From IMG/VR virus record IMGVR_UViG_3300037049_000148, positions 1-61,365 of that record: a stretch of DNA of 61,365 nt; one strand, written 5' to 3'. This DNA is from a virus. The position numbers and the translations under genes are program-made. This document shows positions 1 through 61,365 of the stretch, piece after piece (positions within the stretch are counted from its first letter, which is position 1; each line of letters opens with the position of its first letter). The notes under the pieces are model-generated. The model was not told the DNA's origin, searched no databases, and saw only the letters and a program-made list of their open reading frames with translations.

Positions 1-1368
1 ATGAACACGGTGTATGACTTTCAAGCGCACCAGGAAGCGATGGCAGGCGCGGAGCGGTCGCTTCTGGCAACTGTCATCTCGCATGGCGATGAATTGAAAC
101 ACGCCGAGCTTCTTCTCCCGCAGGACTTTGCGTTTCCCTCGCATCAAGTCCTGTGGGCGGAAATCCTGGCGTTTGGCCGGGATGGGCAGCTCTCCATTCA
201 GGCAGTCATCAATTCCCTGGTTGCAAAAAGCCAGCTCAGCGACCTTGGACATGAGTTTGGGTCCGTGATGGGCATGGATTATCTCAATGAACTGGTTACC
301 TATTCCGCTGCCCAGTCCACCGAGTATTTCGCGCAGACCGTCATGAACAGCGCCGTCCAGCGCGCCGTTCGCCGTTCGGCGGCCTTATGGGCGGCAGACA
401 GCGACCGGATGGATCTTCCGCCAGACGAACTATTGGACCGGATCGAAAGCGACATTCTGACCATGAGGCGCAATCGCGGAAATGATGGTCAGTCGATTGG
501 AAGCCTGCTGGATCTGTTCCAGAAAGTCACCGAACAGCGCCGATCCGGTACGTTCGTGCCGGCATTGACCCCACATATCATTCCCATCAAGTCCATCGTC
601 AAGTTTTACGAAGCGCAGGATTACCCGATCATCGCGGCGCGGCCTGGAGAAGGCAAGTCCTCCATCATGCGCTACGAAGCATTCTATGAGGCAATCGAAG
701 GGCGGCCTACCACCATCCTTAATCTGGAGAATGGCGAACTGGAATACGCCCGCCACCTGGTCTCTCTTCAGACCCAGATCGACAACGAACTGCTGCGCAA
801 CCCAAGCGCCCTCACTGACGATCAGATGCAACGAGTGAAGGATGCCATCGAGAACTTGAGAGCCATTCCCTTGCGCATCATCACCATGGGGGCGCCGACC
901 ATCGAAGAGGTGTCGCGGGTGTATCTCGATGCCGTTCGTTGGGGAACCAAGTCGTTTTGGTTGGATTATGTCCAGCTTATCAACAACCGTGTCAACGATC
1001 TCAATACCAACACGACCATCTCTTCCACCCGGTTGCGCGGTCTGTCTCAGAAGCATCATATTCCATTGATCATCGCTTCCCAGATGTCGCGAAACATTGT
1101 CAATCGCGGCACGGACGCAGAACCGGAATTATCCGATCTGCGCGATAGCGGAAGCCTGGAGCAGGATGCGACGCATGTTTTGTTCCCGCGCATGGCGTGG
1201 GGAGCCAATCCCCGCCCGCAGGACATTGCTCAATTTCCTGAAAATCAAGATGGAGCCATCCGCGTCGTTCCGCTGCGGGTCTACATCAAGAAGAACAGAA
1301 ATGGATCTGTAGGAAAGACCAATCCCTTCAAATGGGATCGATCTACAAACAACTTCGAGGCATTGTGA
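1..1368 (+). CDS. dnaB: Replicative DNA helicase, DnaB family
   Basis: A 455-residue protein with the two-part DnaB layout. Residues about 10-120 match the helical N-terminal domain that binds primase and builds the hexamer. A RecA-type motor follows, with Walker A RPGEGKS at about 214-220 and a Walker B/H2 motif LDYVQLINN near 321-329. The P-loop is slightly unusual in having RPGEGKS where GRPGMGKT is common. Role: unwinding of phage DNA at the fork. The ORF starts at base 1. If the molecule is circular, the ligase stop at 61363-61365 abuts this ATG. The family call is secure, and the upstream context is not visible. Confidence 0.93.
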   Translation: MNTVYDFQAHQEAMAGAERSLLATVISHGDELKHAELLLPQDFAFPSHQVLWAEILAFGRDGQLSIQAVINSLVAKSQLSDLGHEFGSVMGMDYLNELVTYSAAQSTEYFAQTVMNSAVQRAVRRSAALWAADSDRMDLPPDELLDRIESDILTMRRNRGNDGQSIGSLLDLFQKVTEQRRSGTFVPALTPHIIPIKSIVKFYEAQDYPIIAARPGEGKSSIMRYEAFYEAIEGRPTTILNLENGELEYARHLVSLQTQIDNELLRNPSALTDDQMQRVKDAIENLRAIPLRIITMGAPTIEEVSRVYLDAVRWGTKSFWLDYVQLINNRVNDLNTNTTISSTRLRGLSQKHHIPLIIASQMSRNIVNRGTDAEPELSDLRDSGSLEQDATHVLFPRMAWGANPRPQDIAQFPENQDGAIRVVPLRVYIKKNRNGSVGKTNPFKWDRSTNNFEAL

Positions 1369-1640
1369 TCAACGTTGTTTTCCAAGGCAGACCACTCCAG
1401 TCTTTCAAGACCTTCATCCTGAGGCGTGGCAATCGATATTTCCTTCGGCTGATGACTGTCGTGTTCTACCAGAACAGCCGAGGGAACGTGAATGCCGAAG
1501 GCTTGTACAAGGCACTCTTTGAAGTGGTCCGGCATCCCGGACAAATTGAACTCTGGATCTTCATTGGAAACCGTACTGTAGTTTCCGTTATCGGAAAGCC
1601 ATTCCCAACTTTCGAGGTAATAAAAAATGATAGCGAATAA
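1365..1640 (+). CDS. Small hypothetical protein translationally coupled to dnaB
   Basis: A 91-residue ORF starting at a GTG that overlaps the dnaB stop (GTGA), with GAGG four bases upstream. Its end overlaps the next gene by 14 nt. It fills a gap that would otherwise be the only loose spacing in this tight gene run. The sequence is basic and beta-rich with no recognised domain. Bases 1582-1597 inside it are an exact copy of the dispersed palindrome TTTCCG-N4-CGGAAA, about 30 nt ahead of the next start. A reverse-strand ORF across the same bases has no ribosome site and is less likely. Confidence 0.55.
   Translation: MINVVFQGRPLQSFKTFILRRGNRYFLRLMTVVFYQNSRGNVNAEGLYKALFEVVRHPGQIELWIFIGNRTVVSVIGKPFPTFEVIKNDSE
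1582..1597. repeat. Dispersed palindrome, exact copy
   Basis: TTTCCG-TTAT-CGGAAA. One of nine exact copies in the window. It lies about 30 nt upstream of the Cas4-like gene start. Confidence 0.85.
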
Positions 1641-2412
1641 GCACTCCGACACTGTTTTGTGTTCCGCCGGCAAAGGCGAACTGAAGCGCGAAGACTGTCT
1701 CGCGTGCGCCAAAAACAATCAACAAACCTGCGGCTTTGATTACATCCTTGTCAAGGCCATTCTGGATGATAAGGACCGCACTGGAATTCACGTCACCGAT
1801 CTCACGGGCTGCCTGCGCAAGGCTTGGTACACCAAGACAACCACAGCTCCTGAATACATTCATGCCCAGATGTACCGGCTGATCGGGAACATCGCTCATT
1901 CCGTCCTGGAACACGCCGGCGACGGTGATGAGGCGGAGATCCCAGTGTACGCGCTTGGCCTTGAGGGGAAGATGGATGTCTATCGCGACGGTCGCATCAT
2001 CGATTTTAAGAGCACCAGATGGCTAACGCCATCGAAACTTCCATACGGTAGTCATGAACTGCAAGTCAATATCTATGCTGAAATGCTTCGCCAGAACGGG
2101 AAGGATGTCCGGTCTGCGGCGATCCAGTACATCGACATGTCGGGCCCTACCAAGTGCCGGACATGCAAGGTGATGTACGTTCCCAATGGGGCGGGCGACC
2201 TCTCCTGCCCCAAGTGCGGCAAGTCCTCCAACGAAGCCCACACTGGCGCGGTATTGATCGAGATCCCGCTGAGAGATCCTGCGGAGATCCAACAACTCAT
2301 TGAAGAAAGGAGAAACAAACTGCTCAAAGCTCTTGAGACGGGCGAAATGCCCGACACGGAGCCCAGCTTCCTGTGCGAGTATTGCCCGTTCGTTGAAATT
2401 TGTACGATCTAA
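1627..2412 (+). CDS. Cas4/RecB-like PD-(D/E)XK exonuclease with zinc ribbon
   Basis: A 261-residue nuclease. The PD-(D/E)XK core is visible: GKMDV (D at about 117), IIDFKST (D126, K128), then a QxxxY motif (ELQVNIY, about 145-150). Cysteines at 62 and in the C-terminal CEYCPFVEIC resemble the Fe-S ligands of Cas4/AddB-type nucleases. An inserted CxxC...CxxC ribbon lies near 177-198. Expected role: processing DNA ends during phage replication and recombination, next to the helicase and the Sak4-like ATPase. ATG with GAGG upstream. It is not a CRISPR adaptation gene here, since no array or Cas1 is present. Confidence 0.85.
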   Translation: MIANKHSDTVLCSAGKGELKREDCLACAKNNQQTCGFDYILVKAILDDKDRTGIHVTDLTGCLRKAWYTKTTTAPEYIHAQMYRLIGNIAHSVLEHAGDGDEAEIPVYALGLEGKMDVYRDGRIIDFKSTRWLTPSKLPYGSHELQVNIYAEMLRQNGKDVRSAAIQYIDMSGPTKCRTCKVMYVPNGAGDLSCPKCGKSSNEAHTGAVLIEIPLRDPAEIQQLIEERRNKLLKALETGEMPDTEPSFLCEYCPFVEICTI

Positions 2413-2413
2413 C

Positions 2414-2429
2414 ATTCCGACAACAGAAA
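2414..2429. repeat. Dispersed palindrome, degenerate copy upstream of Sak4-like gene
   Basis: ATTCCG-ACAA-CAGAAA, two mismatches from the consensus, with the favoured ACAA spacer. It lies in the short gap between the Cas4-like stop and the ATPase start. Confidence 0.5.
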
Positions 2430-2456
2430 CCAAATCTAATTTATGGAGAAAATCAA

Positions 2457-3428
2457 ATGAGCTTTTCATTCCAGACTGCGGTTCGCGAACAACTGAAGGC
2501 CCGTGTGGCGATTGACGGCCCGTCTGGTTCGGGCAAGACCTGGACCAGTTTGACCTGCGCCACGGCATTGGCTGGCCCGAACGGCAGGATCGCCGTGATC
2601 GACACCGAACGAGGGTCTGCCCGGTTATACGCGGATTTCTTCAAGTTCGACGTGCTCGAGCTGCCGATGGATCATCGCATGTTCAACCCGGAAGTGTACG
2701 TTGAGGCGCTGCATGCGGCAGAGGAAGCCGGCTACAACGTCATCGTGATCGACAGCCTGTCCCATGCCTGGGAAGGCGAAGGCGGCGCGTTGTCATTGGT
2801 CGACCAGGCCGTGGCCGCTTCCAGATCCGGCAACTCGTATGTTGCCTGGAGGAAGGTGACGCCGCTGCACAACAAGCTGGTGGATGCCATGCTTCAATCC
2901 CCCGCTCATATCGTCTGCACCATGCGCTCCAAGATGGAATACGAGCAAAGGGAGGAAGGCGGCAAGAAACAGGTCGTGAAGGTTGGCATGGCGCCCATCC
3001 AGCGGGCTGGCATGGAGTACGAGTTCACCATGGTGGCCGACATTGATGTGGATCACCGCCTGATCGTCTCCAAGTCGCGTATGAAGGAACTGGCCGACCG
3101 CCAGATGGTCAAGCCGGATGTCAAGTTCTTCAAGGAACTGGCGGACTGGCTGAACGGCGGCGCGCCGGCAACGGAGCGTCCCAGCCAGAAGGCTCCCATT
3201 GGCATGAGCATGGCCGCCGCGGAGACCAAGTCCTACGACATGTCGTTTGCGGACTTACTCACGGCTGCGCAGAAGAAGTACAACGTGACCGAAGAGCAAG
3301 TTCGCGCCGCTCTGAGGGCTGCAAAATTCACCACGTACACGCCCGACATGGCGACTGCGGCGATGACCGCGATCGGCATGGCGTTCCAGAAGCCGGTCGA
3401 AGAAGAGGTGCCCGACTTCGCTAAGTAA
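2457..3428 (+). CDS. Sak4-like RecA-fold ATPase, phage recombinase
   Basis: A 323-residue protein with Walker A GPSGSGKTW at about 21-29, a Walker B-like strand VIVIDSLSHAW and an IVCTMRSK strand, typical of the AAA_24/Sak4 group of phage single-strand annealing ATPases. The C-terminal 80 residues are a helical region with several Met and Ala. The ATG at 2457 is chosen over the upstream in-frame ATG at 2400 because GGAG precedes it at the right distance and the earlier start overlaps the Cas4-like gene. Likely partners are the neighbouring nuclease and the SSB encoded at 37182. Confidence 0.85.
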   Translation: MSFSFQTAVREQLKARVAIDGPSGSGKTWTSLTCATALAGPNGRIAVIDTERGSARLYADFFKFDVLELPMDHRMFNPEVYVEALHAAEEAGYNVIVIDSLSHAWEGEGGALSLVDQAVAASRSGNSYVAWRKVTPLHNKLVDAMLQSPAHIVCTMRSKMEYEQREEGGKKQVVKVGMAPIQRAGMEYEFTMVADIDVDHRLIVSKSRMKELADRQMVKPDVKFFKELADWLNGGAPATERPSQKAPIGMSMAAAETKSYDMSFADLLTAAQKKYNVTEEQVRAALRAAKFTTYTPDMATAAMTAIGMAFQKPVEEEVPDFAK

Positions 3429-3436
3429 GGAAAGGA

Positions 3437-3489
3437 CCACCGCGCCAGGCATTGCCTCGATTGGCCTCCTGGACGACCTGGCGCGGTGG
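3437..3489 (+). repeat. Intergenic 13-bp perfect inverted repeat
   Basis: CCACCGCGCCAGG at 3437-3449 pairs with CCTGGCGCGGTGG at 3477-3489 around a 27-nt loop. It lies just after the ATPase stop with no U-tract, so it looks like an mRNA-stabilising or processing hairpin rather than a simple terminator. Confidence 0.6.
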
Positions 3490-3541
3490 AACCTGTTTCC
3501 ATATCCGCAATTGTCCAATCCTATTTAATTTGGAGAACACA

Positions 3542-3763
3542 ATGAATATGTTTGGCATGAACCAAAGAACCGTCGATGGCAGACAGCGCGCCGAGATCGT
3601 CGTTGAAGGATGCGGCGTGAAGGATGTCCCTGGCACTCAGCCGATTATCTGGATCGAAACCATGGACGGCAAGATCACGATGTATGTGTGGGCCGATATC
3701 GCTCAAGGCGAACCCACCCATATCATTGATCTCACCGATGCACAGGAGAAGTTCCGAGAATGA
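3542..3763 (+). CDS. Small hypothetical phage protein
   Basis: A 73-residue acidic protein starting at an ATG with TTGGAG upstream. The region before it (3429-3541) holds only the 3437-3489 hairpin. Beta-strand rich (QPIIWIETMDGKITMYVWAD), no recognised family. The in-frame upstream ATG at 3452 is rejected because it lies inside the hairpin and has no ribosome site. A member of the replication operon by position. Confidence 0.7.
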   Translation: MNMFGMNQRTVDGRQRAEIVVEGCGVKDVPGTQPIIWIETMDGKITMYVWADIAQGEPTHIIDLTDAQEKFRE

Positions 3764-3835
3764 TCCCATACTGCTGGTTGCAGTCGTTTTGATGACTGCC
3801 TGGGTCAGGTATTACCTCAGATCGTAGGAGACACC

Positions 3836-4066
3836 ATGATTACCCCTTGTCCCCATTGCAAGACAAATGCCAATGTTTACTTGATTGAAACCACAACGAT
3901 GGAATACGTGCACGGCATTGCCGTGGAGTGCGCCGGCTGTGGAATGAGATCCGTCGCTGTGGACCAAGACGCAGGCGATGACGCTGCGATGAACGAATGG
4001 AATAAGATGGCGAAAAACCTGGCGGCTGCCACTGTACAGGAATGGATTGTCAGGCATGGCCGCTAA
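3836..4066 (+). CDS. Lar-like restriction-alleviation zinc ribbon protein
   Basis: A 76-residue protein with CPHC near the start, CAGCGM in the middle and a C-terminal MNEWNKM segment. This is the pattern of Lar/restriction-alleviation-type phage zinc ribbons (CPxC...CxxCG...AIxxWN). Such proteins are known from lambdoid Rac and many phages. A role against restriction is inferred from family resemblance only. Start ATG with AGGAG 6-7 nt upstream. 3764-3835 holds no convincing gene. Confidence 0.7.
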   Translation: MITPCPHCKTNANVYLIETTTMEYVHGIAVECAGCGMRSVAVDQDAGDDAAMNEWNKMAKNLAAATVQEWIVRHGR

Positions 4067-4484
4067 TCCACGTTTTCTTGCTCTTCTTGAAGAGCTAAAG
4101 ACATCTGACCGCATCCCGCGATTGCTGGATGAAATCAAAGAGCTGCATATCAGGAAATCGGCTGGATACGCCGGCGCAGATAGCTCCGATGCTTTTGCGA
4201 ACTTTCGCGTCGCGGAAGTCTTCCACATACCGGCAGAGGTCGGCGTCCTGATCCGGATGAGCGACAAGTTTGTCCGCGCAGGAAATCTGATCACCAACCC
4301 GAATAACGACCTGGTTGGCGAGAGCATTCAGGATACATTGATGGATCTGGCTTCCTATGCGCTGATCTGCCTGTGCCTGGTCGAAGAAGCAATGACGTTT
4401 GGATATAAAATCCGCACGTTCCTGGCTGGAATACAGCAGAGTGTTTACAAAACTATTCACCCCAAGGGTGAAGGAGAGCAATGA
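4056..4484 (+). CDS. Nmad1/DUF1599-like, MazG-related helical protein
   Basis: About 142 residues. The pattern HIRKSAGY...NFR...IRMSDKFVRAGNL...GESIQDTLMDLASYA matches the Nmad1/DUF1599 group, an all-alpha MazG-like fold linked to phage nucleotide or DNA modification. ATG 4056 is used, but TTG 4047 has the better-spaced AGGA and would add three residues. Either start overlaps the Lar-like gene. No partner modification enzyme is recognisable nearby, so a nucleotide-pool role is only an inference. Confidence 0.75.
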   Translation: MAANPRFLALLEELKTSDRIPRLLDEIKELHIRKSAGYAGADSSDAFANFRVAEVFHIPAEVGVLIRMSDKFVRAGNLITNPNNDLVGESIQDTLMDLASYALICLCLVEEAMTFGYKIRTFLAGIQQSVYKTIHPKGEGEQ

Positions 4485-4900
4485 AGCATAACATTGTGAG
4501 AATAGAGATCGAGACCGTCAAGCCAGGGACGGTTGTGCGCGGCAAGATGATCAACGTCTTTTTGAAGCCTCCGCCAAGATATTGTTGGTTCCCACGTCTG
4601 CCGGTTCGCACCGTTTACGATACCGGGCTTGTGCGTTTTGATGGAGGCGGCCACTTCCTCCGCTTCGATGCCCTTGGGCTCGAAGCGGACGGCATCACTG
4701 CCGGCGATGTGGAGTTCCTGATGACCACCGTTGGCGCCGATATGCTGTTCAGGAACGATCTGCAAATGTTGGTGGGGCGGGCAGAGAGCAGCCCGGAGGT
4801 GTTCAGGGATCGTCCGGTGTGGGTCGGAATGGCTCTTTATGAAGTCGAGCGAGACGCATCGGTAAAGTTTACCAAGTGGCTGGATCTGGAAGCAATATAG
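4481..4900 (+). CDS. Hypothetical phage protein
   Basis: 139 residues, starting in an ATGA overlap with the preceding stop and with AAGGAG upstream. Beta-rich, no signal peptide or TM segment. No family recognised. Last gene of the GC-richer replication run before base composition drops at about 4900. Confidence 0.75.
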   Translation: MKHNIVRIEIETVKPGTVVRGKMINVFLKPPPRYCWFPRLPVRTVYDTGLVRFDGGGHFLRFDALGLEADGITAGDVEFLMTTVGADMLFRNDLQMLVGRAESSPEVFRDRPVWVGMALYEVERDASVKFTKWLDLEAI

Positions 4901-4922
4901 CTTTTCGATACAAATAATATAC

Positions 4923-4951
4923 TTGACGCACCAGAGCGTTTGTGCTAGAAT
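4923..4951 (+). promoter_or_regulatory. Sigma-70-type promoter for the transposase fragment, probably leaderless
   Basis: TTGACG (4923-4928), 17-nt spacer, TAGAAT (4946-4951). The ATG at 4958 lies six bases after the -10, so the transcript should start at or next to the start codon. Confidence 0.7.
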
Positions 4952-4970
4952 GTTGGTATGAAAACCAACA
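4951..4970. repeat. 7-bp perfect inverted repeat enclosing the start codon
   Basis: TGTTGGT-ATGAAA-ACCAACA: the ATG sits in the loop. It overlaps the -10 edge and the predicted start point, so it could be an operator or an RNA hairpin masking translation. Confidence 0.6.
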
Positions 4971-5440
4971 GTGGCTTGCCCAGTACCTTGCAAGGCGCGA
5001 TAATATACTTCTCCAATCAGAAAGAAGCCATTGATTTTGTCGCTAGTTTGCGCTGGCCCAAGGGAGTCACATGCCCGAATTGTGAAGGTAAAGAACAATA
5101 CTTTTTGGAGACTCGCAAGGTGTGGAAGTGCAAGAAATGTGGAAAACAATTCTCTGTCAAAGTTGGTACTATCTTCGAGGACTCCCCCGTCAAGTTGAAT
5201 AAATGGCTTGCCGCAATTTGGATGATTGCCAATGCCAAGAATGGCGTTTCGTCTTATGAGATTGCCCGTTCCTTGGGTGTCACTCAAAAATCTGCTTGGT
5301 TTATGCTTCATCGAATTCGATTAGCTATGCAGATTGGTTCTTTTTCCAACCTTTCTGTACAGGTAGAAGTTGATGAGACCTATAACAAGTTGACTGGAAA
5401 GAATTCTAGCTCGGTTTCATTGGGGAGCGTCGCGGTATAA
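4958..5440 (+). pseudogene. IS1595-type transposase, N-terminal fragment
   Basis: 160 residues, about half of the usual length of roughly 300. It has a zinc ribbon (CPNC...CKKC, about 39-65), then an HTH-like region ending in SAWFMLHRIRLAM, then VEVDETY, which is the first catalytic Asp of the DDE nuclease. The family sequence stops there and is replaced by a 17-residue unrelated tail before TAA. The remaining DDE domain is absent, so it cannot transpose. DNA binding could persist. A C-terminal piece of the same family lies at 40607-40831. AT-rich compared with upstream genes. Confidence 0.8.
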
Positions 5441-5467
5441 GACGCCCCGAAATTAGAGGTAGAAAAA

Positions 5468-6655
5468 GTGCCAAAAATTAATCCAGAGATACTCATTTGG
5501 GCTCGCAAAACGGCAAGTCTCACCCTGGATGAAGCCGCGAAGAAGTTATCCATTCTGGATACGCAAAACTCATCCGCGGTTGACCGTCTTGCAGAATTTG
5601 AGACAACGGGGATATTGAGTCGTTCCTTGTTGGTAAAGATGTCAAAGGCTTACCGAAGGCCGCTCTTGACATTCTATATGGCCGCGCCTCCTCGAAAGGG
5701 AAATCGGGGTCAAGACTTCCGTACACTTCCCAAAGATTATTCAGCGTCAGAAAATGCTTTCCTCGATGTTCTCATTCGTAATGTAGTAGCGCGACAGAGT
5801 ATAGTTCACTCGGCGTTGGAGGAGGACGAAGAGGTTGAGCCGCTTCAATTCATTGGATCATCCAAGATGTCCGATGGGGTAGCGGCTGTTTTAGCATCTA
5901 TCAGAAAGACGCTCCAAATAAATCAAGGTGAGTTTTATGCTCAGTCTAGTCCGGATGATGCTTTTGCTTTGTTGCGCGAGTCCGCTGAGGCAAAAGGAGT
6001 TTTTGTTTTACTAATTGGAGACCTCGGAAGCTGGCATACCAAAATTGATACTGAAATATTTCGGGGCTTCGCTTTAGTAGATTCGATAGCACCATTCATT
6101 ATTATAAACGACCAGGATAGTCATTCTGCGTGGTCATTCACGCTCCTCCATGAACTTACTCACCTATGGCTTGGTCAAACTGGGGTAAGTAACTCAATAA
6201 TAACTAATCCAATTGAGAAATTTTGCAACGATGTCGCAGGAGAGTTTCTCTTATCCGCAGATAAACTTGCCTCCCTAACCGTGAACGACGATACTCCATT
6301 TGATGAGGCTTTAGAAGAGATAACTGAATTTGCCACCGAGCGAAATCTTAGTAGTTCAATGGTTGCTTATAAACTGTATCGCGCGGGCGCGATACAGGAA
6401 GCAACTTGGAATAATCTGAGTAAAGCATTTCGGGATATGTGGCGTCAAAACCGAGTCAAGCATCGCGAGGCGCCTAAATCAGAAGGAGGGCCAGATTACT
6501 ACGTGATTCGAAAACAACGAATTGGAAAAGCCTTGATTCAACTCGTTGATCGAATGATGCTTGATGGTTCTCTCAGCACGTCAAAGGCAGGTAAGGTCTT
6601 GGGGGTCAAGGCAAAAAATGTAGGATACCTAATTGAAACGGCGCGTTCGGACTAG
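5468..6655 (+). CDS. HTH plus ImmA/IrrE-type metallopeptidase, toxin-antitoxin regulator
   Basis: 395 residues with a GTG start at 5468 after AGAGGTAG. The N-terminal 70 residues look like an Xre-type HTH region. A zinc-protease motif LLHELTHLWLG (HExxH, about 228-232) with a downstream helical domain follows. This is the COG2856-type protein commonly found directly upstream of DUF4411 PIN toxins, where it is taken to be the antitoxin. The next gene starts 9 nt later, giving a two-gene operon. ImmA proteins elsewhere cleave phage-type repressors, so a role in lysogeny control is an alternative. Confidence 0.88.
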   Translation: MPKINPEILIWARKTASLTLDEAAKKLSILDTQNSSAVDRLAEFETTGILSRSLLVKMSKAYRRPLLTFYMAAPPRKGNRGQDFRTLPKDYSASENAFLDVLIRNVVARQSIVHSALEEDEEVEPLQFIGSSKMSDGVAAVLASIRKTLQINQGEFYAQSSPDDAFALLRESAEAKGVFVLLIGDLGSWHTKIDTEIFRGFALVDSIAPFIIINDQDSHSAWSFTLLHELTHLWLGQTGVSNSIITNPIEKFCNDVAGEFLLSADKLASLTVNDDTPFDEALEEITEFATERNLSSSMVAYKLYRAGAIQEATWNNLSKAFRDMWRQNRVKHREAPKSEGGPDYYVIRKQRIGKALIQLVDRMMLDGSLSTSKAGKVLGVKAKNVGYLIETARSD

Positions 6656-6664
6656 GAGGGTATT

Positions 6665-7198
6665 TTGATTTATTTGCTTGATGCCAACGCTCTGATAGAT
6701 GCAAATCGTGATTATTATCCTATTGATCGCGTCCCAGAATTTTGGGAATGGCTTGTAGACGCAGGAACAAGGGGGCTTGTCAAAATACCTATCGAAATAT
6801 ATGAGGAAATTAGAGATGGACATGTCAAACCGGATAAGGAGACCGGCAGGATAGACTTGCTTACAAGGTGGGCAAAAGAATCCAGTGTTAGCGACGCTCT
6901 GTTGCTCAAAGAGGATGTAAACGAATCTCTTGTATCGCGCGTAACAAATGAGGGCTACGCACCCGACCTAACTGATGATGAATTAGAAGAGATAGGGCGC
7001 GATCCCTTCTTGGTAGCTTATGCTCTCATTAATCCAAGAGAACGATGCGTTGTAACCACAGAAGTATCCAAACCCAAAAAGCAAAGAGCAAATCGCAAAC
7101 TGCCCGATGTTTGCAGTAGTTTTGGAGTTATATCGTGCACTGTCTACGCATTTACAAAAGCACTGGATTTTAAGACCAATTGGAATCATGATAGGTAG
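6665..7198 (+). CDS. DUF4411 PIN-domain ribonuclease toxin
   Basis: 177 residues starting at TTG 6665 with a strong AGGAGGG four bases upstream. The opening IYLLDANALIDANRDYY carries the first PIN Asp. Later acidic positions (about E51, D101-D119) and the CVVTTEV strand fit the DUF4411 PIN family. Expected activity: metal-dependent RNA cleavage, held in check by the upstream HTH-ImmA protein. On a prophage it could stabilise the lysogen or act against other phages. Confidence 0.85.
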   Translation: MIYLLDANALIDANRDYYPIDRVPEFWEWLVDAGTRGLVKIPIEIYEEIRDGHVKPDKETGRIDLLTRWAKESSVSDALLLKEDVNESLVSRVTNEGYAPDLTDDELEEIGRDPFLVAYALINPRERCVVTTEVSKPKKQRANRKLPDVCSSFGVISCTVYAFTKALDFKTNWNHDR

Positions 7199-7204
7199 GA
7201 TGAT

Positions 7205-7411
7205 ATGAACGCGGACCAAAAATCAGAAATTCAAATATCTCAATTTGATCGCTTCAAGGAATTGGTAACTAATTTAGTATCCGTTCCCAAAAGCGAAATT
7301 GTTGAGGAGGATAAAAAAGAGCGCAAGCAGAAGAATAAGCGCCTAAATAAGAAAAATGAAACAAGAGGAAAAAGCCCAGCGGTTAGGCTGGGCTTTAAAC
7401 ACTCAATTTAA
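7205..7411 (+). CDS. Small lysine-rich protein downstream of the PIN toxin
   Basis: 68 residues, ATG with AGGA nine bases upstream, 6 nt after the toxin stop. The second half is very basic. The last codons run through the perfect hairpin of the operon terminator (7371-7396), so the reading frame end is constrained by RNA structure. No family recognised. Possible third component of the toxin-antitoxin operon. Confidence 0.5.
   Translation: MNADQKSEIQISQFDRFKELVTNLVSVPKSEIVEEDKKERKQKNKRLNKKNETRGKSPAVRLGFKHSI
7371..7398 (+). terminator. Rho-independent terminator of the PIN operon
   Basis: AAAGCCCAGC, 6-nt loop, GCTGGGCTTT: perfect 10-bp stem ending in a short U-run. It overlaps the 3' end of the 7205 gene. 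Confidence 0.75.
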
Positions 7412-7474
7412 TATTAGTGCATTACCATAGATTATCACACCTAGCATATCTACTTGAGGAAGTTGGCGAATAAC

Positions 7475-7490
7475 TTTCCGATGTAGGAAA
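7475..7490. repeat. Dispersed palindrome, one mismatch
   Basis: TTTCCG-ATGT-AGGAAA, immediately before the 7493-7523 terminator, in a gene-free stretch. Confidence 0.6.
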
Positions 7491-7492
7491 TA

Positions 7493-7523
7493 AAACAGGC
7501 GACTGTTCCAGTCGCCTGTTTTT
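7493..7523 (+). terminator. Strong terminator, likely bidirectional
   Basis: AAACAGGCGACTG, TTC loop, CAGTCGCCTGTTT followed by more T. An A-run precedes the stem, so it could work on both strands. It insulates the PIN operon from the gene at 7571. Confidence 0.85.
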
Positions 7524-7570
7524 AGTTGGCGTGTATCCATTAGCGTCAAGCGAAGGGGTAAAATGGAGGA

Positions 7571-8473
7571 ATGACCAAAGAAATTTTCCAGCGTTTAGTT
7601 TCCCAAATAATAAATCGCCGTCGAATACCTGTTGCTATAGGTATGATTATTTTCTCTATTTTGTGGTTTCTAACGGATGGCGATACTGTGGTAAGGAATT
7701 TTCTGTTAGGCATGGCAAATAAAGTGCCGAATATTTTTTGGGTTTATATTTTTGTTCTTTATGTCACTCATCCGATTTTGATTCCGTTGACTTTGATTTT
7801 TGTGATTATTCTTGGCCTGTTGCTTTGGGATGTTGTTGATAATATATTGACAAACTGGAATGATAAGATAGAAATATTGCCTTCCACTCGCACAGTTCAA
7901 TCTCTAGATGGTGGAAAATATCATTGCATTGCAATAAAGAACACCGGAGGAATAGATATTTCGGAATGCTTTGCCGATTTAGAAAGGGCGGTTTGGTTTC
8001 AGTTTAAGGATAATCAGATTATGGGAGGTAATGAAGTTGGATTTAGTGGTAGATTGGGCTGGGTAGAGAGTGATTTACAAACTAAAGAATGTAAGAGAAC
8101 TATTGAGAGGGAGAATTCTGGAACATTAGTTAGGGTTGTTGAGCAAAAAAAGAGTGGTTATATGATATTAAAAGGATGTGATGATAGTCAAGTTTGTGAA
8201 TCAAAAACTGCTGGAGAATGGCATTTGTTAATTCGTATTGGGGGGATAGTTGATGGATGGTCAATAAAACCGGTGTTTGCATACGTTACGACGGCACAGT
8301 TTGTAGACAAAGGCGAAGGCAGAATTCGACTTGATTCTTCAACTGGAGTTCTTCCAATTAAAAATCGGCAAGAGTTTGAAAATACAGTTAATCGTTGGAA
8401 AAAAATATATGAAGATCAAAATGAGCGGAATAAAAAAGGAAAAGAAGCAAATAAAGAAGACAACCCCTCCTGA
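7571..8473 (+). CDS. Two-TM membrane protein with cytoplasmic beta-rich domain
   Basis: 300 residues, ATG with GGAGGA upstream. Hydrophobic helices at about 19-35 and 58-88 are followed by a beta-rich domain (about 95-265) and a charged Lys/Glu-rich tail. Very AT-rich, unlike the structural genes, as expected for accessory cargo. The layout recalls 2TM-beta membrane effectors of bacterial conflict systems, and two other genes here (42047, 42819) share it. No enzymatic motif is seen. Function is not assigned. Confidence 0.7.
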   Translation: MTKEIFQRLVSQIINRRRIPVAIGMIIFSILWFLTDGDTVVRNFLLGMANKVPNIFWVYIFVLYVTHPILIPLTLIFVIILGLLLWDVVDNILTNWNDKIEILPSTRTVQSLDGGKYHCIAIKNTGGIDISECFADLERAVWFQFKDNQIMGGNEVGFSGRLGWVESDLQTKECKRTIERENSGTLVRVVEQKKSGYMILKGCDDSQVCESKTAGEWHLLIRIGGIVDGWSIKPVFAYVTTAQFVDKGEGRIRLDSSTGVLPIKNRQEFENTVNRWKKIYEDQNERNKKGKEANKEDNPS

Positions 8474-8485
8474 AGAAGGAGTTGT
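8460..8485 (-). terminator. Terminator for the late (-) operon
   Basis: Read on the minus strand: ACAACUCCU pairs with AGGGGUUGU (one G-U) around an 8-nt loop, followed by a U-rich run. It lies just past the last late gene. On the plus strand one C-A mismatch weakens it. Confidence 0.55.
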
Positions 8486-8511
8486 CCTGTTTCGCGTTGA
8501 ATTTGTTGGCT

Positions 8512-8964
8512 TTACTTCCCAACGTAGAAATCGATCACTTCCTGCGGGATCTTGAGCAGATGCAGGATCATCGAGACAAAGTCCTTGTTGAGAACGGGGG
8601 AGAGCAGAATGGTCATGAGTGCCAGTCCCGCGGCGGCCCACAAAGCCACTGCCTTGAGCCGATGACGCACCAGCCACGCTAGTGGCGGGTAGTCGATGTT
8701 GTACTTCTCCAGAGCTTCGATGCGGTGTATCAACGATGCGATGGCGTCATGATCGGTGCCAGTGTTCTTGCTGAGCTCCTCGACTTGCTTCCGCAGTTCT
8801 TCGGTGATCGCCACCAAGCCGGGCTCTGCATCGTACCCTCTCAAGGCGCGATGACTATCCTGAACATGCTCGTTAATGTCGATGAGGCGGGCATTGAAGC
8901 CGCCTAGCGCGGTCAGGATTTGAGCTAAAACGTTCCCCTGGGGATCTCCTTCCAGTTCTTTCAT
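8512..8964 (-). CDS. Coiled-coil protein with C-terminal TM segment
   Basis: 150 residues, ATG with AGGAG upstream. Charged helices (about 40-90) are followed by a hydrophobic segment (LKAVALWAAAGLALMTILL, about 104-122) and an amphipathic tail. Last gene of the late operon, beside tail-fibre genes. The fold is compatible with a holin-like or membrane-anchored accessory protein. No family identified. Confidence 0.65.
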   Translation of the reverse strand: MKELEGDPQGNVLAQILTALGGFNARLIDINEHVQDSHRALRGYDAEPGLVAITEELRKQVEELSKNTGTDHDAIASLIHRIEALEKYNIDYPPLAWLVRHRLKAVALWAAAGLALMTILLSPVLNKDFVSMILHLLKIPQEVIDFYVGK

Positions 8965-8990
8965 AGAAACTCCTGCAACAGTAAGATTTA

Positions 8991-9305
8991 TTATTCTTCC
9001 AACATAACCAAGGACCGACCAGTGATCAATGTGTTGTAAGTGAGAACGATCTGATTTTTGAGCAACACAACTTCCTCGCTTGTAAGATCAATCGGAACAT
9101 TGCCTTTTTCTGCGGCTTTGATGCGTAATGCGAGGCCCATGCGTTTAACTTGTTCTTCACCAGAAAGGTTGTCATCACGCCTTCTTGAAAGCAGGGCGTT
9201 TTCGCAGACATACGCCAGTGTCAAAGGAGGCTGGCCTTCGATTTCGGTATTAACAACTGGCTTGTCGTCCAGATTTAAAATGGGTTGGTTTAGATTTTTT
9301 TTCAC
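8991..9305 (-). CDS. Small late protein, chaperone-like by position
   Basis: 104 residues, GTG start with AGGAG upstream. Soluble, helical, moderately charged (residues 50-95 predicted helices). No domain recognised. Sits between a secreted protein gene and the operon end. Confidence 0.65.
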   Translation of the reverse strand: MKKNLNQPILNLDDKPVVNTEIEGQPPLTLAYVCENALLSRRRDDNLSGEEQVKRMGLALRIKAAEKGNVPIDLTSEEVVLLKNQIVLTYNTLITGRSLVMLEE

Positions 9306-9356
9306 GTTGTCTCCTGTTGTAATGTTATTCAGTTTTCGTTATCACGATAACCGAAT

Positions 9357-9839
9357 TTATTTCAGTTCCTCGATCTTGACCACATTGTTTATATAAAACA
9401 TGTTTTCAATCGCGGAAACAGCAACATACTTTTCGCGACCGTCGCTCCACACTTGCAAGGGATCCATTCGTATATCGGGCTGTATGCAAAACGGGATAGG
9501 CGGAGTAGCCGTTAAGACGAACACCATGAAATATCCGTGTTTCCACAATCCACTTGCGATGGAAAGAGTTGGCCCGCACGTGAATGCAGCTCGTTTTACA
9601 ATCTTGCCTACAAAGCCAACATCAGGAAATAGGTTAATGTTGACAAGATCGCAGGAAGGTGCTTTAGTGTTAATGGTTGCGTAACGATCACGCACGATGG
9701 TTGGGTCGTCATGGTATACCGGCGAGAATTTGGTGAACAGCGTGCATGTTGATGGTTTGGTTTCATACGCCCTCGCCGGCACGGGAGCCGGGAACAAAAT
9801 ACATACGACCAAAATCGCCAAGAGAAAAACCTTTTTCAT
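9357..9839 (-). CDS. Secreted or virion-exported protein with signal peptide
   Basis: 160 residues from the ATG at 9839 (AAGGA upstream). An in-frame upstream start at 9875 lacks a ribosome site. The N-terminus KKVFLLAILVVCILFPAPVPARA is a clear Sec signal peptide with cleavage near 23-26. Four to five Cys follow in the mature part, suggesting disulfides outside the cytoplasm. A secreted product in the late operon of a temperate phage may be a lysogenic-conversion factor. Function unknown. Confidence 0.7.
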   Translation of the reverse strand: MKKVFLLAILVVCILFPAPVPARAYETKPSTCTLFTKFSPVYHDDPTIVRDRYATINTKAPSCDLVNINLFPDVGFVGKIVKRAAFTCGPTLSIASGLWKHGYFMVFVLTATPPIPFCIQPDIRMDPLQVWSDGREKYVAVSAIENMFYINNVVKIEELK

Positions 9840-9850
9840 GAGTATCCTTT

Positions 9851-11089
9851 CTATGCTACGGCCACGTATCGCCACGTTCCGCCCATGCGGACGCCGAGCT
9901 TATATGTTGTGCCGTTATTAATTGCTACAAGGCAAGCCGGTGTGTTTCCTGCCAGCGCGTCGGTTGCGGTCGTTTGGGATGTTATGTATGGGATAACCAG
10001 CGATCCTACAGAGCCCGGGGCAACGTTTGAGCCAGATCCAATTGCAATGGCAGTTGGCGTATAAATCACTCCAGACGATCGGTAGATGACGAGCACGCTT
10101 CGCAGAAAAACGCCGCTATCATCGTAGTTATTGATCGACATATTGGAGCCAACATTCGCTCCATTCTCTGCTGTGCCATTTGCGCCAACGATAGCGTTGC
10201 GCACCGATCCGTTTGTGTCGAAAAAGATTGCCCTGGCTGATCCCGCTGATCCGTTAATAACTTCTGATGCTGAACCAGACCCACTTCCAACTTGCAGAGA
10301 GCCAGCCACAGTCGCATTTCCAGCCACACTTAAGGCGTTGTCAACTGTAAGGCTTCCATTGAATTCTGCTGTGTAGGTAGCAGGCGAATTAGTGGCAGTT
10401 ATCGTCAACGACGATATTCCATAAAGTCCATCGGCAGCGAGGTAGATTTGAGATGCTTTTTGTCCACTGTTCGCCATTGGAGCTGTAATATTTACAGATG
10501 CCACGTAGCCAAGGAGAGGTATCGAAGCGGCTGATCCCCAGATATAACCAATGTAATTGGCATACCCGGTATCAAACCATGTAACTGCATTTGGACCCGG
10601 GTTCAGACCACTCGTGAACAAAATGCCACTACTATTCAGTTTCAGCGCACCGGCTCCAGCAACAATCGATCCGTCTGTGTCGACATATGCTTGTACAGTC
10701 GTGCCTCCCCTAAACTCCAGCATTCCAGCCACGGAGTTCCAGTGCATATTAGCCTTGCCGATTGTGTTGTCTCCAAACAACACATCTCCGCCCGCTAAAG
10801 TTTCTCCGTTATAAATCAGCGAAGAACCCGTAACCAAGAGTGACGTGGTGGCCGGTTTGCTGATGTCCGATCCAAGCAAAAAAGTCGATGTGATGTTATC
10901 GATCCCCATGGTCTGGAGACCATTTTGGAAATTGAAGTTGTTGTAAATCATCCCGGAAGAATTCGTGACAATTCCCGGGTTGCACATTCCGACGCCGGAA
11001 GCTTGCGTGTTCACGGCGTCCATTGGGTCGCCTGTACCGTACCAGGCGCCCTGGTTTTGGCCGAAGGCAAATGGAAACCCGGTGTTCAT
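9851..11089 (-). CDS. Tail fibre / distal tail protein
   Basis: 412 residues rich in Gly, Ser, Thr, Asn and Ala with repeated short beta-strands, as in trimeric fibre shafts. Segments such as SLTVDNALSVAGNATVAGS resemble tail-fibre beta-helix repeats. The start overlaps the upstream stop (TAATG). Likely role: host-surface contact. The C-terminal 40 residues look like a separate small knob. Specific receptor unknown. Confidence 0.7.
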   Translation of the reverse strand: MNTGFPFAFGQNQGAWYGTGDPMDAVNTQASGVGMCNPGIVTNSSGMIYNNFNFQNGLQTMGIDNITSTFLLGSDISKPATTSLLVTGSSLIYNGETLAGGDVLFGDNTIGKANMHWNSVAGMLEFRGGTTVQAYVDTDGSIVAGAGALKLNSSGILFTSGLNPGPNAVTWFDTGYANYIGYIWGSAASIPLLGYVASVNITAPMANSGQKASQIYLAADGLYGISSLTITATNSPATYTAEFNGSLTVDNALSVAGNATVAGSLQVGSGSGSASEVINGSAGSARAIFFDTNGSVRNAIVGANGTAENGANVGSNMSINNYDDSGVFLRSVLVIYRSSGVIYTPTAIAIGSGSNVAPGSVGSLVIPYITSQTTATDALAGNTPACLVAINNGTTYKLGVRMGGTWRYVAVA

Positions 11090-11484
11090 TAATACGTTCC
11101 GCTTTCTACGACATAACTAAACGCAGTGCCATTTTGCGTTGCTACGCCCAAAGAATATCCAGCAGGCAGAACCAAAGCATTCTCTCCCTGCAATAAAAGC
11201 TGGTAACCCCAGCCGGCCACAGTGGCGGAAACTGTCACAGCCATGACTGGAACCTCCATCCATAAACGCCATCCACTTCCATCGTTGGCAAAGAAGCGGA
11301 TCATGCCGGCAGTTGTGGTGGTCAGCGCCCGGATGGTGATCTTTTTGACGCGGGTGCCGTTTGTCGCTCCAGTTACCATGGATTGAATAGTGCCCGTACC
11401 ATCACGATTGGAATTTGCCGTATTGAACGTCCCGATATTCAAAGCAGGCATTAGAACGAAAACAGGAGTAATGTTAGGGGCCAT
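11089..11484 (-). CDS. Minor tail / fibre-associated protein
   Basis: 131 residues, almost entirely beta-strand by composition (Thr, Val, Ala, Gly), no Cys. Lies between two fibre-like genes. Probably a small virion protein with a jelly-roll-like fold. The start at 11484 follows the upstream gene by 9 nt. Confidence 0.6.
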   Translation of the reverse strand: MAPNITPVFVLMPALNIGTFNTANSNRDGTGTIQSMVTGATNGTRVKKITIRALTTTTAGMIRFFANDGSGWRLWMEVPVMAVTVSATVAGWGYQLLLQGENALVLPAGYSLGVATQNGTAFSYVVESGTY

Positions 11485-11493
11485 AGTTTTTCC

Positions 11494-11934
11494 TTAAACG
11501 TAGGTTTGAGCCATAATCCACTTGATGGCGGGTTGAATGCCAGTGGCATAATTGTCTGCATATTGCTTGTTGACTGCGTCCGTCGGATTGACGGGAGCAG
11601 CAAGATTGATGATCCGGAAATTGCCCAGGTCCACATTGCCTGTGGTGGGAGCGCCCGTGGGATTGGCAAGTTCATTATTGGCGACCACTGGAGATGAAGC
11701 CGCGGCGCTGTCAACGATATGCGCGGTGGGGATGCCGTTATCCCAGGTAATGGTCACGGGCTGGCCGATATAGGTCGCGGTTCCAATGGTCTGCACGTGA
11801 CGCATGACGAACGAATGCGCCTTGACGTACACATCAATAAACGAACCGTCGATGGAGAAGACCGTGCCTTTGGTAGGGCGGTTCTTGTCTTGAAGATCTG
11901 CGAACTTCTTTAGCTTTGAATAGGTATCCTTCAT
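11494..11934 (-). CDS. Tail fibre-like protein with fibre N-terminal motif
   Basis: 146 residues. The C-terminal part contains NLAAPVNPTDAVNKQYAD, a motif widely seen in tail-fibre proteins just before the shaft. The N-terminal 60 residues form a small beta domain, perhaps the attachment to the tail tip. The start overlaps the stop of the upstream giant tail gene (ATGA). Confidence 0.7.
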   Translation of the reverse strand: MKDTYSKLKKFADLQDKNRPTKGTVFSIDGSFIDVYVKAHSFVMRHVQTIGTATYIGQPVTITWDNGIPTAHIVDSAAASSPVVANNELANPTGAPTTGNVDLGNFRIINLAAPVNPTDAVNKQYADNYATGIQPAIKWIMAQTYV

Positions 11935-14900
11935 GCGGCAAATCCTTGAACAACAGACGAAATGTCGAATGTGTCACCGGTAAAACCCAGGTTGAGTTGG
12001 GTGCTCATGATGCCGATGCTGACTGGAGACCCGGCTTCGCCGGCGATGGGAACATTCACGAGATCGCCAGGCTGAAGAGCCGGGTGAAATACAGTGTCCA
12101 GAGTCCAGATCTCTGACCGCTGCCTTGAGGAGTTGAGGTAATACTGGGCTTCGCCGGTTTCATCCAACGTTGTGTTGGAATAATACGAACTCTCATCCTC
12201 GAAGATGTTTCCGACGGCGGAAAGTCCATTGAAGTCGGCCACCTCGACCACCTGCAACCCTTCCAGGCGCATACGGGTAACCCGAGAGTCGTCGTATTCG
12301 TGCTGGGCGGTGATCACAATGTCGGGAAGCGTCCCGCCGGAGATGGGCATCTTCCAGAAGAACATGCTTCCATCGGCATTCGAGCGGAAGTACACGCGGC
12401 GATTACGGGTCAGGTCATCCAAGCATTGCATGCCATTCCCACGAGTTCCAACCGTGATGTCTGCCAGCAGGTCGTTCACTTCCGAATAAAGAAAATGGAA
12501 TGCCGGCGTCGGAGATGCTACAGGGTTGTAGATCGTGAAAGCTTTGTAGGTTCCACTCGTGAACGTATCATCACGGAACGAGAACAGGAATTTGTGATCC
12601 AGCCAAACGGAGATCATGTTGACATGGACGGAGATCTTCAACCTGCCGGATTGCGCAATCGACGCCACTGTATATTGTTTCAGCAGGGTTTGAACGTTTG
12701 ACACGTAAGAGTAAAGGGACAGGAAGCAGGCTGTTCCGTTGTATGTAAAATTCAACCAATAGCCATTGACTGGATGGGCGCCCACCGGGATGGCGGTGGG
12801 AGACCGAAACGCCATGCCTACGGCAACGTTGTTCGCCAGAGACGGAGGAACAGAAATTTCAGCAATGAAATTGATCAAGCTGTTCTCAGGAACCTGGACG
12901 TTGGTCCATGTACTGGCGGCTCCAACCTGGTCTTGATCGACAAGATCGTTCTGTTCCACATCTCCGCCGGTCTGTCCGATCACGTGCTGAAGAGCATCGC
13001 CCAGGGTGACATCCTCGTCCTGCGTGAAATACTCGATCTGGTCGCAGAACAAGGTGATGGGTGCGTACACGTATGCGATGCTGTTGTTGTGTGGAATTGC
13101 CGTTGTGCCAAGCAGCCCTCGCCCGCTAAGGTTCAATCCTGGTGCGATGCGGGCGTTGTGAGACAGGTAGTAATTATTCAGGGCATAACCCGTGGGATCC
13201 GTTACGCCGTCGCTGGGTACGAACACCGTTGGGTCCGCGCCAAAATAATACATCGATGGAATACCGGAAGCGACCCAGCTTCCTTTAGCCGTATTGCCGA
13301 TATCCATCTTCCAACCGGGATAATACGTACCGCTGGTGGGGATCCAAAGATCACCGCGGCGTGTGGCGTCAGCGTTAGGATCGGAATATGTGCATAGCAG
13401 CGAACGATTGAGTCCCACAAACACAATGACCGCGTTTTGAGCATAGTTGATGGCGTTGAACGGGGATGACTTTGGTCCTGCAATCGGTATCCATGCGGCT
13501 CCGGTATATGCGCCATCCAGACGAACAGCCGGCCAAAAGATAATCGGATAGGTGTTGCCAGCAAGAGATCCGTTGGTAAAGCTCGTTTTCGAGCTGTACG
13601 ACAGGATTTCCTGATCCACCAGGATCGAGCCGGAGGCCGGAAAGCCGGTCAGACTACCCAGGCCAATCACTGTGTCCGTGTCTGAAAACTCGTAAGACGA
13701 GATGGAGGTCGTTAGCTGTTTCTGCATCACGATGAAGCCATGTCCCAGGTTTTGATTGACCCAGGCGTTGGCTTTGCCGTATGAATAGGAAATCAAGTTG
13801 GTCCAGGTGGTTGCTCCGTCCACCTGGTAATCCACTTTGATCATGCCTTCCACAAAGTAGATCTGGAACCAGATCATGGCGTTCTTCGCGGCGGTAAAAG
13901 CTTGAGTCGCAAGCGAGGTCATGACATTGGCTTTCCAGTCGTACAAAGCAACACCCTCAGAGCCACCAGCTTCATTGCGGCTATAGACCGCCACGAGGCC
14001 GTTGTACTGAAGTTGGTTTGGGCCAACCGCGTCGTAATTCACGCCAAGGCGAACGGCGGCGTCAGCCGCGTTCTCGCGATAGTAATTGAGACCGACGCCA
14101 AAACGCGGGTTGCGGGTGGAAAGATCCGTGGTCGCTTCGTTGTAGAAACGGGCGCGCATGACCCCGCCACGCGATGAATTGCAGGCGGTGTACATTACGT
14201 TCCACTGATTGAAATTGCCTGGAGTGGCTGCGTTCGTTGGAACGGTGAAAATCTCGATCGCGTCCACGTCGATGTAATTTGCCACCGGCGTTCCATGGGA
14301 GATCTTCACGGTATGACTGCCCGAGGGCAGCACGGAACTGACATACGATCCCTGGACGCGTGTGGGATTATTGGCATTGACCGTGGCGACCAATGTTCCG
14401 TCAACGGAAATATTGTGCAAGCCGCGATCTACGTTGCGCGTATAGTAGAAGATGAAACCGACCCCGGTAAATGTAAAGGTGGCGTATCCGTTGGGATCAC
14501 TGGAATTGTCGTAATGAATGGACGCCCCATACACTCCGGTAATGGGGTTCCATCCCTGCGAGGCGTCCACGCCCCACGAGCCGCTATACATCCATCCCGG
14601 ATCCGTGTCGTTGTATATTGTTCCGCCGCCTGTTTTGAACCCGCTCCCGAACACGATCGTTCCGCCGTCATCCTCCACGAATTGCGTGAGGTCAGAAGCG
14701 GCGCCAACGGCGGTTGTCTGAGAGGGTATGTAAATGCCTTGATCGGGCTGCCAGCCGGCCAGGCGCTTGGTGGAAGTTGACACAACCGAGATCGATAGGT
14801 CCTGTCCTTCACCTTTTGTTGAGAGGATCCTGTCGATCTCGCCGGTGAGAGCAGTTCCATAGTTTCCGTTGTAGGAAACTTCGAGGATCACTTCCGCCCC

Positions 14901-15998
14901 TTTGACCAGGGCTGCGTGTGGAAAGATGGCCGGTGACATGGTGAGCTGAAGCGTGGAACTGCGGTTCTCGCCTTCGGTAAGAGTCAAGTTCACGATGTCA
15001 GATGTGACCAACTTCAGGCTGGAAGTGTCAACTCCAAACAAATTGGTTGCTGTTGCGACGGCGTATCCGGCACAGCCAGAAGACACGAGCTGGTTCCCGC
15101 CAATCAAAAGCAGTTTGCCGCCAATTTGCGAAGCAGAAATGAACATATCGCGCCCGAGCGTGTAGACTTCCGGGCCCATGAGATAAACATCCATGGAGAC
15201 AGGGTCGCCGTCGCTGGTACGGGTGAGACGCCCGGTGACCACCGCCATTCCGTTGATCACACTTGCGCCATAAAGCTTCAATCCATACAGAGCGTTGATC
15301 GCATCGATGGCGATAATGGATCGGGGTTGCCCCCAGGTATTCGTGGATGCCCGGTGAGAAAGCTCGATCACGCGACCTGCATCCAAATCCTGATAATACA
15401 CATAATCAATGGCGTTCCCGAATTGATCGGTTATGGTGATCGCATCGAATTGATTGGTGGTAGACGAAGTTCCATAGACACCACCACTCCAGGTCGTGGA
15501 TGTACCTCCAGAAAGGTAGGCAATTTGCCAACGCGTGGAGTAATAAAAGACATAACAACCGGATGCAACCGGAGCCAGTGTAACGGGGTAAGCGATGCTT
15601 ACGCCGGCAGATACTTCAGAGCCAAACGTACTTCCGTTGAAGGTGCGATAGTTGATGCTGTTGTCTGGTTTTTGATACCACACATACCCACCCTCTATGC
15701 CAGGCTTTGAACCTGTGGCGAGAACAATGGAGCTATCGTTCCATGTCGGCCACGTGGAAACAATGGTTCCAATGGATTGAGTAAATAAATGATGGGTAGC
15801 GGGATCGTTCACCACACGAAAAAGACTTGCTCCTGAAATGGAAGTGGCACTGTCGATCAAAGTGGGGTCAGTAATCCCAAGACTGTCTGTCAGGGCGGCA
15901 TTTGAGAACAACGGTCTCTTGACGCGGAAAGTCACCCGGGCGCCTGCGGTCTTCGGGTTGGGAATGAGTGAGAGAAGGGATGACATTCCTGGTTTCAT
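11931..15998 (-). CDS. Large tail-tip / baseplate hub protein
   Basis: 1,355 residues from the ATG at 15998, which overlaps the stop of the preceding small gene (ATGA). The ORF is open for 105 more codons upstream, but that stretch is the out-of-frame shadow of the neighbour. The sequence is beta-rich throughout with several lectin-like segments (about 600-700 and 760-900). The ending, with DLVNVP...GIMSTQLNLG, resembles tail-associated hub domains that bind the distal tail. Expected role: tail tip, host binding and genome-delivery trigger. Two dispersed-palindrome copies lie inside (12208, 14395). Confidence 0.75.
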   Translation of the reverse strand: MKPGMSSLLSLIPNPKTAGARVTFRVKRPLFSNAALTDSLGITDPTLIDSATSISGASLFRVVNDPATHHLFTQSIGTIVSTWPTWNDSSIVLATGSKPGIEGGYVWYQKPDNSINYRTFNGSTFGSEVSAGVSIAYPVTLAPVASGCYVFYYSTRWQIAYLSGGTSTTWSGGVYGTSSTTNQFDAITITDQFGNAIDYVYYQDLDAGRVIELSHRASTNTWGQPRSIIAIDAINALYGLKLYGASVINGMAVVTGRLTRTSDGDPVSMDVYLMGPEVYTLGRDMFISASQIGGKLLLIGGNQLVSSGCAGYAVATATNLFGVDTSSLKLVTSDIVNLTLTEGENRSSTLQLTMSPAIFPHAALVKGAEVILEVSYNGNYGTALTGEIDRILSTKGEGQDLSISVVSTSTKRLAGWQPDQGIYIPSQTTAVGAASDLTQFVEDDGGTIVFGSGFKTGGGTIYNDTDPGWMYSGSWGVDASQGWNPITGVYGASIHYDNSSDPNGYATFTFTGVGFIFYYTRNVDRGLHNISVDGTLVATVNANNPTRVQGSYVSSVLPSGSHTVKISHGTPVANYIDVDAIEIFTVPTNAATPGNFNQWNVMYTACNSSRGGVMRARFYNEATTDLSTRNPRFGVGLNYYRENAADAAVRLGVNYDAVGPNQLQYNGLVAVYSRNEAGGSEGVALYDWKANVMTSLATQAFTAAKNAMIWFQIYFVEGMIKVDYQVDGATTWTNLISYSYGKANAWVNQNLGHGFIVMQKQLTTSISSYEFSDTDTVIGLGSLTGFPASGSILVDQEILSYSSKTSFTNGSLAGNTYPIIFWPAVRLDGAYTGAAWIPIAGPKSSPFNAINYAQNAVIVFVGLNRSLLCTYSDPNADATRRGDLWIPTSGTYYPGWKMDIGNTAKGSWVASGIPSMYYFGADPTVFVPSDGVTDPTGYALNNYYLSHNARIAPGLNLSGRGLLGTTAIPHNNSIAYVYAPITLFCDQIEYFTQDEDVTLGDALQHVIGQTGGDVEQNDLVDQDQVGAASTWTNVQVPENSLINFIAEISVPPSLANNVAVGMAFRSPTAIPVGAHPVNGYWLNFTYNGTACFLSLYSYVSNVQTLLKQYTVASIAQSGRLKISVHVNMISVWLDHKFLFSFRDDTFTSGTYKAFTIYNPVASPTPAFHFLYSEVNDLLADITVGTRGNGMQCLDDLTRNRRVYFRSNADGSMFFWKMPISGGTLPDIVITAQHEYDDSRVTRMRLEGLQVVEVADFNGLSAVGNIFEDESSYYSNTTLDETGEAQYYLNSSRQRSEIWTLDTVFHPALQPGDLVNVPIAGEAGSPVSIGIMSTQLNLGFTGDTFDISSVVQGFAA
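12208..12223. repeat. Dispersed palindrome, exact copy
   Basis: TTTCCG-ACGG-CGGAAA within the tail-tip gene. Confidence 0.85.
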
Positions 15999-16366
15999 GA
16001 GATTTGCACCAGCGTGATGTTGACTTGGAACATGTTTGTGCCGGCATCCCACACCGGGGTGAGCGATGCTTCGCCGACGTGACGGTCGATCACTACGGAA
16101 TAGGTCACTCCGTAATGATCGACGAACGTCAGGGTGGTCAGCTTGGCATACGTGGCCCGCAAGTCGGAAATGGCGCCGTATCCAGTAGCCGGCGTCACGG
16201 GAACCGTAATCACGCCCGCCCACTGATTGGTCATGGATGGGCCAAAGGTCACGTTGCGTCCGCCGGATAGCAGCTTCTTGATGACCACCGGGCGCTCTTT
16301 TGTGGGTGCCCACTGTTTATGAATGGTTGCGTATTTGAAGCCATCGAGTGTGATGTAAGCGTTCAT
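15995..16366 (-). CDS. Small tail protein (distal-tail-like)
   Basis: 123 residues, beta-rich, located directly after the tape-measure gene, where Dit-like proteins usually sit, and shorter than classical Dit. Contains no catalytic motif. Its ATG at 16366 abuts the tape-measure stop and its own stop overlaps the next start, indicating coupled translation. Confidence 0.6.
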   Translation of the reverse strand: MNAYITLDGFKYATIHKQWAPTKERPVVIKKLLSGGRNVTFGPSMTNQWAGVITVPVTPATGYGAISDLRATYAKLTTLTFVDHYGVTYSVVIDRHVGEASLTPVWDAGTNMFQVNITLVQIS

Positions 16367-19300
16367 TATTGGCCTAATCCGTTGTTACCGAGAGATTGAT
16401 TGTTGTTGATGACATTCTGCATGAACGTCAGGAAGGAAGTCAGGGCATCTTTGAATGCCGGTGCGTATCCTACGATCTGCTGGAAGCTGGCAGTCTGTAA
16501 AGCCTGCGAACGTTGTATGGCTTCCATGGCCTGCTGATATTGGAAGGCCGTAGTGTTTACAGCGATCTGCAAGTCAAGCTGCTGTTGGGAGAACTCAAGA
16601 CTCTCAAGATCGTGTGCGTGAGTCTCCTTTTGCATCTGTAATTGCAAGTCGTGAAGCTCGGTTTGGACCTTGATCTGTTCTTGCAGATTTTTCTCATCCA
16701 GATCGGCAAGGGCCTTGTGCTGGCTTTCCTGGTTCTTGAAAGCCTGCAAGTCCAGTTCCTGCATCTTCTGGTTGTACTGAACCTGCTTTTCGTACTGGTC
16801 CTGCTGGCGCTTCCAGAGATCTTCCTGATTGGCTTCGTCCTGCGCGGCATGGTTGACGTTCAGGGTGTTGCTTTCCACCATACGGTCACGCTGCTTGACA
16901 AGCTGCGCTCGATCGAAGCCGGTTGATCTGGAGATCGCGAGATTTATGTCGGAGAGGTTCCAGCCATACTGAAGCTGGTTCATCTGGACACCGAAGTTGT
17001 AGTCCTGCCTGGAGAACTGCTCTTGTTCCAGGACTGTGCCTTGCTGGAAGGCGGCAGAAGACATCTGATAGGCGTAACTTGTGGCGTTCTGCTGCTTGGA
17101 GAGAGCCAGGTTCTGTGCGAATGCCTGATTGCTCAAGTCCAGCGAGGCCTGTGATGCCTGGAAGCCGTATTGTGTGGCGCCCCAGTTGACCGCAGTCTCT
17201 TGTTGCTGGTAACCATACATCTGGTTCGTATAAGCCAGATTGCTTGAGAGCTGGGCTTGTTGGATGCCATAGCCCTGCATTTGATAGGATTGCTGCTGTT
17301 GCTCCTGCTGGGTTTGAGCAGCCCACATCCCGCCGGACAACAAGGCATTTTGAATGTTCGGGTTCGTGACACCCAAAGCACTCAGGGTCTGTGGATCGCT
17401 GAGTCCGGTCTGGCCGAGTTGGTTCTGCCGGGCGAACATCAGCAAGCCGCTCATGTCGGTCGTGCCGGCCTGGAGCCCGTTGGGTTGCATGGTCTGGTAG
17501 ACGCCGAGGCCAGCCTGGCGTCCGTAATCGGACCACGCATAGCGGTTGCCGGAGAATATCTCCTGCATCTTCAGGATATCTTGCTTGCCAGGCCCAACGA
17601 TATCGAAGAGCTGTGTGAAATCCTGGGCGTAATTACTGACGCCCATCATGTCGAGCTGGCCGGCCATCGAACCGATCGTTGTGGCGTACTTGCCCAAGCT
17701 CAAGCTTTCCCGCATCAACGGCAGAGCCTGGTCAGGGGTCAACTGACTGCCCTGGGACATGGCCGCGCCGGCGATGATGGGGGCGAACTGCTGCGCCTGC
17801 GGCAGGGTCATCCCGGAGGCGTAGAACATGCGGCTTGCCGCCGCCGTTGTTCCCTGAAGATACGGAGCGTATTGAGAGAAAGCTTGCGCGTCGCTTTGCG
17901 ACTGAAGCACGAATTGATTACGAGCTTCCTCCGTCGGCAGAGCGAGGTATTGCTGCACGAGATTTTGTTCATCAACCGAACCGCGCACCAAACCACGTGA
18001 GCCAGCAATACTTCCGATGATGCCGGCTTGATTGAGTCCAGTGGATTGGGCCAGCTCGATCAACTGGGTCGCTGTTTTCGATTGAGCCGGTGACGACAAC
18101 CCGCCCAGCATGGTTTGGATCGGCTGTAACTGGTTTTCGACGTCGGAAACCTGCAAAGCAGTATTCTGCGAAATGGTATTCGCTAAAGTTCGGATTTCCT
18201 TTTGTTGTGGTGTTTCACCGGCCAGCCATGAGGCAGCTTGAGGAAGCCATTTACCGTACAGGCCAAGACCCATCTTGTAAACATCGATCGGGCTTTTGCT
18301 GCCAAAGTCCTTCGACATTTGCTCGTCAAGGAAACTCCCTTGGGCGCCGATTGGATCAATCGTGTTGAGCAGGCCATTTTTCCAATCTCCAGCCATAAAC
18401 TCGGCGCTGCCTACCACCCCGGCCCTGACCATATTCATTGGAGAAAGACCTTCGTCTGGTGATTTACCAGTGAAGGCATTGAAAGCCGCCATTCCCATCA
18501 ATGGCGTACCAACCAATGCAGCCGCGCCTAATCCAATGGGAGCCGCTACGGAAGATAGGGCAGTTCCCATCCCCAGGAAGCTGGTTGCGTAGGCTGCGCC
18601 GCCGGTCACGATCCCTGCACCCGTCGCGACTTTGGCAGCATCGCCCATCTGGAATACGGCATTGCCTATCGGTCCGCCGCCAATCGCGTATCCAAGATTG
18701 GTGAAGCCACCATAGGCTTCATAGGCAAGGCGTCCCTGTTCTTCCTGAGCAAGGGCACGCTGGCTTGCATAGGCCGCAGCACCCGTAATAGGTCCATTGT
18801 TTCCATAGGCAACCAACGGCAGCATGCTGGCTTGCGACATGCCATACTGTTCGGCGGATTGAAGTACCTGGCCGGCTGTATCCTTCCAGCCGTAGCCGAC
18901 CATCATCATTTCCATCATGAAGCGGCCAGCCGGCGTTTGATAGATGGATCGTCCACCTTCGTTGCCGCCGAAGCCGCCGCCATCACGTCCGCGCCCAGAG
19001 TTGTAACCACCACTGCCCACATTTAATACATCTGTGCCAGTGTTGATCGTGCGTTCCGGCCCGCGCAAAACAGCGTTCAGCCCTCCCGGCTGGCTTTCAA
19101 CCCAATCCGCAAATTCAGGATTGGATTGTATGGCAGCTTGAGCGAGCCCGGCATTGTTGCCAAGGCGAATGGCGCGATGACGGCCATCGTCTCCGCGTTG
19201 TTCCAGATCCTCACGCATGTCATGCGTGACCGACCCGGCAATTTGCCCGGCGACTGTCTTGATGGCTACCGCCTGGCGCTTGGCTGCCAGTTGAAGCTCG

Positions 19301-21861
19301 GGATCTTCCTGGCCCAACGCATCAACGTATTTATTGGCGATCTGATCGAGGGCTTTCCAGACCTTCTGCGTCATGGTGGCAGAAGCGGAATTCGCATTCA
19401 TTCCCTCGGTAACCGCGCCGGAGTTCAAGGCCTGTCCGGTAGCTTGCTGTGCCCAGGTAACTGCCAGATCCACATTGGCAGCCGATAGAGTCTCTTGTCC
19501 GTCTTTTACGAGATGACCGCTTTCAACCATCCCATAATTGGGACTGGCGGGGTTTCCATTCCGAGATAATGGTTCGAGTGCTCCCAGGGCTTCATCTCTG
19601 AACCCGATTGCATCTTGCGCAGAAAGATCCGCGGCGCGAACTTTCCAGTCCGATAGAAGCGCCGACGTGACACGCAATGATGAAGGCGTACCAGAACCGG
19701 AAGGACCACGACCTGCTCCAAACACACCCAAGGATGGATTGTTTGCAGCCTGTCGCCAGGGTCCGGAAAAGGCGCTGTTCTCAGATGAGGTTGCTTGAGA
19801 CGAAGAAACATGTTCTTCATCTTCAGGGAAGTTGGGCGGAGGTTCAGGCGCGCCTTGAGGTGCGGTCGGAGGATTGGAGGCTCCATGGTCAGCAGAAACT
19901 CCATGTTCCTCAAGGCTCTTCGCGTTGAAAGTTGTGGAAGCCGGCTCTGCCGATTTGGCAGGAGCCATGGCAGGTTGAACCGCACGCTTTGCGATCGCTC
20001 TCTCTTTGCGCGCTTGCGCCATGGCTTGTCCCATGGGCGTGGCTGAGCCAGCGTTCATCTTAACGACCATGGGATCTTGTTTTTCTTTCGTTACAAACGC
20101 GTGGGCGCTGTCGAACTTCTTTCGTTGTTCAGGGGAAAGCGAAGCTCGCCAGGCATCGAATGCCGGCTTAGTCTCTGGCCCGGTACCCAGGAATTTTTGT
20201 GCATACTCCGGGAAGGCATTGACCAGATAATCCATCGCTTCATTGGATGTCTGCCAGCCGGAGTTTCCGTCATCGGAAGGTTCGGGAGTGGCAAGATCCA
20301 CAGGAGGTCGAGGAGGTTCAGGAGGTTGTGCGCCGCCAACCACCGGACGGACTGCGCTCCAATTTCCTGGCATGGGCGGATCCTGCGGTTGCGGAACCGC
20401 ATGTTTAGGGGTCGGAACCGCAGACCCGCGATCAAGAAGAAAGGCACGATATTGATCAGCGAATTCTTCCGGAACACCATTGGGGCCGCTGGTCACATCA
20501 CCGTATTTGGTTTCCCAGTCTTCAAGTTCGACGGGGTTGACGCGGTTGGCAGCCTGATAGCCGGCTCGATTTTCTTTATCGAGTTGGTCGCCAAAGGCCT
20601 CGTTGTTTCGTACACTGGAGACCGCACGAGCAACCTTGTTGCCACTGGCATCCAGGCCATATTGAATTCTGCCGCTTACGCGTAAATCCCTTGCCATCAG
20701 CATGGGAATTCTTTGAGAAGGAGAAACGACCAATGCCCTGAGCTGGCCTGAAGCATCGAAGAAATCGTGTCCTTCCGTGTCCAGGGCTTCCATGGCCTCG
20801 AGAGTGCGAGAGCGCACTCCCAGGATGGGATCTCCTCGTACTTCCTGCATCCCATACGGCTGGCCCATGAATTCGGCATCCAGTTGCTGCACGTTGAAAC
20901 CGATCGGATTTCCTCCAACGGTATCGTTGCCCAGCAAGCCATTTGCCAGACTTCGCAGAGAAGTGGCGACGCGGTCTGCAAGACCGGGTTTGGAACTTAG
21001 AGGAACACCGCTTTCAAGAGCCTCTGAGTATTCACGAATATCATCGGCTCCCACCCATACCTGTTTCCAGCCCTTGATGGGACGCGTGGAAAGATTGGGG
21101 TTGAGCTGCCCTCCCAGCATCAATCCTTGTCCATCAGGAGCATAGAACCCGGTGGGAAGAGTCTTCCCATCCGGATGAGGAAGAGGAACAACGGATGGGA
21201 CAAAGCCCTCCCCATTCACTCCATAGGCCGTGACCGGCCCGGATTGAACATTTCCCGCAATGTTTTCGTAAAGACTTTGAACCCACGTCTTGACGGGAGC
21301 TTCTTCACCATCGGGAGTCCCATAAGGCGCTGTCGTTCCGCTCCAGGCCGATGTTTCATCGGTTGGATCTTCAAAAGGAACAGCAATGCTATCCAACCCG
21401 GCTTCACTGCCGCTGGGAAGCATGGAACGGCGCGCATCCACCAGGGCGTCGCGCATGGAATGAACCAAATGAGTGCTGAATGCCGATTGGGTCGGGTCGT
21501 AACCGCGAAACGCGTTGAGACCGGCCTCGGTCAGTGTGCTGAATACATCCCCGATGGACAACCTGGAGCCAGGGTTGTTGATCACGCCTTGAGCGAACTC
21601 GCCCATGGTTCCATAATGAGATGACAGGATTAAATTTTGCGCATCGCCAATGGTCCCCACCGGACCAAAGGCAGACAACTCTTTTGCCAAACTTGATGGT
21701 AATGGAAGATCTGCTGCATCAGGACGCGCGTGATAGGCGGACGCAATAAACTCCGCTGTCTTCTGTTGAAGCGGAAAAGGGACATTGGTGGATGAAGCCT
21801 TGAGTTCATCAAAGAATGTCGATTGATAATTGTCGTCGCGATGCGCTCGTCTCTTTGCCAT
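16366..21861 (-). CDS. Tape measure protein
   Basis: 1,831 residues from the ATG at 21861 (AGGA upstream). The ORF continues upstream to 21957 but only through the intergenic hairpin. Order: an N-terminal region with a sigma-region-2-like segment (about 75-147), Pro/Gln-rich linkers (about 500-750), hydrophobic alanine- and glycine-rich membrane-type stretches in the middle, then a long Gln-rich coiled coil to the end. Sets tail length and threads through the tube. Follows the frameshifted chaperone genes, the conserved siphophage order. The sigma-like segment is unusual for this family. Confidence 0.88.
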   Translation of the reverse strand: MAKRRAHRDDNYQSTFFDELKASSTNVPFPLQQKTAEFIASAYHARPDAADLPLPSSLAKELSAFGPVGTIGDAQNLILSSHYGTMGEFAQGVINNPGSRLSIGDVFSTLTEAGLNAFRGYDPTQSAFSTHLVHSMRDALVDARRSMLPSGSEAGLDSIAVPFEDPTDETSAWSGTTAPYGTPDGEEAPVKTWVQSLYENIAGNVQSGPVTAYGVNGEGFVPSVVPLPHPDGKTLPTGFYAPDGQGLMLGGQLNPNLSTRPIKGWKQVWVGADDIREYSEALESGVPLSSKPGLADRVATSLRSLANGLLGNDTVGGNPIGFNVQQLDAEFMGQPYGMQEVRGDPILGVRSRTLEAMEALDTEGHDFFDASGQLRALVVSPSQRIPMLMARDLRVSGRIQYGLDASGNKVARAVSSVRNNEAFGDQLDKENRAGYQAANRVNPVELEDWETKYGDVTSGPNGVPEEFADQYRAFLLDRGSAVPTPKHAVPQPQDPPMPGNWSAVRPVVGGAQPPEPPRPPVDLATPEPSDDGNSGWQTSNEAMDYLVNAFPEYAQKFLGTGPETKPAFDAWRASLSPEQRKKFDSAHAFVTKEKQDPMVVKMNAGSATPMGQAMAQARKERAIAKRAVQPAMAPAKSAEPASTTFNAKSLEEHGVSADHGASNPPTAPQGAPEPPPNFPEDEEHVSSSQATSSENSAFSGPWRQAANNPSLGVFGAGRGPSGSGTPSSLRVTSALLSDWKVRAADLSAQDAIGFRDEALGALEPLSRNGNPASPNYGMVESGHLVKDGQETLSAANVDLAVTWAQQATGQALNSGAVTEGMNANSASATMTQKVWKALDQIANKYVDALGQEDPELQLAAKRQAVAIKTVAGQIAGSVTHDMREDLEQRGDDGRHRAIRLGNNAGLAQAAIQSNPEFADWVESQPGGLNAVLRGPERTINTGTDVLNVGSGGYNSGRGRDGGGFGGNEGGRSIYQTPAGRFMMEMMMVGYGWKDTAGQVLQSAEQYGMSQASMLPLVAYGNNGPITGAAAYASQRALAQEEQGRLAYEAYGGFTNLGYAIGGGPIGNAVFQMGDAAKVATGAGIVTGGAAYATSFLGMGTALSSVAAPIGLGAAALVGTPLMGMAAFNAFTGKSPDEGLSPMNMVRAGVVGSAEFMAGDWKNGLLNTIDPIGAQGSFLDEQMSKDFGSKSPIDVYKMGLGLYGKWLPQAASWLAGETPQQKEIRTLANTISQNTALQVSDVENQLQPIQTMLGGLSSPAQSKTATQLIELAQSTGLNQAGIIGSIAGSRGLVRGSVDEQNLVQQYLALPTEEARNQFVLQSQSDAQAFSQYAPYLQGTTAAASRMFYASGMTLPQAQQFAPIIAGAAMSQGSQLTPDQALPLMRESLSLGKYATTIGSMAGQLDMMGVSNYAQDFTQLFDIVGPGKQDILKMQEIFSGNRYAWSDYGRQAGLGVYQTMQPNGLQAGTTDMSGLLMFARQNQLGQTGLSDPQTLSALGVTNPNIQNALLSGGMWAAQTQQEQQQQSYQMQGYGIQQAQLSSNLAYTNQMYGYQQQETAVNWGATQYGFQASQASLDLSNQAFAQNLALSKQQNATSYAYQMSSAAFQQGTVLEQEQFSRQDYNFGVQMNQLQYGWNLSDINLAISRSTGFDRAQLVKQRDRMVESNTLNVNHAAQDEANQEDLWKRQQDQYEKQVQYNQKMQELDLQAFKNQESQHKALADLDEKNLQEQIKVQTELHDLQLQMQKETHAHDLESLEFSQQQLDLQIAVNTTAFQYQQAMEAIQRSQALQTASFQQIVGYAPAFKDALTSFLTFMQNVINNNQSLGNNGLGQ

Positions 21862-21871
21862 GATCCTGGTC

Positions 21872-21909
21872 GGGAGCAGCGAGACCGGAGGCGTAGCCTC
21901 GCTGCTCCC
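21872..21909 (-). repeat. 12-bp perfect hairpin just upstream of the tape-measure start
   Basis: GGGAGCAGCGAG (21872-21883) and CTCGCTGCTCCC (21898-21909) with a 14-nt loop. No U-tract follows. It lies between the chaperone stop and the tape-measure ribosome site. Confidence 0.7.
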
Positions 21910-21916
21910 ATCCTTT

Positions 21917-22590
21917 CTATGAAGCCTGGAGTGTGCGCGCCAACTCGTCCGCTCCATATTGTTCTGCCTTCTTCAGCGCCGCAATGTCAGCCATTGCCTC
22001 TCGTACCCAACGTTTAAAGTAGCGGCGGAAAAACAAGGGCTCCTCGGAAAGTGTTGAGAAGACCGGTTGACCCGTTTGGAACGAACTGATGGCGGTCTCG
22101 ATCATCAAACTCAACACCACATCTTCCGTACCATTCATCACCGCCTCTTTGACGGTGTCTTCCATCTGCTCGAGGCGCTCGTGATAGCTCGCCTCGATCT
22201 CTAGTTTTTTGGTTTGACCGGCCCCCAGGTTGGGATGGCATCGCCGACCGCCGTCCACAACTCATTGACCATCTCGTTCGGCATCGTGCGAAGCGCGGCT
22301 TCGATCTGCTCGATGGTGGCGCCTTGTTCAAGGATCAGCTTGCCGCTTTCATCCGTAATGTTCGTGCCGGCAAACGTCAGCGCGATTTCGCGGAGAGCAA
22401 TTTCGATGTTGGCGATGCGCTTCACGGTCCGGGAACCATCGGGCAGGATGGCCGTCCGCTCCGCGGACAGGAATTGCGACAGAGCCACCTCATCGCCCGT
22501 GGTGACCGGCTTGATCTTCCAATACCAGTCAGGCTCGCGCTCGAAGCGATGTTCGACGGGCTGCAAAATAGCGTATTGTCCGAACTTCAT
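21917..22590 (-). CDS. Tail assembly chaperone, -1 frameshift product (gpGT-like)
   Basis: The first 129 residues are shared with the 22201-22590 protein. Ribosomes that slip back one base at A AAA AAC (22210-22204) bypass the UAG and read a further 95 codons to 21917, giving about 224 residues. The extension is charged and helical (HERLEQMEDTVKEAV...FFRRYFKRWVREAM). The arrangement tail tube, G, frameshift, GT, tape measure is the conserved tail-chaperone organisation of siphophages. GT-type proteins coat the tape measure and recruit tube subunits. Confidence 0.88.
22201..22590 (-). CDS. Tail assembly chaperone, unshifted product (gpG-like)
   Basis: 129 residues, ATG with TGGAGG upstream, ending VKPKN-stop directly after the slippery heptamer. 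Soluble, mixed alpha/beta. Located between tail tube and tape measure. Expected to be made in excess over the frameshifted form and to be absent from the mature virion. Confidence 0.85.
   Translation of the reverse strand: MKFGQYAILQPVEHRFEREPDWYWKIKPVTTGDEVALSQFLSAERTAILPDGSRTVKRIANIEIALREIALTFAGTNITDESGKLILEQGATIEQIEAALRTMPNEMVNELWTAVGDAIPTWGPVKPKN
22204..22210 (-). promoter_or_regulatory. Programmed -1 ribosomal frameshift site
   Basis: On the minus strand the zero-frame codons are CCA AAA AAC UAG: the canonical slippery heptamer A AAA AAC directly precedes the stop codon. After slippage the frame continues AAA AAA CUA GAG. This explains why the downstream ORF has no start codon or ribosome site of its own. 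Confidence 0.9.
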
Positions 22591-22614
22591 GAGAACCTCC
22601 AGTTTGAAATCTGC

Positions 22615-22634
22615 GGCCCTGTTTCCACAGGGCC
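22615..22634 (-). repeat. Intergenic hairpin with GNRA-type loop before the chaperone gene
   Basis: Minus strand GGCCCTGT-GGAA-ACAGGGCC: 8-bp stem with a GGAA loop, between the tail-tube stop and the chaperone ribosome site. No U-tract. May set the high tube to chaperone mRNA ratio by 3'-end protection. Confidence 0.6.
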
Positions 22635-22641
22635 GGAAACA

Positions 22642-23685
22642 TTATGCGTAGGACTGCCTGGTGTTGACCAGTTTGATCGTGATCGGTGATGCACCGGCAG
22701 GATCGGCCAGGAACGTGCCGACGATGTTCATGACGACCACCCGACCCGCCTGGAAGTTGATTGGAGAGGCAGACCAGGCAACGTTCGCCAGAGAACCCTG
22801 GGCCACGCCATTCGCATCGATCTCGAGCGAATACGGGGTCGGGGTTGTGCCGGCATTGGCCGCGGCGCTGAACTTGACTTTCACCGTGCCATCTTTCAAC
22901 ATGGTCGCAAGCCAGGCCGAGCCGCCCGCCGGGTCGTACATGATCTTCTTTTGCAGACTGTCATCCACGATCTTGACAGCCATCTGGAGCATGTAGGCCC
23001 GCTGGGTGATGTCGAAATTCTGCGGCGTGTACTGGCCCACGATCCACTGTTCATCCAGTGGGATGGATGCCTGGGCCGCGAACGAGCCGGATAGAATGTT
23101 CAACTTGGTCCCGGAAGGCAGTTCAATATCGCCCAGAGGAGCAAGGAACTGCGGGCCGCCATCGATCTTGGCAGCGGCATTCCAGGAAGACATACTGGCA
23201 ACTTTGGCGGGCAATCCGCCGATCAATCCATAAGCGCCAGTCAGGAACCGCCCGCCGCGCCACTGCAACGCAAGGCTGGTGAAGCGCATATCCTGATACT
23301 GTTCGCCCCACAAATTGCCTGGTGCGATGCGCGCGGTGAAATAGGGAGCGGCAAACGGATCAGCGCCGAGCGTGAAGGTATGCGTGTAACTGCCGTCGAG
23401 ACCATCCACGCTGACCACATTCCCGGTCATGCCTTTGATCACCCAGCCCAGAGTGTTCGGGCGGGGGATGACTTGCAACTGCCCGCCGGTCACCACGCCG
23501 CCCTTGATGACATCCCGCAGGACGGCGCCGCCGCCTACTTCCATGTCCAGGGGAACGTTGACCGGCGCGACCGACAGACCGCCCTGCGTGAACAGCAGGT
23601 AGTCAAAGGAATTGTCGGTCGTAATGGGAGTACCAAAGGCAGTTTGTTCCGCAATACCGATAAGAGTTTTTTCTGAAGCGGTCAT
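22642..23685 (-). CDS. Major tail tube protein
   Basis: 347 residues, beta-rich. The N-terminus (KTLIGIAEQTAFGTPIT) and the later VDGLDGSYTHTF and NTLGWVIKGM segments are typical of siphophage tail tube proteins of the long class. Position between the tail-terminator-like gene and the chaperones supports this. Only one tube gene is present, as expected for a non-contractile tail. Confidence 0.85.
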   Translation of the reverse strand: MTASEKTLIGIAEQTAFGTPITTDNSFDYLLFTQGGLSVAPVNVPLDMEVGGGAVLRDVIKGGVVTGGQLQVIPRPNTLGWVIKGMTGNVVSVDGLDGSYTHTFTLGADPFAAPYFTARIAPGNLWGEQYQDMRFTSLALQWRGGRFLTGAYGLIGGLPAKVASMSSWNAAAKIDGGPQFLAPLGDIELPSGTKLNILSGSFAAQASIPLDEQWIVGQYTPQNFDITQRAYMLQMAVKIVDDSLQKKIMYDPAGGSAWLATMLKDGTVKVKFSAAANAGTTPTPYSLEIDANGVAQGSLANVAWSASPINFQAGRVVVMNIVGTFLADPAGASPITIKLVNTRQSYA

Positions 23686-24267
23686 TTATGCTCCTAACCG
23701 TGTACTCAATAAAGAAAACCGTAACTTGATGTGATAGTCGTATGCCGTCGGTCCGCCAGCCTGAAGCATTTCACCTTCAAACTCGTCCGAGATAACGCCA
23801 CGCGAAACGTACTCCTTGTCGTTTCCGATGCCGGAAACTTCCATATGCAGAAGCGCCTGCTCCGCACGTTCTCTTACCGTGGAAGCGATCGTGCGCGCCT
23901 CCGGTAGAGGCTCCTGATGAGTCACAAGCAGGCAGCGGATCTTGACCGAGAAGCGTCGATAATGCGTGACCGCACTTCCGATCTCCACCTCGAAAATTTC
24001 ATCCGCCCAATCGCTTTTTAGGCCAGTCACTGCGCCGCCCATCATGGCATCCGGATCATTTTCGTGAATGGTTGCCGAGATACGCGCGACATCCGGTGTT
24101 GGATCGCCCTGGATGGGACCAATTTGGACCAGGCCGGCAATTGCCGGATCGGTCGCCGTCGGATCGGTCATCTTGATTAGAGCCAGGGCCGCGGTCGGCT
24201 CATCGATCAAAGCGGCTTGCAGCGCGTCCTCTATTCTCGCAAGAATGAGATCGTGGATACCTGTCAT
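23686..24267 (-). CDS. Tail terminator / completion-like protein
   Basis: 193 residues immediately before the tail tube gene. Mixed alpha/beta with a helical N-terminus (HDLILARIEDALQAAL) as in tail-terminator folds. Stop and next start are adjacent. Inferred to cap the tail and join it to the head. An exact dispersed palindrome lies at 23822-23837. Confidence 0.6.
   Translation of the reverse strand: MTGIHDLILARIEDALQAALIDEPTAALALIKMTDPTATDPAIAGLVQIGPIQGDPTPDVARISATIHENDPDAMMGGAVTGLKSDWADEIFEVEIGSAVTHYRRFSVKIRCLLVTHQEPLPEARTIASTVRERAEQALLHMEVSGIGNDKEYVSRGVISDEFEGEMLQAGGPTAYDYHIKLRFSLLSTRLGA
23822..23837. repeat. Dispersed palindrome, exact copy
   Basis: TTTCCG-ATGC-CGGAAA inside the tail-completion gene. 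Confidence 0.85.
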
Positions 24268-24989
24268 CGCAATCCTTCAAAGTCTCTGGAACCGCGGTAC
24301 CTGCGAGGTCGCTCCAGCAGGATGGTCTTTCCGGATCGTTCCGCAATCTTCAAGCGATATTCCGCCCAGTAATCGATCACTTCCGGGCGAACCGGGTTGT
24401 CGGTACGTTCGCCGCTACCCATCTTGAAGCGGTCCAGAATGGATTGCTTGGAACGTTCACTCTCCAGCATCTCTGCTTTCATATAGAGCATGACCAGCTC
24501 CAGGTCGCGTGCTGAAACGGTCAGTTCAAAACTGTTGTCGTTTTCGTCAGCCGGCATATTGTGTATGCCGTAATAGGTCAGAAGCACTTGGGCGTTCTGC
24601 GTATCATCCAGGACCACAGCGCCCGCGGGGTCGGCATCCAGATAGAGATAGGAGCTGTCGGTGTAATACTGCATGGGACGCTGTGGCGGCGTGCGACGGA
24701 AACCGGGGCGATCCCGTCTCAGTGACAGAAATGTGTCCGCCGGGCACTCGACCGTGATCTCTTTGATAAAGTTGTCAGGAAGTACGAACTTCCTCGGGTC
24801 CGTTGCCTGTTGGGTGTCCGGATCCACAAATACCTCTAAAGCTACGCGGTCATAGCGCAACGGGTAATACATGGACACATCGTTGATAGCCGAGCGGAAC
24901 GCTCCAACCAGGCGCGCAGCGGTGTACTTCGTGCCTTGAAGGTCGCCCAGGTCTATCTGTACAGAAGAAACAAGATCGCCCCAGTTCAT
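24264..24989 (-). CDS. Head-tail connector / adaptor protein
   Basis: 241 residues directly downstream of the major capsid gene. Helical start (LVGAFRSAINDVSMYYP) followed by a beta-rich part and a helical C-terminus with many Arg and Glu, the usual adaptor composition. Overlaps the next gene by 4 nt. Assigned by position and fold type rather than by a diagnostic motif. Confidence 0.6.
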   Translation of the reverse strand: MNWGDLVSSVQIDLGDLQGTKYTAARLVGAFRSAINDVSMYYPLRYDRVALEVFVDPDTQQATDPRKFVLPDNFIKEITVECPADTFLSLRRDRPGFRRTPPQRPMQYYTDSSYLYLDADPAGAVVLDDTQNAQVLLTYYGIHNMPADENDNSFELTVSARDLELVMLYMKAEMLESERSKQSILDRFKMGSGERTDNPVRPEVIDYWAEYRLKIAERSGKTILLERPRRYRGSRDFEGLR

Positions 24990-24997
24990 ATCAACGC

Positions 24998-26281
24998 CTA
25001 CAGACCACCAATACCATCGAGGGAGCCGGCGCTTTCAACAATCGAGAACATCTCGGGGCGGAACAACTGCATCTTCAGGAAACCGCGCCACGCCAACCTG
25101 CGGATCATGCCCAGATCGTCGATCACAGGCAGCAACACGGGATGAGGACGCTCGCCCACTCCATAAACCACGCCTGGGCCACCCATGAAGATGGAAGCGT
25201 GGACATGCAGACCGGTGGTTACGAAGTCGCCATCTGCATGCGGCTTCAGCAACGGCTTGTGCAGGGAAATGCGCTTGTTGACCGTGTCAATGCTCACGAT
25301 GCGACGGGTTTCCTGCGTGCCATCTGCTTCGGTGATGGGAGCGCCAGCAGTGGAGGAGCTCTGGCTGGAAACGGTGATGTACTGACCCACCACAAAACCG
25401 GTCACGGCATGCACCTGGATGTAGCGCGTGGAGATCGATTGGCCGACGTTATACACCTTGTCAACGGTGGAGGCCGCGCCCTGACCGGGAACGGTTGCGC
25501 CATCCAAGTTAGTCTGCGCAACCACTGCGCCATGGTTCAGCAGGCGGTTACGGTTCGTCTTGATGAACCTCACGCCGCCCCACATGCCGACTTCCGAATT
25601 GAATTTCTTCATCGGCTGGGCATACTTCACGACATCGATCCAGTCGCTGCCGGCAGCGGTGCGGATGTCCTTGATGACGCGCGGCGTGGTCGCACAGACC
25701 ATGTCACGGCTTTCGCCATCGCCGACTGCATTGAGGCCCGGGACCTCGTTCTCTTCCAGGTGAACGCGCACGGTTTCCACGATGTCGGGAACGAAGAGAT
25801 CGGAAGAAGTCAAACTGGCGCGATCCGCACGGTCACCCGCAAAGATCGGAGTGGGGTGCGAGAGGAACGCGTTGCGGGCAAGAATATCGAGATGGGCGAT
25901 CATATTCTGGCCCAACTTGCCATCCACCAAACCACGCAGATCGCCGTTGTTCCAGTAGTTGACCAATTCGTTGTAGTCAGAAATTTTGATCACATCGCCA
26001 TGGATTTCCAGGTCGATGGTGACCGAGCGACTGTCAAGGGACGCACCCTTGAGCCAGACCACGTTCTCGGTGAACGGGTTCCAGTTCGGTTCGGTGTCCA
26101 ACACTTCGGAATAGATCACCGAGCCGGTGTCGCGCCGGGCGAAGTCCTCTTTCATAACGGTAAAAGGAACCAGCACGGACTTCGTGCGCAGGTTTTCCAG
26201 CAACCGCGCCTCGTAGTAGGCACGCTGCCCGGCGGGAAGAGAAGAGGCGGTCAATAGACCGGTTTCAAGTTCGTCAGCCAT
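24998..26281 (-). CDS. Major capsid protein, HK97 fold, N4 gp56-like
   Basis: 427 residues, ATG with GGAGA upstream. The N-terminal part (AYYEARLLENLRTKSVLVPF) and the core (ITIDLEIHGDVIKISDYNELV-type region) are characteristic of N4 gp56-type capsid proteins. Preceded by a scaffold gene and followed by a connector. A beta-rich insertion near residues 270-350 may form a surface domain. Confidence 0.85.
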   Translation of the reverse strand: MADELETGLLTASSLPAGQRAYYEARLLENLRTKSVLVPFTVMKEDFARRDTGSVIYSEVLDTEPNWNPFTENVVWLKGASLDSRSVTIDLEIHGDVIKISDYNELVNYWNNGDLRGLVDGKLGQNMIAHLDILARNAFLSHPTPIFAGDRADRASLTSSDLFVPDIVETVRVHLEENEVPGLNAVGDGESRDMVCATTPRVIKDIRTAAGSDWIDVVKYAQPMKKFNSEVGMWGGVRFIKTNRNRLLNHGAVVAQTNLDGATVPGQGAASTVDKVYNVGQSISTRYIQVHAVTGFVVGQYITVSSQSSSTAGAPITEADGTQETRRIVSIDTVNKRISLHKPLLKPHADGDFVTTGLHVHASIFMGGPGVVYGVGERPHPVLLPVIDDLGMIRRLAWRGFLKMQLFRPEMFSIVESAGSLDGIGGL

Positions 26282-26318
26282 TCTTTATCTCCAATAAAAT
26301 TAATAAGATGTCAGAACG

Positions 26319-27005
26319 CTATGCTCTCTGTGGCTTTTGCTTTGCAGCCCATTCGCCCCATCGATTGAAGGCCGCTTCGCGTTCCGGGGTGCCAAACGGG
26401 AAGCTCTCGATGTATTTCGACCAGGCCGCTGAAGTGGTCGGGTCGCTGGCGTTCTGCGGAACTGTCTGCGTTGTCACTTTTGTCGTGCCAGCCGTCAGTT
26501 CCTGCTCGCGGGATTGTGCGATGGAATTTGCAAAAGCCGCCATACGCTCGATCGCTTCCTTCTGTTTTGCGGGATCGTCAAGAACAGGGATTTGATCTGC
26601 AATTGCCAGGAGGTTGTAGTGCCCAAGATCGCCGATCAGTTTCACTTTCAGTTGTTCGGCCTTGAGCGAGGCATTCTCCTTCTTCAGGGCGTCGCGTTCA
26701 TCCGTAGCGCCCTTCAATGCGTTGGCTGCATCACCGACCTTGCCTGACCATTCAGTTTCGATGGATTTCCCGTGAGCCTGAAGCTCGCCAATGCGAGTGT
26801 TCGCGACTGCGAGTAAATCTTCGACGGTCTTCTTGGACAGGGTGAGCTGTTCGATCTTTTGAAGGGCGCCGTTCAGACGTTCGATCGGTACATACCCTTC
26901 GGGTATCGCAGGGGTCGTCTGCGATCCACCTTTGGTCTGCTGAACGTTTGCTGTCGTGTTACCAGCGGAACTTTCAGGGGTCGCGGTGGTCAAATCTTCA
27001 GTCAT
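26319..27005 (-). CDS. Capsid scaffolding protein
   Basis: 228 residues, ATG with GGAG upstream. Low-complexity Thr/Ser/Gln N-terminus, then a long coiled coil (about 45-125), a linker, and a short basic C-terminal helix that would touch the capsid shell. Immediately upstream of the capsid gene, as in most tailed phages. Confidence 0.82.
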   Translation of the reverse strand: MTEDLTTATPESSAGNTTANVQQTKGGSQTTPAIPEGYVPIERLNGALQKIEQLTLSKKTVEDLLAVANTRIGELQAHGKSIETEWSGKVGDAANALKGATDERDALKKENASLKAEQLKVKLIGDLGHYNLLAIADQIPVLDDPAKQKEAIERMAAFANSIAQSREQELTAGTTKVTTQTVPQNASDPTTSAAWSKYIESFPFGTPEREAAFNRWGEWAAKQKPQRA

Positions 27006-27024
27006 GATTACGTCTCCTCAAATG

Positions 27025-27040
27025 TTTCTGTCGCCGGAAA
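27025..27040. repeat. Dispersed palindrome, one mismatch, upstream of scaffold gene
   Basis: TTTCTG-TCGC-CGGAAA in the 35-nt gap between the phosphoesterase stop and the scaffold start. Confidence 0.6.
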
Positions 27041-27799
27041 CTATTCCTGGCGGTATTCCTTGCCTCGCCACTGGGCAACTACCTTCCCCAGATGTCGAGT
27101 GAACAGTATCGGCTCAAAGCCAATGCCGCTTTCGCTGATAGTGGATAAAACGATGCCTTGCTGCCAGTTTGGAGATGGATCGTAGGCCGGGTCCAGCCGG
27201 CAAAGGCAGTAGCACTCCAATGCCGTAACCACTCCTCTACGCGTTTGCGCATAATGTGTTCCTCCGCGGTGGGTGTGTCCGGTGAGAACACTGGCCGCAT
27301 AAAACTCCTTTTCGAGCTCGGCGCGTGCCGAATACGCAGACTGCTGGCGGATCCTCTTTCCGTGCTTGACCACCAGTTTGTGGACGTCGCCGATCTCCAC
27401 CTCCAACTGCACCTCGCCTCGAATGTTGAGTCTTTCAAAGTGCAGCAGGTTCTCCAGTTTCAAAACTTCCAGATCGCTCAACTCCGGATGTTTCCAGAGA
27501 TACTTTCTCAAGCGGTCTTCGTGATTTCCAAGAATGGCATAGACTCGTGCATGAGGCGAAGCGTCCAGCCATTCCTTCTGGCCTGCGATCCAGGCGTCGA
27601 TCTCTTTCTGCAATCCTCCGGCTTTCAGAACCGTCGGGTCTTTGTCAAAACTTGAAATGCTGTAAAAGTCCAATCCGTCTGATAAGGTGACCCGGACATC
27701 TGGGTCGAAATCCCGGATGATCTGCAAGGCAACCGAACGAGCGTTTTCATCCTGAAATGGGAAGTGCTCGTCGGTGGGGAATGCAACCCTAAGATCCAT
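27041..27799 (-). CDS. Calcineurin-like metallophosphoesterase
   Basis: 252 residues, ATG with GGAGG upstream. Metal-binding motifs are in order: DEH (10-12), SDGLD (40-44), GNHED (91-95), VKHG (144-147) and GHTH (174-177). Likely hydrolyses phosphoesters or nucleotides, substrate unknown. Placed between portal and scaffold, an odd site for an enzyme, so a maturation or anti-defence role is possible. Its start overlaps the portal end by 11 nt. Confidence 0.85.
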   Translation of the reverse strand: MDLRVAFPTDEHFPFQDENARSVALQIIRDFDPDVRVTLSDGLDFYSISSFDKDPTVLKAGGLQKEIDAWIAGQKEWLDASPHARVYAILGNHEDRLRKYLWKHPELSDLEVLKLENLLHFERLNIRGEVQLEVEIGDVHKLVVKHGKRIRQQSAYSARAELEKEFYAASVLTGHTHRGGTHYAQTRRGVVTALECYCLCRLDPAYDPSPNWQQGIVLSTISESGIGFEPILFTRHLGKVVAQWRGKEYRQE

Positions 27800-29339
27800 C
27801 GGCCTCCGGCGATGATGGTTCGGGTTTGTCAGCCTTCGGCTGAGGAACGGACGCCGAGCGAATGGCCTTCATCGCCTTTTCAATGGGCGCCCAGTCCTCG
27901 ATCATGCTCATCATCTTCACGATCTTCTCGACCTCCGCAATGCCGTGACCGAGCTTTGCTTCAGCCGTTTCCAAACTGATGGCCGGCGGATTGGTGGAAA
28001 GCAGCTTCACAACTTCATCCACCAACGCCACCTCATCACGCGGCATCACCTGGTTGAAGACCGGCAGCACGCAGCGGGTGATCAGTTGATCGGCCACGCC
28101 AGGCGTCACATCGGAGAATTTTTTCTGCGCCAGAATGCGGCCCGTGATGGTGAGCGCCTGCATCAATCCGGTATTCAGGTAGCCGCGCGAACGCCGGACC
28201 GCCTTGAGCAGAGGCCACATGCGGATCTCCAGCGTGACACCGGACCGCTGTCCGCCGCCGTCGTCTTCCCCGAATGCAATCGGAGGCGCAGAGGAAGAAA
28301 CGCGGCTCCAGTCATAGAGAAAATCGATGTACTTGAACATCTGCTCGGGGACCGGAGTTTCGTTCTTGAGCATCCCGACTTCGGGAGTTTCTCCATTGGC
28401 TCCGTGCGTGCGGCCCAGGTCCCAAAGGGCCGAAGGATCCAGGGGGAAATTCGTGGTGTTGAATGTAGAGGGAAGATTTCGTCCCCAATACACGGGATGA
28501 GAGTGATAGTTCAACGCCTCGCCGGTGTCGGCAATGCGCATGTTGAGTTCATCCTGCACGGAATACAAATCATCCGTAAGAGCTTCGCCCCACCAATCAA
28601 TGGTGCGGATGCGCGGGATGTACACGTAGGGGATCACTCCCCAAGGATTTATGCCGCTGTAGATGTCGACCCTTTTCCCATCGATGGTCGTGGTGTATTC
28701 CTTGGCGGTCCAGTGTTCGCACTTCAAAAGCGGAGTGCCGCGGTCGGCGGTCTCGATTCCGTATAAGGCGCGCGCCTGTTCGGGGAGGATGTTCGTCACC
28801 TGCCAGCATTCCAGGATCGTGTCCGGATCACTGGGATCGAAGATCGGGTAGAACCCATCCAGTGGGATCTTGATCCAGCGCAAATGGGAGCGGCGTGATA
28901 GATCGGGAACGACGCGCAAAACGCCGGCGCCTTGAAGGTTGCGGTCGAACTCCAGTTCCCAGAACATGGAAGCGGCATTGCTGTCTTCCATGAGCCGCGT
29001 CACATATTCCACTGCCGCGGTTTCCACCGCGGTGATCGGTTTGGAAGATTGAGTTTTCCACATCAGTACAGAGCGGGCGTCATCCCATTCTCCGAATGTC
29101 GCGTCCGTCATGGCCTGCACGATCATCTTGATCAGATTGATCCCGACCGGGTAGAGCAGGGGTCCGCCAGCTTCGCCGACCTCTTGCGCGACAGGTTCCA
29201 TGAAAATCTGGCCGCTGTAATAACGGACCGCCTTCCAGCGCAGAATGCGAAGGCTTTCCCAGGTATTGCGAACGAACGGACTGACGTCCGCCAGATCGCC
29301 GAGTTCATTGGGCCGAAGTACCAGCGCAAAGGGGTCCAT
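27789..29339 (-). CDS. Portal protein
   Basis: 516 residues from the ATG at 29339 (GGAG five bases upstream). An in-frame TTG 18 nt earlier lacks spacing. The helical C-terminal half, the stretch WGVIPYVYIPRIRTIDWWGEAL and the position between terminase and capsid genes fit a portal of the phage head vertex. The acidic and Pro-rich tail (last 20 residues) is flexible. A terminator lies directly upstream of its ribosome site. Confidence 0.85.
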   Translation of the reverse strand: MDPFALVLRPNELGDLADVSPFVRNTWESLRILRWKAVRYYSGQIFMEPVAQEVGEAGGPLLYPVGINLIKMIVQAMTDATFGEWDDARSVLMWKTQSSKPITAVETAAVEYVTRLMEDSNAASMFWELEFDRNLQGAGVLRVVPDLSRRSHLRWIKIPLDGFYPIFDPSDPDTILECWQVTNILPEQARALYGIETADRGTPLLKCEHWTAKEYTTTIDGKRVDIYSGINPWGVIPYVYIPRIRTIDWWGEALTDDLYSVQDELNMRIADTGEALNYHSHPVYWGRNLPSTFNTTNFPLDPSALWDLGRTHGANGETPEVGMLKNETPVPEQMFKYIDFLYDWSRVSSSAPPIAFGEDDGGGQRSGVTLEIRMWPLLKAVRRSRGYLNTGLMQALTITGRILAQKKFSDVTPGVADQLITRCVLPVFNQVMPRDEVALVDEVVKLLSTNPPAISLETAEAKLGHGIAEVEKIVKMMSMIEDWAPIEKAMKAIRSASVPQPKADKPEPSSPEADGS

Positions 29340-29353
29340 CACATCTCCGGAAA

Positions 29354-29384
29354 ACAAAAAGGCTCTGGGAAATCCCAGAGCCTT
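29354..29384 (-). terminator. Rho-independent terminator between 29408 gene and portal
   Basis: Minus strand AAGGCTCTGGGA-TT-TCCCAGAGCCTT followed by TTTG: 12-bp perfect stem with a U-run, 15 nt ahead of the portal start. It splits the late operon, so readthrough or antitermination must feed the head genes. Confidence 0.85.
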
Positions 29385-29407
29385 CCAAAAGTTTGGTCAG
29401 GCGGCGG

Positions 29408-29758
29408 CTAATCTGCCACTTTCAATTTTCGTGTGTACTTGATTCCCTGGCTGCTGCCGCCGATCTCGATCACGGCGGGCTCTCCATTATGAACGACGAT
29501 CTTGGAGATGAACGAAATCCCGTCCGAGCGAACCAGGTGGATGAATTTCTGTTGATTGGGGCTGACTTGCCTCTCTTCGGAGGCGTCGCAGTCCAAAAGC
29601 TCGATATTGTGAAGCTCGCCAAATCCGACTTGACGCGCCACATCCAGGACGCGAATTTCATCAGGCCGTAGATGTAGATATTTTAACACGGGTTTGCCAA
29701 TTGCGTCAAGTGTATTCCGTTTGGAACTTAACTGTTTAGTAGGGCTAGGGCATGTCAT
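29408..29758 (-). CDS. Hypothetical late protein upstream of portal
   Basis: 116 residues from an ATG overlapping the FmdB-like stop. A shorter form from an internal GTG (29689) would have 93 residues. Compact beta-rich C-terminal half (FISKIVVHNGEPAVIEIGG). No family recognised. Followed at once by the strong terminator, so it may be made from a short transcript separate from the head genes. Confidence 0.6.
   Translation of the reverse strand: MTCPSPTKQLSSKRNTLDAIGKPVLKYLHLRPDEIRVLDVARQVGFGELHNIELLDCDASEERQVSPNQQKFIHLVRSDGISFISKIVVHNGEPAVIEIGGSSQGIKYTRKLKVAD
29680..29709 (-). promoter_or_regulatory. Candidate minus-strand promoter inside the 29408 gene
   Basis: TTGACG (29709-29704), 18-nt spacer, TAAAAT (29685-29680). 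Good match to sigma-70 boxes. The start point would lie inside the 5' part of the gene, so its purpose is unclear. Confidence 0.4.
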
Positions 29759-29954
29759 CGGGGTCTCTTTGGTCCAATCTTTTGTCAGTAGTATAAAAAC
29801 CTGCCCCTCGGTAGGTCACCTGTGGCGAACTGTACACCTGTACCAACTTCCCTTTGCATTCTTTGCTGTGCCGTTTTGGGTGCGGCTCCGTCATCCCGTG
29901 CTCCACCTCGATGACCTGGCCGCATTTCCGACAACGGAAACGATAGACTGCCAA
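29745..29954 (-). CDS. FmdB-like zinc ribbon protein
   Basis: 69 residues from TTG 29954 with AGGAGGAAC directly upstream. VYRFRCRKCGQVIEVEHGM opens the ribbon, the second Cys pair is weaker (one Cys in KECKGKL), and the tail VQVYSSPQVTYRGAGFYTTD is typical of FmdB/CxxC_CxxC_SSSS proteins. Usually a small regulator or adaptor. About 170 nt overlap the 3' part of the membrane-protein gene in another frame. Confidence 0.7.
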   Translation of the reverse strand: MAVYRFRCRKCGQVIEVEHGMTEPHPKRHSKECKGKLVQVYSSPQVTYRGAGFYTTDKRLDQRDPDDMP

Positions 29955-30516
29955 TGTTCCTCCTAAAGTGTTTAAAATTTGTGGATACGACATCCATTAA
30001 TGCGTGCAATGTATCCGCAAAACACAAGCCGCAGAAATACGAAAAGGCATTTACACTCCGAACCGTCCACACCCCGAAAGGATGGACGATCGCAGACCAG
30101 ATCTCTTGCATTGGAATTTGGTAAACAGGGAGGCTGTTGCCGCGCGCCACAAAGAACAAGAACACATTGATCGTCTGAAAAACCGCCTGATAAATAAAGT
30201 AGATGTACCCCAGCCGGATCGCGGTGCTGATCACCGGGAAATGCGAACGAACGGAGCGGTGCGGCATGAGTCTGGCATAGGGTTTCCAGATCATCTGCCA
30301 TATCCAGGCCGGAAGGTCGCCAAAATACGTGCGGATCATGTGGATCCCAATGTAACCCTCATCGAGATCCAGATCCGGACTCAACAGAATATTCGATAAA
30401 GATCCCAGCGCCATATACAGAACCAGGTTGGCCGGCTGGCCTTGAAGGAGAAGGACAGGAACAGCCGCCAACGTGCCGCGGATCGTAGCGGCGGTATGGG
30501 TTTTGCCGTCTGGCAT
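29785..30516 (-). CDS. Membrane-bound metal-dependent hydrolase-like protein
   Basis: 243 residues. N-terminus PDGKTHTAATIRGTLAAVP, then hydrophobic helices with SPDLDLDEG (about 47-56) and a later CFADTLHALMDVVST. These His/Asp motifs in membrane helices match YdjM/DUF2227-type proteins. The start abuts the terminase stop. The last 55 or so residues run through the FmdB-like gene in a different frame and look unlike natural sequence, so the authentic protein may end earlier (frameshift or recent loss of stop). Confidence 0.6.
   Translation of the reverse strand: MPDGKTHTAATIRGTLAAVPVLLLQGQPANLVLYMALGSLSNILLSPDLDLDEGYIGIHMIRTYFGDLPAWIWQMIWKPYARLMPHRSVRSHFPVISTAIRLGYIYFIYQAVFQTINVFLFFVARGNSLPVYQIPMQEIWSAIVHPFGVWTVRSVNAFSYFCGLCFADTLHALMDVVSTNFKHFRRNIGSLSFPLSEMRPGHRGGARDDGAAPKTAQQRMQREVGTGVQFATGDLPRGRFLYY
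29925..29940. repeat. Dispersed palindrome, exact copy
   Basis: TTTCCG-ACAA-CGGAAA, within the first codons of the FmdB-like gene. Confidence 0.85.
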
Positions 30517-32012
30517 TATCGTCGTACTCCATTACGAACAGTTCTGTGATGGCGGTTGCGGGGAGGTGGAACCGAACCGCGCTTTTCCTTAGCAGTTTCT
30601 GGATTCACAAATCGTTTCAGGTAAGCGATCATTGCCAGGGTCATCACCAGGTCCTGTTCCTCATTCTTGTCATCTTCGCGGTGGTAAGCCATAAGTTGCT
30701 TGTTCAATCCTTCAATTCTTGGGTAGCGCAGTGTGTGGCCGGCCAGCGCCAAAGACAGGGAATTGATCAGGGTGTCTTTGAGGCCGCCGAAATACAAGGG
30801 ATCGATGGTCAACCCGAACGCCTCGAAGCCGAGTTCGTCCAGCGCCTTTTGAGTTCCGGTGACATCCATGCCCTTGGCCTCAGGGACATATTTCTCCATG
30901 GCGTACTTGAAGGAATTCAGGAATGGAGTGTAAGAACCTTTCCCGGATACCCAGTGGAAATACACCATCTGCGATGGGACCTTTGTCACGTCGAATACCA
31001 TCACGCAGGCCGCATTTCGTTTGGGGGGATTTTCGGTGCCAGGATCGCCGGCTTGCACGTACACGTGACCAAGCTCCACAGGAAACTCCATCAAGACTGT
31101 CCCCACTCGAGGCCATTCTTCGATGTTATATCCCGCTTTGGGATGCGTCGCTTCTGAGACAGCTTCCGTCATTTCGTCATTCAAGCTGGGATCCGTGCAG
31201 GCGCGAATGTGATTATGCGGGAAGGTGCTCATCCCGTAATCCGGAAATTCGGCGTCCAGCTCGATCTTCGCGTATTCCGCCGGGAACTCCGCTTCCATCA
31301 GCTCGATCTGCTCGTTGGTCAGACGAGTATTGTCCCGGGTGCGCACGCGCATGGAGAAGTAATGCTTCAGCGTTTCCAGCGTGGCTCGTTCGTGGCCCGG
31401 AAGGCCGATCTCGAAGCGCGTCCTGAACCATTCGACCGGCGCAGGCGTACCCGTGACATCCAGGCGCGCCATGCGGGTCGTTCCATCAGGGCGTGTTCCA
31501 CGCAGACGACCGCGCAAAACCTTGACCGCTTCGCCGTCTTCATCCAACTCGCCTTCGTCATAGTTGATCCGGTCATACTCATGGCCGCGGATGAACTTCG
31601 CTCCCTGGCCGGCGGTGCGGAATTCGTAAACGGAACCATTGTAGAATTTCAAAATGGGATAAGGGCGCAGCGTGCGTTCCACGATCAACCGCTTGAAACG
31701 TGGATTGTTTTCCGACCAGGCATCCACCATGTCGTAAGCCAGCTCGGCTTGCTTGGCGGTGACAGAAGCATTGAGCGCCCTAAAATGAGGAATGGACAAA
31801 CAATCGGTCGCATAAGAAGCCGATGTTCCGGCAGTTTTTCCTGAGCCAATCCCGCCAAGAAATGTGGTATTCAGGACAGGGATATGATGCCAGACATACT
31901 GATACGACAGCGGTTCCCAACCAAAGAACCACTGGGTAGCCAGGTGAAAGCCGCCTTTCTCGCGAAGGGCGGCTTGCAATATGACCTGGTCGTTATTGGA
32001 CAGCAACGACAT
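30516..32012 (-). CDS. terL: Terminase large subunit
   Basis: 498 residues from the ATG at 32012 (AGGAG four bases upstream), overlapping the preceding gene by 20 nt. The ATPase has GGIGSGKT (53-60) and an acidic Walker B-type INYDEGE (about 149-155). The C-terminal nuclease has an acidic GDPGTENPP strand and later D-rich turns. Packages DNA into the prohead through the portal. The upstream in-frame extension to 32117 reads through the neighbour and is not used. Confidence 0.9.
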   Translation of the reverse strand: MSLLSNNDQVILQAALREKGGFHLATQWFFGWEPLSYQYVWHHIPVLNTTFLGGIGSGKTAGTSASYATDCLSIPHFRALNASVTAKQAELAYDMVDAWSENNPRFKRLIVERTLRPYPILKFYNGSVYEFRTAGQGAKFIRGHEYDRINYDEGELDEDGEAVKVLRGRLRGTRPDGTTRMARLDVTGTPAPVEWFRTRFEIGLPGHERATLETLKHYFSMRVRTRDNTRLTNEQIELMEAEFPAEYAKIELDAEFPDYGMSTFPHNHIRACTDPSLNDEMTEAVSEATHPKAGYNIEEWPRVGTVLMEFPVELGHVYVQAGDPGTENPPKRNAACVMVFDVTKVPSQMVYFHWVSGKGSYTPFLNSFKYAMEKYVPEAKGMDVTGTQKALDELGFEAFGLTIDPLYFGGLKDTLINSLSLALAGHTLRYPRIEGLNKQLMAYHREDDKNEEQDLVMTLAMIAYLKRFVNPETAKEKRGSVPPPRNRHHRTVRNGVRR

Positions 32013-32976
32013 CCAACTCCTGTGTGTGCGAGTCCGTGGGTTCACCTGCCTGGAGCGGGTGAGAGGCACGGTACTTCTTGATGATCTCGGACGCGTAGCT
32101 TTTGGAAACGCCTTCATCGCGAGCTATCTGGGACGGACCAGGAATAAACTCAAGCGTGGAATTCTTTTCCAAGTAAGCCAGTATCCTGGTCTCCACTTCG
32201 CTTGGGCCGTTCGTTCGTTCGGCGGAGCGAACGAACGGGCGAACGCCCGTAGACCGGTACCTGCCGCGGGCAATCGTGGTCAATCCTTTGAGATCCACGT
32301 GCAGATACGCTTTCTCGTCCGACTTCTCCCAGGCTGCCTTGAGGGTGTCGTTCCAGACTTTCAGTTCCATCTCGAACTTTCCGAGGCCGGAAAGATAGAT
32401 CATCTCGGCCCGCACAGCCATCACGCCGGAGATCTCGCCGGCAAAATACGCCAGGATGGAAGCACCCACGCCCAGGAAGACCACGACCAGCCAATCTACG
32501 AATCCCTGGAATGCCATCGGGATCGTGGTGCCCGTTATGCTTTGCGCCAGACCGGTGGTGACGGAGATCGCCAGGGCGATGATCAATCCGATCCACTCCT
32601 TGGTGGCGCTGATCTTCAACTTACCATCGTTGATCAATTCCCGGCCTTGAGCGCGGGCGCGGGTGAAGCCGATCATGGCGATAAAGCCTTCCACGCCAAT
32701 CATGGCGGATGCGCCGTCCACCCAACTTCCAATGCCCATGCCGTTGCGCGACGCCAATTCAAAGAACTTGTAGCCGGTTCGCATGGCCGCCTGGACGATG
32801 GCCGCGATGCCGGTGATGATCGTCAAAGGAAACTCAATCCCAAGATCCCGGATCGAGAAAGCCTTTGGCGCGACCGGTTTCGGGTTGGTGAATATAAACC
32901 GGCGCTCAAATCGTGCGATCGCCTGCATTTCCGCTTCGTCCAGCTTTTGCAGGTCTACAACTCCGTTCTCTTCCAT
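31993..32976 (-). CDS. Polytopic membrane protein with C-terminal HTH, upstream of terL
   Basis: 327 residues. Hydrophobic helices lie at about 50-70, 85-105, 127-150 and 158-185, then a cytoplasmic helical part, then a C-terminal helix-turn-helix (QIARDEGVSKSYASEIIKKY, about 282-302). It occupies the place where a small terminase gene is expected, but a TM-HTH fusion is not a known TerS architecture. It could be a membrane-tethered DNA-binding protein. The coding region contains a tract of nested inverted repeats (32207-32248). Confidence 0.65.
   Translation of the reverse strand: MEENGVVDLQKLDEAEMQAIARFERRFIFTNPKPVAPKAFSIRDLGIEFPLTIITGIAAIVQAAMRTGYKFFELASRNGMGIGSWVDGASAMIGVEGFIAMIGFTRARAQGRELINDGKLKISATKEWIGLIIALAISVTTGLAQSITGTTIPMAFQGFVDWLVVVFLGVGASILAYFAGEISGVMAVRAEMIYLSGLGKFEMELKVWNDTLKAAWEKSDEKAYLHVDLKGLTTIARGRYRSTGVRPFVRSAERTNGPSEVETRILAYLEKNSTLEFIPGPSQIARDEGVSKSYASEIIKKYRASHPLQAGEPTDSHTQELDVVAVQ
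32207..32248. repeat. Nested inverted repeats, candidate packaging or operator site
   Basis: CCGTTCGTTCG (32207-32217) pairs with CGAACGAACGG (32228-32238), followed at once by GGGCGAACGCCC (32237-32248). Built from repeated GTTCG/CGAAC units inside the gene before terL. Confidence 0.6.
32378..32393. repeat. Dispersed palindrome, exact copy
   Basis: TTTCCG-AGGC-CGGAAA inside the TM-HTH gene. Confidence 0.85.
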
Positions 32977-33284
32977 TACGCCTCCAAAATTGGAAAACCA
33001 TTTTCTTCGTACTGGTAGCCGTGATAAACACCCATGAGCCTTCTGAGCTCATCCGGCTCGATCCTTCTTGCTTCAGCCAATGTGTGGTGTTTCCGACACA
33101 GGCTGATTACATTTTCCAGAATATCCGGCCCTCCCACGCCGATCGGAATAATGTGATGACCGTCCAGATCGTTCGAGCAGCCATCCTTGTGCCACAGACC
33201 ATACAAACAATAGCCGTCACGCTGCCGGGCCAGGCGAGTGATGTTTGGCGCGACGACGCGCCGGGGCTTTGGGCAGGAAGGCAT
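32976..33284 (-). CDS. HNH endonuclease
   Basis: 102 residues. Cys26/Cys36 and Cys63/His66 frame the HNH core with DGHHIIPIGVGG (41-52) and ENVISLCRKHH (57-67). HNH proteins next to large terminase are required for packaging cleavage in several cos phages, which suggests cos-type ends here. The start overlaps the upstream nuclease-like gene by 68 nt. Confidence 0.88.
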   Translation of the reverse strand: MPSCPKPRRVVAPNITRLARQRDGYCLYGLWHKDGCSNDLDGHHIIPIGVGGPDILENVISLCRKHHTLAEARRIEPDELRRLMGVYHGYQYEENGFPILEA

Positions 33285-33750
33285 GTTGTAAGGTCAACAA
33301 CTCGCTTGCCGGATGCAGACGGGCAACCGGGATCTCGTGACAGGGAAAGTCTCTCAAGAGGTTGATGGGAGCTCTCTCGATCTCGTGTTTGAAAGCGTAC
33401 CCAATGACGATGGCTTTCTGATTGGGTATGGATACCGCGGTCAGCAGAATGATGCTGGACCGGACCGGTTTCCAATAAGGCCACTGCAAGTAACGATAGC
33501 GGACGTTCCTTGTAAGCATGGTGGCTTTGACATCGATGGTGTAGCCACCGACTCGCATATCCACCCCGTTGTCAAAACGGATATGCAGGGTTTCCTCCAG
33601 GTTCAGGAACCGGCGGGCTGCCAGTTCGCCGGCAGCCCCGATCAGTTCAATGTCCGTTCCGTACTCGGAAACGTGATGCGACGTCTTGTTGTGCTTCAGT
33701 CTCTCCTGTGCAATGGCTGCCAACATCTTCCAGGAGCCACTCAGGTCCAT
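33217..33750 (-). CDS. Predicted PD-(D/E)XK-like nuclease
   Basis: 177 residues. GAAGELAARRF (about 38-48) followed by GVDMRVGGYTIDVKATM (about 62-78) gives the E...D...(D)xK pattern of restriction-type nuclease folds. The C-terminal 30 residues are basic and Pro-rich. Overlap with the HNH gene suggests coupled synthesis. Possible roles: DNA end processing or host DNA attack. Assignment rests on the short core motif. Confidence 0.6.
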   Translation of the reverse strand: MDLSGSWKMLAAIAQERLKHNKTSHHVSEYGTDIELIGAAGELAARRFLNLEETLHIRFDNGVDMRVGGYTIDVKATMLTRNVRYRYLQWPYWKPVRSSIILLTAVSIPNQKAIVIGYAFKHEIERAPINLLRDFPCHEIPVARLHPASELLTLQHAFLPKAPARRRAKHHSPGPAA

Positions 33751-34133
33751 TATTGGGCTGGGATGGACAGGGGAGATGGAGCGATATCGCCGAGATCCAC
33801 CTTCATCAACTGGACGGCTTCCTCGATCAGGTTGCTCAGTTGTTCAGAGCCGATCGTGATGCCGTATTTGGCGGCCAGTTGGATCAGTTGCATCATGGCC
33901 GCTTCTTTCTTCTTGGAGCCGTCCCAGTCACGATAGGCCGGGCTTTGTTCCAGGGCAGCCACAACGGTCGCAGCCAGCGACTTGAGGAAATTCCAGTGGT
34001 CAGCGCCGGCCTTGGTGGACATGTATGCGTTGAACTGATGCAGATAATACGATCCGATACCCACCAGGGCGGTCAGCAGCAAGGGCAGCAGGGCCTGGAG
34101 CAGGGTGGAGAGAATGTCGCTCGTTGGGTTCAC
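33750..34133 (-). CDS. Phage holin, LLH family
   Basis: 127 residues from GTG 34133 with AAAGGAG upstream. One N-terminal TM helix (LLQALLPLLLTALVGIGSYYL) and a cytoplasmic helical part with AAVVAALEQ-like, KKKEAAMM and LSNLIEEAVQLM segments, the LLH holin pattern. First gene of the long minus-strand late operon. The endolysin is separate, at 46041. Confidence 0.8.
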   Translation of the reverse strand: MNPTSDILSTLLQALLPLLLTALVGIGSYYLHQFNAYMSTKAGADHWNFLKSLAATVVAALEQSPAYRDWDGSKKKEAAMMQLIQLAAKYGITIGSEQLSNLIEEAVQLMKVDLGDIAPSPLSIPAQ

Positions 34134-34163
34134 AAAAAACTCCTTTTCAATTTTGGGCGGACG

Positions 34164-34220
34164 ATTAAATTACGTGAATACTTAATAAAGTTGTTTTATC
34201 GAGTATCTATGTAATTTAAT
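34164..34220. repeat. Long imperfect hairpin in the late 5' leader
   Basis: ATTAAATTAC (34164-34173) is the inverted copy of GTAATTTAAT (34211-34220). ATACT/AGTAT and ATAAA/TTTAT extend the pairing inside. Confidence 0.6.
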
Positions 34221-34245
34221 TCCTCGCCGCTTCGTTTGCATTCGG

Positions 34246-34274
34246 ATTGTAGCGGCACTGTTCCAGTCTGTCAA
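34246..34274 (-). promoter_or_regulatory. Late-operon promoter with CTGGAAYAGT spacer element
   Basis: Minus strand TTGACA (34274-34269), 17-nt spacer containing ACTGGAACAGT, TACAAT (34251-34246). Drives holin, terminase and downstream late genes. The leader is about 105 nt. Confidence 0.8.
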
Positions 34275-34301
34275 GGGTTGCGCACCATTTGGAAATCAAT
34301 C

Positions 34302-34330
34302 TTTCCAAAAATATCAAATGTGTTTATAAT
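34302..34330 (+). promoter_or_regulatory. Candidate early promoter
   Basis: TATAAT at 34325-34330 with TTTCCA at 34302-34307 (17-nt spacer). The -35 is weak and lies in the right arm of an 8-bp inverted repeat, suggesting repressor or activator control. Confidence 0.55.
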
Positions 34331-34361
34331 CCCCAACTGGAACTCATCTCTTCCAGTCAAT

Positions 34362-34375
34362 AGAACAAATGTTCT
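34362..34375. promoter_or_regulatory. LexA-type SOS box
   Basis: AGAACAAATGTTCT contains GAAC-N4-GTTC, the LexA box consensus of Gram-positive bacteria, about 30 nt downstream of the early -10. Confidence 0.55.
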
Positions 34376-34413
34376 GTTAGATTGTTTCTGTTGTCGGAAA
34401 CTTTCGGAGGCTT

Positions 34414-34920
34414 ATGCTTAACGTTTTGAGGGTACGCACGTTTGAAATGGACAATCACGGGGCGATGGAATATTCACGGAGCACGGAAGATGACGCAGGC
34501 GCGATGGTCGCCGAAGCTCCCCGCATCTCTCTCCAGGCGCCCTGGGATTTTCCGGGCGAACATTATGACAAGATCAAAGTCACGCTCAACTATCCCTACC
34601 CCCTTCCAGGCGAGGCTATCGAAAAGCTCCTGGCGGTCATCGCAGAGGACGGAAAACTCGTCATGCACATTCCGCTGGAAGCTGCTCTCCAATGCGCGCA
34701 TTTCAACCTATACGATATCGTCCGAGCCATGCACGAGCACGGGTTCACGGCAGACACCGTGCAAAGCGTTGTTGAATTTGGGTATGGATTTCGGATCCTC
34801 TTCCGGAAAGGGTTCCTCGGCCAACTCGTTCCCGTTCCGGAAGAATTCATGTCTTTGAAAGAACAGCGGGAAGATCTTGACTTCGGATATCGGCTGCATC
34901 AAATACATGGAGCCAGGTAA
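34414..34920 (+). CDS. Hypothetical early protein
   Basis: 168 residues, ATG with CGGAGG upstream. First gene rightward from the control region. Mixed alpha/beta, acidic, no HTH or catalytic motif recognised (core segment YDIVRAMHEHGFTADTVQSV). As the first early gene it is a good candidate for a takeover or regulatory factor, by position only. Confidence 0.7.
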   Translation: MLNVLRVRTFEMDNHGAMEYSRSTEDDAGAMVAEAPRISLQAPWDFPGEHYDKIKVTLNYPYPLPGEAIEKLLAVIAEDGKLVMHIPLEAALQCAHFNLYDIVRAMHEHGFTADTVQSVVEFGYGFRILFRKGFLGQLVPVPEEFMSLKEQREDLDFGYRLHQIHGAR

Positions 34921-35055
34921 AAGCCTGGTTCGACTTTTTGACCCTTTCGATTTTTTCAAGTCGACTTTTGGACTGTTGCGGTACAGGGGTATTTATCTCT
35001 TATTTTTTGTCGTTCGCCAGTGAACGCCCCACCGTCCGTGTTCACCATGGTGTCT

Positions 35056-35162
35056 TCCCGGCCCGCTGCCGCGGGCTTTGGCACTGCACACCATGAACTC
35101 TTGTTCACCCAGCACGCAAGATGCCTACGGCGCAGTTTTTGTGAACAGGGAAACCTGTATCC
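35056..35162 (+). ncRNA. Structured 5' leader, copy 1 of the recurring leader element
   Basis: The 34921-35186 gap has no credible ORF. It contains GCCCGC-TGCC-GCGGGC (35061-35076), then TGTTCAC (35102-35108) pairing with GTGAACA (35141-35147) around the conserved AGATGCCTACGGC core, then CAGG-GAAA-CCTG. Followed by AAAGG and the ATG at 35187. Confidence 0.55.
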
Positions 35163-35186
35163 CATTCCAACTGAAAGGCATTTGCC

Positions 35187-35534
35187 ATGTCCACCGAATA
35201 CCGCATTGTAGAAGCCAGTTTTGTTCCTGAGGTTCACGTCGTTGATGAAGGTACGTTGTTTGAAGAAGCTCAATTCATGGCTGATGAGCTCTCGCGTTCA
35301 TCTGGTCATGAGTGCTATCTCGAAGGCTATTGCAAAGTCCATGGTTGGACCCGTTGCTTCGGCGGCTACTGCGAAGAGTGCTGTGATGAGTACAACGAGG
35401 AGCGTATTCGTGCGCAGATGGATCATCTGGGAATTGATCCGGCTCGCGCTCTCGAAATGGCTACTCAAAGCGACAGTGTGTACGCAATCCCGAGCATCCG
35501 AGAACGTGACGATATGTGCTGGGATGAAGTGTGA
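35187..35534 (+). CDS. Cys-rich hypothetical early protein
   Basis: 115 residues. A cluster of six Cys and His (HECYLEGYCKVHGWTRC...CEECC, about 41-66) suggests metal binding. Acidic termini. The start is behind the leader-element hairpins. No family recognised. Confidence 0.65.
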   Translation: MSTEYRIVEASFVPEVHVVDEGTLFEEAQFMADELSRSSGHECYLEGYCKVHGWTRCFGGYCEECCDEYNEERIRAQMDHLGIDPARALEMATQSDSVYAIPSIRERDDMCWDEV

Positions 35535-35612
35535 CTTCTCCAGGCGAACCAGATGCCTAACGGCGTTTCGTTCGTTGAGCGTCTGCTCATATCCTACTCT
35601 GGAGAAGATCCA
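35535..35612 (+). ncRNA. Recurring leader element, copy 2, sequesters the ribosome site
   Basis: CTTCTCCAG (35535-35543) pairs with CTGGAGAAG (35599-35607), which contains the GGAG ribosome site. Inside are hairpin A, CGAAC/GTTCG (35545-35549/35570-35574) around GCC-TAAC-GGC, and hairpin B, TGAGC-GTCT-GCTCA (35576-35589). Confidence 0.65.
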
Positions 35613-35735
35613 ATGCGTAACTTAATTCCTGTAATTGTGCTTGTGCTTGCTCTCGTCGCTGTTTCCATCATTCTGCATCCAGTGTTCGTTATGCTGGCAG
35701 CCGGCTTCGACACGCTCAAGGCGTTCGGTGGATAG
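35613..35735 (+). CDS. Small single-TM membrane protein
   Basis: 40 residues. Nearly all of it is one hydrophobic helix (LIPVIVLVLALVAVSIILHP) with a short tail. Starts behind leader element copy 2, with GGAGAAG as ribosome site. Small membrane peptides in early phage regions often modulate host envelope functions. The role here is unknown. Confidence 0.6.
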   Translation: MRNLIPVIVLVLALVAVSIILHPVFVMLAAGFDTLKAFGG

Positions 35736-35738
35736 CAC

Positions 35739-36050
35739 ATGTGCAAAGTCATCAACATCCGAGATCGCAAATCTGGCGATGTGTATATCGGGCGCAAAGG
35801 GCATGGGGAAGACGGGTACTTTGGTAACCCGCATCCTATTGGGTGGTGCTCGATATGCAAAGTACATCACGATCGTGCTGGCTGTATTGCAGCATTCAAG
35901 CGCATGTTCTGGAAACGCATTCACGAAGATGCTGAGTATCTGCGGCGTGTGCGTGAACTTAAAGATAAGCGGTTGGTTTGCTTCTGCAAGCCGGAAGCCT
36001 GTCATGGGGATGTGATCGTTGACTGGTTTGCAGCCGGATGTCCATTGTGA
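35739..36050 (+). CDS. DUF4326 protein
   Basis: 103 residues. DVYIGRKGHGEDGYFGNPHPIG and the C-terminal LVCFCKPEACHGDVIVDW are the two signature blocks of DUF4326, a family common in phages and of unknown biochemistry. Conserved Cys and His suggest metal or nucleotide binding. Begins 3 nt after the small TM gene. Confidence 0.85.
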   Translation: MCKVINIRDRKSGDVYIGRKGHGEDGYFGNPHPIGWCSICKVHHDRAGCIAAFKRMFWKRIHEDAEYLRRVRELKDKRLVCFCKPEACHGDVIVDWFAAGCPL

Positions 36051-36126
36051 ATTGCGACGAAACAGATGCCTCACGGCGTTTGTTTCGTTGAGCTGCGGCT
36101 CGCATTTCAACCTATGGAGGTTTCGT
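36041..36126 (+). ncRNA. Recurring leader element, copy 3
   Basis: TCCAT (36041-36045) and TGAA (36048-36051) pair with ATGGA (36114-36118) and TTCA (36106-36109), covering the GGAGG ribosome site. Hairpin A is ACGAAACA/TGTTTCGT around GCC-TCAC-GGC, and hairpin B is GAGC-TGCG-GCTC. A second GTTTCGT lies against the start codon (36120-36126), giving an alternative partner for the 5' arm. Confidence 0.65.
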
Positions 36127-36480
36127 ATGAAACTGAAATCGTTTACTGATGTTGATCCTGTTTCCCCGCACACCGAAGCGTGCATCTTTGCTTCTGAGCG
36201 TGGGCAGTACAGCGCCGATACAACCGCGATCATGCTGGAAGCGTTGAATGCTTGCAGGAAGTATCGTCGCAAGCGCGTCCTGCACCTGGCGTTTACCCCT
36301 CAAGGTTACTTGTCCATCGTCATGATGGAAAAGGGGGAGCGATGCAACGTTCCGACGTTGGATACTTTGTCGATGACGCTCTACACCGAAGCCGACATTC
36401 GGGCAGCGTTTGAGTGGCTGCATCGGAAAAGTGGGATTTCGTATGTCGAGGGCATGCTCGATGGCAATTGCCCGTTCTAA
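36127..36480 (+). CDS. Hypothetical early protein
   Basis: 117 residues, ATG with GGAGG upstream in leader element copy 3. Mixed alpha/beta with a basic middle (CRKYRRKRVLHLAF). No known domain. Confidence 0.65.
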   Translation: MKLKSFTDVDPVSPHTEACIFASERGQYSADTTAIMLEALNACRKYRRKRVLHLAFTPQGYLSIVMMEKGERCNVPTLDTLSMTLYTEADIRAAFEWLHRKSGISYVEGMLDGNCPF

Positions 36481-36595
36481 ATCTGCGTGAAGAGAGAGAC
36501 GGGTCTATATCGTTCGCCCTTCTTTCTCTCTCATTACTCTCAAAAGTCCCAAATTCTGGCTCGAATTCACCTCAAAAAGGCTCAAAGGAGATCCA

Positions 36596-37024
36596 ATGAA
36601 AATCGATGTATTTTCCGACGGCGGGTGCAAAAATAATGGCCGTCCCGATGCGGAAATGTATGGCTCAGTCGCTGTGGATGTGAACGATAAGCCGCATTCC
36701 TTCCACTTTCAGGATCGGGAAATGGCGGTATTCCATCCTGACTTGAAAGACTTTGAGCATCAGACCAGCCCGATGGCCGAGATCATGAGCGCCTTTTATG
36801 CTCTCTTGTACATTGCTGAATTGCAGGCGCGCGGCAATAAAGAGCAGGTCGTGCTGCATACAGATTGCGAAGATGTCGTGGGGTGGCTTACGCAGAATTA
36901 CAAGATCAAAGCGCCTCATCTGCGCGAGCCGATCCTGAATGCAAGAAATCTTCTGGCTGGCCTGAACAATGTCAGGATCGTTCAGGAACCACGTGAAGTG
37001 CTACTGGCACGACTAGGCCATTAG
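36596..37024 (+). CDS. RNase H-like protein
   Basis: 142 residues. DVFSDGGCKNNG opens with the first catalytic Asp (D8), MAEIMSAFYALL supplies Glu62 and LHTDCEDVVGWL Asp90. The fourth acidic residue near the end is missing: the tail PREVLLARLGH aligns with the usual REENxLAD. Either weakened activity or a binding-only RNase H fold. Would remove RNA primers or cut RNA-DNA hybrids. 36481-36595 holds a purine/pyrimidine inverted repeat and no gene. Confidence 0.8.
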   Translation: MKIDVFSDGGCKNNGRPDAEMYGSVAVDVNDKPHSFHFQDREMAVFHPDLKDFEHQTSPMAEIMSAFYALLYIAELQARGNKEQVVLHTDCEDVVGWLTQNYKIKAPHLREPILNARNLLAGLNNVRIVQEPREVLLARLGH

Positions 37025-37050
37025 GCTCGTTCGTGCCGTATATGTGCCGA

Positions 37051-37079
37051 TTGACAAAACAGGGGGTTGGAATAATAAT
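37051..37079 (+). promoter_or_regulatory. Promoter for the SSB gene
   Basis: TTGACA (37051-37056), 17-nt spacer, AATAAT (37074-37079). Placed upstream of leader element copy 4 and the SSB gene. Confidence 0.65.
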
Positions 37080-37112
37080 AAGCCACTTGTAAGCTAACTG
37101 AATAAACCAAAA

Positions 37113-37157
37113 GAACCAGATGCCTTACGGCGTTTGGTTCATTGAGCGCAAGCTCAA
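37113..37157 (+). ncRNA. Recurring leader element, copy 4
   Basis: GAACCA (37113-37118) pairs with TGGTTC (37135-37140) around AGATGCCTTACGGCGTT, then TTGAGC-GCAA-GCTCAA (37142-37157). Followed by AGGAG and the SSB start. An outer helix is not clear in this copy. Confidence 0.65.
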
Positions 37158-37181
37158 AATCATTCTCAACAGGAGTATACA

Positions 37182-37655
37182 ATGCAAATCAAACTTTCCA
37201 ACGAAGACGCGATGGTGTCGGCCAAAGGTCACGTAACCCGTGCGCCGCGCTCGACCAAAAAGGAAGGCACCAATGTTGTCAACGTGCGTGTCGCTTTCGA
37301 TCGCTCGTGGACCAAGAAACAGAACGGCCAGGAAGTGATCGACGATAATGGACAGAAGGTCTGGGAGCGCAAAGGCAACATCATCGAGTTCGCGGTGTGG
37401 GGTCCGCAAGCCGACAAAGTGCGCACCATGAACATCCGCAAGGGCGCAGTGGTCGAAGTCACCTTCAGCCTGGCTGACCTGTTGGCCGAACGCTATCAGC
37501 CGGAAAACGGCGATGCTTACGAGAGCATCAAGACCAGCCACACCACGTCCCTGCGCTTGCTGGAAAACGGCAAGGACGACGGAACCAATGATGTCGGCGA
37601 TGCTCAGGCTGACATCCCGCTGGAAGAGCAGCCGGTCGCTGAAACCGTAATCTAA
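37182..37655 (+). CDS. ssb: Single-stranded DNA-binding protein
   Basis: 157 residues, OB-fold pattern: VSAKGHVTRAP, NVVNVRVAFDR, IIEFAVWG, VRTMNIRKGAVVEVTF. Acidic, disordered C-terminus (NDVGDAQADIPLEEQP...). Binds ssDNA during phage replication and recombination, with the Sak4-like ATPase and helicase as likely partners. Own promoter, leader element and terminator. Confidence 0.85.
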   Translation: MQIKLSNEDAMVSAKGHVTRAPRSTKKEGTNVVNVRVAFDRSWTKKQNGQEVIDDNGQKVWERKGNIIEFAVWGPQADKVRTMNIRKGAVVEVTFSLADLLAERYQPENGDAYESIKTSHTTSLRLLENGKDDGTNDVGDAQADIPLEEQPVAETVI

Positions 37656-37675
37656 CAATCGAATAGCTCGAACCC

Positions 37676-37706
37676 AAGCCCTGTGATGACCTCACGGGGC
37701 TTTTTC
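37676..37706 (+). terminator. Rho-independent terminator after ssb
   Basis: AAGCCCTGTGA pairs with TCACGGGGCTT (one G-T) around a 5-nt loop, followed by a T-run. Confidence 0.85.
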
Positions 37707-37724
37707 GTTTGAAAGGAGAACCCG

Positions 37725-39398
37725 ATGTACCCGATGCAAGTCACAGGCAGTTTGGTGGATGATGTCCACATTGGCGAAACTCCAATCGCCATTCTTCAAG
37801 CCAACAATTTCCTCAAGTGTGGAAACGATCCGTTGGTGTATTTCAGTGTGATTACCAAGACGTTGACTGATGCCGGTGTCACAAAGACGGTATGGGCTTC
37901 CACGGCCCGTCAGTTGCTCGGCAAGGCAGTCCTCGCTCTGGTCAATGCGGCCAGCCTGGAGATGGATCAGGCGGCAGCAGAGCGCAAGAAGGGGAATACC
38001 AAAGCGACCAAGCCGGCGGATCTGTATCGCAAATATTCGGCGGCTTTGCGCGCAGCAGCCGGATTGAAAGTGTCCAGCTCGCTCCTGGCAACCGAGACGC
38101 TCAGAGAGCTGTATCTGGAACAGACATTGGGGGACGGCGATCTCGAAACCGCCGATTACATAGACGCATACACTGGCGAGACCGAATTGACCTTCGAGCA
38201 ATTGATTGCCAGTCTACCAGAGCGCCATCCGATCAATAGCCGTGACGAAGGCGAGTTGAAGCTCCTGCAAATCATCTTCATGCCTGGAAAGGATGATGGA
38301 GATGGATTTGACGGCGTCGCCCCGATCATTTCCACTCCAGGCACGGAACTGGAGCGGCAGGCTGAACAATGCCGTGAACATCTCGGCTGGGATGACAATA
38401 CCGTCAAGGCTTTCCTGGCGGCCAACCGGCAGTTCATTGGCGGCGAAGATGAAGAAGAGCCGGGAGAAGACCGCGGCTTCGTTCCCGCAACCTTGCAAGA
38501 GCGCGAACTGGTCATTGATCGGCCAGCGTACTATCAAGCCATGAAACTAGTGGCAGCCTTCAACAAGCGTCGCAGTGAAATCTTCGAGCGCATGAAGATC
38601 CTGAAAATCAACCAGCAGAACTGGTACAAGGAATTCCGTATTGCGCTGACTGCCAGCGATGAATACACGGATTTGCTGAATGAAATCGAGCGCCTGGAAG
38701 CGGTGGACATCACAACGGCGGCAGCCGTGGCGCTCCTGGTCGCGACCACAGGATCATTGGAAGAAACCGGTGAAGATGTGATCGCGCAGGATGGGTACGG
38801 TTTGATCGCATCTGATTTCCGCCCAGGGCTGATCCAGTACATCGAAGCCTGGCAGGATGACCTGGTCGAGCTGATCAACGACTCCAGTCCGAACGGCGTG
38901 TTTCCGACAACGGAAAGCGACATTGAGCGTTACGATCAAGTAACGCTTCGGATGCTGGCGGAGAAAATGCCGGAGTATCACGTCAACCCAATGCAGACGC
39001 GCTCGTGGAATATGGCGTATTTGCAGGCGCTGGCGAACGGCGCGACATTCCAGGAAGCCGATGAGAGCGCATGGGCAGCCTGGCGCTTCGCAATGTCTTC
39101 GGAAGCAGCGGATGCTTACAACAAGGAATATCTGCGCACGAATGATCGCAAGCAAGCCATGCGCGCATTCTGGCAGAAGGCTCCGTTGTGCGTTCCTCGT
39201 CCGCAGGAACACATCAAAGCCATTCGTGGGGATAAGATGGGTTTGGTGCTGGTCGAGAAGGAACGCCGCATTGACTGGTGGGTCGCCACACGCAAGGCAA
39301 AGAACAACGAGTTGGCCTTGACCGAAGAGACCAAGACCAGGCTCAAGGCGGTTCTGGCGAACATTCCGCAAGCCAAAGAATTCCTGGCAGTCCTGTAA
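37725..39398 (+). CDS. Large early protein of unknown function
   Basis: 557 residues, ATG with AAAGGAG upstream, isolated between two strong terminators. Helical and acidic, with a poly-acidic stretch (GGEDEEEPGEDRG) near residue 245 and several long amphipathic helices. No ATP-binding, nuclease or HTH motif recognised. Its size and central place among replication genes suggest a core early function. Contains an exact dispersed palindrome at 38901, encoding FPTTE. Confidence 0.75.
   Translation: MYPMQVTGSLVDDVHIGETPIAILQANNFLKCGNDPLVYFSVITKTLTDAGVTKTVWASTARQLLGKAVLALVNAASLEMDQAAAERKKGNTKATKPADLYRKYSAALRAAAGLKVSSSLLATETLRELYLEQTLGDGDLETADYIDAYTGETELTFEQLIASLPERHPINSRDEGELKLLQIIFMPGKDDGDGFDGVAPIISTPGTELERQAEQCREHLGWDDNTVKAFLAANRQFIGGEDEEEPGEDRGFVPATLQERELVIDRPAYYQAMKLVAAFNKRRSEIFERMKILKINQQNWYKEFRIALTASDEYTDLLNEIERLEAVDITTAAAVALLVATTGSLEETGEDVIAQDGYGLIASDFRPGLIQYIEAWQDDLVELINDSSPNGVFPTTESDIERYDQVTLRMLAEKMPEYHVNPMQTRSWNMAYLQALANGATFQEADESAWAAWRFAMSSEAADAYNKEYLRTNDRKQAMRAFWQKAPLCVPRPQEHIKAIRGDKMGLVLVEKERRIDWWVATRKAKNNELALTEETKTRLKAVLANIPQAKEFLAVL
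38901..38916. repeat. Dispersed palindrome, exact copy
   Basis: TTTCCG-ACAA-CGGAAA in the 37725 gene. Confidence 0.85.
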
Positions 39399-39401
39399 TA
39401 C

Positions 39402-39438
39402 AAAAGGAGTAGGTGCGCAAGCACTTACTCCTTTTTTT
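39402..39438 (+). terminator. Strong rho-independent terminator
   Basis: AAAAGGAGTAGGTGC, GCAA loop, GCACTTACTCCTTTT, then more T. Marks the left edge of the second AT-rich island. Confidence 0.9.
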
Positions 39439-39452
39439 TGTGTGCCTCAAGG

Positions 39453-39480
39453 AACGCCACATGCCTGACGGCACTATTTT
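39453..39480 (+). ncRNA. Divergent leader-element-like hairpin
   Basis: CCACATGCCTGACGGCACTATTTTTGG carries GCC-TGAC-GGC and a short outer CCA/TGG. Weak copy of the recurring element, with no nearby plus-strand start codon. Confidence 0.3.
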
Positions 39481-39499
39481 TGGTAACTATAAATTCTTA

Positions 39500-39733
39500 C
39501 TATATCAAATCTTCTGGTTTGTAGACCGCGGGATGTTTGATCTTCTTGCGTCTTTTATTTTCTTCTTTCATAGTGTAATTCTCCAGTTTTTTCCATTCAA
39601 GAGTTGATTCAAAGTCTTCAACTCTTAATCCTGCAATGGGGTGCTTAGATTTTATAATATCTTTGTTTGCTTTGAATAAAAGATGTACAAACTCACCACA
39701 ATAATATTTAGGGTAACTATATACCTGACGCAT
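39500..39733 (-). CDS. Small hypothetical protein
   Basis: 77 residues, basic C-terminal half (KEENKRRKKIKHPAVYKPEDL). ATG at 39733 with a weak AAGAAA upstream. The amino-acid composition looks natural and the AT-rich codon use fits the island. No family recognised. Divergent from the protease gene. Confidence 0.45.
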   Translation of the reverse strand: MRQVYSYPKYYCGEFVHLLFKANKDIIKSKHPIAGLRVEDFESTLEWKKLENYTMKEENKRRKKIKHPAVYKPEDLI

Positions 39734-39766
39734 GAAAGCAATTTCTTCGCATAGCGGGGGGGTAAA

Positions 39767-40597
39767 ATGACATGTAAAAATCTGTGCCTTGAAAACGTCA
39801 TTATGGCTAAAAATAATTTGTGTAATTTAATCAATGAATTTATTGATACAATATTGCACATGACAAATAAATTTCGGGTTGGAGATATTGTTTATGTATC
39901 AAGATCGAGGGCGAGACTTGATATAAATGCTCCATCAGCATTATATAGGTCTGAGATTGTTGAAATCAGAAATCGTTCTGCTAAGATCAAGCTTCTTGAA
40001 GATGTTTCTAGTTTTATACCAACATCTGCATTAGTAAAACGGCTGGGGATATTGGTTTTGAAAATCGGTGATTTTGAGAGTGAAGATAGTCTTCTTAATC
40101 CTCTAAGGGAATCTTTACGCCATTATTTTAGTTTATTGCTCTCAGAGGGAGAAGTCTTATATTGGGATGTTAGAAGTTTAGATGAACTAAGCCGATTTTG
40201 GAAGACGCAAAATAATCATAATGCTATAACTCATGTCATACTTGTTGGTCACGGAAAATCTAATTCGATAAAATTTGGAGATACATGGAAATTATCTAAA
40301 GAGATCAATGATATTTTGAATTTGGATGGAGTGTTTCCAAAACAATTTATATCTTTGTGCTGTGAAACTGGGATCGCTAACTTTGGCAAGATGTTTTCTC
40401 AACTTCCTGTTTGCGAGTCATTGATAGCTCCTTTTCAAAGTATACATGGATCAATAGCATCTCAATTCTGTCAAACTTATTTCAACTATTTATTGTTGCA
40501 AGGTAAAACTTCTGGAGTTTCTTTCAAAAAAGCACGAGATGCCACACCAAACGCTACAAGTTTTCGCAGATGGAAAAACGGAAAATTGATAAGTTAA
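39767..40597 (+). CDS. CHAT/caspase-like cysteine protease with SH3-like N-terminal domain
   Basis: 276 residues. The C-terminal half has a strand ending in VILVGHGKSNSIKFGD (His162) and ISLCCETGIANFGKMF (Cys198-199, ETG), then LIAPFQSIHGSIASQF and the helical FNYLLLQGKTSGVSFKKA. This is the His-Cys dyad order of CHAT/metacaspase-like peptidases (HG...ACETG). Residues 36-80 resemble a small KOW/SH3-like barrel (FRVGDIVYVSRSRA). CHAT proteases act in bacterial abortive defence. Here it sits in an AT-rich phage island with no obvious sensor. ATG 39767 follows GGGGGG. Starts at 39803 or 39860 are possible. Confidence 0.7.
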   Translation: MTCKNLCLENVIMAKNNLCNLINEFIDTILHMTNKFRVGDIVYVSRSRARLDINAPSALYRSEIVEIRNRSAKIKLLEDVSSFIPTSALVKRLGILVLKIGDFESEDSLLNPLRESLRHYFSLLLSEGEVLYWDVRSLDELSRFWKTQNNHNAITHVILVGHGKSNSIKFGDTWKLSKEINDILNLDGVFPKQFISLCCETGIANFGKMFSQLPVCESLIAPFQSIHGSIASQFCQTYFNYLLLQGKTSGVSFKKARDATPNATSFRRWKNGKLIS

Positions 40598-40606
40598 AAT
40601 TGGGAG

Positions 40607-40831
40607 ATGAAATTAAAACTCACGGGTTTTCTAGTTGCCAATGTTGCTATGCCAATAATTGTTGGGGGATTTATGAATAGCCTTCTTACTTCTCAACATC
40701 TTGACCGCTATCTTGCAGAATTTGATTATCGTTATAATACTCGTGGCGAGAAAGACGGAATAAGAATGATAGAAGCAATCAAGAAATCGAATGGTAAAAG
40801 ATTGCAATATAAGGAATTGATTGCCGGATAG
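40607..40831 (+). pseudogene. IS1595-type transposase, C-terminal fragment
   Basis: 74 residues. From residue 24 the sequence NSLLTSQHLDRYLAEFDYRYNTR...GKRLQYKELI matches the conserved end of IS1595-family transposases (LDRYLxEFxFRYNxR and a terminal YKELI). The preceding 23 residues do not. The N-terminal counterpart is at 4958-5440, about 35 kb away. Together they lack most of the DDE domain. Confidence 0.75.
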
Positions 40832-40858
40832 CATCGGAAAGTAGCATTAAAAGAAGTG

Positions 40859-40930
40859 TGCCGCAGATGAGATTTGAACTCACATCCATAAACTTAGTAG
40901 GTTTCCGCTCCTCCCTTGAGCTACTGCGGC
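40859..40930 (-). tRNA. tRNA with ACU anticodon (identity uncertain)
   Basis: Minus strand folds as a canonical cloverleaf: acceptor GCCGCAG/CTGCGGC, D stem GCTC/GAGC, anticodon stem GAAAC/GTTTA (one mismatch at 27-43), loop CTACTAA, 5-nt variable region, T arm GTGAG-TTCAAAT-CTCAT. Anticodon ACU would read AGU (Ser), but there is no long variable arm, so the charging identity is doubtful. The CCA is not fully encoded (ACAC follows). Confidence 0.75.
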
Positions 40931-40960
40931 ACACTCATATTCTAGCACTAGGATAAAATT

Positions 40961-41128
40961 ATGGCAGAAACAAAGAAGAAAGTAAAAAAGAAGGTTGTCA
41001 AGAAAAGAAGTAGCAAATACAATAAAAAGATTTCTCTTTATGGCATGGATGAAAAAGATGTTTTGAAAGAGTTATTGAAATCGCCCCCTATTCCAAGCGG
41101 AGAGATCAAGGATAAAAACAAGGAATAA
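40961..41128 (+). CDS. Small lysine-rich protein
   Basis: 55 residues between the two tRNA-like genes. The first 23 residues are dominated by Lys and Arg (AETKKKVKKKVVKKRSSKY), then an acidic helix and a Pro-rich tail. Could bind nucleic acid. ATG preceded by AGGATAAAATT. No family. Confidence 0.5.
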   Translation: MAETKKKVKKKVVKKRSSKYNKKISLYGMDEKDVLKELLKSPPIPSGEIKDKNKE

Positions 41129-41132
41129 ATCT

Positions 41133-41270
41133 ATGAAAAGAATTGGTAGAGGAGTTGCGAGAAATGTGGCAAAAGCCAGCGTCAAAAACGATAATTGTAT
41201 GGTATTGATTGTTGTTATGATTTCGCTCTTATTATTGTTTGTTTGTATAGTAAATGCACTAGCAAGATAA
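41133..41270 (+). CDS. Small single-TM protein
   Basis: 45 residues: basic amphipathic N-terminus and a strong TM helix (CMVLIVVMISLLLLFVCIV). Starts 4 nt after the 40961 stop, with AAGGA (inside the previous gene end) as ribosome site. The pair may form a small operon. Confidence 0.55.
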   Translation: MKRIGRGVARNVAKASVKNDNCMVLIVVMISLLLLFVCIVNALAR

Positions 41271-41322
41271 TATTAAGCGAGTATCATCTAATAATAGAAT
41301 AAGACTTATCTTACAAGTATGC

Positions 41323-41406
41323 CGATGAAAGCCCGATTTGAACCATTGAAGGTTTTTCACCCTCAACAGATGCTCAGTCTATCCCATTAAGTCCATTCCT
41401 CTCATC
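41323..41406 (-). tRNA. tRNA-Leu-like gene (GAG), degenerate T arm
   Basis: Minus strand: acceptor GATGAGA/TTTCATC (one G-U), anticodon stem ATAGA/TCTGT with loop CTGAGCA (anticodon GAG), and a long class-II variable arm TGAGGG-N7-CCTTCA typical of tRNA-Leu. The TTCAAAT T loop is present but its stem pairs poorly, and the D arm is irregular. Functional tRNA, tRNA-like element or decaying gene. Confidence 0.45.
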
Positions 41407-41443
41407 TTTCCGATTTTATTTTAACAAGAAAGTTAATAACGAT

Positions 41444-41953
41444 TTAATAGCAAGTCCATTCCGCAGTATTTGCGGTTGCCATGTTGTCTTGATTATTTTC
41501 ATATCTTTCTATTATTGCGATTACTTTTATGTAACAGTTCTTGTTTAATAAGCCTTGATAGAGTTCGGAAAAATCCTCTCTTGTGAAATAAATATACCAC
41601 CTTTCCAAATATCCTCCGCTAGGTGTTATTGTTACACAGAAATATTTTGGTTCTATACTAGCGTCATATCCCCAATTGTAGTAATTGCATAATTCGCCTG
41701 TACCAGTCAATGCAAATTTTTTGTAAAGATTGTTTGGCATATTATACTGAACTTCTTTGGCGGTTAAGGTTACACCCTCTTTTTGCATCCATTCGTGCAA
41801 TCCGGAATCGGGATTGGCAGTTGCCAGTTCATTAATTTGTTGCTGGGCGGTTTGTAAAAATTCTATTTGAGATGGGGTTGGCTGTATTGGTGAACACCCC
41901 GACATAAGAATGATAACTATTATCCCGAAGAGTTTAACAAGGAAAGTCTTCAT
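41444..41953 (-). CDS. Lipoprotein, possible superinfection-exclusion or conversion protein
   Basis: 169 residues. N-terminus KTFLVKLFGIIVIILMSGCS with lipobox MSGC and Cys20 as the lipidated residue. The mature part has three or four further Cys and a beta-rich C-terminal half. AT-rich. Phage lipoproteins often block receptor use or DNA entry during lysogeny. Inferred from type and context only. Confidence 0.75.
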   Translation of the reverse strand: MKTFLVKLFGIIVIILMSGCSPIQPTPSQIEFLQTAQQQINELATANPDSGLHEWMQKEGVTLTAKEVQYNMPNNLYKKFALTGTGELCNYYNWGYDASIEPKYFCVTITPSGGYLERWYIYFTREDFSELYQGLLNKNCYIKVIAIIERYENNQDNMATANTAEWTCY

Positions 41954-42046
41954 TTTGATTCTCCTCTTGAATTATTCTAATCATTATAGTTTAAAAACCA
42001 TAAAAGGAAAAGGAAATATGATTCAACAATTAAATAACAAGGTAAA

Positions 42047-42802
42047 ATGGGGTCTATGGGAAAACTTAAGTTTACATGGACTCTTTTTTGGCAGGGCATT
42101 ATTGCTTTTTGTCTTGTGTTATTGGGGGAGTTGGTAAACGATATGCTTTTATCTCCTTCTGGCTACTGTGGGAGTAGCATAGTTCTTTGTCGAGTTGTTC
42201 AAGTAATCGTATTTATAATAATATTACTTGTTGCCGGTGTTTTGGCTTATATAATCTGGAAGTTAATGTCGAAGATTGCTAAACAATTTTCAAAATTTAA
42301 ATATTCATTTCAAAGAAAAAAAGAGGTGGATTTTTCCCCATATATTTATCGAGATGGAAATATTATTTATATGAAAATTAGTTGCCCTCAAAAATCATTT
42401 TTATATGCTGTTTGCAGTTATTCAGTTAAATATCTGAAGTCGAAAAGAGAAGATCATGAAATTAAAACAAAATCTGACTTGATTAACAAAATGATTTCTG
42501 ATGCAATGATTGGAGCAACCGGGAAGCAGTCGTCATGGTTTGATTATGATTCGATAAAAATTAAGAAAAATACCTTTGGGAGATTACATCTATTTGAAAT
42601 TGATCCAGACAAAGAAATATTTTGTTTATATAGAGATTCAGGAATGCCAAAAAGATTTCGAAACGATGAACTTTTTCCAAATTTAGAAGAAATTTCTTTT
42701 CAGCGTGGAGAATATGACTTTGAAATAACAATATCCGCGAGAGATTTTTTAGGTAGAGTTTTTATGCAACGATTTCCTTATCATATAATATATGAAGGAT
42801 AA
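42047..42802 (+). CDS. Two-TM membrane protein with beta-rich C-terminal domain
   Basis: 251 residues. TM helices at about 10-30 and 50-72, basic stop-transfer (KIAKQFSKFKYSFQRKKEV), then a soluble domain. Same overall plan as the proteins at 7571 and 42819. An overlapping ORF (42018-42137, 39 residues) in another frame has the better ribosome site AAGGAAATATG, so the true start is uncertain. AT-rich cargo, function unknown. Confidence 0.6.
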   Translation: MGSMGKLKFTWTLFWQGIIAFCLVLLGELVNDMLLSPSGYCGSSIVLCRVVQVIVFIIILLVAGVLAYIIWKLMSKIAKQFSKFKYSFQRKKEVDFSPYIYRDGNIIYMKISCPQKSFLYAVCSYSVKYLKSKREDHEIKTKSDLINKMISDAMIGATGKQSSWFDYDSIKIKKNTFGRLHLFEIDPDKEIFCLYRDSGMPKRFRNDELFPNLEEISFQRGEYDFEITISARDFLGRVFMQRFPYHIIYEG

Positions 42803-42818
42803 AAATGACAGCCCATTT

Positions 42819-43565
42819 CTACACAAAAAAATTAGCCCATGCGTCAAGTATATAGTTACCATATTTAGATATATCGTTGCCAGAAATTGTCCCAGAAACA
42901 CCAATAATCAATTCGTAATCGGCTTTCCATATATCGAAGTCGCCAATGCCTTTTGTAGAAGTTTCGTCATAAGGAAAAAACTCTCTGCTGTAAAGTCCTG
43001 TTGCAATATAGAATTTTGTAATATGTCCTATAAAACCGTCCATGCCAGCATAGCTTGCTAACAAAATATCTATATCCTTGTTTGGAGGAATTCTTGTTAT
43101 CTCGCTCAAAAATGGGCGCTCCTCTGTTGGCAAATCTTTTAGATATACTGGCCCAATAGCAGTAATTCTTATCGGTTGAATGATCAGATTTTCTAAATAA
43201 TCATTGTCAGACTTGTTTGTTATCCTTAAACTGATACATCCTGAATTATGTCTAATATCACCATCAAGAATTTCCTCCACCCTGATTTTAGAAATGAGAT
43301 TTTTTGACCACAGTCTAATTGCGACGCTACCAAAACCAATTAAAGGAATTGTGAAAACAAATGCTATCAATATCATATTAACGATAGAACAAATTGCGAA
43401 TTGAGGAGGGCAATGAACAATATTCATGTATCCCCCAAGAGTTGCTATGATGGTTGCGAGAATCCCTATTAATAAACTTCCCACCACAATCACCAAATAG
43501 GATTGGAATATTCTTTTCTCCATGCCATCTATTTTACTCCCCATGCTATACAAAAAATGGGCCAT
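42819..43565 (-). CDS. Two-TM membrane protein with immunoglobulin-like beta domain
   Basis: About 248 residues (start at 43565, 43541 or 43523). TM helices at about 22-47 and 60-85, then beta-rich (CISLRITNKSDNDYLENLIIQPI). Convergent with the 42047 gene. Resembles 2TM-beta proteins. No catalytic residues visible. AT-rich. 43566-43690 upstream of it holds no recognisable gene. Confidence 0.65.
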   Translation of the reverse strand: MAHFLYSMGSKIDGMEKRIFQSYLVIVVGSLLIGILATIIATLGGYMNIVHCPPQFAICSIVNMILIAFVFTIPLIGFGSVAIRLWSKNLISKIRVEEILDGDIRHNSGCISLRITNKSDNDYLENLIIQPIRITAIGPVYLKDLPTEERPFLSEITRIPPNKDIDILLASYAGMDGFIGHITKFYIATGLYSREFFPYDETSTKGIGDFDIWKADYELIIGVSGTISGNDISKYGNYILDAWANFFV

Positions 43566-43696
43566 ACGTCAATTACACGATACTTTATATTTTGCGCATC
43601 GTGCAGGTGCCATTCGGCGCTATTCGGCCAATTTTCGACCGCCCACCGTGTTTGCCGACGGCGCGCTGTTGGACAATATTTGAACCCCCAACTCTA

Positions 43697-43725
43697 TTGA
43701 CAGGCTGGAATAGTTGCGTTACATT
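43697..43725 (+). promoter_or_regulatory. Promoter with CTGGAATAGTT spacer element
   Basis: TTGACA (43697-43702), 17-nt spacer containing CTGGAATAGTT, TACATT (43720-43725). Drives the 43765-44661 gene cluster. Confidence 0.85.
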
Positions 43726-43764
43726 TGGAAATTATAACACCATAATCACAAAGGATAAGTCTCA

Positions 43765-44076
43765 ATGACACTTCCTGACATCGGAAACACCTTCGACGCC
43801 GTCATCATCCAGCCCTTGGAAAAGTTTCCGGTAGTCGGAGAAATCGTGAAGGGCAAGATCCTGGACCAGGTGGGCAGGTTTCAATTGCGGAACAGCGTGA
43901 TTCAAAAGCAACCGCGCTTCATGATCTCGGCGGAATTTGAAGCCGCGTTATGGGATCACATTCGAGTCATGCCGGCGCAATCGCTGCTGCGTCCACCGCT
44001 GGATACCAATGTATGGGAACAGCATCGCAGAACGAAAGCCGGCACACACTGGTACTACCGGAGACCATATGCTTGA
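43765..44076 (+). CDS. Hypothetical protein, first gene of macro-domain operon
   Basis: 103 residues, ATG with AAAGGA upstream, about 35 nt after the promoter start. Mixed alpha/beta (FDAVIIQPLEKFPVVGEIVKGKIL), basic C-terminus with HWYYRRPY. A degenerate dispersed palindrome covers codons 3-8. No family. Confidence 0.65.
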   Translation: MTLPDIGNTFDAVIIQPLEKFPVVGEIVKGKILDQVGRFQLRNSVIQKQPRFMISAEFEAALWDHIRVMPAQSLLRPPLDTNVWEQHRRTKAGTHWYYRRPYA

Positions 44077-44236
44077 CGTGACGCTCTTTCACATCCGTTT
44101 GGAGTTGGGGTTCAAGTTGATGGAGGGGATATTCACAGCATTTTCGTTCATGCTTGGCACAGTGAGAAGTGACGAGTTCATCCTGATCGGGATCAGTCTC
44201 CTCGGCTGTGCGCACTTCTATCTTTCCGTCTGGTAA
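44069..44236 (+). CDS. Small hydrophobic protein
   Basis: 55 residues starting inside the end of the previous gene (ATG 44069, CCGGAG upstream). Two hydrophobic stretches, MEGIFTAFSFMLG and FILIGISLLGCAHFYL. Probably membrane-associated. Directly followed by the macro-domain gene. Confidence 0.6.
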   Translation: MLDVTLFHIRLELGFKLMEGIFTAFSFMLGTVRSDEFILIGISLLGCAHFYLSVW

Positions 44237-44238
44237 AT

Positions 44239-44661
44239 ATGACCCATATCATCAATTCAGATCTCATTGGCGTCGAGCGCGGCGTTATCTGCCACCAAGT
44301 CAATTGCCGCAAAGTGGCCGGGGCAGGTGTGGCGCTCCAGATCAGGCGCAGATGGCCGCAGTGGTACGCAGAGTTTCAAAGGCGTTCGCCCAAACTTGGG
44401 CAAGTCGGATATCACCAGGTCGATGAGAACCTAACCATCGCTGACTTGTACGCTCAGGATGGCTTTGGCCGGGATAGGCAGTACACCGATTACGAAGCCT
44501 TGAGAGCATGCCTTCAGGAAGTCAGCCGCTATGCCGGCAAGAAACCTGTGTATCTTCCCTTTGGCATGAGCTCGGGATTGGCGGGCGGCGACTGGAACGA
44601 AGTGTTGCGCATGATCGAAACGGAATTACCGGAAGCGATCATTGTCCGGAAGACCAGATGA
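44239..44661 (+). CDS. Macro-domain protein (ADP-ribose binding)
   Basis: 140 residues. GVICHQVNCRKVAGAGVALQIRRRWP is the macro-domain entry (strand, N/Q, GAGVAxxI), followed by YAQDGFG and later VYLPFGMSSGLAGGDW, which fits the phosphate-binding loop of small macro domains. Expected to bind or hydrolyse ADP-ribose or its esters, perhaps countering ADP-ribosylation-based defence or processing RtcB/tRNA-repair by-products. 2-nt gap to the previous gene. Confidence 0.82.
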   Translation: MTHIINSDLIGVERGVICHQVNCRKVAGAGVALQIRRRWPQWYAEFQRRSPKLGQVGYHQVDENLTIADLYAQDGFGRDRQYTDYEALRACLQEVSRYAGKKPVYLPFGMSSGLAGGDWNEVLRMIETELPEAIIVRKTR

Positions 44662-44672
44662 CTGGCGTCACC

Positions 44673-44701
44673 TTGACAAACTGGAATAGTTAAGTTACAT
44701 T
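44673..44701 (+). promoter_or_regulatory. Promoter of the large noncoding RNA, with CTGGAATAGTT spacer element
   Basis: TTGACA (44673-44678), 17-nt spacer containing CTGGAATAGTT, TACATT (44696-44701). Nearly identical to the promoter at 43697. An 8-bp perfect inverted repeat GTTACATT-TGT-AATGTAAC (44694-44712) overlaps the -10 and start point. Confidence 0.85.
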
Positions 44702-44712
44702 TGTAATGTAAC
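44694..44712. repeat. Inverted repeat over the ncRNA start point
   Basis: GTTACATT-TGT-AATGTAAC. Operator-like placement. Absent at the sister promoter 43697. Confidence 0.7.
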
Positions 44713-45189
44713 ACTTGAACCTTAACAACCGACGACCAATAGTAGAGACATGGATTGAAAGCAATTTCAATCCATGTCTCTGCCGAGGGCAGACATTTCT
44801 TCTCCTTTCTGATGCAGCCTGCGGGCTGCTCGATCCGCTGTGATGTCGGGTTGCAGTGGGTCAGGCGCAGTGGGTGCGCCACACGGAACTCCAGGTGGGC
44901 GACCACCTGGAGGACTCCGTCCGGATTAGGTATCAAACTTAAGTTGATAAGTACGTGGCACGACCTGTAGCAACGCGCACGCATTCCTGTACTAATTGTG
45001 ACCGAGTGACATAAGATGACGCATGCGTGTGGACGTGGACGGCGATATATCGCCGGGCACTGGAGGGACGCCTTCAGTGCCGAATACGCAAATCAAGCAG
45101 AGTACGTGAAAAGTCGCCTCTCATTCGAGACCCTACCCCTTGTGCGACGCTCTGCTCGCGATGGGAGCCGCAAATGGCTCCCATCAAAG
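44713..45189 (+). ncRNA. Ornate large noncoding RNA (ROOL/GOLLD-like candidate)
   Basis: About 480 nt with no credible ORF but almost continuous base pairing. Helices: 17-bp stem with GCAA loop (44744-44781), GCAGCC-TGCG-GGCTGC (44814-44829), GATCCGCTG with CAGTGGGTC (44832-44862), GGCGCA/TGCGCC (44864-44880), ACGGA/TCCGT enclosing TCCAGGTGG-GCGA-CCACCTGGA (44883-44920), TATCAA/TTGATA (44931-44949), CGCACGCAT/ATGCGTGTG (44976-45031), GGCGATATATCGCC (45041-45054), GGCACTG/CAGTGCC (45056-45081), nested GCAGAG/CTCTGC and GTCGC/GCGAC (45097-45155), and a 10-bp stem (45160-45185). Own promoter. Class assignment is inferred from size, style and phage context. Confidence 0.75.
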
Positions 45190-45205
45190 TTTCTGACAAC
45201 GGAAA
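45190..45205. repeat. Dispersed palindrome, one mismatch, overlapping a ribosome site
   Basis: TTTCTG-ACAA-CGGAAA. Its right arm merges with the GGAAAGG ribosome site of the 45212 gene. Confidence 0.65.
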
Positions 45206-45211
45206 GGCATT

Positions 45212-45451
45212 ATGGATCTGACCAAAGCGCGCGATGAAGAACATCTTGCCACGGTCATCACGTTGACCATTGGGGATGGCGAGATGGAAAAGATGCTGTT
45301 CACGGAAACGGAAAGGAAAGCCATCGCGGAAGGACTGGCCTCCGACAAGATCTCCACCAACCTGCATGCCTTGAGAGTGATCGCGATGAAGGCGGAGAAA
45401 ATGGCGAAGGCCATGCGAAGGCTGGCAAGGCTGCCAGGCAGACTTCATTGA
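45212..45451 (+). CDS. Small helical protein
   Basis: 79 residues, starting right after the ncRNA and a dispersed palindrome. Acidic N-terminal half, basic helical C-terminus (ALRVIAMKAEKMAKAMRRLARL). No family. Could be a partner of the adjacent RNA, by position only. Confidence 0.6.
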   Translation: MDLTKARDEEHLATVITLTIGDGEMEKMLFTETERKAIAEGLASDKISTNLHALRVIAMKAEKMAKAMRRLARLPGRLH

Positions 45452-45497
45452 GCCACTGGTTGAAGCACAGCCTATCATGCAGTACAATGGAGACGCC

Positions 45498-45782
45498 ATG
45501 AGACACACTCACGCACTCATCAAGATCCGATTGCTTCGCCGTCTCTATGCAGAAGAGCTCGAAGCTATGCGAATACATACGCCCATTGCCGATCGACGAT
45601 CAGAGTTATTCGTCGGAACGTGCTTTGGGCTGGAAAGTGGATTTTGGAAAATGCAGAGGAGCTTATTATGGCGCAATCTAAAATTCAAACCTACGATCAA
45701 TACATCGAACTTCAAAACGCAGTGGATGAAGCTAAAGAAAGATTGGACGGCGCTGGTGCAAGCGGTGCGCACTATCTTCTAA
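45498..45782 (+). CDS. Hypothetical basic protein, partly overlapping the next gene
   Basis: 94 residues, ATG with TGGAGAC upstream. The N-terminal 55 residues look natural (basic helix IKIRLLRRLYAEELEAMRI). The last 40 or so overlap the 45668 gene in another frame by 115 nt. Real but overlapping, or a shorter gene that lost its stop. Confidence 0.4.
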   Translation: MRHTHALIKIRLLRRLYAEELEAMRIHTPIADRRSELFVGTCFGLESGFWKMQRSLLWRNLKFKPTINTSNFKTQWMKLKKDWTALVQAVRTIF

Positions 45783-45886
45783 ACAATATTCTGCGCCGAT
45801 ACGGTGTGTTCGGGATGTCCAGGGAGGAAACAATAAAGCTAGGACAAAATCTCTGTAATGAGTTCTTGAAAAACAGACCAGATTGA
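45668..45886 (+). CDS. Small hypothetical protein
   Basis: 72 residues, ATG with AGAGGAG upstream. All-helical (YIELQNAVDEAKERL...SREETIKLGQNLCNEFL). No family. Last gene before the structured endolysin leader. Confidence 0.65.
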   Translation: MAQSKIQTYDQYIELQNAVDEAKERLDGAGASGAHYLLNNILRRYGVFGMSREETIKLGQNLCNEFLKNRPD

Positions 45887-45888
45887 GA

Positions 45889-45952
45889 CAGGGCGGCTTA
45901 GACGCCTGCCCTGCTAAACGGGCCGCGAAGAACGGCTCCAGCTTGGACCCGT
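45889..45952 (+). ncRNA. Structured 5' leader of the endolysin gene
   Basis: Hairpin CAGGGC-GGC...GCC-T-GCCCTG (45889-45913), then a three-way junction: ACGGG (45918-45922) with CCCGT (45948-45952) enclosing GCCG-N7-CGGC and TCCA-GCT-TGGA. The 150-nt gap 45887-46040 contains no ORF. May delay or control endolysin translation. Confidence 0.5.
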
Positions 45953-46040
45953 GCCAAGTAGACTTACCGCGTCGAATAGTCAGGATGGTAGGTGAAATTT
46001 CCACTGGATCTATCTGAGTTCCATCTTTATCAGGAGAACC

Positions 46041-46940
46041 ATGCCAGCTTATCAGTTGAAGAAAAATATTGGGTACGACTTTTATTCCGAGGAAATGCCG
46101 ATCGATCTGACGAAGGCGGATCCCAAGCCGGGCTTCGTGGTCGCAAAGGCCAGCCAGGGGAAGTGCGATAAAGATCGTTCGATCTCGCTCCTGGCGATTG
46201 CCAAACAGTTGGGCATCTTCCGCGGAGCCTATCACTTCTTCGAGTTGAACGATGTCACGCCGCAGGTCCAGAATTATCTGGAACAGATGGCGAGCATTGG
46301 CGAACTGGTCAATCTGACCCGCGATGGAACCGGAGCGATCATCAAAGGGACATGGCTGCCTGAAATGGAGCCGATCCTGGACCTTGAGTACGAGCCTCCG
46401 GTCAAGCCCTTTGGGATGTCCCAATCCAAATACAACAACCTGTATCCCACCGGCGATCCGGTTGCGTATCAGGTCAAGTTCTGGCTCAACGTCGTGGAAG
46501 GCGTCACCGGATTAAAGCCGATGATCTATTCCTCGGTGCACTTCCTATCATTTATTGCCAACGCTCAAGGCAACCTGCCGGCCTGGCTGAATGACTATCG
46601 TCACTGGTCTGCCGGGTATCTCAAGTCCATGTACGTGGACAACTATCCAACCATTCCAACGGTCTATAACTTCCCTGGCGCAGGAGCATCCGATCTCTGG
46701 CAATATGCAGACGACGGGCGTTCTCAAGGATGGTTCTTGAATGATCTCAACACTGCAAGCGATGGATATATGGCTGTGCTTGCGGCGCGTTCGGCTCCAG
46801 TACCTGTGCCGGCTCCGACACTACCTCTACCGCAACCGCCAGCGGCACCTGATGTCAGTGTATCCATTTCTTCCGTCACGGTGGGTTATATCGTAACCGT
46901 CAACGGTGTGGCTCAGCCGGTTCAAACGATCACCAAATAA
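46041..46940 (+). CDS. GH25 lysozyme endolysin
   Basis: 299 residues, ATG with AGGAGA upstream. GYDFYSEEM (Asp13), FVVAKASQG, FRGAYHFFE and PILDLEYEPP (Asp114, Glu116) are the GH25 muramidase signature. A Pro-rich linker (about 253-276) leads to a small beta C-terminal segment that may bind the wall. Cleaves peptidoglycan glycan strands for lysis after holin (33750) opens the membrane. No signal peptide, consistent with holin-dependent release. Confidence 0.9.
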   Translation: MPAYQLKKNIGYDFYSEEMPIDLTKADPKPGFVVAKASQGKCDKDRSISLLAIAKQLGIFRGAYHFFELNDVTPQVQNYLEQMASIGELVNLTRDGTGAIIKGTWLPEMEPILDLEYEPPVKPFGMSQSKYNNLYPTGDPVAYQVKFWLNVVEGVTGLKPMIYSSVHFLSFIANAQGNLPAWLNDYRHWSAGYLKSMYVDNYPTIPTVYNFPGAGASDLWQYADDGRSQGWFLNDLNTASDGYMAVLAARSAPVPVPAPTLPLPQPPAAPDVSVSISSVTVGYIVTVNGVAQPVQTITK

Positions 46941-47027
46941 TCCGCGGATCGTAACCGCGCTTTGCGTCCGTCGCCTGGCAAAGTGGCGAGACCGGCAGGC
47001 TCCTGCTCACCACGTAGTGGAGGCAAC

Positions 47028-47630
47028 ATGAACGTCACCAACGATCTCATTCCTCTGGACCAACTGCTTGCCTATCTGATCGACCCGCACCACTGCCCAT
47101 ATTGTGGAAATAAAAATATCCACTATGAGGAGCATCAATTGCCCAATTCGTATGTCCAATGCGGAAAATGCGGGCGGACTTTCGTGGAAGTGTGGAAACT
47201 GGTCGGCGTCAACGATCAACACGCCCCGACGAGTTTTGTCCAAACCCTGCTTTCCCTCGAAAGACTGCGCGGCAGTCAGATTACCTGGCGAGCGGCGTTA
47301 TCTCCCAGTGAAATGCTGGAATTCGCTGAAGGCAGCGCACTGCCCTTGCAGCGAGCCCTCGTTCGGGACATCGATGCTCTCATTCCGCCGGCATACTTTG
47401 GGCCGCGCTGCCTGAACAATGGCCGGCAGCATCATGTCTATGAAGTCGGCATGGAACTCAGCCGCGTTCTCTATGTGAATGTATATAAGAACTACATCGT
47501 CAATTGGAACAACCTGAGTAGCGTGCTGGCGAAGCAGCTAGACCAAATCGCAAAGCTATATAAAGCCGACGAACACGGAGTCGTCACGGACGACGCCGGC
47601 AAGTTTTCGTTCCGCTTCTGGTGGGATTAG
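47028..47630 (+). CDS. Zinc-ribbon protein
   Basis: 200 residues from ATG 47028 (GGAGG upstream). An upstream in-frame start at 46962 lies in the structured gap. CPYCGNKNIHYEE...VQCGKCGRTF (about 24-50) is a clear CxxC-CxxC ribbon. The remaining 150 residues are mixed alpha/beta and unrecognised. Possibly DNA- or RNA-binding. Confidence 0.7.
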   Translation: MNVTNDLIPLDQLLAYLIDPHHCPYCGNKNIHYEEHQLPNSYVQCGKCGRTFVEVWKLVGVNDQHAPTSFVQTLLSLERLRGSQITWRAALSPSEMLEFAEGSALPLQRALVRDIDALIPPAYFGPRCLNNGRQHHVYEVGMELSRVLYVNVYKNYIVNWNNLSSVLAKQLDQIAKLYKADEHGVVTDDAGKFSFRFWWD

Positions 47631-47631
47631 T

Positions 47632-48039
47632 ATGCACACAAAACGAAATGCGATCCTGGTATTGATTCTAGGGACGGCAGGTGCGTCCCTGATTATCTTC
47701 ACCACTTATATCTGGATGGGTATCCTGCTGGCGATCCTGGCGGTGACCATTCTTTCCGGGGCATTGTTCAGGCTCAAGCCCATGCAAACCGGGAAACCCG
47801 CCGAGGCTCCAGGCAGGTACTTCTATCTCTGCGACGAGGCGTTCATTGGGGAAATCGTGGAAGATGACACGCTGATCATTTACCGTGACGGGCGTCCCAT
47901 TGTGTCCGCCACGCTCGAAGAGCTTCGCAAAGAGATCGAAGAAGCGGCCAAAGACTTTATGTATCCATTTACTTATCGCAGGTTATGGAAAGAAAGCCTT
48001 CAACTGCTGGAAGCAAATCTCAACGGCGAGCTTCCATAA
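47632..48039 (+). CDS. Two-TM membrane protein
   Basis: 135 residues, 1-nt gap to the previous gene. Helices AILVLILGTAGASLIIFTTY and IWMGILLAILAVTILSGALF form a hairpin (about 7-48), followed by a soluble acidic helical tail. A GC-rich inverted repeat ACTGGGCAGG/CCTGCCCAGT follows its stop. Confidence 0.65.
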   Translation: MHTKRNAILVLILGTAGASLIIFTTYIWMGILLAILAVTILSGALFRLKPMQTGKPAEAPGRYFYLCDEAFIGEIVEDDTLIIYRDGRPIVSATLEELRKEIEEAAKDFMYPFTYRRLWKESLQLLEANLNGELP

Positions 48040-48051
48040 CGACTGGGCAGG

Positions 48052-48654
48052 TCAATCGGCCTGCCCAGTGGGTTCTTCCGGTGTCGCCGGAGCGACTTCG
48101 ATCACCTCGCCATCATGGATGGGTGTGCCTGGAGAGAGGAACTTGCTGAAGGCTTCCCGGAATTCCTGCGGCACATTGATCTGAATAAGGTTGAGATTGC
48201 CTTCCACTCTAACGCCGTTACGCTGAAGGAAACTGGTCAGCGTGGCCGGATCATCGTTCCCATCGTTTTCCGTGAGCCTGGTCCAATCAAACAGCTTCTC
48301 GATGGCGCGCATGGCGACACGGTCATCGCTTTGCGGATTGGACAAAATGGTCCTCAGTCTGCGGTATGCCATGGGGAGCAGGTCTCCCAGGTTGGATGTA
48401 ATAGCGGCCAGGCGGGGATCATGTCCCACCGTGGAAAGCGCGTTCTGATAAACCGAATTGAACTCCGTGGTCTGCGTCAGCCGCTTGAGCGAAGCCAGGC
48501 TCATCTCCAGAGCGTCGGCGATCTCCTTCCAGGTATGGTCGTGCTGCAAGTCAAGGAACAGGGCGACCGCCTGCTCGATCTTTTGCTGCTTCGCCAGGTC
48601 GGCTCGTTCCGCGATGGTGAGATTGATGTGTCGTACAGCGGGGGTATCGGTCAT
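48052..48654 (-). CDS. Terminase small subunit-like HTH protein
   Basis: 200 residues, the only minus-strand gene between 43765 and 53100. ATG with GGAAGGA upstream. An HTH (WKEIADALEMSLASLKRL, about 42-59) is followed by a helical region (YRRLRTILSNPQ...AMRAIEKLFDWTRLTE) that resembles phage small terminase oligomerisation helices. If real, it is 16 kb away from the large subunit. It could alternatively be a transcription regulator of the Ubl cassette next door. Confidence 0.6.
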   Translation of the reverse strand: MTDTPAVRHINLTIAERADLAKQQKIEQAVALFLDLQHDHTWKEIADALEMSLASLKRLTQTTEFNSVYQNALSTVGHDPRLAAITSNLGDLLPMAYRRLRTILSNPQSDDRVAMRAIEKLFDWTRLTENDGNDDPATLTSFLQRNGVRVEGNLNLIQINVPQEFREAFSKFLSPGTPIHDGEVIEVAPATPEEPTGQAD

Positions 48655-48701
48655 TGAATTCCTTCCAGATGCCTTTCGGCGCTGGTTTCATTGTAATTCA
48701 A
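48654..48701. ncRNA. Recurring leader element, copy 5
   Basis: TTGAATT (48654-48660) pairs with AATTCAA (48695-48701) around CCAG...CTGG and GCC-TTTC-GGC. Read on the minus strand it lies directly upstream of the 48052 gene and has a GAAA loop. Confidence 0.6.
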
Positions 48702-48726
48702 AACGGAATAATTGTACATCATATGC

Positions 48727-48755
48727 TTGACAACTATTCCAAACCCGCGTATACT
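48727..48755 (+). promoter_or_regulatory. Promoter of the Ubl gene
   Basis: TTGACA (48727-48732), 17-nt spacer, TATACT (48750-48755). The spacer holds AACTATTCCA, the reverse complement of the TGGAATAGTT element in three other promoters. Confidence 0.85.
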
Positions 48756-48780
48756 GCGGATATTCCAATTGGAGGCTCTA

Positions 48781-49146
48781 ATGACAGACCAGTTTGATCC
48801 AACTCTCGGCGATGAAACCAGCGACACCGCGGCTCCCGTGCCTGGGAACGATATGAATACGTCCGAGCCGGAGATGCCGGAAGACACCGGGGATGAGAAT
48901 TTCCTCGAAGACAATCACATCGATCCCGCAACCATCGTCACCATCCTGACCAGCGGGGCGGAACCGCGGTACATCCCGGTGAACGAACCCGCCGCGTTGC
49001 GCGATTTGGTTGTCCGCGCCAACCTGACCTACAGCGGCCAGGTGGATGCGTATGTGGACGGTAATTCGATCTCCTTCGAGACGTTGGTGTCTGGCGGGCA
49101 GACCGTCACGTTGATCGGCAACGTCAAAGGAGGCAGCGTAGCCTAG
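48781..49146 (+). CDS. Ubiquitin-like modifier (beta-grasp, C-terminal GG)
   Basis: 121 residues, ATG with TTGGAGG upstream. An acidic, disordered first 48 residues precede a beta-grasp core (TIVTILTSGAEPRYIPV...LRDLVVRANL...VDAYVDG...FETLVSGGQTVTLIGNVKGG). The diglycine at 117-118 is followed by SVA, so a protease must trim three residues to expose it. This is the layout of ubiquitin/SAMP/PRTRC-C type modifiers. Own strong promoter and terminator suggest high expression relative to the enzymes. Confidence 0.82.
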   Translation: MTDQFDPTLGDETSDTAAPVPGNDMNTSEPEMPEDTGDENFLEDNHIDPATIVTILTSGAEPRYIPVNEPAALRDLVVRANLTYSGQVDAYVDGNSISFETLVSGGQTVTLIGNVKGGSVA

Positions 49147-49164
49147 GGCAATCCCTTGACTACG

Positions 49165-49180
49165 TTTCCGATGCCAGAAA
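49165..49180. repeat. Dispersed palindrome, one mismatch
   Basis: TTTCCG-ATGC-CAGAAA, directly before the Ubl terminator. Confidence 0.6.
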
Positions 49181-49205
49181 CCCAGGCAGCTAACGCCTGG
49201 GTTTT
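49178..49205 (+). terminator. Terminator after the Ubl gene
   Basis: AAACCCAGGC, 7-nt loop, GCCTGGGTTTT. Separates the modifier gene from the enzyme genes. Confidence 0.85.
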
Positions 49206-49223
49206 CGTTCCCCGGAGGCTCTC

Positions 49224-49904
49224 ATGGCAATCAAAATCATCCAGCGTGCGGCGGTGGATCCCAAATTCATGGAATGCGTCCTGAACATCTACAGGGCGTT
49301 CATGATGAGGGAGAAGGAACGTGCAGCCGAGTATCCCGCCGGCGCCAAAGAATACATCAAGAAACGCGCACCGGCTCATGCCCGCATCCTGGCTATCACC
49401 ACAGTCGGTCACTCTCAAGGACGCGTCGGCGCGGAGTATGAACTCACCCGGCTGCGCGTGCTTCCTTACGAAAAGTTCATGACCGTCGCGCACAAAGGCG
49501 CCGACGGCAAATTAAAGAAATACCTGGTCGGCGTTACCAAGCCGGTTGTGATCAAAGACAACGGGAAAACCTATTTCCTGGGCCCGTATGCGATCTATGT
49601 TCCTGCGGATGCGTTTGACGCGCAGAACAGCGGATCGTTCCATTTCATCCCCACCAAGTTCCCGCAATCCAACTTGCGCCATCCGCACCATGTTGTAAAG
49701 AACAACCCGCAAGGCATGCACCCCCTGGACAAGCATGCTTCGACGTGCTGGGGCGGTTTTGGTCCGGCCATTCGCGTACTGCTGGATATTCCGGACATCC
49801 CGGAACTCTTCCGGCTTTTGCAGATGTATGTCAGCCGGTATGACGCAGGCTCTGTGTTGTCGTTCATTCGCAACCTCGATTTTCCCACAACGGAGGAAGC
49901 ATGA
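49224..49904 (+). CDS. E2-like ubiquitin-conjugating domain protein
   Basis: 226 residues, ATG with CGGAGG upstream. The segment FIPTKFPQSNLRHPHHVV (141-158) followed by STCWGGFGPAI (173-183) matches the bacterial E2/UBC-like core, with Cys175 as the expected thioester residue. The region before it (MTVAHKG...LVGVTKPVVI...GPYAIYVP) gives the E2 beta-sheet. It would receive the modifier from the E1-like protein (50584) and pass it to a target. No E3 is visible. Confidence 0.72.
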   Translation: MAIKIIQRAAVDPKFMECVLNIYRAFMMREKERAAEYPAGAKEYIKKRAPAHARILAITTVGHSQGRVGAEYELTRLRVLPYEKFMTVAHKGADGKLKKYLVGVTKPVVIKDNGKTYFLGPYAIYVPADAFDAQNSGSFHFIPTKFPQSNLRHPHHVVKNNPQGMHPLDKHASTCWGGFGPAIRVLLDIPDIPELFRLLQMYVSRYDAGSVLSFIRNLDFPTTEEA

Positions 49905-50587
49905 AGATCGTCCTTGACCCGCTGGTCATGCTGAAGCTGGAGACCTATGCCAGCCAGACCCGCAATGAATTCTCCGGCTTCGGCTTCGTGGATCTCGACC
50001 GTGAGCATCAGATCTTCCATGTATATGACGTGGTCATCCTGGACGTGGGCACCTATACATGGACCGAGATCCCATCCAGGAAGATCCTGGAGGTCATACA
50101 GCGTCCGGATGCCCGCAAGATGAAGTTATGGTTCCATCGGCATCCAATGGGAAACGGGATTCCCGGGATGCACAACTGGTCCGGCACGGACGACAACACC
50201 TGCCGCAGGGAGCCTCTTGGAAATTCCATGCCTGAACTGGTCGGCTGGTCCATTTCCATTGTCCGCACTCCACTGGGGTGGGTGGGTCGTTATGACACGT
50301 ATGGCCCAAATGGAGCCACAGCGCATTTGAACGTTGAACCGTCCTTCGCACTCGAGGCCTCGCGGAATATCTTCGAGCTGATTTCCGAGCATTCCAATCG
50401 CCGCGGTGGTCTGTCCGAAATGGAAAACGACTGGGACGATGATCCTGACGCATATCTCGGCCTGGACGGAGATGACGATCTCGACGAGGAAGAAGAAGGA
50501 AGCTGGGATGACGAGGACGAGGAAGACGTCGTTCAAACCTCGTTTCTCGGCGGCATGCTCAACAGGTTCCATGGAGGCAAACGATGA
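49901..50587 (+). CDS. JAB/MPN (JAMM) metalloprotease, deubiquitinase-like
   Basis: 228 residues, ATGA overlap with the E2-like gene. Glu23 (NEFSGFG), WFHRHPMG (His79, His81) and NWSGTDD (Ser94, Asp97) form the JAMM zinc site, with a slightly long spacing between HxH and S..D. A strongly acidic C-terminal tail (about 178-212) may hold the basic partner or target. Likely tasks: trimming SVA from the modifier or removing it from targets. Confidence 0.88.
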   Translation: MKIVLDPLVMLKLETYASQTRNEFSGFGFVDLDREHQIFHVYDVVILDVGTYTWTEIPSRKILEVIQRPDARKMKLWFHRHPMGNGIPGMHNWSGTDDNTCRREPLGNSMPELVGWSISIVRTPLGWVGRYDTYGPNGATAHLNVEPSFALEASRNIFELISEHSNRRGGLSEMENDWDDDPDAYLGLDGDDDLDEEEEGSWDDEDEEDVVQTSFLGGMLNRFHGGKR

Positions 50588-51246
50588 ACCATGTAAGACA
50601 CCAGAATATCTACAACATCCCTACGGGCTTTAGCGCCACGGTCATCGGCGCCGGAGGGATCGGCGCGATCACCGCGCTCATGCTGGCGAAGATGGGCGTT
50701 CGAGCAATTGCCATGTACGACGACGACACGGTCAGCGAAGAGAACATCGCAACGCAATTGCATAAAGTATCCGATATCGGAAAGCCAAAGGTGATGGCGC
50801 TTGGCGCGACCCTGATGGAATATTCCGATGATGTGTTCCCGTTCGGGCACGAAGAACGGATCGGTCCCGATAGCGAACTGCGTTCCACGCTGGTCATCTC
50901 CGCGGTCGACAGCATCCTCGCTCGCCAGCAAATCTGGATTGCGCTATGCAACCCCAATAGCCGCTGGTCTTTTTACCTTGATGCGCGAATGGGAGCTATG
51001 GAATATCAACATTTCCTGGTTCCCAATAAGGTTGAAAACGCCGATGCGTATAGTCATCATCTCATGAGCATAACGGATGATAGTGTCCCGGATGCTCCTT
51101 GCACCGAGAAGGCCACGTTCTTCACAGCAGCAATTGCCGCTGGTCATATAGGAAACACCGTCCGCGAGATCGCTCAAGGCGTTGCCAAGCCACACCGGTT
51201 GGTCCACAACATCCCCAATTACTGGCTCCAAACATTCTCCTTGTAA
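50584..51246 (+). CDS. E1-like (ThiF/MoeB) adenylating enzyme
   Basis: 220 residues, ATGA overlap with the JAB gene. Rossmann ATP site VIGAGGIGA (20-28), MYDDDTVSEENIATQ (44-58), and Cys173 in DAPCTEKATFF as the candidate thioester Cys. Short, like minimal MoeB/ThiF proteins, with no extra domains. Would adenylate the modifier C-terminus and hand it to the E2-like protein. Confidence 0.88.
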   Translation: MNHVRHQNIYNIPTGFSATVIGAGGIGAITALMLAKMGVRAIAMYDDDTVSEENIATQLHKVSDIGKPKVMALGATLMEYSDDVFPFGHEERIGPDSELRSTLVISAVDSILARQQIWIALCNPNSRWSFYLDARMGAMEYQHFLVPNKVENADAYSHHLMSITDDSVPDAPCTEKATFFTAAIAAGHIGNTVREIAQGVAKPHRLVHNIPNYWLQTFSL

Positions 51247-51292
51247 TCCATCACCAGGCGCCTAACGGCGCTTTGGTGATTTGGAGGTCACC
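51247..51292 (+). ncRNA. Recurring leader element, copy 6, switch-like
   Basis: ATCACCA (51250-51256) pairs with TGGTGAT (51274-51280) around GCGCC-TAAC-GGCGC. The same TGGTGA can instead pair with TCACCA (51288-51293), which overlaps the start codon and brackets the GGAGG ribosome site. TCCA/TGGA gives an outer contact. Confidence 0.65.
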
Positions 51293-51544
51293 ATGTTATC
51301 TGTTCACGCGATCAATTCCACGACCTTGAGAGTACAGATCAAGCGGCCTCGTTTTCAAGATGATCTTGCCCGCTTCAAGACTGCCATCGCTCCCGAAGAT
51401 CGATCGTATGACTATGTTCGCGAAGAGTGGACGGTCATCCATGCAGACCGATATAAATTTATTGACTGGGTCTTTCGGGCGCTGGAAGCGATCCGCCCTG
51501 CCAGGCCTAATGAAATCAAGCTCACGCAGGCGACGCTATGGTGA
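51293..51544 (+). CDS. Small protein before primase
   Basis: 83 residues, GGAGG seven bases upstream inside leader element copy 6. The pattern FKTAI...YDYVREEWTVIHADRY resembles the short HARP/SNF2-associated substrate-binding fold (F...ip...WxVp), tentative. Overlaps the primase start by 7 nt. Confidence 0.6.
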   Translation: MLSVHAINSTTLRVQIKRPRFQDDLARFKTAIAPEDRSYDYVREEWTVIHADRYKFIDWVFRALEAIRPARPNEIKLTQATLW

Positions 51545-52488
51545 GAAAAGGTTTGCGGCATTCCCGGGTGTACGAAGCCAGGCAGCTATATGACATCTAC
51601 AGCATTCTTGGAATCCCCACCAACAAAAAACTGATCGTATGTCCGCTGCCGCAGCATCCGCATCACAACAACACGCCCTCCTTCAGCATCTCCATGAAGG
51701 ATGGGCATCAGCACTTCCATTGCTTCGGAGCATGCGGAGCATCCGGCGACGTGATCGATTTGATCGGATATCTTCAAATTTCCAACTACGACAGCTTGAA
51801 TGGGGAGCATGTCAGGCGGGCACTGGAGATCCTGAGCGCCGGATACAAAATCTCCCCGCCAGCCAGGGCTCCCAGAACGCCGGCGCTGCCCAATGACATT
51901 TGGGAAACGTTCGTTCCGCCTGGAGCGGAGGTGCTGGAATATGCAAAGATGCGCGGCTTGAAACCGGAGACCCTCAAGAAATTCATGGTCGGCCAATCGG
52001 GTATGTTCGGCAAGACGTGGATGACTATGCCGGCCTTTCACTTCGGAAGACTGCAAGGCATCAAGATGCGCAATGTGCATGCAGTGCATGTCCGCGACCG
52101 GTATGCGTCGATGGAAGGCTCCATCAACGGACTGTTCAACCTGAACGGGATCTATTACAGCCCAGACCCGATCCTGATCGTAAAAGGCGAGATCGCCGCC
52201 ATGCTTCTGGACCAGTATGGTTTCCTGGTATGCGCTCCGACCGCCGGAGAAAGCACAGCCTGCGCGGAGCTTCTTCCACACATGATCTGGTCAAGCCGTA
52301 GGATCCTGGTGGCCGACAACGATCCGGATCCAAAAGTGCGCCGGATGATGGACGAGTATGCGGTGAAGCGCGCTGAGATGCTGCGGGCCGAGATCAAGCG
52401 TCCCCCGGAACAGTACAAAGATATTGACGACTTTTTGCTTGCGGAGCCCAAGCTGGCTCTGGCTGCCGTTGAAGGATGGTTGAAATGA
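51538..52488 (+). CDS. DnaG-type primase with zinc finger and Toprim
   Basis: 316 residues. Zinc site CPLPQHPHH...HCFGACGASGDVI (Cys35, Cys62, Cys66 and a His near 40-43), then a linker, then a Toprim domain with IVKGEIAAML (Glu) and VADNDPDP (acidic DxD). Short compared with cellular DnaG, as in many phages. Makes RNA primers for the DnaB-led fork. Confidence 0.85.
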   Translation: MVRKGLRHSRVYEARQLYDIYSILGIPTNKKLIVCPLPQHPHHNNTPSFSISMKDGHQHFHCFGACGASGDVIDLIGYLQISNYDSLNGEHVRRALEILSAGYKISPPARAPRTPALPNDIWETFVPPGAEVLEYAKMRGLKPETLKKFMVGQSGMFGKTWMTMPAFHFGRLQGIKMRNVHAVHVRDRYASMEGSINGLFNLNGIYYSPDPILIVKGEIAAMLLDQYGFLVCAPTAGESTACAELLPHMIWSSRRILVADNDPDPKVRRMMDEYAVKRAEMLRAEIKRPPEQYKDIDDFLLAEPKLALAAVEGWLK

Positions 52489-52853
52489 TCAATCAGTTTT
52501 GCTATGACGACCATCGCGGTCATCACATCATCACCCTGAAGCGGGCGGCGCCGGAATGGTGCAACTCGGACTGCCCGGTCATCTACGTGGTTTCCGACGA
52601 CAGAAACCTGCATGGATTCAAACTTCACACCTCGCTCACCATGGAAGCGATCCCCAATGACCTCGCCCGGTTATTCACGAGTTTCGTATGGCGGTCTTCG
52701 CAGGCGTACTACCGCAAACGCGAAGGGGTCGAAGTGCCTGTTACCGAGAACGGGTTCTGGAAAAACTTCCTCTACTACAACACCAGGTTGTTCGGCGAGA
52801 ACTACATGTACAACCTGGTGATTTCAGCAGGAGCGAAATGGATCATAAGATAA
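52485..52853 (+). CDS. Hypothetical protein
   Basis: 122 residues, ATGA overlap with primase. Mixed alpha/beta. Two Cys in PEWCNSDCP may be a metal or disulfide pair. Aromatic-rich C-terminus (FWKNFLYYNTRLFGENYMYN). No family. Carries a one-mismatch dispersed palindrome at 52591. Confidence 0.65.
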   Translation: MINQFCYDDHRGHHIITLKRAAPEWCNSDCPVIYVVSDDRNLHGFKLHTSLTMEAIPNDLARLFTSFVWRSSQAYYRKREGVEVPVTENGFWKNFLYYNTRLFGENYMYNLVISAGAKWIIR

Positions 52854-53182
52854 GCGCAACCCTGACCGATATTCGCGATGATCTGGGTACGGCTCAGGAC
52901 TTTGTCGAGAAAGCCAGGCAGGCCATGGACTCTGGCGAATACAACAGTGCTCCATACGAATTCGTCAATGCACGCTTATTGCTCCAGAAGTCCCTGGATT
53001 TCATCGAGGAACAGAGAAAGAAACTCCGCCTGCTTATTCAACAGGCGGAGCAAAGTGAACAAAGTACAGATCAGGGTCTTTCGCTTCTTATATCTCACGT
53101 CACCTCAGGCTTTCCAGCGGAGACACCCGCAGATGCTCGTTCTGAACATCCGATCCCAGAAGGTGAATATATCGCTGGGTAA
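52838..53182 (+). CDS. Coiled-coil hypothetical protein convergent with integrase
   Basis: 114 residues, ATG with AGGAG upstream. Mostly helical (LTDIRDDLGTAQDFVEKA and LLLQKSLDFIEEQRKKLRLL). Its last 83 nt overlap the integrase 3' end on the other strand, so transcription of one may interfere with the other. Confidence 0.6.
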   Translation: MDHKISATLTDIRDDLGTAQDFVEKARQAMDSGEYNSAPYEFVNARLLLQKSLDFIEEQRKKLRLLIQQAEQSEQSTDQGLSLLISHVTSGFPAETPADARSEHPIPEGEYIAG

Positions 53183-54017
53183 CCTTGATATCAGTGTGCC
53201 CCAGGATGATGCGCAGCCCTTCCAGGGAGCCGCCGTTCCGAAGGTACATGGTGGCAAAGGTATGGCGCAGGGTGTGTGCGCCATGCTTCCCGGTGACGCG
53301 GATCTCGGTCAGCAGGCGGTCCACCATCTGACGCACGCCTTCATACTTGAAGGCGCAGCCATGAGTTTCTCCGTGCTCGCTCAGGAAGACGATCGCTTCA
53401 TCCTTGTGCTTCGGCTTCCGGTGCACGGAGACATACTCGAACAGATCGCGCACCAGGATGGGGCCCAGCGGAACGCGACGGGTCTTGCGTCCCTTGCCGA
53501 TGACGGTGGCCCAGCCGTCATCGAGATCGAGCCGGTTCATGGTCAGGCCGGCCAGCTCTTCCAGGCGAACGCCGGTGTCGAGAAAGAACTCGATGATCAC
53601 CTTGTCGCGGAAGGAATGGTTGCGCAGCAGGACGAACAGGCGCGCCACTTCATCGGGGCTGAGCGGACTGGGCAGCTCGTTCGAGATCTTGGGCGCCTGA
53701 TAACCGTCCAGTATTAATGAAGGCAGCCAGCCGTGCACGTGCAGCCAGCGAACGAAGGTCCGGATCACGGCGTACCGCTTGGCGATGGAATGGGAGGACA
53801 TCAGGGAGCCTGTGGTGATCCCGGGTTTGGTTCGCAGGGAAATGATGTGTTCCTGGACATCTGCAATGTTCAATGAAGACACCTGTCGCTCAGGCCCAAT
53901 ATCCTGGACCCAGACTTTCAGACCATCCATGTAGCCCTCGATGGTTTTGGGTGTCTTGTTCTCGGCGATCAAATTCCGATGATAGTTTTGAAGAGCTGTT
54001 CTCAAAGTCAGATCCAT
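53100..54017 (-). CDS. int: Tyrosine-family site-specific integrase
   Basis: 305 residues from ATG 54017 (GGAGG upstream). SAM-like N-terminal core-binding domain (about 1-100), catalytic domain with Arg151 (TGVRLEEL), Lys175 (GKGRKTR), HTLRH (His248, Arg251), LGHTD (His274) and Tyr283 (RYIHLL). XerC/D-like size. Drives prophage integration and excision. The attachment site is probably near one end of this gene but cannot be identified without the host junction. Confidence 0.92.
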   Translation of the reverse strand: MDLTLRTALQNYHRNLIAENKTPKTIEGYMDGLKVWVQDIGPERQVSSLNIADVQEHIISLRTKPGITTGSLMSSHSIAKRYAVIRTFVRWLHVHGWLPSLILDGYQAPKISNELPSPLSPDEVARLFVLLRNHSFRDKVIIEFFLDTGVRLEELAGLTMNRLDLDDGWATVIGKGRKTRRVPLGPILVRDLFEYVSVHRKPKHKDEAIVFLSEHGETHGCAFKYEGVRQMVDRLLTEIRVTGKHGAHTLRHTFATMYLRNGGSLEGLRIILGHTDIKVTQRYIHLLGSDVQNEHLRVSPLESLR

Positions 54018-54033
54018 ACGAACCTCCACGCGC

Positions 54034-54066
54034 AGTATAGCACAGATGTTCCTGAAACGAATGTTC
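54034..54066 (-). promoter_or_regulatory. Integrase promoter region with LexA-like box
   Basis: Minus strand extended -10 TGC-TATACT (54039-54034), 16 nt before the int start. Upstream GAACATTCGTTTC (54066-54054) is close to the Gram-positive LexA consensus. No clear -35. Confidence 0.45.
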
Positions 54067-54108
54067 ACTAAGCGCACCATTTGGAGTCCAAATATTACGG
54101 AGGCAGAA

Positions 54109-54852
54109 ATGCTGATAGGTTATCGAGTTCGTTTGGCGGTGTGCCTGCCTGATCACACCTGGCGGCCATATACGCTGGATCTTGAGTTGGATGATGAAGG
54201 CTGTGACGGCCACACGCAAGGCGAGATCGCTGAAGCCGCTGAAGATCAATACCGGGGAGAACATCCGGATGTTTCCGCTGTCGGAATGATCGAGTTCGAG
54301 TGGGAGCCGGAATGGGCGACCGAATGGCGCGAGGTCAGGGATAGCGGAACGCATTGTCCCAAATGCGGTCAAGCGGGCATGGGAACGGCGGGACACACCA
54401 CGCTCTGCCAGCACTGCGGTTGGCATGCGCACAATCCTGTTGCCGCCAGGGAAGATGCGGAAGACATTACTTGGTGTCCGGAGTGTGAGCCGCTGCCAAA
54501 GGATGGTGTTCTGAGATTGGGCTGGGAACAATGGGTCCGCATGTTCAAGCCTATAAAGAATTTCATCGATCAAAACGCTTCTGTTGATGGCTATATGTTC
54601 GAGACCTCTGGACCCGAATACGAAGCAGTCGCCAAAGCTCGCAGCAAAGATCCTCACACAATCTGGACGATGATCGATGAAGACGGCTCTCGCATCAACG
54701 AAGGCTGGCATTTTGCGAACCGCATGGGCTACTTCATCACCGAAGTTCCCTACGATCCCCACATTCAATACATCGTGGATGAGGAAGAAAACGAGTTTGA
54801 TCAATTATCCGAGGATGATCTTCAAGACATCCTGGATGAGGAGGAAGAATGA
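54109..54852 (+). CDS. Zinc-ribbon acidic protein
   Basis: 247 residues from ATG 54109 (CGGAGG upstream). Central CPKCG...CQHCGWHAH and a following CPEC (about 98-140) give two ribbon-like knuckles. Strongly acidic C-terminus (VDEEENEFDQLSEDD). First of a chain of overlapping early genes. Function unknown. One-mismatch dispersed palindrome at 54272. Confidence 0.65.
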   Translation: MLIGYRVRLAVCLPDHTWRPYTLDLELDDEGCDGHTQGEIAEAAEDQYRGEHPDVSAVGMIEFEWEPEWATEWREVRDSGTHCPKCGQAGMGTAGHTTLCQHCGWHAHNPVAAREDAEDITWCPECEPLPKDGVLRLGWEQWVRMFKPIKNFIDQNASVDGYMFETSGPEYEAVAKARSKDPHTIWTMIDEDGSRINEGWHFANRMGYFITEVPYDPHIQYIVDEEENEFDQLSEDDLQDILDEEEE

Positions 54853-55217
54853 GACCTACCATCAAGGATTTGATGTTACCCAGCCGCTTATCCTGGAGTC
54901 TGCCCATACTGTCCATGAATGAGCTTGACAAATTCATCGACGGTTGCAAGGTGATCGCGGCTCACCATGGGCTGGCCTGGGAAATCTCCACCATCGATGA
55001 TGACGAGTTCAGCTATTTCAATTTCGACATGGCCGGTATGAGCTTCCCGGGCTTTTTCAAAGGTCGAACTTTGGACAACGGCGAGCCGGCCCTCAACGAA
55101 TACGATGTGCATCTCTCGCGGAAAGAAGCCAGAGCCATGCAGGAATTTTGGCGTTTACTTGTAGATTATGGAGCAGGGATTGAATGGGAACGATTAGACA
55201 GTACCGTGACCGTGTAG
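54849..55217 (+). CDS. Hypothetical protein
   Basis: 122 residues, ATGA overlap. Mixed alpha/beta, no Cys cluster, one DDDEFSYFNF acidic-aromatic patch. Unrecognised family. Overlaps the next gene by 34 nt. Confidence 0.65.
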   Translation: MRPTIKDLMLPSRLSWSLPILSMNELDKFIDGCKVIAAHHGLAWEISTIDDDEFSYFNFDMAGMSFPGFFKGRTLDNGEPALNEYDVHLSRKEARAMQEFWRLLVDYGAGIEWERLDSTVTV

Positions 55218-55507
55218 TGGTGAGCTTGGGGATCACCGATCTGATGGGTGGGCCGGTGATGCTGTGGAGCAGGCAGAGCAAACGGATCCACGTGCTCCGG
55301 CATGCTTTGTCGGAGATCATCATCAATATGATTTGGTCCCGTCTCTGGCGGGCGTTTCCCGAACTGGCGAACGCCAAGCTTTACGACAAGACCACTCTGA
55401 CATTCAACAAGGAAACCGCCTCCTTCGAGGTGGAGTGGCACAAGTTTCCGATAACGGAAGGATCACATGTCGGCCATGAAGCAACTGTACGACAACCTGA
55501 GCATTGA
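55184..55507 (+). CDS. Hypothetical protein
   Basis: 107 residues, beginning inside the previous gene. N-terminal beta region, central basic helices (WSRQSKRIHVLRHALSE). Overlaps the following gene start by about 41 nt. No family. Confidence 0.55.
   Translation: MGTIRQYRDRVVVSLGITDLMGGPVMLWSRQSKRIHVLRHALSEIIINMIWSRLWRAFPELANAKLYDKTTLTFNKETASFEVEWHKFPITEGSHVGHEATVRQPEH
55445..55460. repeat. Dispersed palindrome, one mismatch, overlapping a ribosome site
   Basis: TTTCCG-ATAA-CGGAAG. The right arm is the GGAAGGA ribosome site of the gene at 55467. Confidence 0.6.
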
Positions 55508-55682
55508 CGTGGCAAATGGCAGGGATTGGGTGGCAGCCATCAAGCTCCAGGCGTTGGGCTTCCCGGACATCCCGCATCAGATCAAGGTCATTCGCCTGTT
55601 GAACATGCGGCGCAGATTGCCGCACATCCGGCGGGTCCGGTCCCTGGAGCGGTCGGCGCGGCGTGCTCGCCGTTGTAATTAA
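55467..55682 (+). CDS. Small basic protein
   Basis: 71 residues, ribosome site overlapping a dispersed palindrome. C-terminus very Arg-rich (NMRRRLPHIRRVRSLERSARRARR), so probably nucleic-acid binding. Directly upstream of RtcB. Confidence 0.6.
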   Translation: MSAMKQLYDNLSIDVANGRDWVAAIKLQALGFPDIPHQIKVIRLLNMRRRLPHIRRVRSLERSARRARRCN

Positions 55683-55701
55683 TTTCCATTATGGAGGTAG
55701 C

Positions 55702-56889
55702 ATGAAACAGATCGCCGATAAGATTTTTCAGTTTGGGGAACATGATGACCAAACCATCGAACAGATCAACATGATCGCCAGTGATGAGCGCGTATATCGC
55801 GCGGTCCTGGCTGCTGACGGACACTTGGGATATTCGATGCCGATCGGCGGAGTGGCCGCCTACATGGGTGTGGTTTCGCCGTCGGGCGTGGGATATGACA
55901 TCGGTTGCGGAAATCTCGCAGTTCGTACCACCTTCAAAACCAACAATGTGGGTTATTGGAGCGACCTGGTATACGAGATTGCCCGCACCATTTCGTTTGG
56001 TATTGGACAGGTCAACAAGGAAATTGTCGAAAGCGCAATGGTATACAGCCACGATGCCTGGAATATTCCTGCGGTCAAGGAACTGCTTCCCATCGCTCAA
56101 GGCCAGCTTGGAACCGTCGGCGCCGGCAATCACTTCGTTGACATCCTGAAGGACGAACACGACTGGCTATGGGTGGGTGTTCACTTCGGTTCGCGCGGTT
56201 TTGGACATCACATTGCCCAGCACTACATCAAGGCCGGCGGTGGGAAAGACGGGATCATGCAGGCTCCCACGCTCTTGGATGTCAATTCGGAACTCGGCAA
56301 GGAATATATTACCGCCATGCAATTGGCGGGCTTATATGCCATGGCCGGGCGCACCTGGGTGGTGGAGCGTGTTTTGGAGATCATGGGCGCTCAAGCCATA
56401 GAGCGCGTTCACAATCATCACAACTTCGCCTGGAAGGAGAGACACGAAGGCCGGGACTTCTGGGTCATCCGCAAGGGCGCCACGCCGGCTTTCCCTGGAC
56501 AGCGAGGATTTATCGGCGGGTCCATGGGCGACATCTCCGCAATTGTGGAAGGCGTTGACACGGAGGCTTCCAGAACTGCGCTGTATTCCACGGTTCACGG
56601 AGCAGGGCGCCTCATGTCCCGCACCCAGGCTGCTGGCAAGAAGAAATGGGTCGGCGGGAAAATGGTTCGCACGGGAAAAGGTCAGATCTCCCGCGAAATG
56701 ATGAATGACATGCTGCTGGCGAAGAAAGTGATCCTGTATGGCGGCGACACAGATGAAGCCCCGCAGGTATATCGCCCGCTGGATAACGTCCTGAAAGCAC
56801 AGGGCGAGACCATCCGCATCCTCCATACTCTGGAGCCCATGGCAGTGCTGATGGCTCCGGCAGATGTGGAGGATCCCTTCAAGGACTAG
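55702..56889 (+). CDS. rtcB: RtcB-type RNA ligase
   Basis: 395 residues from ATG 55702 (GGAGG upstream). GYDIGCGN carries the metal Cys, GAGNHF and FGSRGFGHH supply His residues, and the C-terminal STVHGAGRLMSR is the guanylylated-His region of RtcB. Joins 2',3'-cyclic phosphate or 3'-phosphate RNA ends to 5'-OH. In a phage with tRNA genes this suggests repair of tRNAs cut by host anticodon nucleases. Confidence 0.93.
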   Translation: MKQIADKIFQFGEHDDQTIEQINMIASDERVYRAVLAADGHLGYSMPIGGVAAYMGVVSPSGVGYDIGCGNLAVRTTFKTNNVGYWSDLVYEIARTISFGIGQVNKEIVESAMVYSHDAWNIPAVKELLPIAQGQLGTVGAGNHFVDILKDEHDWLWVGVHFGSRGFGHHIAQHYIKAGGGKDGIMQAPTLLDVNSELGKEYITAMQLAGLYAMAGRTWVVERVLEIMGAQAIERVHNHHNFAWKERHEGRDFWVIRKGATPAFPGQRGFIGGSMGDISAIVEGVDTEASRTALYSTVHGAGRLMSRTQAAGKKKWVGGKMVRTGKGQISREMMNDMLLAKKVILYGGDTDEAPQVYRPLDNVLKAQGETIRILHTLEPMAVLMAPADVEDPFKD

Positions 56890-56905
56890 ATGCGCTGGAG
56901 AGTGC

Positions 56906-57172
56906 ATGGAACTACTCATCGACAACATCGACAGTCAGCAAAAATTGTGGCTTGCACATTTGGTTCGGAACACAAACAAAGGATTGAATTCCTTCGTTCC
57001 CAGCGGAGTGTTCGCTGCGTTTCGGGCGCGAAGCTGGGTGGAGGGGGACGCCGCAGCTTGCAAGTTGACCGCGGACGGGAACGGCGCCGCCATGCGGATC
57101 TTTGGCTCTGACATGGGTCAGGACAAAGTCACAAAGAAAGCCAAGCGAAAACATTCCGTCGTCGGAAAGTGA
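56906..57172 (+). CDS. Small hypothetical protein
   Basis: 88 residues, ATG with GGAGAG upstream. Mixed with a basic tail (KVTKKAKRKHSVVGK). The preceding in-frame ATG lies inside rtcB and is not used. A one-mismatch dispersed palindrome covers its last codons (57153). Confidence 0.55.
   Translation: MELLIDNIDSQQKLWLAHLVRNTNKGLNSFVPSGVFAAFRARSWVEGDAAACKLTADGNGAAMRIFGSDMGQDKVTKKAKRKHSVVGK
57153..57168. repeat. Dispersed palindrome, one mismatch
   Basis: ATTCCG-TCGT-CGGAAA, 12 nt before the ATG at 57181. Confidence 0.6.
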
Positions 57173-57180
57173 GGCAAATC

Positions 57181-57609
57181 ATGAGTTCAGGAAGCGCACC
57201 CAATTGGGGCTGGGTTCTCGAAGCCACGCACGAAAACTTTCTAAAACTGCATTGTCATATTAGCGACGAACAAATTGCGGAATATCTCGCCGATGAAAAC
57301 GAAGGCGCAATCAAGGAAGCGCGCCGCATGATTGAACGCGAGACAGACTGGTGCTTGGATATTCTTGCCTCTCTCGCTGAACGGCTTGACCAGCAGATCA
57401 CCTGCACGGTGGGTGAATGGAGCGAGGTTGTTTCCGTGGACATATTTCGTTACAGCAGCAACCTGGGAGACGTATACGACCAGCTTGAAGACGGAAAGGT
57501 GTATTTCATCTTCGGTCACAACGATCTCTTTGTTTCAACGCCTCTCATGGGCGAACTTCAAAGGCTGAACCTGGCTCCCGAAGAGAAGGGATGGACGAAT
57601 TATGGCTAA
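57181..57609 (+). CDS. Hypothetical acidic protein
   Basis: 142 residues from ATG 57181. GTG 57169, overlapping the previous stop, is an alternative. Acidic, helical N-terminal half (ADENEGAIKEARRMIERE), beta-rich C-terminal half. No family. Confidence 0.65.
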   Translation: MSSGSAPNWGWVLEATHENFLKLHCHISDEQIAEYLADENEGAIKEARRMIERETDWCLDILASLAERLDQQITCTVGEWSEVVSVDIFRYSSNLGDVYDQLEDGKVYFIFGHNDLFVSTPLMGELQRLNLAPEEKGWTNYG

Positions 57610-57943
57610 ACGTGAATGCCAGGCATGCCATGAACCCATCGACGAAGAGGACGCGCACTCTCCGCATGACCCGGATTGCACAAATCACGAAGGATGTGAT
57701 TGCGACAACATCGTTTGCGATCATTGCTGCTGGGAGTGTCATCCCTTGCAGCAGGACGGCGACCTCGATTACACGCTGGCCGGCCAGGAATGCTGGATCA
57801 CCGTTGGAGATCTGAGCCTTCATATTCAAGGCGATGGAGGAACCGGCGCGAACGTGGATGTGTATGAACTCAACAAAGAAAACGATGAGCCAATCACCTC
57901 GCTCTGGGCGCATAGAGACGGAAAGGATTGGACAATCCCATGA
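57602..57943 (+). CDS. Cys-rich zinc-finger-like protein
   Basis: 113 residues. CQACHEPIDEED...DCTNHEGCDC...CDHCCWECHP within the first 50 residues is a dense CxxC/CxC array able to bind two or more zincs, followed by a small acidic beta domain. Overlaps both neighbours by a few nt. Confidence 0.65.
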   Translation: MAKRECQACHEPIDEEDAHSPHDPDCTNHEGCDCDNIVCDHCCWECHPLQQDGDLDYTLAGQECWITVGDLSLHIQGDGGTGANVDVYELNKENDEPITSLWAHRDGKDWTIP

Positions 57944-58251
57944 TAAAAGAACCTACCATTTGGATTGGAACATGGTATCCCAATGATGACGGGCTTGAGC
58001 AACCTCATATCGGCGTGTTCATTGTTCTTCCGCATGATGCGGAAGACATCCGCAATTTGAACCTGGCCGGCGAAGTGCAGGGAGTTCTGGCGGTCTCCGA
58101 CTTCAATATCGAAGAATGCAACCCGGAACAGTTGGACAAGTTTATCCATCCCTGGCTGAAATATGTGGTCAAACACAAGTTCCCTTGGGACTACGATCAC
58201 GACACACTGGAGTTGGTGGAACGCAAATTCGTTCTTGTCGGAGAGGAATGA
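57940..58251 (+). CDS. Hypothetical protein
   Basis: 103 residues, ATGA overlap. Alpha/beta with IWIGTWYPNDDG at the start and acidic middle. No recognised family. Confidence 0.65.
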   Translation: MIKEPTIWIGTWYPNDDGLEQPHIGVFIVLPHDAEDIRNLNLAGEVQGVLAVSDFNIEECNPEQLDKFIHPWLKYVVKHKFPWDYDHDTLELVERKFVLVGEE

Positions 58252-58598
58252 AAACCGTTGAAAACGAAACCAACTTGAAGATCGGCGACCAGGTGATGAT
58301 TACCCGCGATCAGATTTGGCCTGGAGTGGCGAAGTACAAGGGTGCAAAGGGCAAGTCGGCGGGATTGGTCCCGATGGGATCCAAGGGCACGCTGGAAAAG
58401 GCCGGCGAGATGTGGGTCATCGTATTCCCTGATTTTCCAGCAGACCCTGACTGGCCCTGCATTGTTTGTTTCTATCCGGCCAAACTCCCTGATTGGGTAG
58501 TGCGTTCTGGTGCAGTGCAGCTTGAGTTTCCGATGACAGAAAAGCGTCAAGATGATTGGATCCTGGCGCACGCAGCAACTATGGAGGAGGCACGATGA
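58248..58598 (+). CDS. Small KOW/SH3-like hypothetical protein
   Basis: 116 residues, ATGA overlap. LKIGDQVMITRDQIWPG...GSKGTLEKAGEMWVIVFPDF has the short-strand pattern of SH3/KOW-type barrels. Carries a dispersed palindrome at 58527. Confidence 0.6.
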   Translation: MKTVENETNLKIGDQVMITRDQIWPGVAKYKGAKGKSAGLVPMGSKGTLEKAGEMWVIVFPDFPADPDWPCIVCFYPAKLPDWVVRSGAVQLEFPMTEKRQDDWILAHAATMEEAR

Positions 58599-59029
58599 AA
58601 AAAGCATGGTTAATACTTGACGTCAACAATGGATGTGAAGACGGCTCAGTGCCAGAAATGTGTGTTGTTGAAATAAAAGACGGAAGTCTTATTGGCCTGG
58701 GTGGCATTGTTAAACTCGCAAACCAAATGAAAAAGAACTGGCCGTCATTCTCCAGCTTAAATTTTGAACACTTGAGCCAGTGGATTGGCTACAACTCAGA
58801 AATAGCCAGTCTCGTTGAGAGCAACGGCGAAGTTATTGCTGGTTCCTCCATTCACCCCAACACACTCAGGAAGCTTGGTGAAGGATACCAATTATCCGGC
58901 TTTCGTGTTCAGGTGTGGCCGGATGGCGACTTGTCTTTCATGTGCGATAGCGAGAGGTACGGAGTTTTGGATAGCGGCCTTATTAATATCCAGAAGCTTG
59001 AAAAGCTTTTCGCGGAATGCGAGGAATAA
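58595..59029 (+). CDS. Hypothetical protein
   Basis: 144 residues, ATGA overlap, GGAGGAGG upstream. Acidic alpha/beta. More AT-rich than the flanking genes. No family. Confidence 0.65.
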   Translation: MKKAWLILDVNNGCEDGSVPEMCVVEIKDGSLIGLGGIVKLANQMKKNWPSFSSLNFEHLSQWIGYNSEIASLVESNGEVIAGSSIHPNTLRKLGEGYQLSGFRVQVWPDGDLSFMCDSERYGVLDSGLINIQKLEKLFAECEE

Positions 59030-59394
59030 TGGACCTACAAATCAAGGTTACAGACGGTTCCTGGATGGAGAACCGTAACGGAATGCCGGAAATCCGGGAA
59101 GCAGTCATATTCATACGCGGCGGAATGGCTGGAATTTCCGGTATCGGAAAGTCTGGCAAGGAACTTCGTGGTGGAATTCGCGTCACCCCAGAAGACATGG
59201 ATCGCATTGCAGCGGAGTGGCTCAAGTGCCGGAAAATCGCCACGAAAGACACGGTCATGCTGATCGTGCCTAATGAAGTCTGGGATCTCCTTCATCAAAC
59301 CCTGGTCATGGACAGTAACTCCGGCGCGTTCGATCAGAAATTGCGCGAGCAGATTTCCAAAGCTCTCCATCAAGTCGAACGGGTATCGCCATGA
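59029..59394 (+). CDS. Hypothetical protein
   Basis: 121 residues, TAATG overlap with the previous stop. Central helices (DMDRIAAEWLKCRKIA). Contains an exact dispersed palindrome at 59135 that encodes GISGIGKS. Confidence 0.65.
   Translation: MDLQIKVTDGSWMENRNGMPEIREAVIFIRGGMAGISGIGKSGKELRGGIRVTPEDMDRIAAEWLKCRKIATKDTVMLIVPNEVWDLLHQTLVMDSNSGAFDQKLREQISKALHQVERVSP
59135..59150. repeat. Dispersed palindrome, exact copy
   Basis: TTTCCG-GTAT-CGGAAA in the 59029 gene. Confidence 0.85.
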
Positions 59395-59780
59395 AACCTG
59401 ATGAATTCGCTCATAACCTCGCTCAATTCAACAACGGTACGAATACCTGGTATCGCCATTGGTTGGATCGCCGGTTCTTTTACACCGACGGCATGAAGTT
59501 CGTTGCCGACAACGGCGCTGCATGGCTGCTCGACGCCATTTTCTCGCACATCAAAACCAAACTGGCTTTGCAAAGAGAAGAATTCCAGGTCTGGAGGCTC
59601 AAGGTGAGCCCCGACAACACCGCGATCCTCGTGGCGGACGATGGCGATGGTCGGAAATTGGCCGAGCAGAGCATTCCATTCACGGACTTTCCGTTGTCGG
59701 AAATAAAGATCTATGTGGAAGTGGGCTACGTTGATGCCGAGGAAGGCGGCTATATCATGATGCTGCCTGGAGAGAGGTAG
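59391..59780 (+). CDS. Hypothetical protein
   Basis: 129 residues, ATGA overlap. Mixed alpha/beta with an acidic C-terminal half. No family. An exact dispersed palindrome lies near its 3' end (59688). Confidence 0.65.
   Translation: MKPDEFAHNLAQFNNGTNTWYRHWLDRRFFYTDGMKFVADNGAAWLLDAIFSHIKTKLALQREEFQVWRLKVSPDNTAILVADDGDGRKLAEQSIPFTDFPLSEIKIYVEVGYVDAEEGGYIMMLPGER
59688..59703. repeat. Dispersed palindrome, exact copy
   Basis: TTTCCG-TTGT-CGGAAA (spacer is the complement of the favoured ACAA). Confidence 0.85.
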
Positions 59781-59782
59781 AG

Positions 59783-60082
59783 ATGAGGCGGTCGAGGTTT
59801 TCTCCCAACCTGATTTTCAAGGATGCCTACAACGAAGTCCTGCCCAGCTTACGCAAGGCTTTCCCGAAAATGGATCCCAATAACCCTGACTATGATTTCG
59901 GGGAAATCTACAACGTTCGCTCAGCCTTTAGGGATTTGGTGGACAACATGCTGAAAGGCAACGGTTTCGAGAATGGAATTCACCAGAATACCAGAAGCGA
60001 GAAATACAAAACGATGGTCAGGATCGCCATCTCCCTGGTGACGCCTGAACTGGTCAAAAGGGAGATGGATCGTGCTGACTAA
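59783..60082 (+). CDS. Hypothetical basic helical protein
   Basis: 99 residues, ATG with GAGAGAGG upstream. Helical, ends TPELVKREMDRAD. Last gene before a strong terminator. Confidence 0.65.
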   Translation: MRRSRFSPNLIFKDAYNEVLPSLRKAFPKMDPNNPDYDFGEIYNVRSAFRDLVDNMLKGNGFENGIHQNTRSEKYKTMVRIAISLVTPELVKREMDRAD

Positions 60083-60121
60083 AGCTTGAGCCGCCGGATG
60101 CCTGGCGGCTCAAGCTTTTAT
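60081..60121 (+). terminator. Strong terminator, loop resembles the leader-element core
   Basis: AAAGCTTGAGCCGCC, 8-nt loop GGATGCCT, GGCGGCTCAAGCTTT. The loop sequence ATGCCTGGCGG echoes the recurring element core. Confidence 0.88.
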
Positions 60122-60138
60122 AAACCTATGGAGGCGTT

Positions 60139-61365
60139 ATGAACCTGCAAGACTATATCAACAGCAAGCCGCCACAAAGAAGGGTGCCGGCAGACATCAT
60201 TACACGTTGGCAGACGCGCATTGTCGCCCGCGGCCTTGAGAAGCAAGGCGAGAGGGGTGCGCAAGCCTACCTGCGCGATTACGGCAAGGGGATCGCTGCG
60301 CCGAAGTGTCTGCTGCTGGCCCAGCAGGCGCTCAACCAGGGCCATCCTGAGATGGCAGCCGGCTTTTACAAGAAGGCCGCTCAGCTTGAAGGGATCGAGA
60401 TTTCCGACAACGGAAACATTGCGTCAGCGCCTGCGCGCAGCGCACCGGCGAAGCCGGCTGAACCGCAGTTCATCATGGAATTCCCCAATACCATGCAGCC
60501 GGGAGCGTTCGCTCCCATGCAACCGGTGGATGCCAGTTCTCCCCGCGAGAAGTACATCAACAACTCCAATTACTGGGGCCAGCGCAAGATCGACGGGAAC
60601 AAGTTGATCGTATTCGCATCCAAGGACCGGGTCTACTATCAATCCCGCCAAATGAAGCTCAACGGCGCTCCGAATGATGAGATGAACATTGCTCTTCGTG
60701 AGCTGGCGCAAGAGATCGGCAGCTTTATTCTGGAAGGTGAGCTGACCTATCTGGACTGCAACGGCGGCGAGCATCGCACGGGATCGCAGGCCGCCACGTA
60801 CAATGCGGAACATGGAGAGCCGGAGAAAGAACCGTACCAGGCGTATTTCATATTCTCGAGTCTGTGGCATTCTGGGCACGAAATGCTGGACCAAAGTGCG
60901 CGTGTTGCCAAGGGTCGCGAAATTGCCACTCTGCTGGTGCTGAAAGGCCGTTCTTTTGTGCCGCTAACGACAGCGCGAAGCAAGGAAGAGAAACAGGCGC
61001 TCTGCGACGAGCAGCATCAGAAGGGTAGGGAAGGGGAAGTGTGGTTCAGGCGCGACTTGCCTTTGTATGCCGGCAAGAAGACGGACGATGGCTATGTTCG
61101 CACGAAGTATCTCACCGAGTTCGACGCCTTGGTGACTTCATTGACGCCTACAACCGCGCAAGGTCATGCGTTCGGCGCAATGGTGATTTCAAGCCTGGAT
61201 GGCAGCTCGCTGGGCGCCGTAGGAACCGGCTTCACTCGTGACGATAAGCAAGAGATCAAGCGCCGCTTCACCGCTCAAGGCCGACTGAAGGTCAAGGTTC
61301 GCTCTCAGGGCTTTACAGAGGGCAACATGGCCTGGCACGCCCGCTTTGTGGAGATCCTCGAATAA
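60139..61365 (+). CDS. ATP-dependent DNA ligase
   Basis: 408 residues, ATG with TGGAGG upstream. Motif I QRKIDGNK (Lys150), motif III SFILEGELTYLD, motif IV-like GEVWFRRDLP and motif V-like RTKYL define a nucleotidyltransferase ligase. A 140-residue N-terminal extension, helical then Pro/Ala-rich, precedes it. The C-terminal part is an OB-like fold. Ends exactly at the window end. On a circular molecule, dnaB would follow directly. Confidence 0.87.
   Translation: MNLQDYINSKPPQRRVPADIITRWQTRIVARGLEKQGERGAQAYLRDYGKGIAAPKCLLLAQQALNQGHPEMAAGFYKKAAQLEGIEISDNGNIASAPARSAPAKPAEPQFIMEFPNTMQPGAFAPMQPVDASSPREKYINNSNYWGQRKIDGNKLIVFASKDRVYYQSRQMKLNGAPNDEMNIALRELAQEIGSFILEGELTYLDCNGGEHRTGSQAATYNAEHGEPEKEPYQAYFIFSSLWHSGHEMLDQSARVAKGREIATLLVLKGRSFVPLTTARSKEEKQALCDEQHQKGREGEVWFRRDLPLYAGKKTDDGYVRTKYLTEFDALVTSLTPTTAQGHAFGAMVISSLDGSSLGAVGTGFTRDDKQEIKRRFTAQGRLKVKVRSQGFTEGNMAWHARFVEILE
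60401..60416. repeat. Dispersed palindrome, exact copy
   Basis: TTTCCG-ACAA-CGGAAA in the ligase N-terminal extension. Confidence 0.85.

Follow-up and report, generated by a model that had tools for sequence, protein, structure and literature searches.

Recurring, intercistronic CUUCGG hairpins, in which a favoured tetraloop is carried on differing stems, are a feature of phage T4. In the com/mom system of phage Mu, the zinc finger Com controls translation via an mRNA hairpin near the ribosome site (PMC6483171). The promoter early stem-loops (PeSLs) of T4-type phages are promoter-terminator composites, as far as they are described in the account given in PMC4503421 (Arbiol 2010; Comeau 2014), and the boxB RNA of phage phi21, which is bound by the N peptide, has a UMAC loop (PMC12550061). 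We analyzed an IMG/VR record of 61,365 bases, the whole of which is referred to here as the window, and which contains a recurring hairpin module. Judged by sequence comparison, the module is a previously undescribed RNA family without a match in Rfam.

The module resembles the T4 CUUCGG hairpins in being recurrent and intercistronic, with a favoured tetraloop and differing stems, but here a stem grip, the spacing to the start codon and often a second hairpin are conserved, and the loops are UNAC (copies 2, 3, 4 and 6) or GNRA (copy 5, minus strand). Like the Mu element, it is a phage mRNA hairpin near a ribosome site, with control by RNA structure shown in Mu and proposed here, and small Cys-rich proteins are encoded in the leader clusters of the window and of two relatives described below (L021 and G740). 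No link between these proteins and Mu Com is detectable, and Mu has one target, whereas here many leaders share one hairpin. With the PeSLs, in the account cited, it shares regulatory stem-loops that recur within one phage in the gaps between its small early genes; unlike them, the leader copies do not each combine an early promoter with a terminator stem-loop, and the hairpin faces the ribosome site. The GNRA-like, UMAC-type loop on a hairpin of a phage early transcript recalls boxB of lambdoid phages such as phi21, from which the module differs in its many copies per genome, fixed start-codon spacing, conserved stem grip and less strictly kept loop.

The window and its hairpin copies

The window encodes terminase, portal, major head and tail proteins, as well as DnaB, a dnaG-like primase, SSB and an integrase. 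It matches IMGVR_UViG_3300048760_000055 without a difference across 17 kb, and shares 99.7% identity across 11 kb with a contig that was assigned to an Anaerolineae MAG (isolate fen_1038). By these comparisons the window is a tailed, temperate phage with a host among the Anaerolineae, called temperate and tailed because head, tail and terminase genes occur together with an integrase. The terminase, the primase, a 557-aa protein and a JAB protein have no relative among GenBank phages.

The six recurring cores reported in the first-pass annotation are all present, starting at 35119, 35551, 36064, 37118, 48667 and 51256. With up to three mismatches, AGATGCCTNACGGCG has 14 matches in the window against 5.67 expected, a number reached in none of 100 shuffles; three matches are exact. 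On present sequence evidence, copies 2, 3, 4 and 6 each form a leader hairpin, called hp1, on the sense strand, with the core CAGAUGCC-UNAC-GGCGUUUG and covarying outer arms. The elements are as follows, where z is the folding z-score against shuffles.

35119..35158, plus strand: copy 1, core AGATGCC-UAC-GGCG of a three-base-loop subtype, second hairpin ACAGG-GAAA-CCUGU; leader of a 115-aa Cys-rich ORF (35187-35534, plus strand); weak z, -1.7
35543..35589, plus strand: copy 2, hp1 at 35543-35576 with loop UAAC at 35558-35561, second hairpin at 35576-35589; z -5.8
35535..35607, plus strand: predicted closing stem of copy 2, CUUCUCCAG (35535-35543) with CUGGAGAAG (35599-35607)
36055..36101, plus strand: copy 3, hp1 at 36055-36090 with loop UCAC, second hairpin GAGC/GCUC at 36090-36101; leader of ORF 36127-36480 (plus strand); z -4.4
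37051..37079, plus strand: sigma-70-like promoter upstream of copy 4, TTGACA-17-AATAAT, 11/12 consensus match
37113..37157, plus strand: copy 4, hp1 at 37113-37140 with loop UUAC, second hairpin UUGAGC/GCUCAA at 37142-37157; leader of SSB (37182-37655, plus strand); z -5.1
39457..39476, plus strand: possible seventh copy, degenerate, CATGCC-UGAC-GGCA, 3' of the terminator of the 557-aa gene
48665..48685, minus strand: copy 5, CCAGCGCC-GAAA-GGCAUCUGG, leader hairpin of a 200-aa gene (48052-48654); weak z, -1.5
51249..51280, plus strand: copy 6, hp1 with loop UAAC at 51263-51266 and no second hairpin, Shine-Dalgarno GGAGG immediately 3'; leader of ORF 51293-51544 and the primase; z -3.9

A second small hairpin was found in copies 1 to 4, the number given in the first-pass annotation, with stems that vary (GAGC/GCUC, GAGUA/UACUC, ACAGG/CCUGU, ACAGAG/CUCUGU). 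Other parts of that description needed revision. All listed arms pair, but neither relative of copy 1 retains the arms given for it, and this copy, with a loop of three bases (UAC or UCC), is a variant subtype. Placement before a start codon holds for plus-strand copies 1 to 4 and 6. It fails for copy 5 read as a plus-strand leader, which lies upstream of the -35 box, a strong promoter match, of the plus-strand gene (48727), and whose outer arm TTGAATT/AATTCAA is not kept in the relative L021. A search of Pfam with the 115-aa Cys-rich ORF gave no family.

Related phages and distribution

The sample comprises four phages, of which one is known from a 6 kb fragment and another from an incomplete prophage. 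The 557-aa protein encoded beside SSB led to IMGVR_UViG_3300014839_001411 (L021), whose version is 67% identical in amino acid sequence, and L021 has counterparts of copies 1 to 6 at corresponding genes. A held-out profile, trained solely on window copies 2 to 4 to avoid circularity, matched copy 3 of L021 with an E-value of 9e-13, copy 2 with 5e-9 and copy 4 with 8e-8, against 0.24 for the best match in a reversed-sequence control. A search with the terminase revealed a third phage, IMGVR_UViG_3300035659_002896 (L126; 57% terminase identity), which has a copy-1-type leader immediately before a DUF4326 gene. The core of copy 1 and its ACAG..CUGU hairpin are present there and at the equivalent place in L021 (7193), and the covariance model R2 matches copy 1 of the window and of L021 in register, if weakly.

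With R2, a leader cluster was also found in an Anaerolineae genome, on contig G740:C15, which begins with a partial prophage of related kind and continues into chromosomal genes. The prophage has homologs of the 557-aa protein, the copy-5 gene, E2-like, JAB and ThiF genes, and the integrase. Its nine leaders lie on one strand within 4.7 kb and precede DUF4326, NADAR, SSB and small ORFs; the SSB leader has the UUAC loop seen in copy 4. SSB shows 35% identity, yet the leader before the gene is retained. The minus-strand hairpin of copy 5, which scores only weakly against the plus-strand models, keeps its leader position in L021 and G740, and across three phages its loop is GAAA twice and GCAA once. 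In the L021 counterpart of copy 6 the stem sequence is altered and still pairs. The L021 equivalent of the possible seventh copy reads GATGCC-UGAC-GGCA (R1 17.2 bits, E 0.067; held-out E 0.038), and this copy is not in leader position.

No further trusted match was found in capped samples of genomes (R1, class; R2, order; R3, phylum and family), and among these genomes the only trusted copies in bacteria are, by their gene context, phage-derived. The element is thus confined to one phage group as far as searched, in line with the earlier suggestion that it is phage-specific. Neither G301, a syntenic but more distant phage, nor the relative L125 has copies. At the gathering threshold, Rfam 15 detected only tRNAs in the window, L021, L126 and L134, and relaxed Rfam scans of two leader clusters gave chance-level matches only. 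Several candidates were rejected. Exact-pattern matches in IMG/VR outside this phage group look like chance and have no paired arms; the R1 matches in Anaerolineae genomes with E-values near 1e-4 (L047-L057) were set aside, as the aligned ones have a different loop or grip and L048, read in context, is not in leader position. Of the R2 matches, L131, L132, L135 and L136 resemble bidirectional terminators, and L133 is a hairpin that precedes the gene of an unrelated membrane protein. At the end of G402, a weak match proved to be an isolated, short inverted repeat.

Structure of hp1 and access to the ribosome site

The hairpin hp1 has 12-16 pairs, with an inner grip CAG-A-UGCC...GGC-G-UUUG that contains fixed G.U pairs. 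In the window and L021 this inner part reads CAGAUGCC-UNAC-GGCGUUUG; in G740 it reads CAGUGCC-UGAC/UUAC-GGCAUUG, one pair shorter on each side. Within one phage the inner cores are nearly identical between copies, while the outer arms vary from copy to copy with pairing retained. The claim of a conserved RNA structure with compensatory arms stands: the covariation score was 0.344 for eight copies (0.151 shuffled) and 0.505 for 12 copies from three phages (0.223 shuffled; none of 500 as high), and RNAalifold recovers hp1 unaided, with double changes in six of 13 pairs. In the 12-copy alignment 89.8% of the cells pair, compared with at most 45.1% when the partners are slid, a comparison that favours hp1 over the slid versions because its structure was derived from the same sequences and in which related copies are not independent. 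The sense reading of hp1 has G.U to A.C in a ratio of 30:1; therefore, the selected molecule is the sense-strand RNA. The loops are mostly UNAC, in copies 2, 3, 4 and 6 and in most relatives, with UUUC and three-base loops as exceptions. Two G740 copies carry an identical 37-nt insert in the loop with the stem grip retained; the core of the insert occurs at just those two sites in the G740 genome. Because of this variation, a factor that reads the loop seems unlikely.

The order of the module is a stop codon, a few bases, hp1, often the second hairpin, the Shine-Dalgarno sequence and the start codon. All accepted copies are sense to a start codon and upstream of it, with narrow spacing. For intercistronic copies, the loop begins 16-30 nt past the preceding stop codon in 12 of 13 cases, which puts the start of hp1 no more than about 10 nt from that codon. 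The distance from loop to start is 51-55 nt for copies 2 to 4 in both the window and L021, 39-53 nt in seven of the nine G740 copies, and 25-26 nt for copy 6. About 35 nt separate the end of hp1 from the start codon downstream in copies 2 to 4. The module itself contains neither a promoter nor a terminator, and hp1 of copies 1 to 4 and 6 is absent among terminator-like sites (intrinsic terminators, defined as a G+C-rich hairpin and a T run). A promoter match outside and upstream of the module was found for copy 4 alone, and would place its hp1 near the mRNA 5' end; a TTGACA...AATAAT-like stretch is found at the equivalent place in L021.

Shine-Dalgarno sequences are predicted to be less accessible in leader genes than in the remaining genes of these phages, with mean unpaired values of 0.24 and 0.41, respectively (p = 0.008; pooled over related copies). 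An upstream strand able to pair with the Shine-Dalgarno sequence, described earlier for copies 2, 3 and 6, is predicted in all three; the relative retains this pairing for copy 2 alone, and it is thus not a general feature. The masking partners differ from copy to copy. In copy 2, the predicted closing stem masks the Shine-Dalgarno sequence of ORF 35613-35735, and in L021 it becomes AUCUCCUG/CAGGAGAU, with two compensatory pairs relative to CUUCUCCAG/CUGGAGAAG. In the window the 5' strand of this stem directly follows the stop codon at 35534, and in L021 it begins a short way past the stop. This position suggests translational coupling, in which the covarying stem would hide the Shine-Dalgarno sequence and ribosomes terminating upstream would open it.

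Proposed function of the leaders

Since the module holds its shape through changes of sequence, it very probably controls the use of the genes behind it, and translational control is the likeliest level because the copies lie directly upstream of ribosome sites. A riboswitch reading was dropped by inference, these being simple hairpins before unrelated genes. The reading we put first, and hold to be about evenly poised between right and wrong, is that early and accessory genes of the phage share one translational operator. In this scheme hp1 would be the common operator for one trans-acting RNA-binding factor, coded by phage or host, that sets ribosome access to these genes as a group; the second hairpin and local Shine-Dalgarno pairing may tune individual genes. 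A common factor is favoured because a conserved grip in freely varying arms recurs in many leaders of one phage, and because the leader persists where its gene has diverged, as with SSB. Covariation, the RNAalifold fold, the held-out E-values, the G.U bias, the spacing, the less accessible Shine-Dalgarno sequences and the two compensatory pairs of copy 2 count in its favour. Against it count the end of hp1 in copies 2 to 4, which falls at the edge of the ribosome footprint, the variable loops, and the masking by different partners in different copies.

Some of these observations suit a simpler role. The next in rank, though rather unlikely, is a hairpin for stability, processing or insulation that fronts each cistron of an early mRNA and needs no dedicated binding factor: it would protect the cistron after upstream cleavage, or stop ribosomes from drifting past the stop codon. 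The closeness of hp1 to upstream stop codons, the strong folds, the tolerance of loop changes and the position of copy 4 near a predicted 5' end agree with this, but a plain barrier would need no constant inner sequence with G.U pairs across phages with shared proteins of only 42-45% identity. The sense-strand G.U bias, and selection for pairing, would be unexpected if the repeat served mainly to shuffle small accessory genes by recombination with regulation secondary, as proposed for T4 PeSLs. We consider this improbable; the copies do precede a changing set of small ORFs across phages, and the inner core is near-identical within a phage, but the outer arms differ between copies.

Antitermination of the boxB type, in which a phage peptide reads the GNRA-like hp1 loop and the polymerase then ignores terminators, draws on the likeness of UAAC and UCAC to the UMAC loop of phi21 and on the location of the copies in early operons. 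It appears a poor candidate, since up to nine copies are each tied to a ribosome site and not to promoters or terminators, the loop at times has an insert or three bases, and no boxA-like sequence adjoining hp1 was seen by eye in the aligned copies. A DNA-level palindrome, acting as a protein operator or cruciform, or chance similarity is very improbable: the form is palindromic and copy 5 lies in a divergent promoter region, but the strand asymmetry of G.U over A.C, the far lower scores of minus-strand readings, the held-out E-values and the covariation controls speak against both.

For the translational operator, the Cys-rich product of 35187, its L021 ortholog and a zinc-ribbon-like small protein of G740 are speculative candidates for the binding factor, put forward by analogy with Mu Com (PMC6483171). 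A wider proposal, possible if doubtful, is a phage-wide post-transcriptional regulon in which one factor would read the hp1 grip in every copy and switch the genes together at the ribosome, and new genes would join by gaining a leader. To our knowledge, many-target phage RNA regulons are rarely seen, and the phages of this host group are almost unstudied. The repeated leader is short and modular and is visible in four phages from their sequences alone; it adds a structured RNA family missing from Rfam and offers a direct route to a candidate RNA-binding factor.

Integrases and lifestyle

Window 53103-54080, minus strand: integrase
G740:C15 (an Anaerolineae contig beginning with a partial prophage of the same kind) about 25246-26151, minus strand: integrase

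The two integrases are related (35% identity), and because both phages carry them, the window phage and the G740 phage are temperate. In G740:C15, the integrase is followed by chromosomal genes.

Leader copies and the genes behind them

L140 (G740 sequence) 1677-1735 and 2658-2716: two leader copies with loop insert
Window 35613-35735 (40 aa), L021 (a related phage) 7720 (36 aa) and L140 1008 (26 aa): small hydrophobic ORFs behind leaders
L134 (in G740:C15) 1369-2164: adjacent DUF4326 and NADAR genes

The tetraloop of both L140 leaders is replaced by an identical 37-nt insert, with the stem grip retained; the core of this insert has no further occurrence elsewhere in the G740 genome. The very small ORFs of the three phages are membrane-like. 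The DUF4326 and NADAR genes, each with a separate leader copy, hint at an NAD/ADP-ribose-related accessory set.

Conserved neighbourhoods

Window 37725-39398: 557-aa protein
Window 48781-51246: ThiF/E1-like protein and neighbours

The Pfam search of the 557-aa protein revealed nothing beyond a sub-threshold match to Phenol_Hydrox (E 5e-4). Its gene adjoins that of SSB, also in L021, and distant homologs are present in G740 and the more distant phage G301. The ThiF/E1-like protein (at 50584) has NCBIfam matches that include PRTRC-type ThiF, and its neighbours, which lack a family match, are read as ubiquitin-like, E2-like and JAB-like. Synteny of this cassette is kept in L021 and G740.

tRNAs and RNA ligase

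Window 40858-40930, minus strand: tRNA-Ser, anticodon ACU (ARAGORN prediction)
L021 13894-14027: tRNA with insertion (134-nt match to the tRNA family of Rfam, scoring 45.3 bits)

The A34 anticodon of the predicted tRNA-Ser is unusual. The L021 tRNA contains about 60 nt inserted 3' of the anticodon arm. The window phage, a relative of L021, encodes an RtcB-type RNA ligase (55663-56889), and a link between this ligase, the insertion-bearing tRNA and tRNA splicing or repair is possible.

Follow-up and report, generated by a model that had tools for sequence, protein, structure and literature searches.

A large structured RNA with its own promoter, conserved in fold between two related phages

The phage contig studied here, a viral record of 61,365 bases that was analysed over its whole length (the window), carries on its plus strand, from 44705 to about 45189, what sequence comparison indicates is almost certainly a real, conserved structured RNA and not a gene. 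Its approximate limits were drawn from fold energy, from a related phage and from covariance models. An earlier note on this DNA had proposed a promoter-driven, ornate noncoding RNA of about 480 nt at this place, and this has been borne out by the strength of the fold (z −8.8) and by covariation with one independent phage. As to its role, the reading that we favour, albeit at somewhat less than even confidence, is that a multi-domain phage RNA, about 480 nt long and transcribed from a promoter of its own, would itself be the product in its folded form and would serve as a scaffold or in a ribonucleoprotein.

The phage, its relative and the gene neighbourhood

The phage contig encodes a DnaB-like helicase, a Sak4-like protein, a terminase, a portal, a major head protein, an endolysin and an RtcB-type ligase. 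The latter RNA ligase (55663-56889; phrog_1075, E 3e-75) is about 50% identical to its closest phage relatives. A search with the endolysin yielded one related phage, IMG/VR 3300014839_001411 (69.7 kb), which is co-linear with most of the window, with a DNA identity of about 66-81% in the longer aligned pieces. Both phages have the gene order 140-aa macro-domain open reading frame (ORF), promoter, structured RNA (at about 3955-4381 in the relative) and 79-aa ORF. The upstream 140-aa ORF (44239-44661, plus strand), 61% identical in the relative, matches phrog_335, which is annotated as phosphatase, and is presumably a macro-domain protein. The downstream 79-aa ORF (45212-45451, plus strand), also 61% identical in the relative, starts 27 nt beyond H12, the final hairpin of the RNA. 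Its product belongs to no known family or fold, has no match among solved structures and contains no recognisable RNA-binding family; the predicted model, with two strands and two helices, is weak (pLDDT 68).

The RNA comparison covers two independent sequences, those of the window phage and of the one relative. The terminase of the window recurs at 100% identity on two other contigs, of 27.7 and 36.3 kb, one of which stops inside the RNA. Only short chance matches were obtained with blastn of the RNA against phages and plasmids. Pattern scans of IMG/VR and of bacterial and archaeal genomes gave, besides the known relative, matches only in unrelated sequence, and 0 matches were found when ten of these were tested with covariance model R2. 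Such scans can miss homologues: one of them omitted the known relative though its sequence fits the pattern. The covariance models of the RNA had no match in records with related macro-domain or recombinase genes, and a terminase search for more phage relatives returned the same lineage only. As found in these searches, homologues of the RNA appear to be confined to a small phage lineage.

Several other features of the two genomes were recorded. The stretch from about 39500 to 43690 of the window is AT-rich (GC as low as 0.32 vs about 0.54), carries tRNA-Ser(ACT), is missing in the relative and looks like a foreign insert. The relative has, adjoining the 3' side of its 79-aa ORF, a 134-nt tRNA gene (4637-4770; Rfam tRNA, 45 bits) that is missing from the window. 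About 60 extra nt are apparently located in the variable region of this tRNA, which ARAGORN reads as Ser with a 6-nt intron and of which the anticodon arm reads AUC by eye. Another strong fold (4775-4990; z −3.1) lies between this tRNA and the endolysin gene of the relative. The 26-nt sequence AACGGGCCGCGAAGAACGGCTCCAGC (45917-45943 in the window, 4910-4935 in the relative) is the same in both phages amid diverged DNA and precedes the endolysin start by about 100 nt in the window and about 60 nt in the relative; blastn of phage records with this sequence gave 0 matches.

Promoter

The RNA is preceded on the plus strand by TTGACA-N17-TACATT at 44673-44701 (TTGACA at 44673-44678, TACATT at 44696-44701), from the position of which the RNA is expected to start at about 44708. 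The relative carries TTGACA-N17-TACAGT at the orthologous place with the same spacing, and because of this conservation the near-consensus promoter seen in the earlier note is taken to be real. A 27-nt promoter type, TTGACANNCTGGAANAGNTNNGTTACA, occurs in the window in three copies with at most three mismatches, against 0.00 expected: at 34274 (minus strand) upstream of the structural operon, at 43697 (plus strand) before the ORF at 43765, and at 44673 (plus strand) before the RNA. All three are present at orthologous places in the relative and probably form a single regulatory class, to which the structural operon belongs. Since that operon has the same promoter type, the RNA would probably be made together with the structural genes.

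Folding, coding capacity and covariation

The minimum free energy of the RNA (44705-45189) is −213.6 kcal/mol, compared to −159.2 ± 6.2 kcal/mol for shuffled sequences (z −8.84), and none of 100 shuffles was as low. Among 254 plus-strand segments of 480 nt of the phage, the energy relative to GC is lowest at the RNA locus. This locus likewise ranked first in the same scan of the genome of the relative, the RNA of which has a z of −7.28.

The absence of a credible ORF, claimed from the start, was confirmed: stops occur in nearly every frame of the RNA, and neither frame-specific protein conservation nor codon-position bias was found. Substitutions between window and relative fall evenly over the three codon positions in the RNA (53/57/63); both flanking genes have a third-position excess. 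A protein-coding reading is ruled out by the broken frames and this even distribution. What is conserved between the homologues is base pairs, not codons.

Covariance models were built from the window alone, and both recovered the relative: R1, for the 3' domain, at E 1.2e-17, and R3, for the 5' domain, at E 7.2e-12. In the 3' domain, with 44 pairs, 100% of the cells are paired and 12 pairs have changed on both sides. The 5' domain has 98.4% of its cells paired, with all pairs but one kept and seven two-sided changes. Slid controls, in which the partner was moved by 1-3 columns, gave 35-50% paired cells in the 3' domain and 33-46% in the 5' domain. When the hand-aligned helix H7 is pooled with both domains, 32 pairs have changed, of which 31 remain able to pair and 21 differ on both sides. 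A binomial test of 31/32 against 6/16 gives 1e-12, a rough figure, the alignment having been fitted to the structure. There are limits to this bias: a plain MAFFT alignment also leaves H1 (42 nt) and H12 (26 nt) free of gaps, and RNAalifold, run on a plain MAFFT alignment with a structure of its own, gives 21 pairs with two-sided changes. The helices are thus kept by compensatory changes in the one relative, as the homologue alignment that had been suggested as a check was to reveal. On the plus strand, 21 cells are G-U and one is A-C. As one-sided changes make G-U rather than A-C, the plus strand is the functional one, and an RNA from the minus strand is ruled out by the same counts. Of the aligned RNA bases, 231/404 are identical in the two phages.

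Anatomy of the RNA

The conserved helices are H1, H3, H7, H8, H9, H11 and H12, all on the plus strand. H1 (44742-44783; 44742-44760 paired with 44765-44783) is the stem with a GCAA loop of which 17 bp had been noted; it is present and conserved, at a length of 19 bp including one G-U pair. Its 42 nt are ungapped in both phages, with 18 of the 19 pairs kept and four two-sided changes. The loop is AUCG in the relative, so GNRA loops, which had been put forward as a trait shared with other large RNAs, are not conserved. An alternative 6-bp hairpin, H1b (44779-44793; TCTGCC/GGCAGA, TCTGCT/AGCAGA in the relative), excludes the base of H1 and resembles a weak terminator. It is followed by the pyrimidine tract TTTCTTCTCCTTT (44796-44808), which resembles an anti-Shine-Dalgarno sequence, and by H3 (44832-44862), a 13-bp stem that covaries and has the conserved apex TGAYRTCGGGTTG.

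The hairpins at 44864-44920 are present in the window and missing from the relative. They comprise GGCGCA/TGCGCC and ACGGA/TCCGT (44883-44887/44916-44920), the latter enclosing a stem with a GCGA loop (44889-44898/44903-44912) that is 10 bp long and not 9 bp as first described. Judged from this alignment, the most ornate part of the RNA is not conserved.

The 3' part starts with an invariant block, ACGACCTGTAGCA (44960-44972), followed by the 9-bp helix H7, in which CGCACGCAT (44976-44984) pairs with ATGCGTGTG (45023-45031) and which has two two-sided changes in the relative. H8 (45040-45055) is a perfect 16-nt palindrome, CGGCGA-TATA-TCGCCG; its stem is slightly different in the relative, where the loop is GTAC, and both loops, UAUA and GUAC, are self-complementary. 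H9 (45056-45081) is an 11-bp stem with four two-sided changes, and H11 (45096-45156) is a compound stem of AGCAGAGT/GCTCTGCT and GTCGC/GCGAC with a TCTC/GAGA apex. The final 10-bp hairpin, H12 (45160-45185; GATGGGAGCC/GGCTCCCATC), spans 26 nt in both phages and has five two-sided changes. No U-rich terminator was found in the sequence after H12. Conservation of sequence is seen in the blocks TTTCTTCTCCTTT, TGAYRTCGGGTTG, ACGACCTGTAGCA, GTGGACGT and GCAGAGT...AAAGTCGC...GCGAC-N-CTCTGCTC. Beyond H12, TTTCTG can pair with CGGAAA to form H13 (45190-45207), which covers the Shine-Dalgarno sequence GGAAAGG of the 79-aa gene. The full-length folds predict that this sequence is paired in both phages: the window uses H13 for it, the relative the pyrimidine tract.

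Comparison with known RNA families

ROOL and GOLLD are phage RNAs that often lie near tRNA islands and form cages, and the level of GOLLD rises during lysis (PMC12286853). The ole gene frequently adjoins oapA (PMC11332333). The RNA of the window has no match at gathering thresholds among the 4227 families of Rfam 15, and the covariance models of ROOL, GOLLD and OLE gave no match in the RNA of either phage at E values up to 5. Matches to mir-725, mir-490, C0299, Ysr251 and the CPEB3 ribozyme were rejected as far below gathering scores and driven by plain long hairpins. The kinship with ROOL or GOLLD that the earlier note had raised as a possibility is therefore unsupported. The linkage to tRNAs that goes with it is weak: in the window the nearest tRNA lies 3.8 kb upstream of the RNA and on the opposite strand, although in the relative one is located about 250 nt downstream. 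Neither phage has a tRNA island, the window having one tRNA and the relative two isolated ones.

Like ROOL, the present RNA is phage-encoded, several hundred nt long and rich in helices, and would work as a folded RNA, the function being known for neither; unlike ROOL, it has no tRNA island nearby, and its conserved blocks and helix order are its own. With GOLLD it has in common a phage origin and a conserved 3' domain next to a more variable 5' and middle part, represented here by an insert of 57 nt in one of the phages. An increase at lysis is seen for GOLLD, and the RNA described here has a promoter type in common with the structural operon, as read from its sequence alone. Its length is about 480 nt, whereas many GOLLD members exceed 800 nt, and it contains no tRNA. 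The pair of OLE and OapA offers a structured RNA of similar size beside the gene of a possible partner protein, but OLE is encoded on bacterial chromosomes and OapA resides in the membrane; in the phage no gene for an oapA-type membrane protein is adjacent, and the 79-aa protein shows no relation to a known family. Resemblance to ROOL, GOLLD and OLE in size and setting does not make the RNA a member of these classes. That it belongs, as a divergent representative, to ROOL, GOLLD, OLE or another Rfam family would agree with its phage location, size and many hairpins, but is most improbable in view of the 4227 families without a match, the low-scoring hits being to miRNA, sRNA and ribozyme models.

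Possible roles of the RNA

In the reading that we favour, the RNA would be transcribed from its own promoter and fold on the plus strand, and the folded RNA itself would act in the infected cell as a scaffold or ribonucleoprotein. Its likely partner would be the 79-aa protein encoded just downstream on the same transcript, an arrangement like that of OLE RNA and OapA, and a dimer or higher assembly could perhaps form via the palindromic H8 hairpin. The self-complementarity of the H8 loop is compatible with an intermolecular contact, although it is statistically not strong: a 4-nt loop is self-complementary by chance in 1 of 16 cases, and nothing else was seen that points to assembly. That the RNA represents a class assembling both with itself through H8 and with the co-transcribed 79-aa protein is, as a combined proposal, rather unlikely. 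A multi-domain fold with low sequence conservation is more scaffold-like than an aptamer core. Counting against a scaffold are the comparison of just two sequences, the lack of a terminator after H12, by which the transcript may enter the 79-aa gene, the Shine-Dalgarno sequence predicted to be paired in both phages, as in a leader, and a protein with neither an RNA-binding family nor a strong predicted model.

Several of these points fit a possible, if less probable, role of the RNA as a leader: it would form the 5' untranslated region of the gene for the 79-aa protein, perhaps also of the endolysin region beyond, and would control translation. The Shine-Dalgarno sequence GAAAGG would be masked by H13 or, from a distance of about 400 nt upstream, by the pyrimidine tract, until it is freed by a refolding of the RNA or by a bound protein. 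The short distance from H12 to the ORF with no terminator between, the high pairing probability of the Shine-Dalgarno sequence in the full-length folds of both phages, the 13/13 identity of the pyrimidine tract and the mutual exclusion of H1 and H1b all agree with such a leader. However, different masking partners are predicted for the two phages, a pyrimidine tract is able to pair with any Shine-Dalgarno sequence, and long-range pairs are not reliably predicted by minimum-energy folding of an RNA this long. Long leaders, such as those of ribosomal-protein genes and riboswitch expression platforms, also end just before a Shine-Dalgarno sequence predicted to be paired, but the present RNA is much longer, is conserved mainly in structure and has no recognised aptamer-like core; 480 nt and at least seven conserved helices far exceed the usual need of known leaders. 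Our preference for a scaffold or ribonucleoprotein over a leader comes from the large size of the fold, its multiple domains and the conservation of its shape instead of its sequence, and from the different ways in which the Shine-Dalgarno sequence is predicted to be masked in the two phages.

The exact conservation of the pyrimidine tract, largely outside the covarying helices, has also been considered as a sign of action in trans, in which the exposed tract UUCUUCUCCUUU would pair with host or phage mRNAs at their ribosome-binding sites, or mimic the tail of 16S rRNA, and so shift translation. Its complement, AGGAGAA, precedes the endolysin start by a short distance in each phage, but is not frequent close before ATG in either genome. 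As the predicted folds engage the tract, in part locally in the window and with the Shine-Dalgarno sequence in the relative, and as so elaborate a fold is needless for a simple antisense RNA, we regard such a role as quite improbable.

Significance

To our knowledge, few large structured phage RNAs have been described, and the two best known form RNA cages, the purpose of which is not known. The RNA presented here adds another, not related to these, for which a promoter and a neighbouring gene are defined and most helices are fixed by compensatory changes. It would offer a compact system in which the function of such an RNA can be asked by deletion, and it shows that the ornate RNAs of phages extend beyond the catalogued families.

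Follow-up and report, generated by a model that had tools for sequence, protein, structure and literature searches.

The window, i.e. the whole stretch of DNA analysed here, is the 61,365-base IMG/VR virus record IMGVR_UViG_3300037049_000148. It contains the genes of a tailed phage: terminase, portal and capsid are encoded on the minus strand, an integrase is also present, and the plus strand carries genes for a DnaB helicase, a Sak4/RecA-like protein, a primase and a DNA ligase. Within positions 48727-51246 four plus-strand genes are found which encode, in this order, a ubiquitin-like protein (Ubl), an E2-like protein, a JAB protease and an E1-like enzyme (Table 1). The E2, JAB and E1 genes overlap by 4 bases each, and 77 bases lie between the Ubl and the E2 gene. 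An earlier note on this DNA, made from its letters alone, had read the four genes as a Ubl/E2/JAB/E1 cassette. This reading is borne out: all four ORFs are present on the plus strand, E1 being identified by Pfam and the other three by HMMs of their relatives.

Table 1. Genes and putative regulatory elements of the cassette in the window.
Feature	Position	Strand	Characteristics
Sigma-70-like promoter TTGACA-17-TATACT	48727..48755	+	11/12 consensus matches, best in the region; consensus match only
Ubl	48781..49146	+	121 aa; beta-grasp; acidic disordered N-terminus; C-terminus ...GNVK116-G117-G118-SVA
Terminator/attenuator-like hairpin between Ubl and E2	49178..49204	+	AAACCCAGGC-N7-GCCTGGGTTT, 10-bp perfect, then TCGTTCC
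E2-like (UBC-type) conjugating protein	49224..49904	+	226 aa; Cys175 in STC-WGG; candidate histidines H153-P-H155, H166-P
JAB/JAMM metalloprotease	49901..50587	+	228 aa; E23, H79-x-H81, S94-x2-D97; acidic C-terminal tail
Minimal E1/ThiF-fold adenylating enzyme	50584..51246	+	220 aa; G22xGxxG27, D46, K69, D109, R114, Cys173 in PCTEKAT

A stretch of 11,933 bases including the cassette is 100% identical to an Anaerolineae-binned contig from a fen (L084), which gives a weak hint at a Chloroflexota host of the phage, binning not being proof. Several further features of the window may be recorded here. Just upstream of the cassette region a zinc-ribbon-like protein is encoded (46962-47630) which weakly matches the restriction alleviation protein Lar, and a plus-strand ORF of 140 aa at 44239-44661 appears macro-domain-like by eye, with no Pfam match at 0.001. 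Positions 39000-44000 form a low-GC island (33-40% versus about 54% GC for the phage) within which a tRNA-Ser gene (anticodon act) is located at 40858-40930. An IrrE/M78 peptidase gene with a DUF4411 gene behind it (5468-7198) has the appearance of a toxin-antitoxin-like pair, and an RtcB RNA ligase is encoded at 55663-56889 on the replication side of the phage.

When the four proteins are searched singly against Pfam, E1 is the only one to be recognised at family level (ThiF, 5.2e-19), with Ubl, E2 and JAB staying below the family thresholds. On the basis of this ThiF match the assignment of E1 is certain. PHROGs and PADLOC yield nothing but generic E1 matches for the cassette. The catalytic-type Cys173 is present in all 69 of 69 full-length members of the E1 family, whose profile has its best PDB matches in UBA1 and UBA5 (2.6e-20), with ThiF behind at 2e-17; it also touches structures of BubCD and Cap2 (Citrobacter BubCD at 2.2e-12). 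The window E1 remains far below all ThiF and MoeB equivalog cut-offs, scoring 51 versus 159 bits and 46.6 versus 275 bits in the case of ThiF. In a tree of E1 sequences the cassette E1s constitute one group which stands apart from PRTRC-ThiF and MoeB-like sequences (support 93/86), verified PRTRC E1s forming a separate, long-branched group.

The remaining members were identified with HMMs built from their relatives, the window protein being left out in each case, and searched against 3,489 ORFs. JAB is recovered at E 3.5e-8. In an alignment of 19 JAB sequences E23, H79, H81, S94 and D97 are the only invariant columns; the HxH, Ser and Asp residues are present in all 67 of 67 family members, and the family profile matches the solved structures of Rpn11-like N11 (3.6e-10) and JAMM1 (1.9e-9). 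The Ubl is recovered at E 1.5e-8. The profile of its relatives reaches SAMP2 among the solved structures (1.8e-7), and ThiS is the closest Pfam family (6/10 members). The beta-grasp fold claimed for this protein in the earlier note is found in the AlphaFold2 model, whose core has a pLDDT of 80-92 and which retrieves TtuB, MoaD and Caldiarchaeum ubiquitin with a Foldseek probability of 1.00, SUMO also being matched. Many phages possess short Ubls of 68-120 aa in which KGG, KGA or a similar motif precedes the last few residues; in those of crAss-like phages 120-250 residues come after a KSG or KAG motif. A proposal that JAB trims the SVA tail of the Ubl appears plausible since relatives carry between 0 and about 250 residues beyond the conserved KxG motif; a variable tail behind the glycine motif, as many Ubls have it, is what would be expected from JAB processing. 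For the crAss-like phages processing is not certain because the Ubl there has a long conserved C-terminal domain.

The E2-like protein is the weakest link of the cassette. The HMM of its relatives recovers it with an E-value of 0.0012 for the whole protein and 0.0053 for the best domain, the alignment covering Cys175. The best PDB match of the relatives' profile, again built without the window sequence, is yeast Ubc4 (E 0.0047), with HPHvnssGkiCw aligned over HPNINANGNICL together with the following helix; eukaryotic Ubc4/UbcH5 are thus matched, and nearly all other PDB matches are UBC enzymes as well. UQ_con is the most frequent Pfam family among the E2 members (2/10, best 0.005). Singly these values are modest, yet they are mutually consistent. 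The AlphaFold2 model of the window E2, calculated from 10 sequences, has a mean pLDDT of 47, and its Foldseek matches are meaningless. As the structural model failed, the assignment rests on sequence profiles. An HP dipeptide and the cysteine are invariant in the aligned sets, while the window protein is devoid of the glycine which precedes the cysteine in most relatives. Regarding the motifs proposed earlier, Cys175 is retained, whereas either of two candidate sites may hold the active-site histidine: the HMM places the active-site HP on H166-P167 (HPL, six further residues and Cys175) and not on the RHPHH (152-156) named in the earlier note, but MAFFT aligns RHPHH. A motif of the form [HY][PS]x...CxG occurs in 55 of 75 ORFs upstream of JAB versus 11 of 685 other ORFs (Fisher p ~2e-55, the loci not being independent).

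Position 48727 belongs to the -35 box of a promoter close to consensus and is not a gene start; the Ubl start codon lies about 25 bases downstream of this promoter. The hairpin predicted behind the Ubl gene folds at -16.5 kcal/mol and is followed by a T-containing tail. Only some 20 bases, which hold the ribosome-binding site, separate it from the E2 start. Because a standard promoter does not fit into the space after the hairpin, partial read-through is the simplest reading of this arrangement in the window. Among 43 distinct loci, 28 have a predicted terminator-like hairpin in the 100 nt that follow the Ubl stop codon, where shuffles lead one to expect 1.8; the comparison with other plus-strand ORFs followed by a similar gap (24/115) gives p ~3e-7. 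A striking hairpin is also present between gp79 and gp78 of phiCrAss001. In a few loci the hairpin and the first E2 start codon called overlap, which makes the E2 gene starts there uncertain. Whereas the enzyme genes abut or overlap one another, a hairpin often lies between them and the modifier gene, which suggests that more modifier than enzyme would be made.

The earlier note had treated the cassette as a feature of one phage; it turned out to belong to a widespread phage family. An alignment-based scan of IMG/VR yielded 80 loci, many of which are close kin so that counts overstate independence, and a lone oddity is thereby ruled out. Using the window E1 as query, tblastn revealed 72 phage records from crAss-like and Flavobacterium phages in which Ubl, E2-like and JAB genes lie upstream of E1 as well. 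Scans of IMG/VR with the window E1 or E2 as single proteins, as well as tblastn of the window E2 in phages, revealed no close kin, and a search of plasmids for E1 gave no match. A JAMM-bearing ORF is situated immediately upstream of E1 in nearly every related locus, and comparison across the set shows conserved catalytic residues, i.e. the nucleotide loop and cysteine of E1, His and Cys of E2, the JAMM site and the C-terminal glycine of the Ubl. The order Ubl-E2-JAB-E1 recurs over the roughly 80 loci and is kept from the window to the cultured crAss-like gut phage phiCrAss001, which contains the whole cassette as gp79-gp76 (L149:831-5241, NC_049977.1); further cultured family members are DAC15 and the Flavobacterium phage FpV4 group.

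The cassette is not confined to phages since an Ignavibacteria MAG carries it on a contig (L085, L151:5385-7853) in a chromosomal region with no virion genes evident nearby. Its neighbours there, named by eye, are a primase-polymerase-like gene and tig-clpP-clpX; this copy is perhaps a small integrated element. In L004, the closest phage relative of the window, E1 (4284-4961) is present, but neither E2 nor JAB can be recognised in the record, which may be a fragment; therefore, E1-only use may exist. A lone E1 is also found in L086 and L087, the one in L086 (5941-6591), from a Bacteroidetes MAG, adjoining genes for ribosomal proteins. The lone E1s of L004 and L086 may represent a remnant or a separate use.

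As to its genomic location, the cassette of the window is directly followed by the primase gene, and a primase gene also follows in L004. Homologues of the crAss primase are present upstream, within about 3.7-6.5 kb, in some 52 loci. The neighbourhood includes an exonuclease in 50 loci and a UDG in 40, and Erf lies next to the cassette in L008. This neighbourhood of primase, UDG, exonuclease and recombinase genes points to activity in the replication phase rather than to the targets put forward in the earlier note, namely proteins of host defence or virion parts of competitors.

We consider it likely that the cassette constitutes a self-contained, JAB-reversible Ubl-conjugation pathway of the phage which is expressed with the replication genes and provides the modifier in excess. 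In such a pathway JAB would trim the Ubl precursor at the glycine, upon which E1 would adenylate this glycine and then load the Ubl on its Cys173. E2 would accept the Ubl on Cys175 and pass it to an amine of target proteins, presumably that of a lysine, from which JAB could take it off again. Expression would coincide with that of the phage replication genes, and attenuation of read-through by the hairpin would probably keep the Ubl in excess over the enzymes. The tagged proteins would most likely be phage replication proteins or host proteins, modified during takeover and replication.

The Ubl could, alternatively, act as a ThiS/MoaD-like sulfur carrier which, after trimming by JAB, is converted by E1 to a thiocarboxylate in order to thiolate a metabolite, tRNA or nucleotide. 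The proximity of its relatives to ThiS and the structural matches to TtuB and MoaD agree with this view, and the combination of JAB, a ThiS/MoaD-like protein and E1 is known from sulfur assimilation operons (PMC1779556). The same operon, however, encodes an E2-like protein in which HP and Cys are conserved and which matches Ubc4, E1 scores far under the ThiF equivalog cut-offs given above, and no thiamine or molybdopterin genes are seen around the cassette. Since a pure sulfur-carrier pathway would not need a Ubc4-like E2, we favour conjugation and regard the sulfur carrier as quite unlikely. An involvement of the Ubl and JAB in virion assembly, in the manner of TAPI/TAPK of lambda, is disfavoured and seems highly improbable to us: although Ubl and JAB pairs are known from phage tail operons (PMC1779556), TAPI/TAPK loci as described lack E1 and E2, the Pfam scan gave no match to Lambda_tail_I or NlpC/P60, and terminase, portal and capsid genes of the window are encoded by the other strand at a distance of well over 10 kb.

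Prophage defence or superinfection exclusion, in which the Ubl is conjugated in a Bil-like manner to virion parts of competing phages, would likewise involve conjugation. It is in line with the integrase of the window phage and with the existence of related four-part or E1-E2 antiphage systems, namely Bil and type II CBASS (PMC11354881, PMC10097602). Yet the PADLOC match is limited to the generic E1 part, and the cassette is embedded in replication genes instead of a cargo region; its counterparts in crAss-like and Flavobacterium phages are placed in a comparable way. We therefore consider defence unlikely. The preferred reading, conjugation during the replication phase, may be extended to the family as a whole: the cassette might represent an ancient phage-owned Ubl-conjugation system, shared by tailed phages of several hosts including crAss-like ones, which is a standard constituent of the replication module and, in infection, attaches its tag reversibly to replication or host proteins, a built-in transcriptional attenuator keeping the modifier above the enzymes. 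To this extended proposal we would assign an even chance of being correct.

The genes of the cassette are at present filed as "thiamine biosynthesis protein", "metalloprotease", "hypothetical" or PHROGs of unknown function; the annotation of E1 in phiCrAss001, for instance, reads thiamine biosynthesis protein ThiF, and that of JAB metalloprotease-domain protein. Given these labels the pathway has probably been overlooked. Searches of the literature on phage-borne Ubl cassettes and on crAss together with ubiquitin or ThiF revealed no earlier description, a mention elsewhere being possible, and the cassette is absent from the main texts of the phiCrAss001, crassvirus-structure and crAss-diversity papers. 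CBASS, Bil and Bub were described after the operon predictions of 2006. To our knowledge, those bacterial Ubl-conjugation systems whose role has been demonstrated serve to protect cells from phages. In the present case all four components are carried by viruses, cultured phages among them, and lie in the replication part of their genomes. As phiCrAss001 can be grown, the targets of a phage Ubl are directly testable. Minimal E1s of 220 aa and HPH-type E2s furthermore bear on the origin of the eukaryotic ubiquitin enzymes.

Iyer, Burroughs and Aravind predicted bacterial Ubl/E1/E2/JAB operons (classes 6a-6e) as well as the TAPI/TAPK pair of phage tails in 2006 (PMC1779556). The present cassette resembles these operons in uniting four functions in one operon, in a JAB adjoining E1 and in an E2 with a cysteine (plus the classical His in class 6a). 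In contrast, it is made up of four small individual genes, ordered Ubl-E2-JAB-E1, within phage replication modules, its E2 has HPH/HPx upstream of the CxG motif, and it fits no listed class. As in PRTRC (class 6d), JAB, E1 and accessory parts each have a gene of their own and are found on mobile elements, whereas the His of class 6d E2s lies after the Cys (PMC1779556). NCBIfam PRTRC models do not match the window Ubl, E2 or JAB at E up to 10, and the PRTRC_ThiF equivalog matches the window E1 weakly (46.5 bits; cut-off 144.75), compared with 220-334 bits on PRTRC A, B, F and ThiF for a Cupriavidus PRTRC locus. The earlier statement that this phage is without ParB or a CD-NTase holds for the window record, a tailed phage with an integrase in which searches detected neither a ParB_N nor a SMODS domain. 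By the missing ParB, the E1 score below the PRTRC_ThiF cut-off and the separate group in the tree, the cassette is not PRTRC, and the plasmid search for E1 lends no support to such a membership.

Type II CBASS (Cap2/Cap3) and Bub are alike in their bacterial E1/E2/JAB-type chemistry. The cassette differs from type II CBASS in that no CD-NTase was detected and in having separate E1 and E2 genes instead of a fused, Cap2-type E1-E2, and a dedicated free Ubl, and by these features is not a member. Bil (BilABCD) shares the four genes for Ubl, E2, JAB and E1 along with trimming of the Ubl by JAB. BilA, however, is a protein of two Ubl domains, the E1 BilD is pseudodimeric and the active site of BilB is CEHH (PMC11354881), whereas the Ubl of the cassette has a single beta-grasp domain, its E1 of 220 aa comprises one adenylation domain and its E2 shows HPx...C; neither a tandem beta-grasp Ubl nor a pseudodimeric E1 being present, it does not belong to Bil. 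Lambda TAPI/TAPK likewise represents a phage-borne Ubl with a JAB, but has no E1/E2, features an NlpC/P60 fusion and is part of the tail module; the replication-side location of the cassette and the Pfam result reported above separate the two. The nearest solved structures of Ubl and JAB, by profile or fold, are found in archaeal SAMP2/JAMM1 and the Caldiarchaeum Ub/Rpn11-like system, which are cellular, whereas the cassette is a phage operon.
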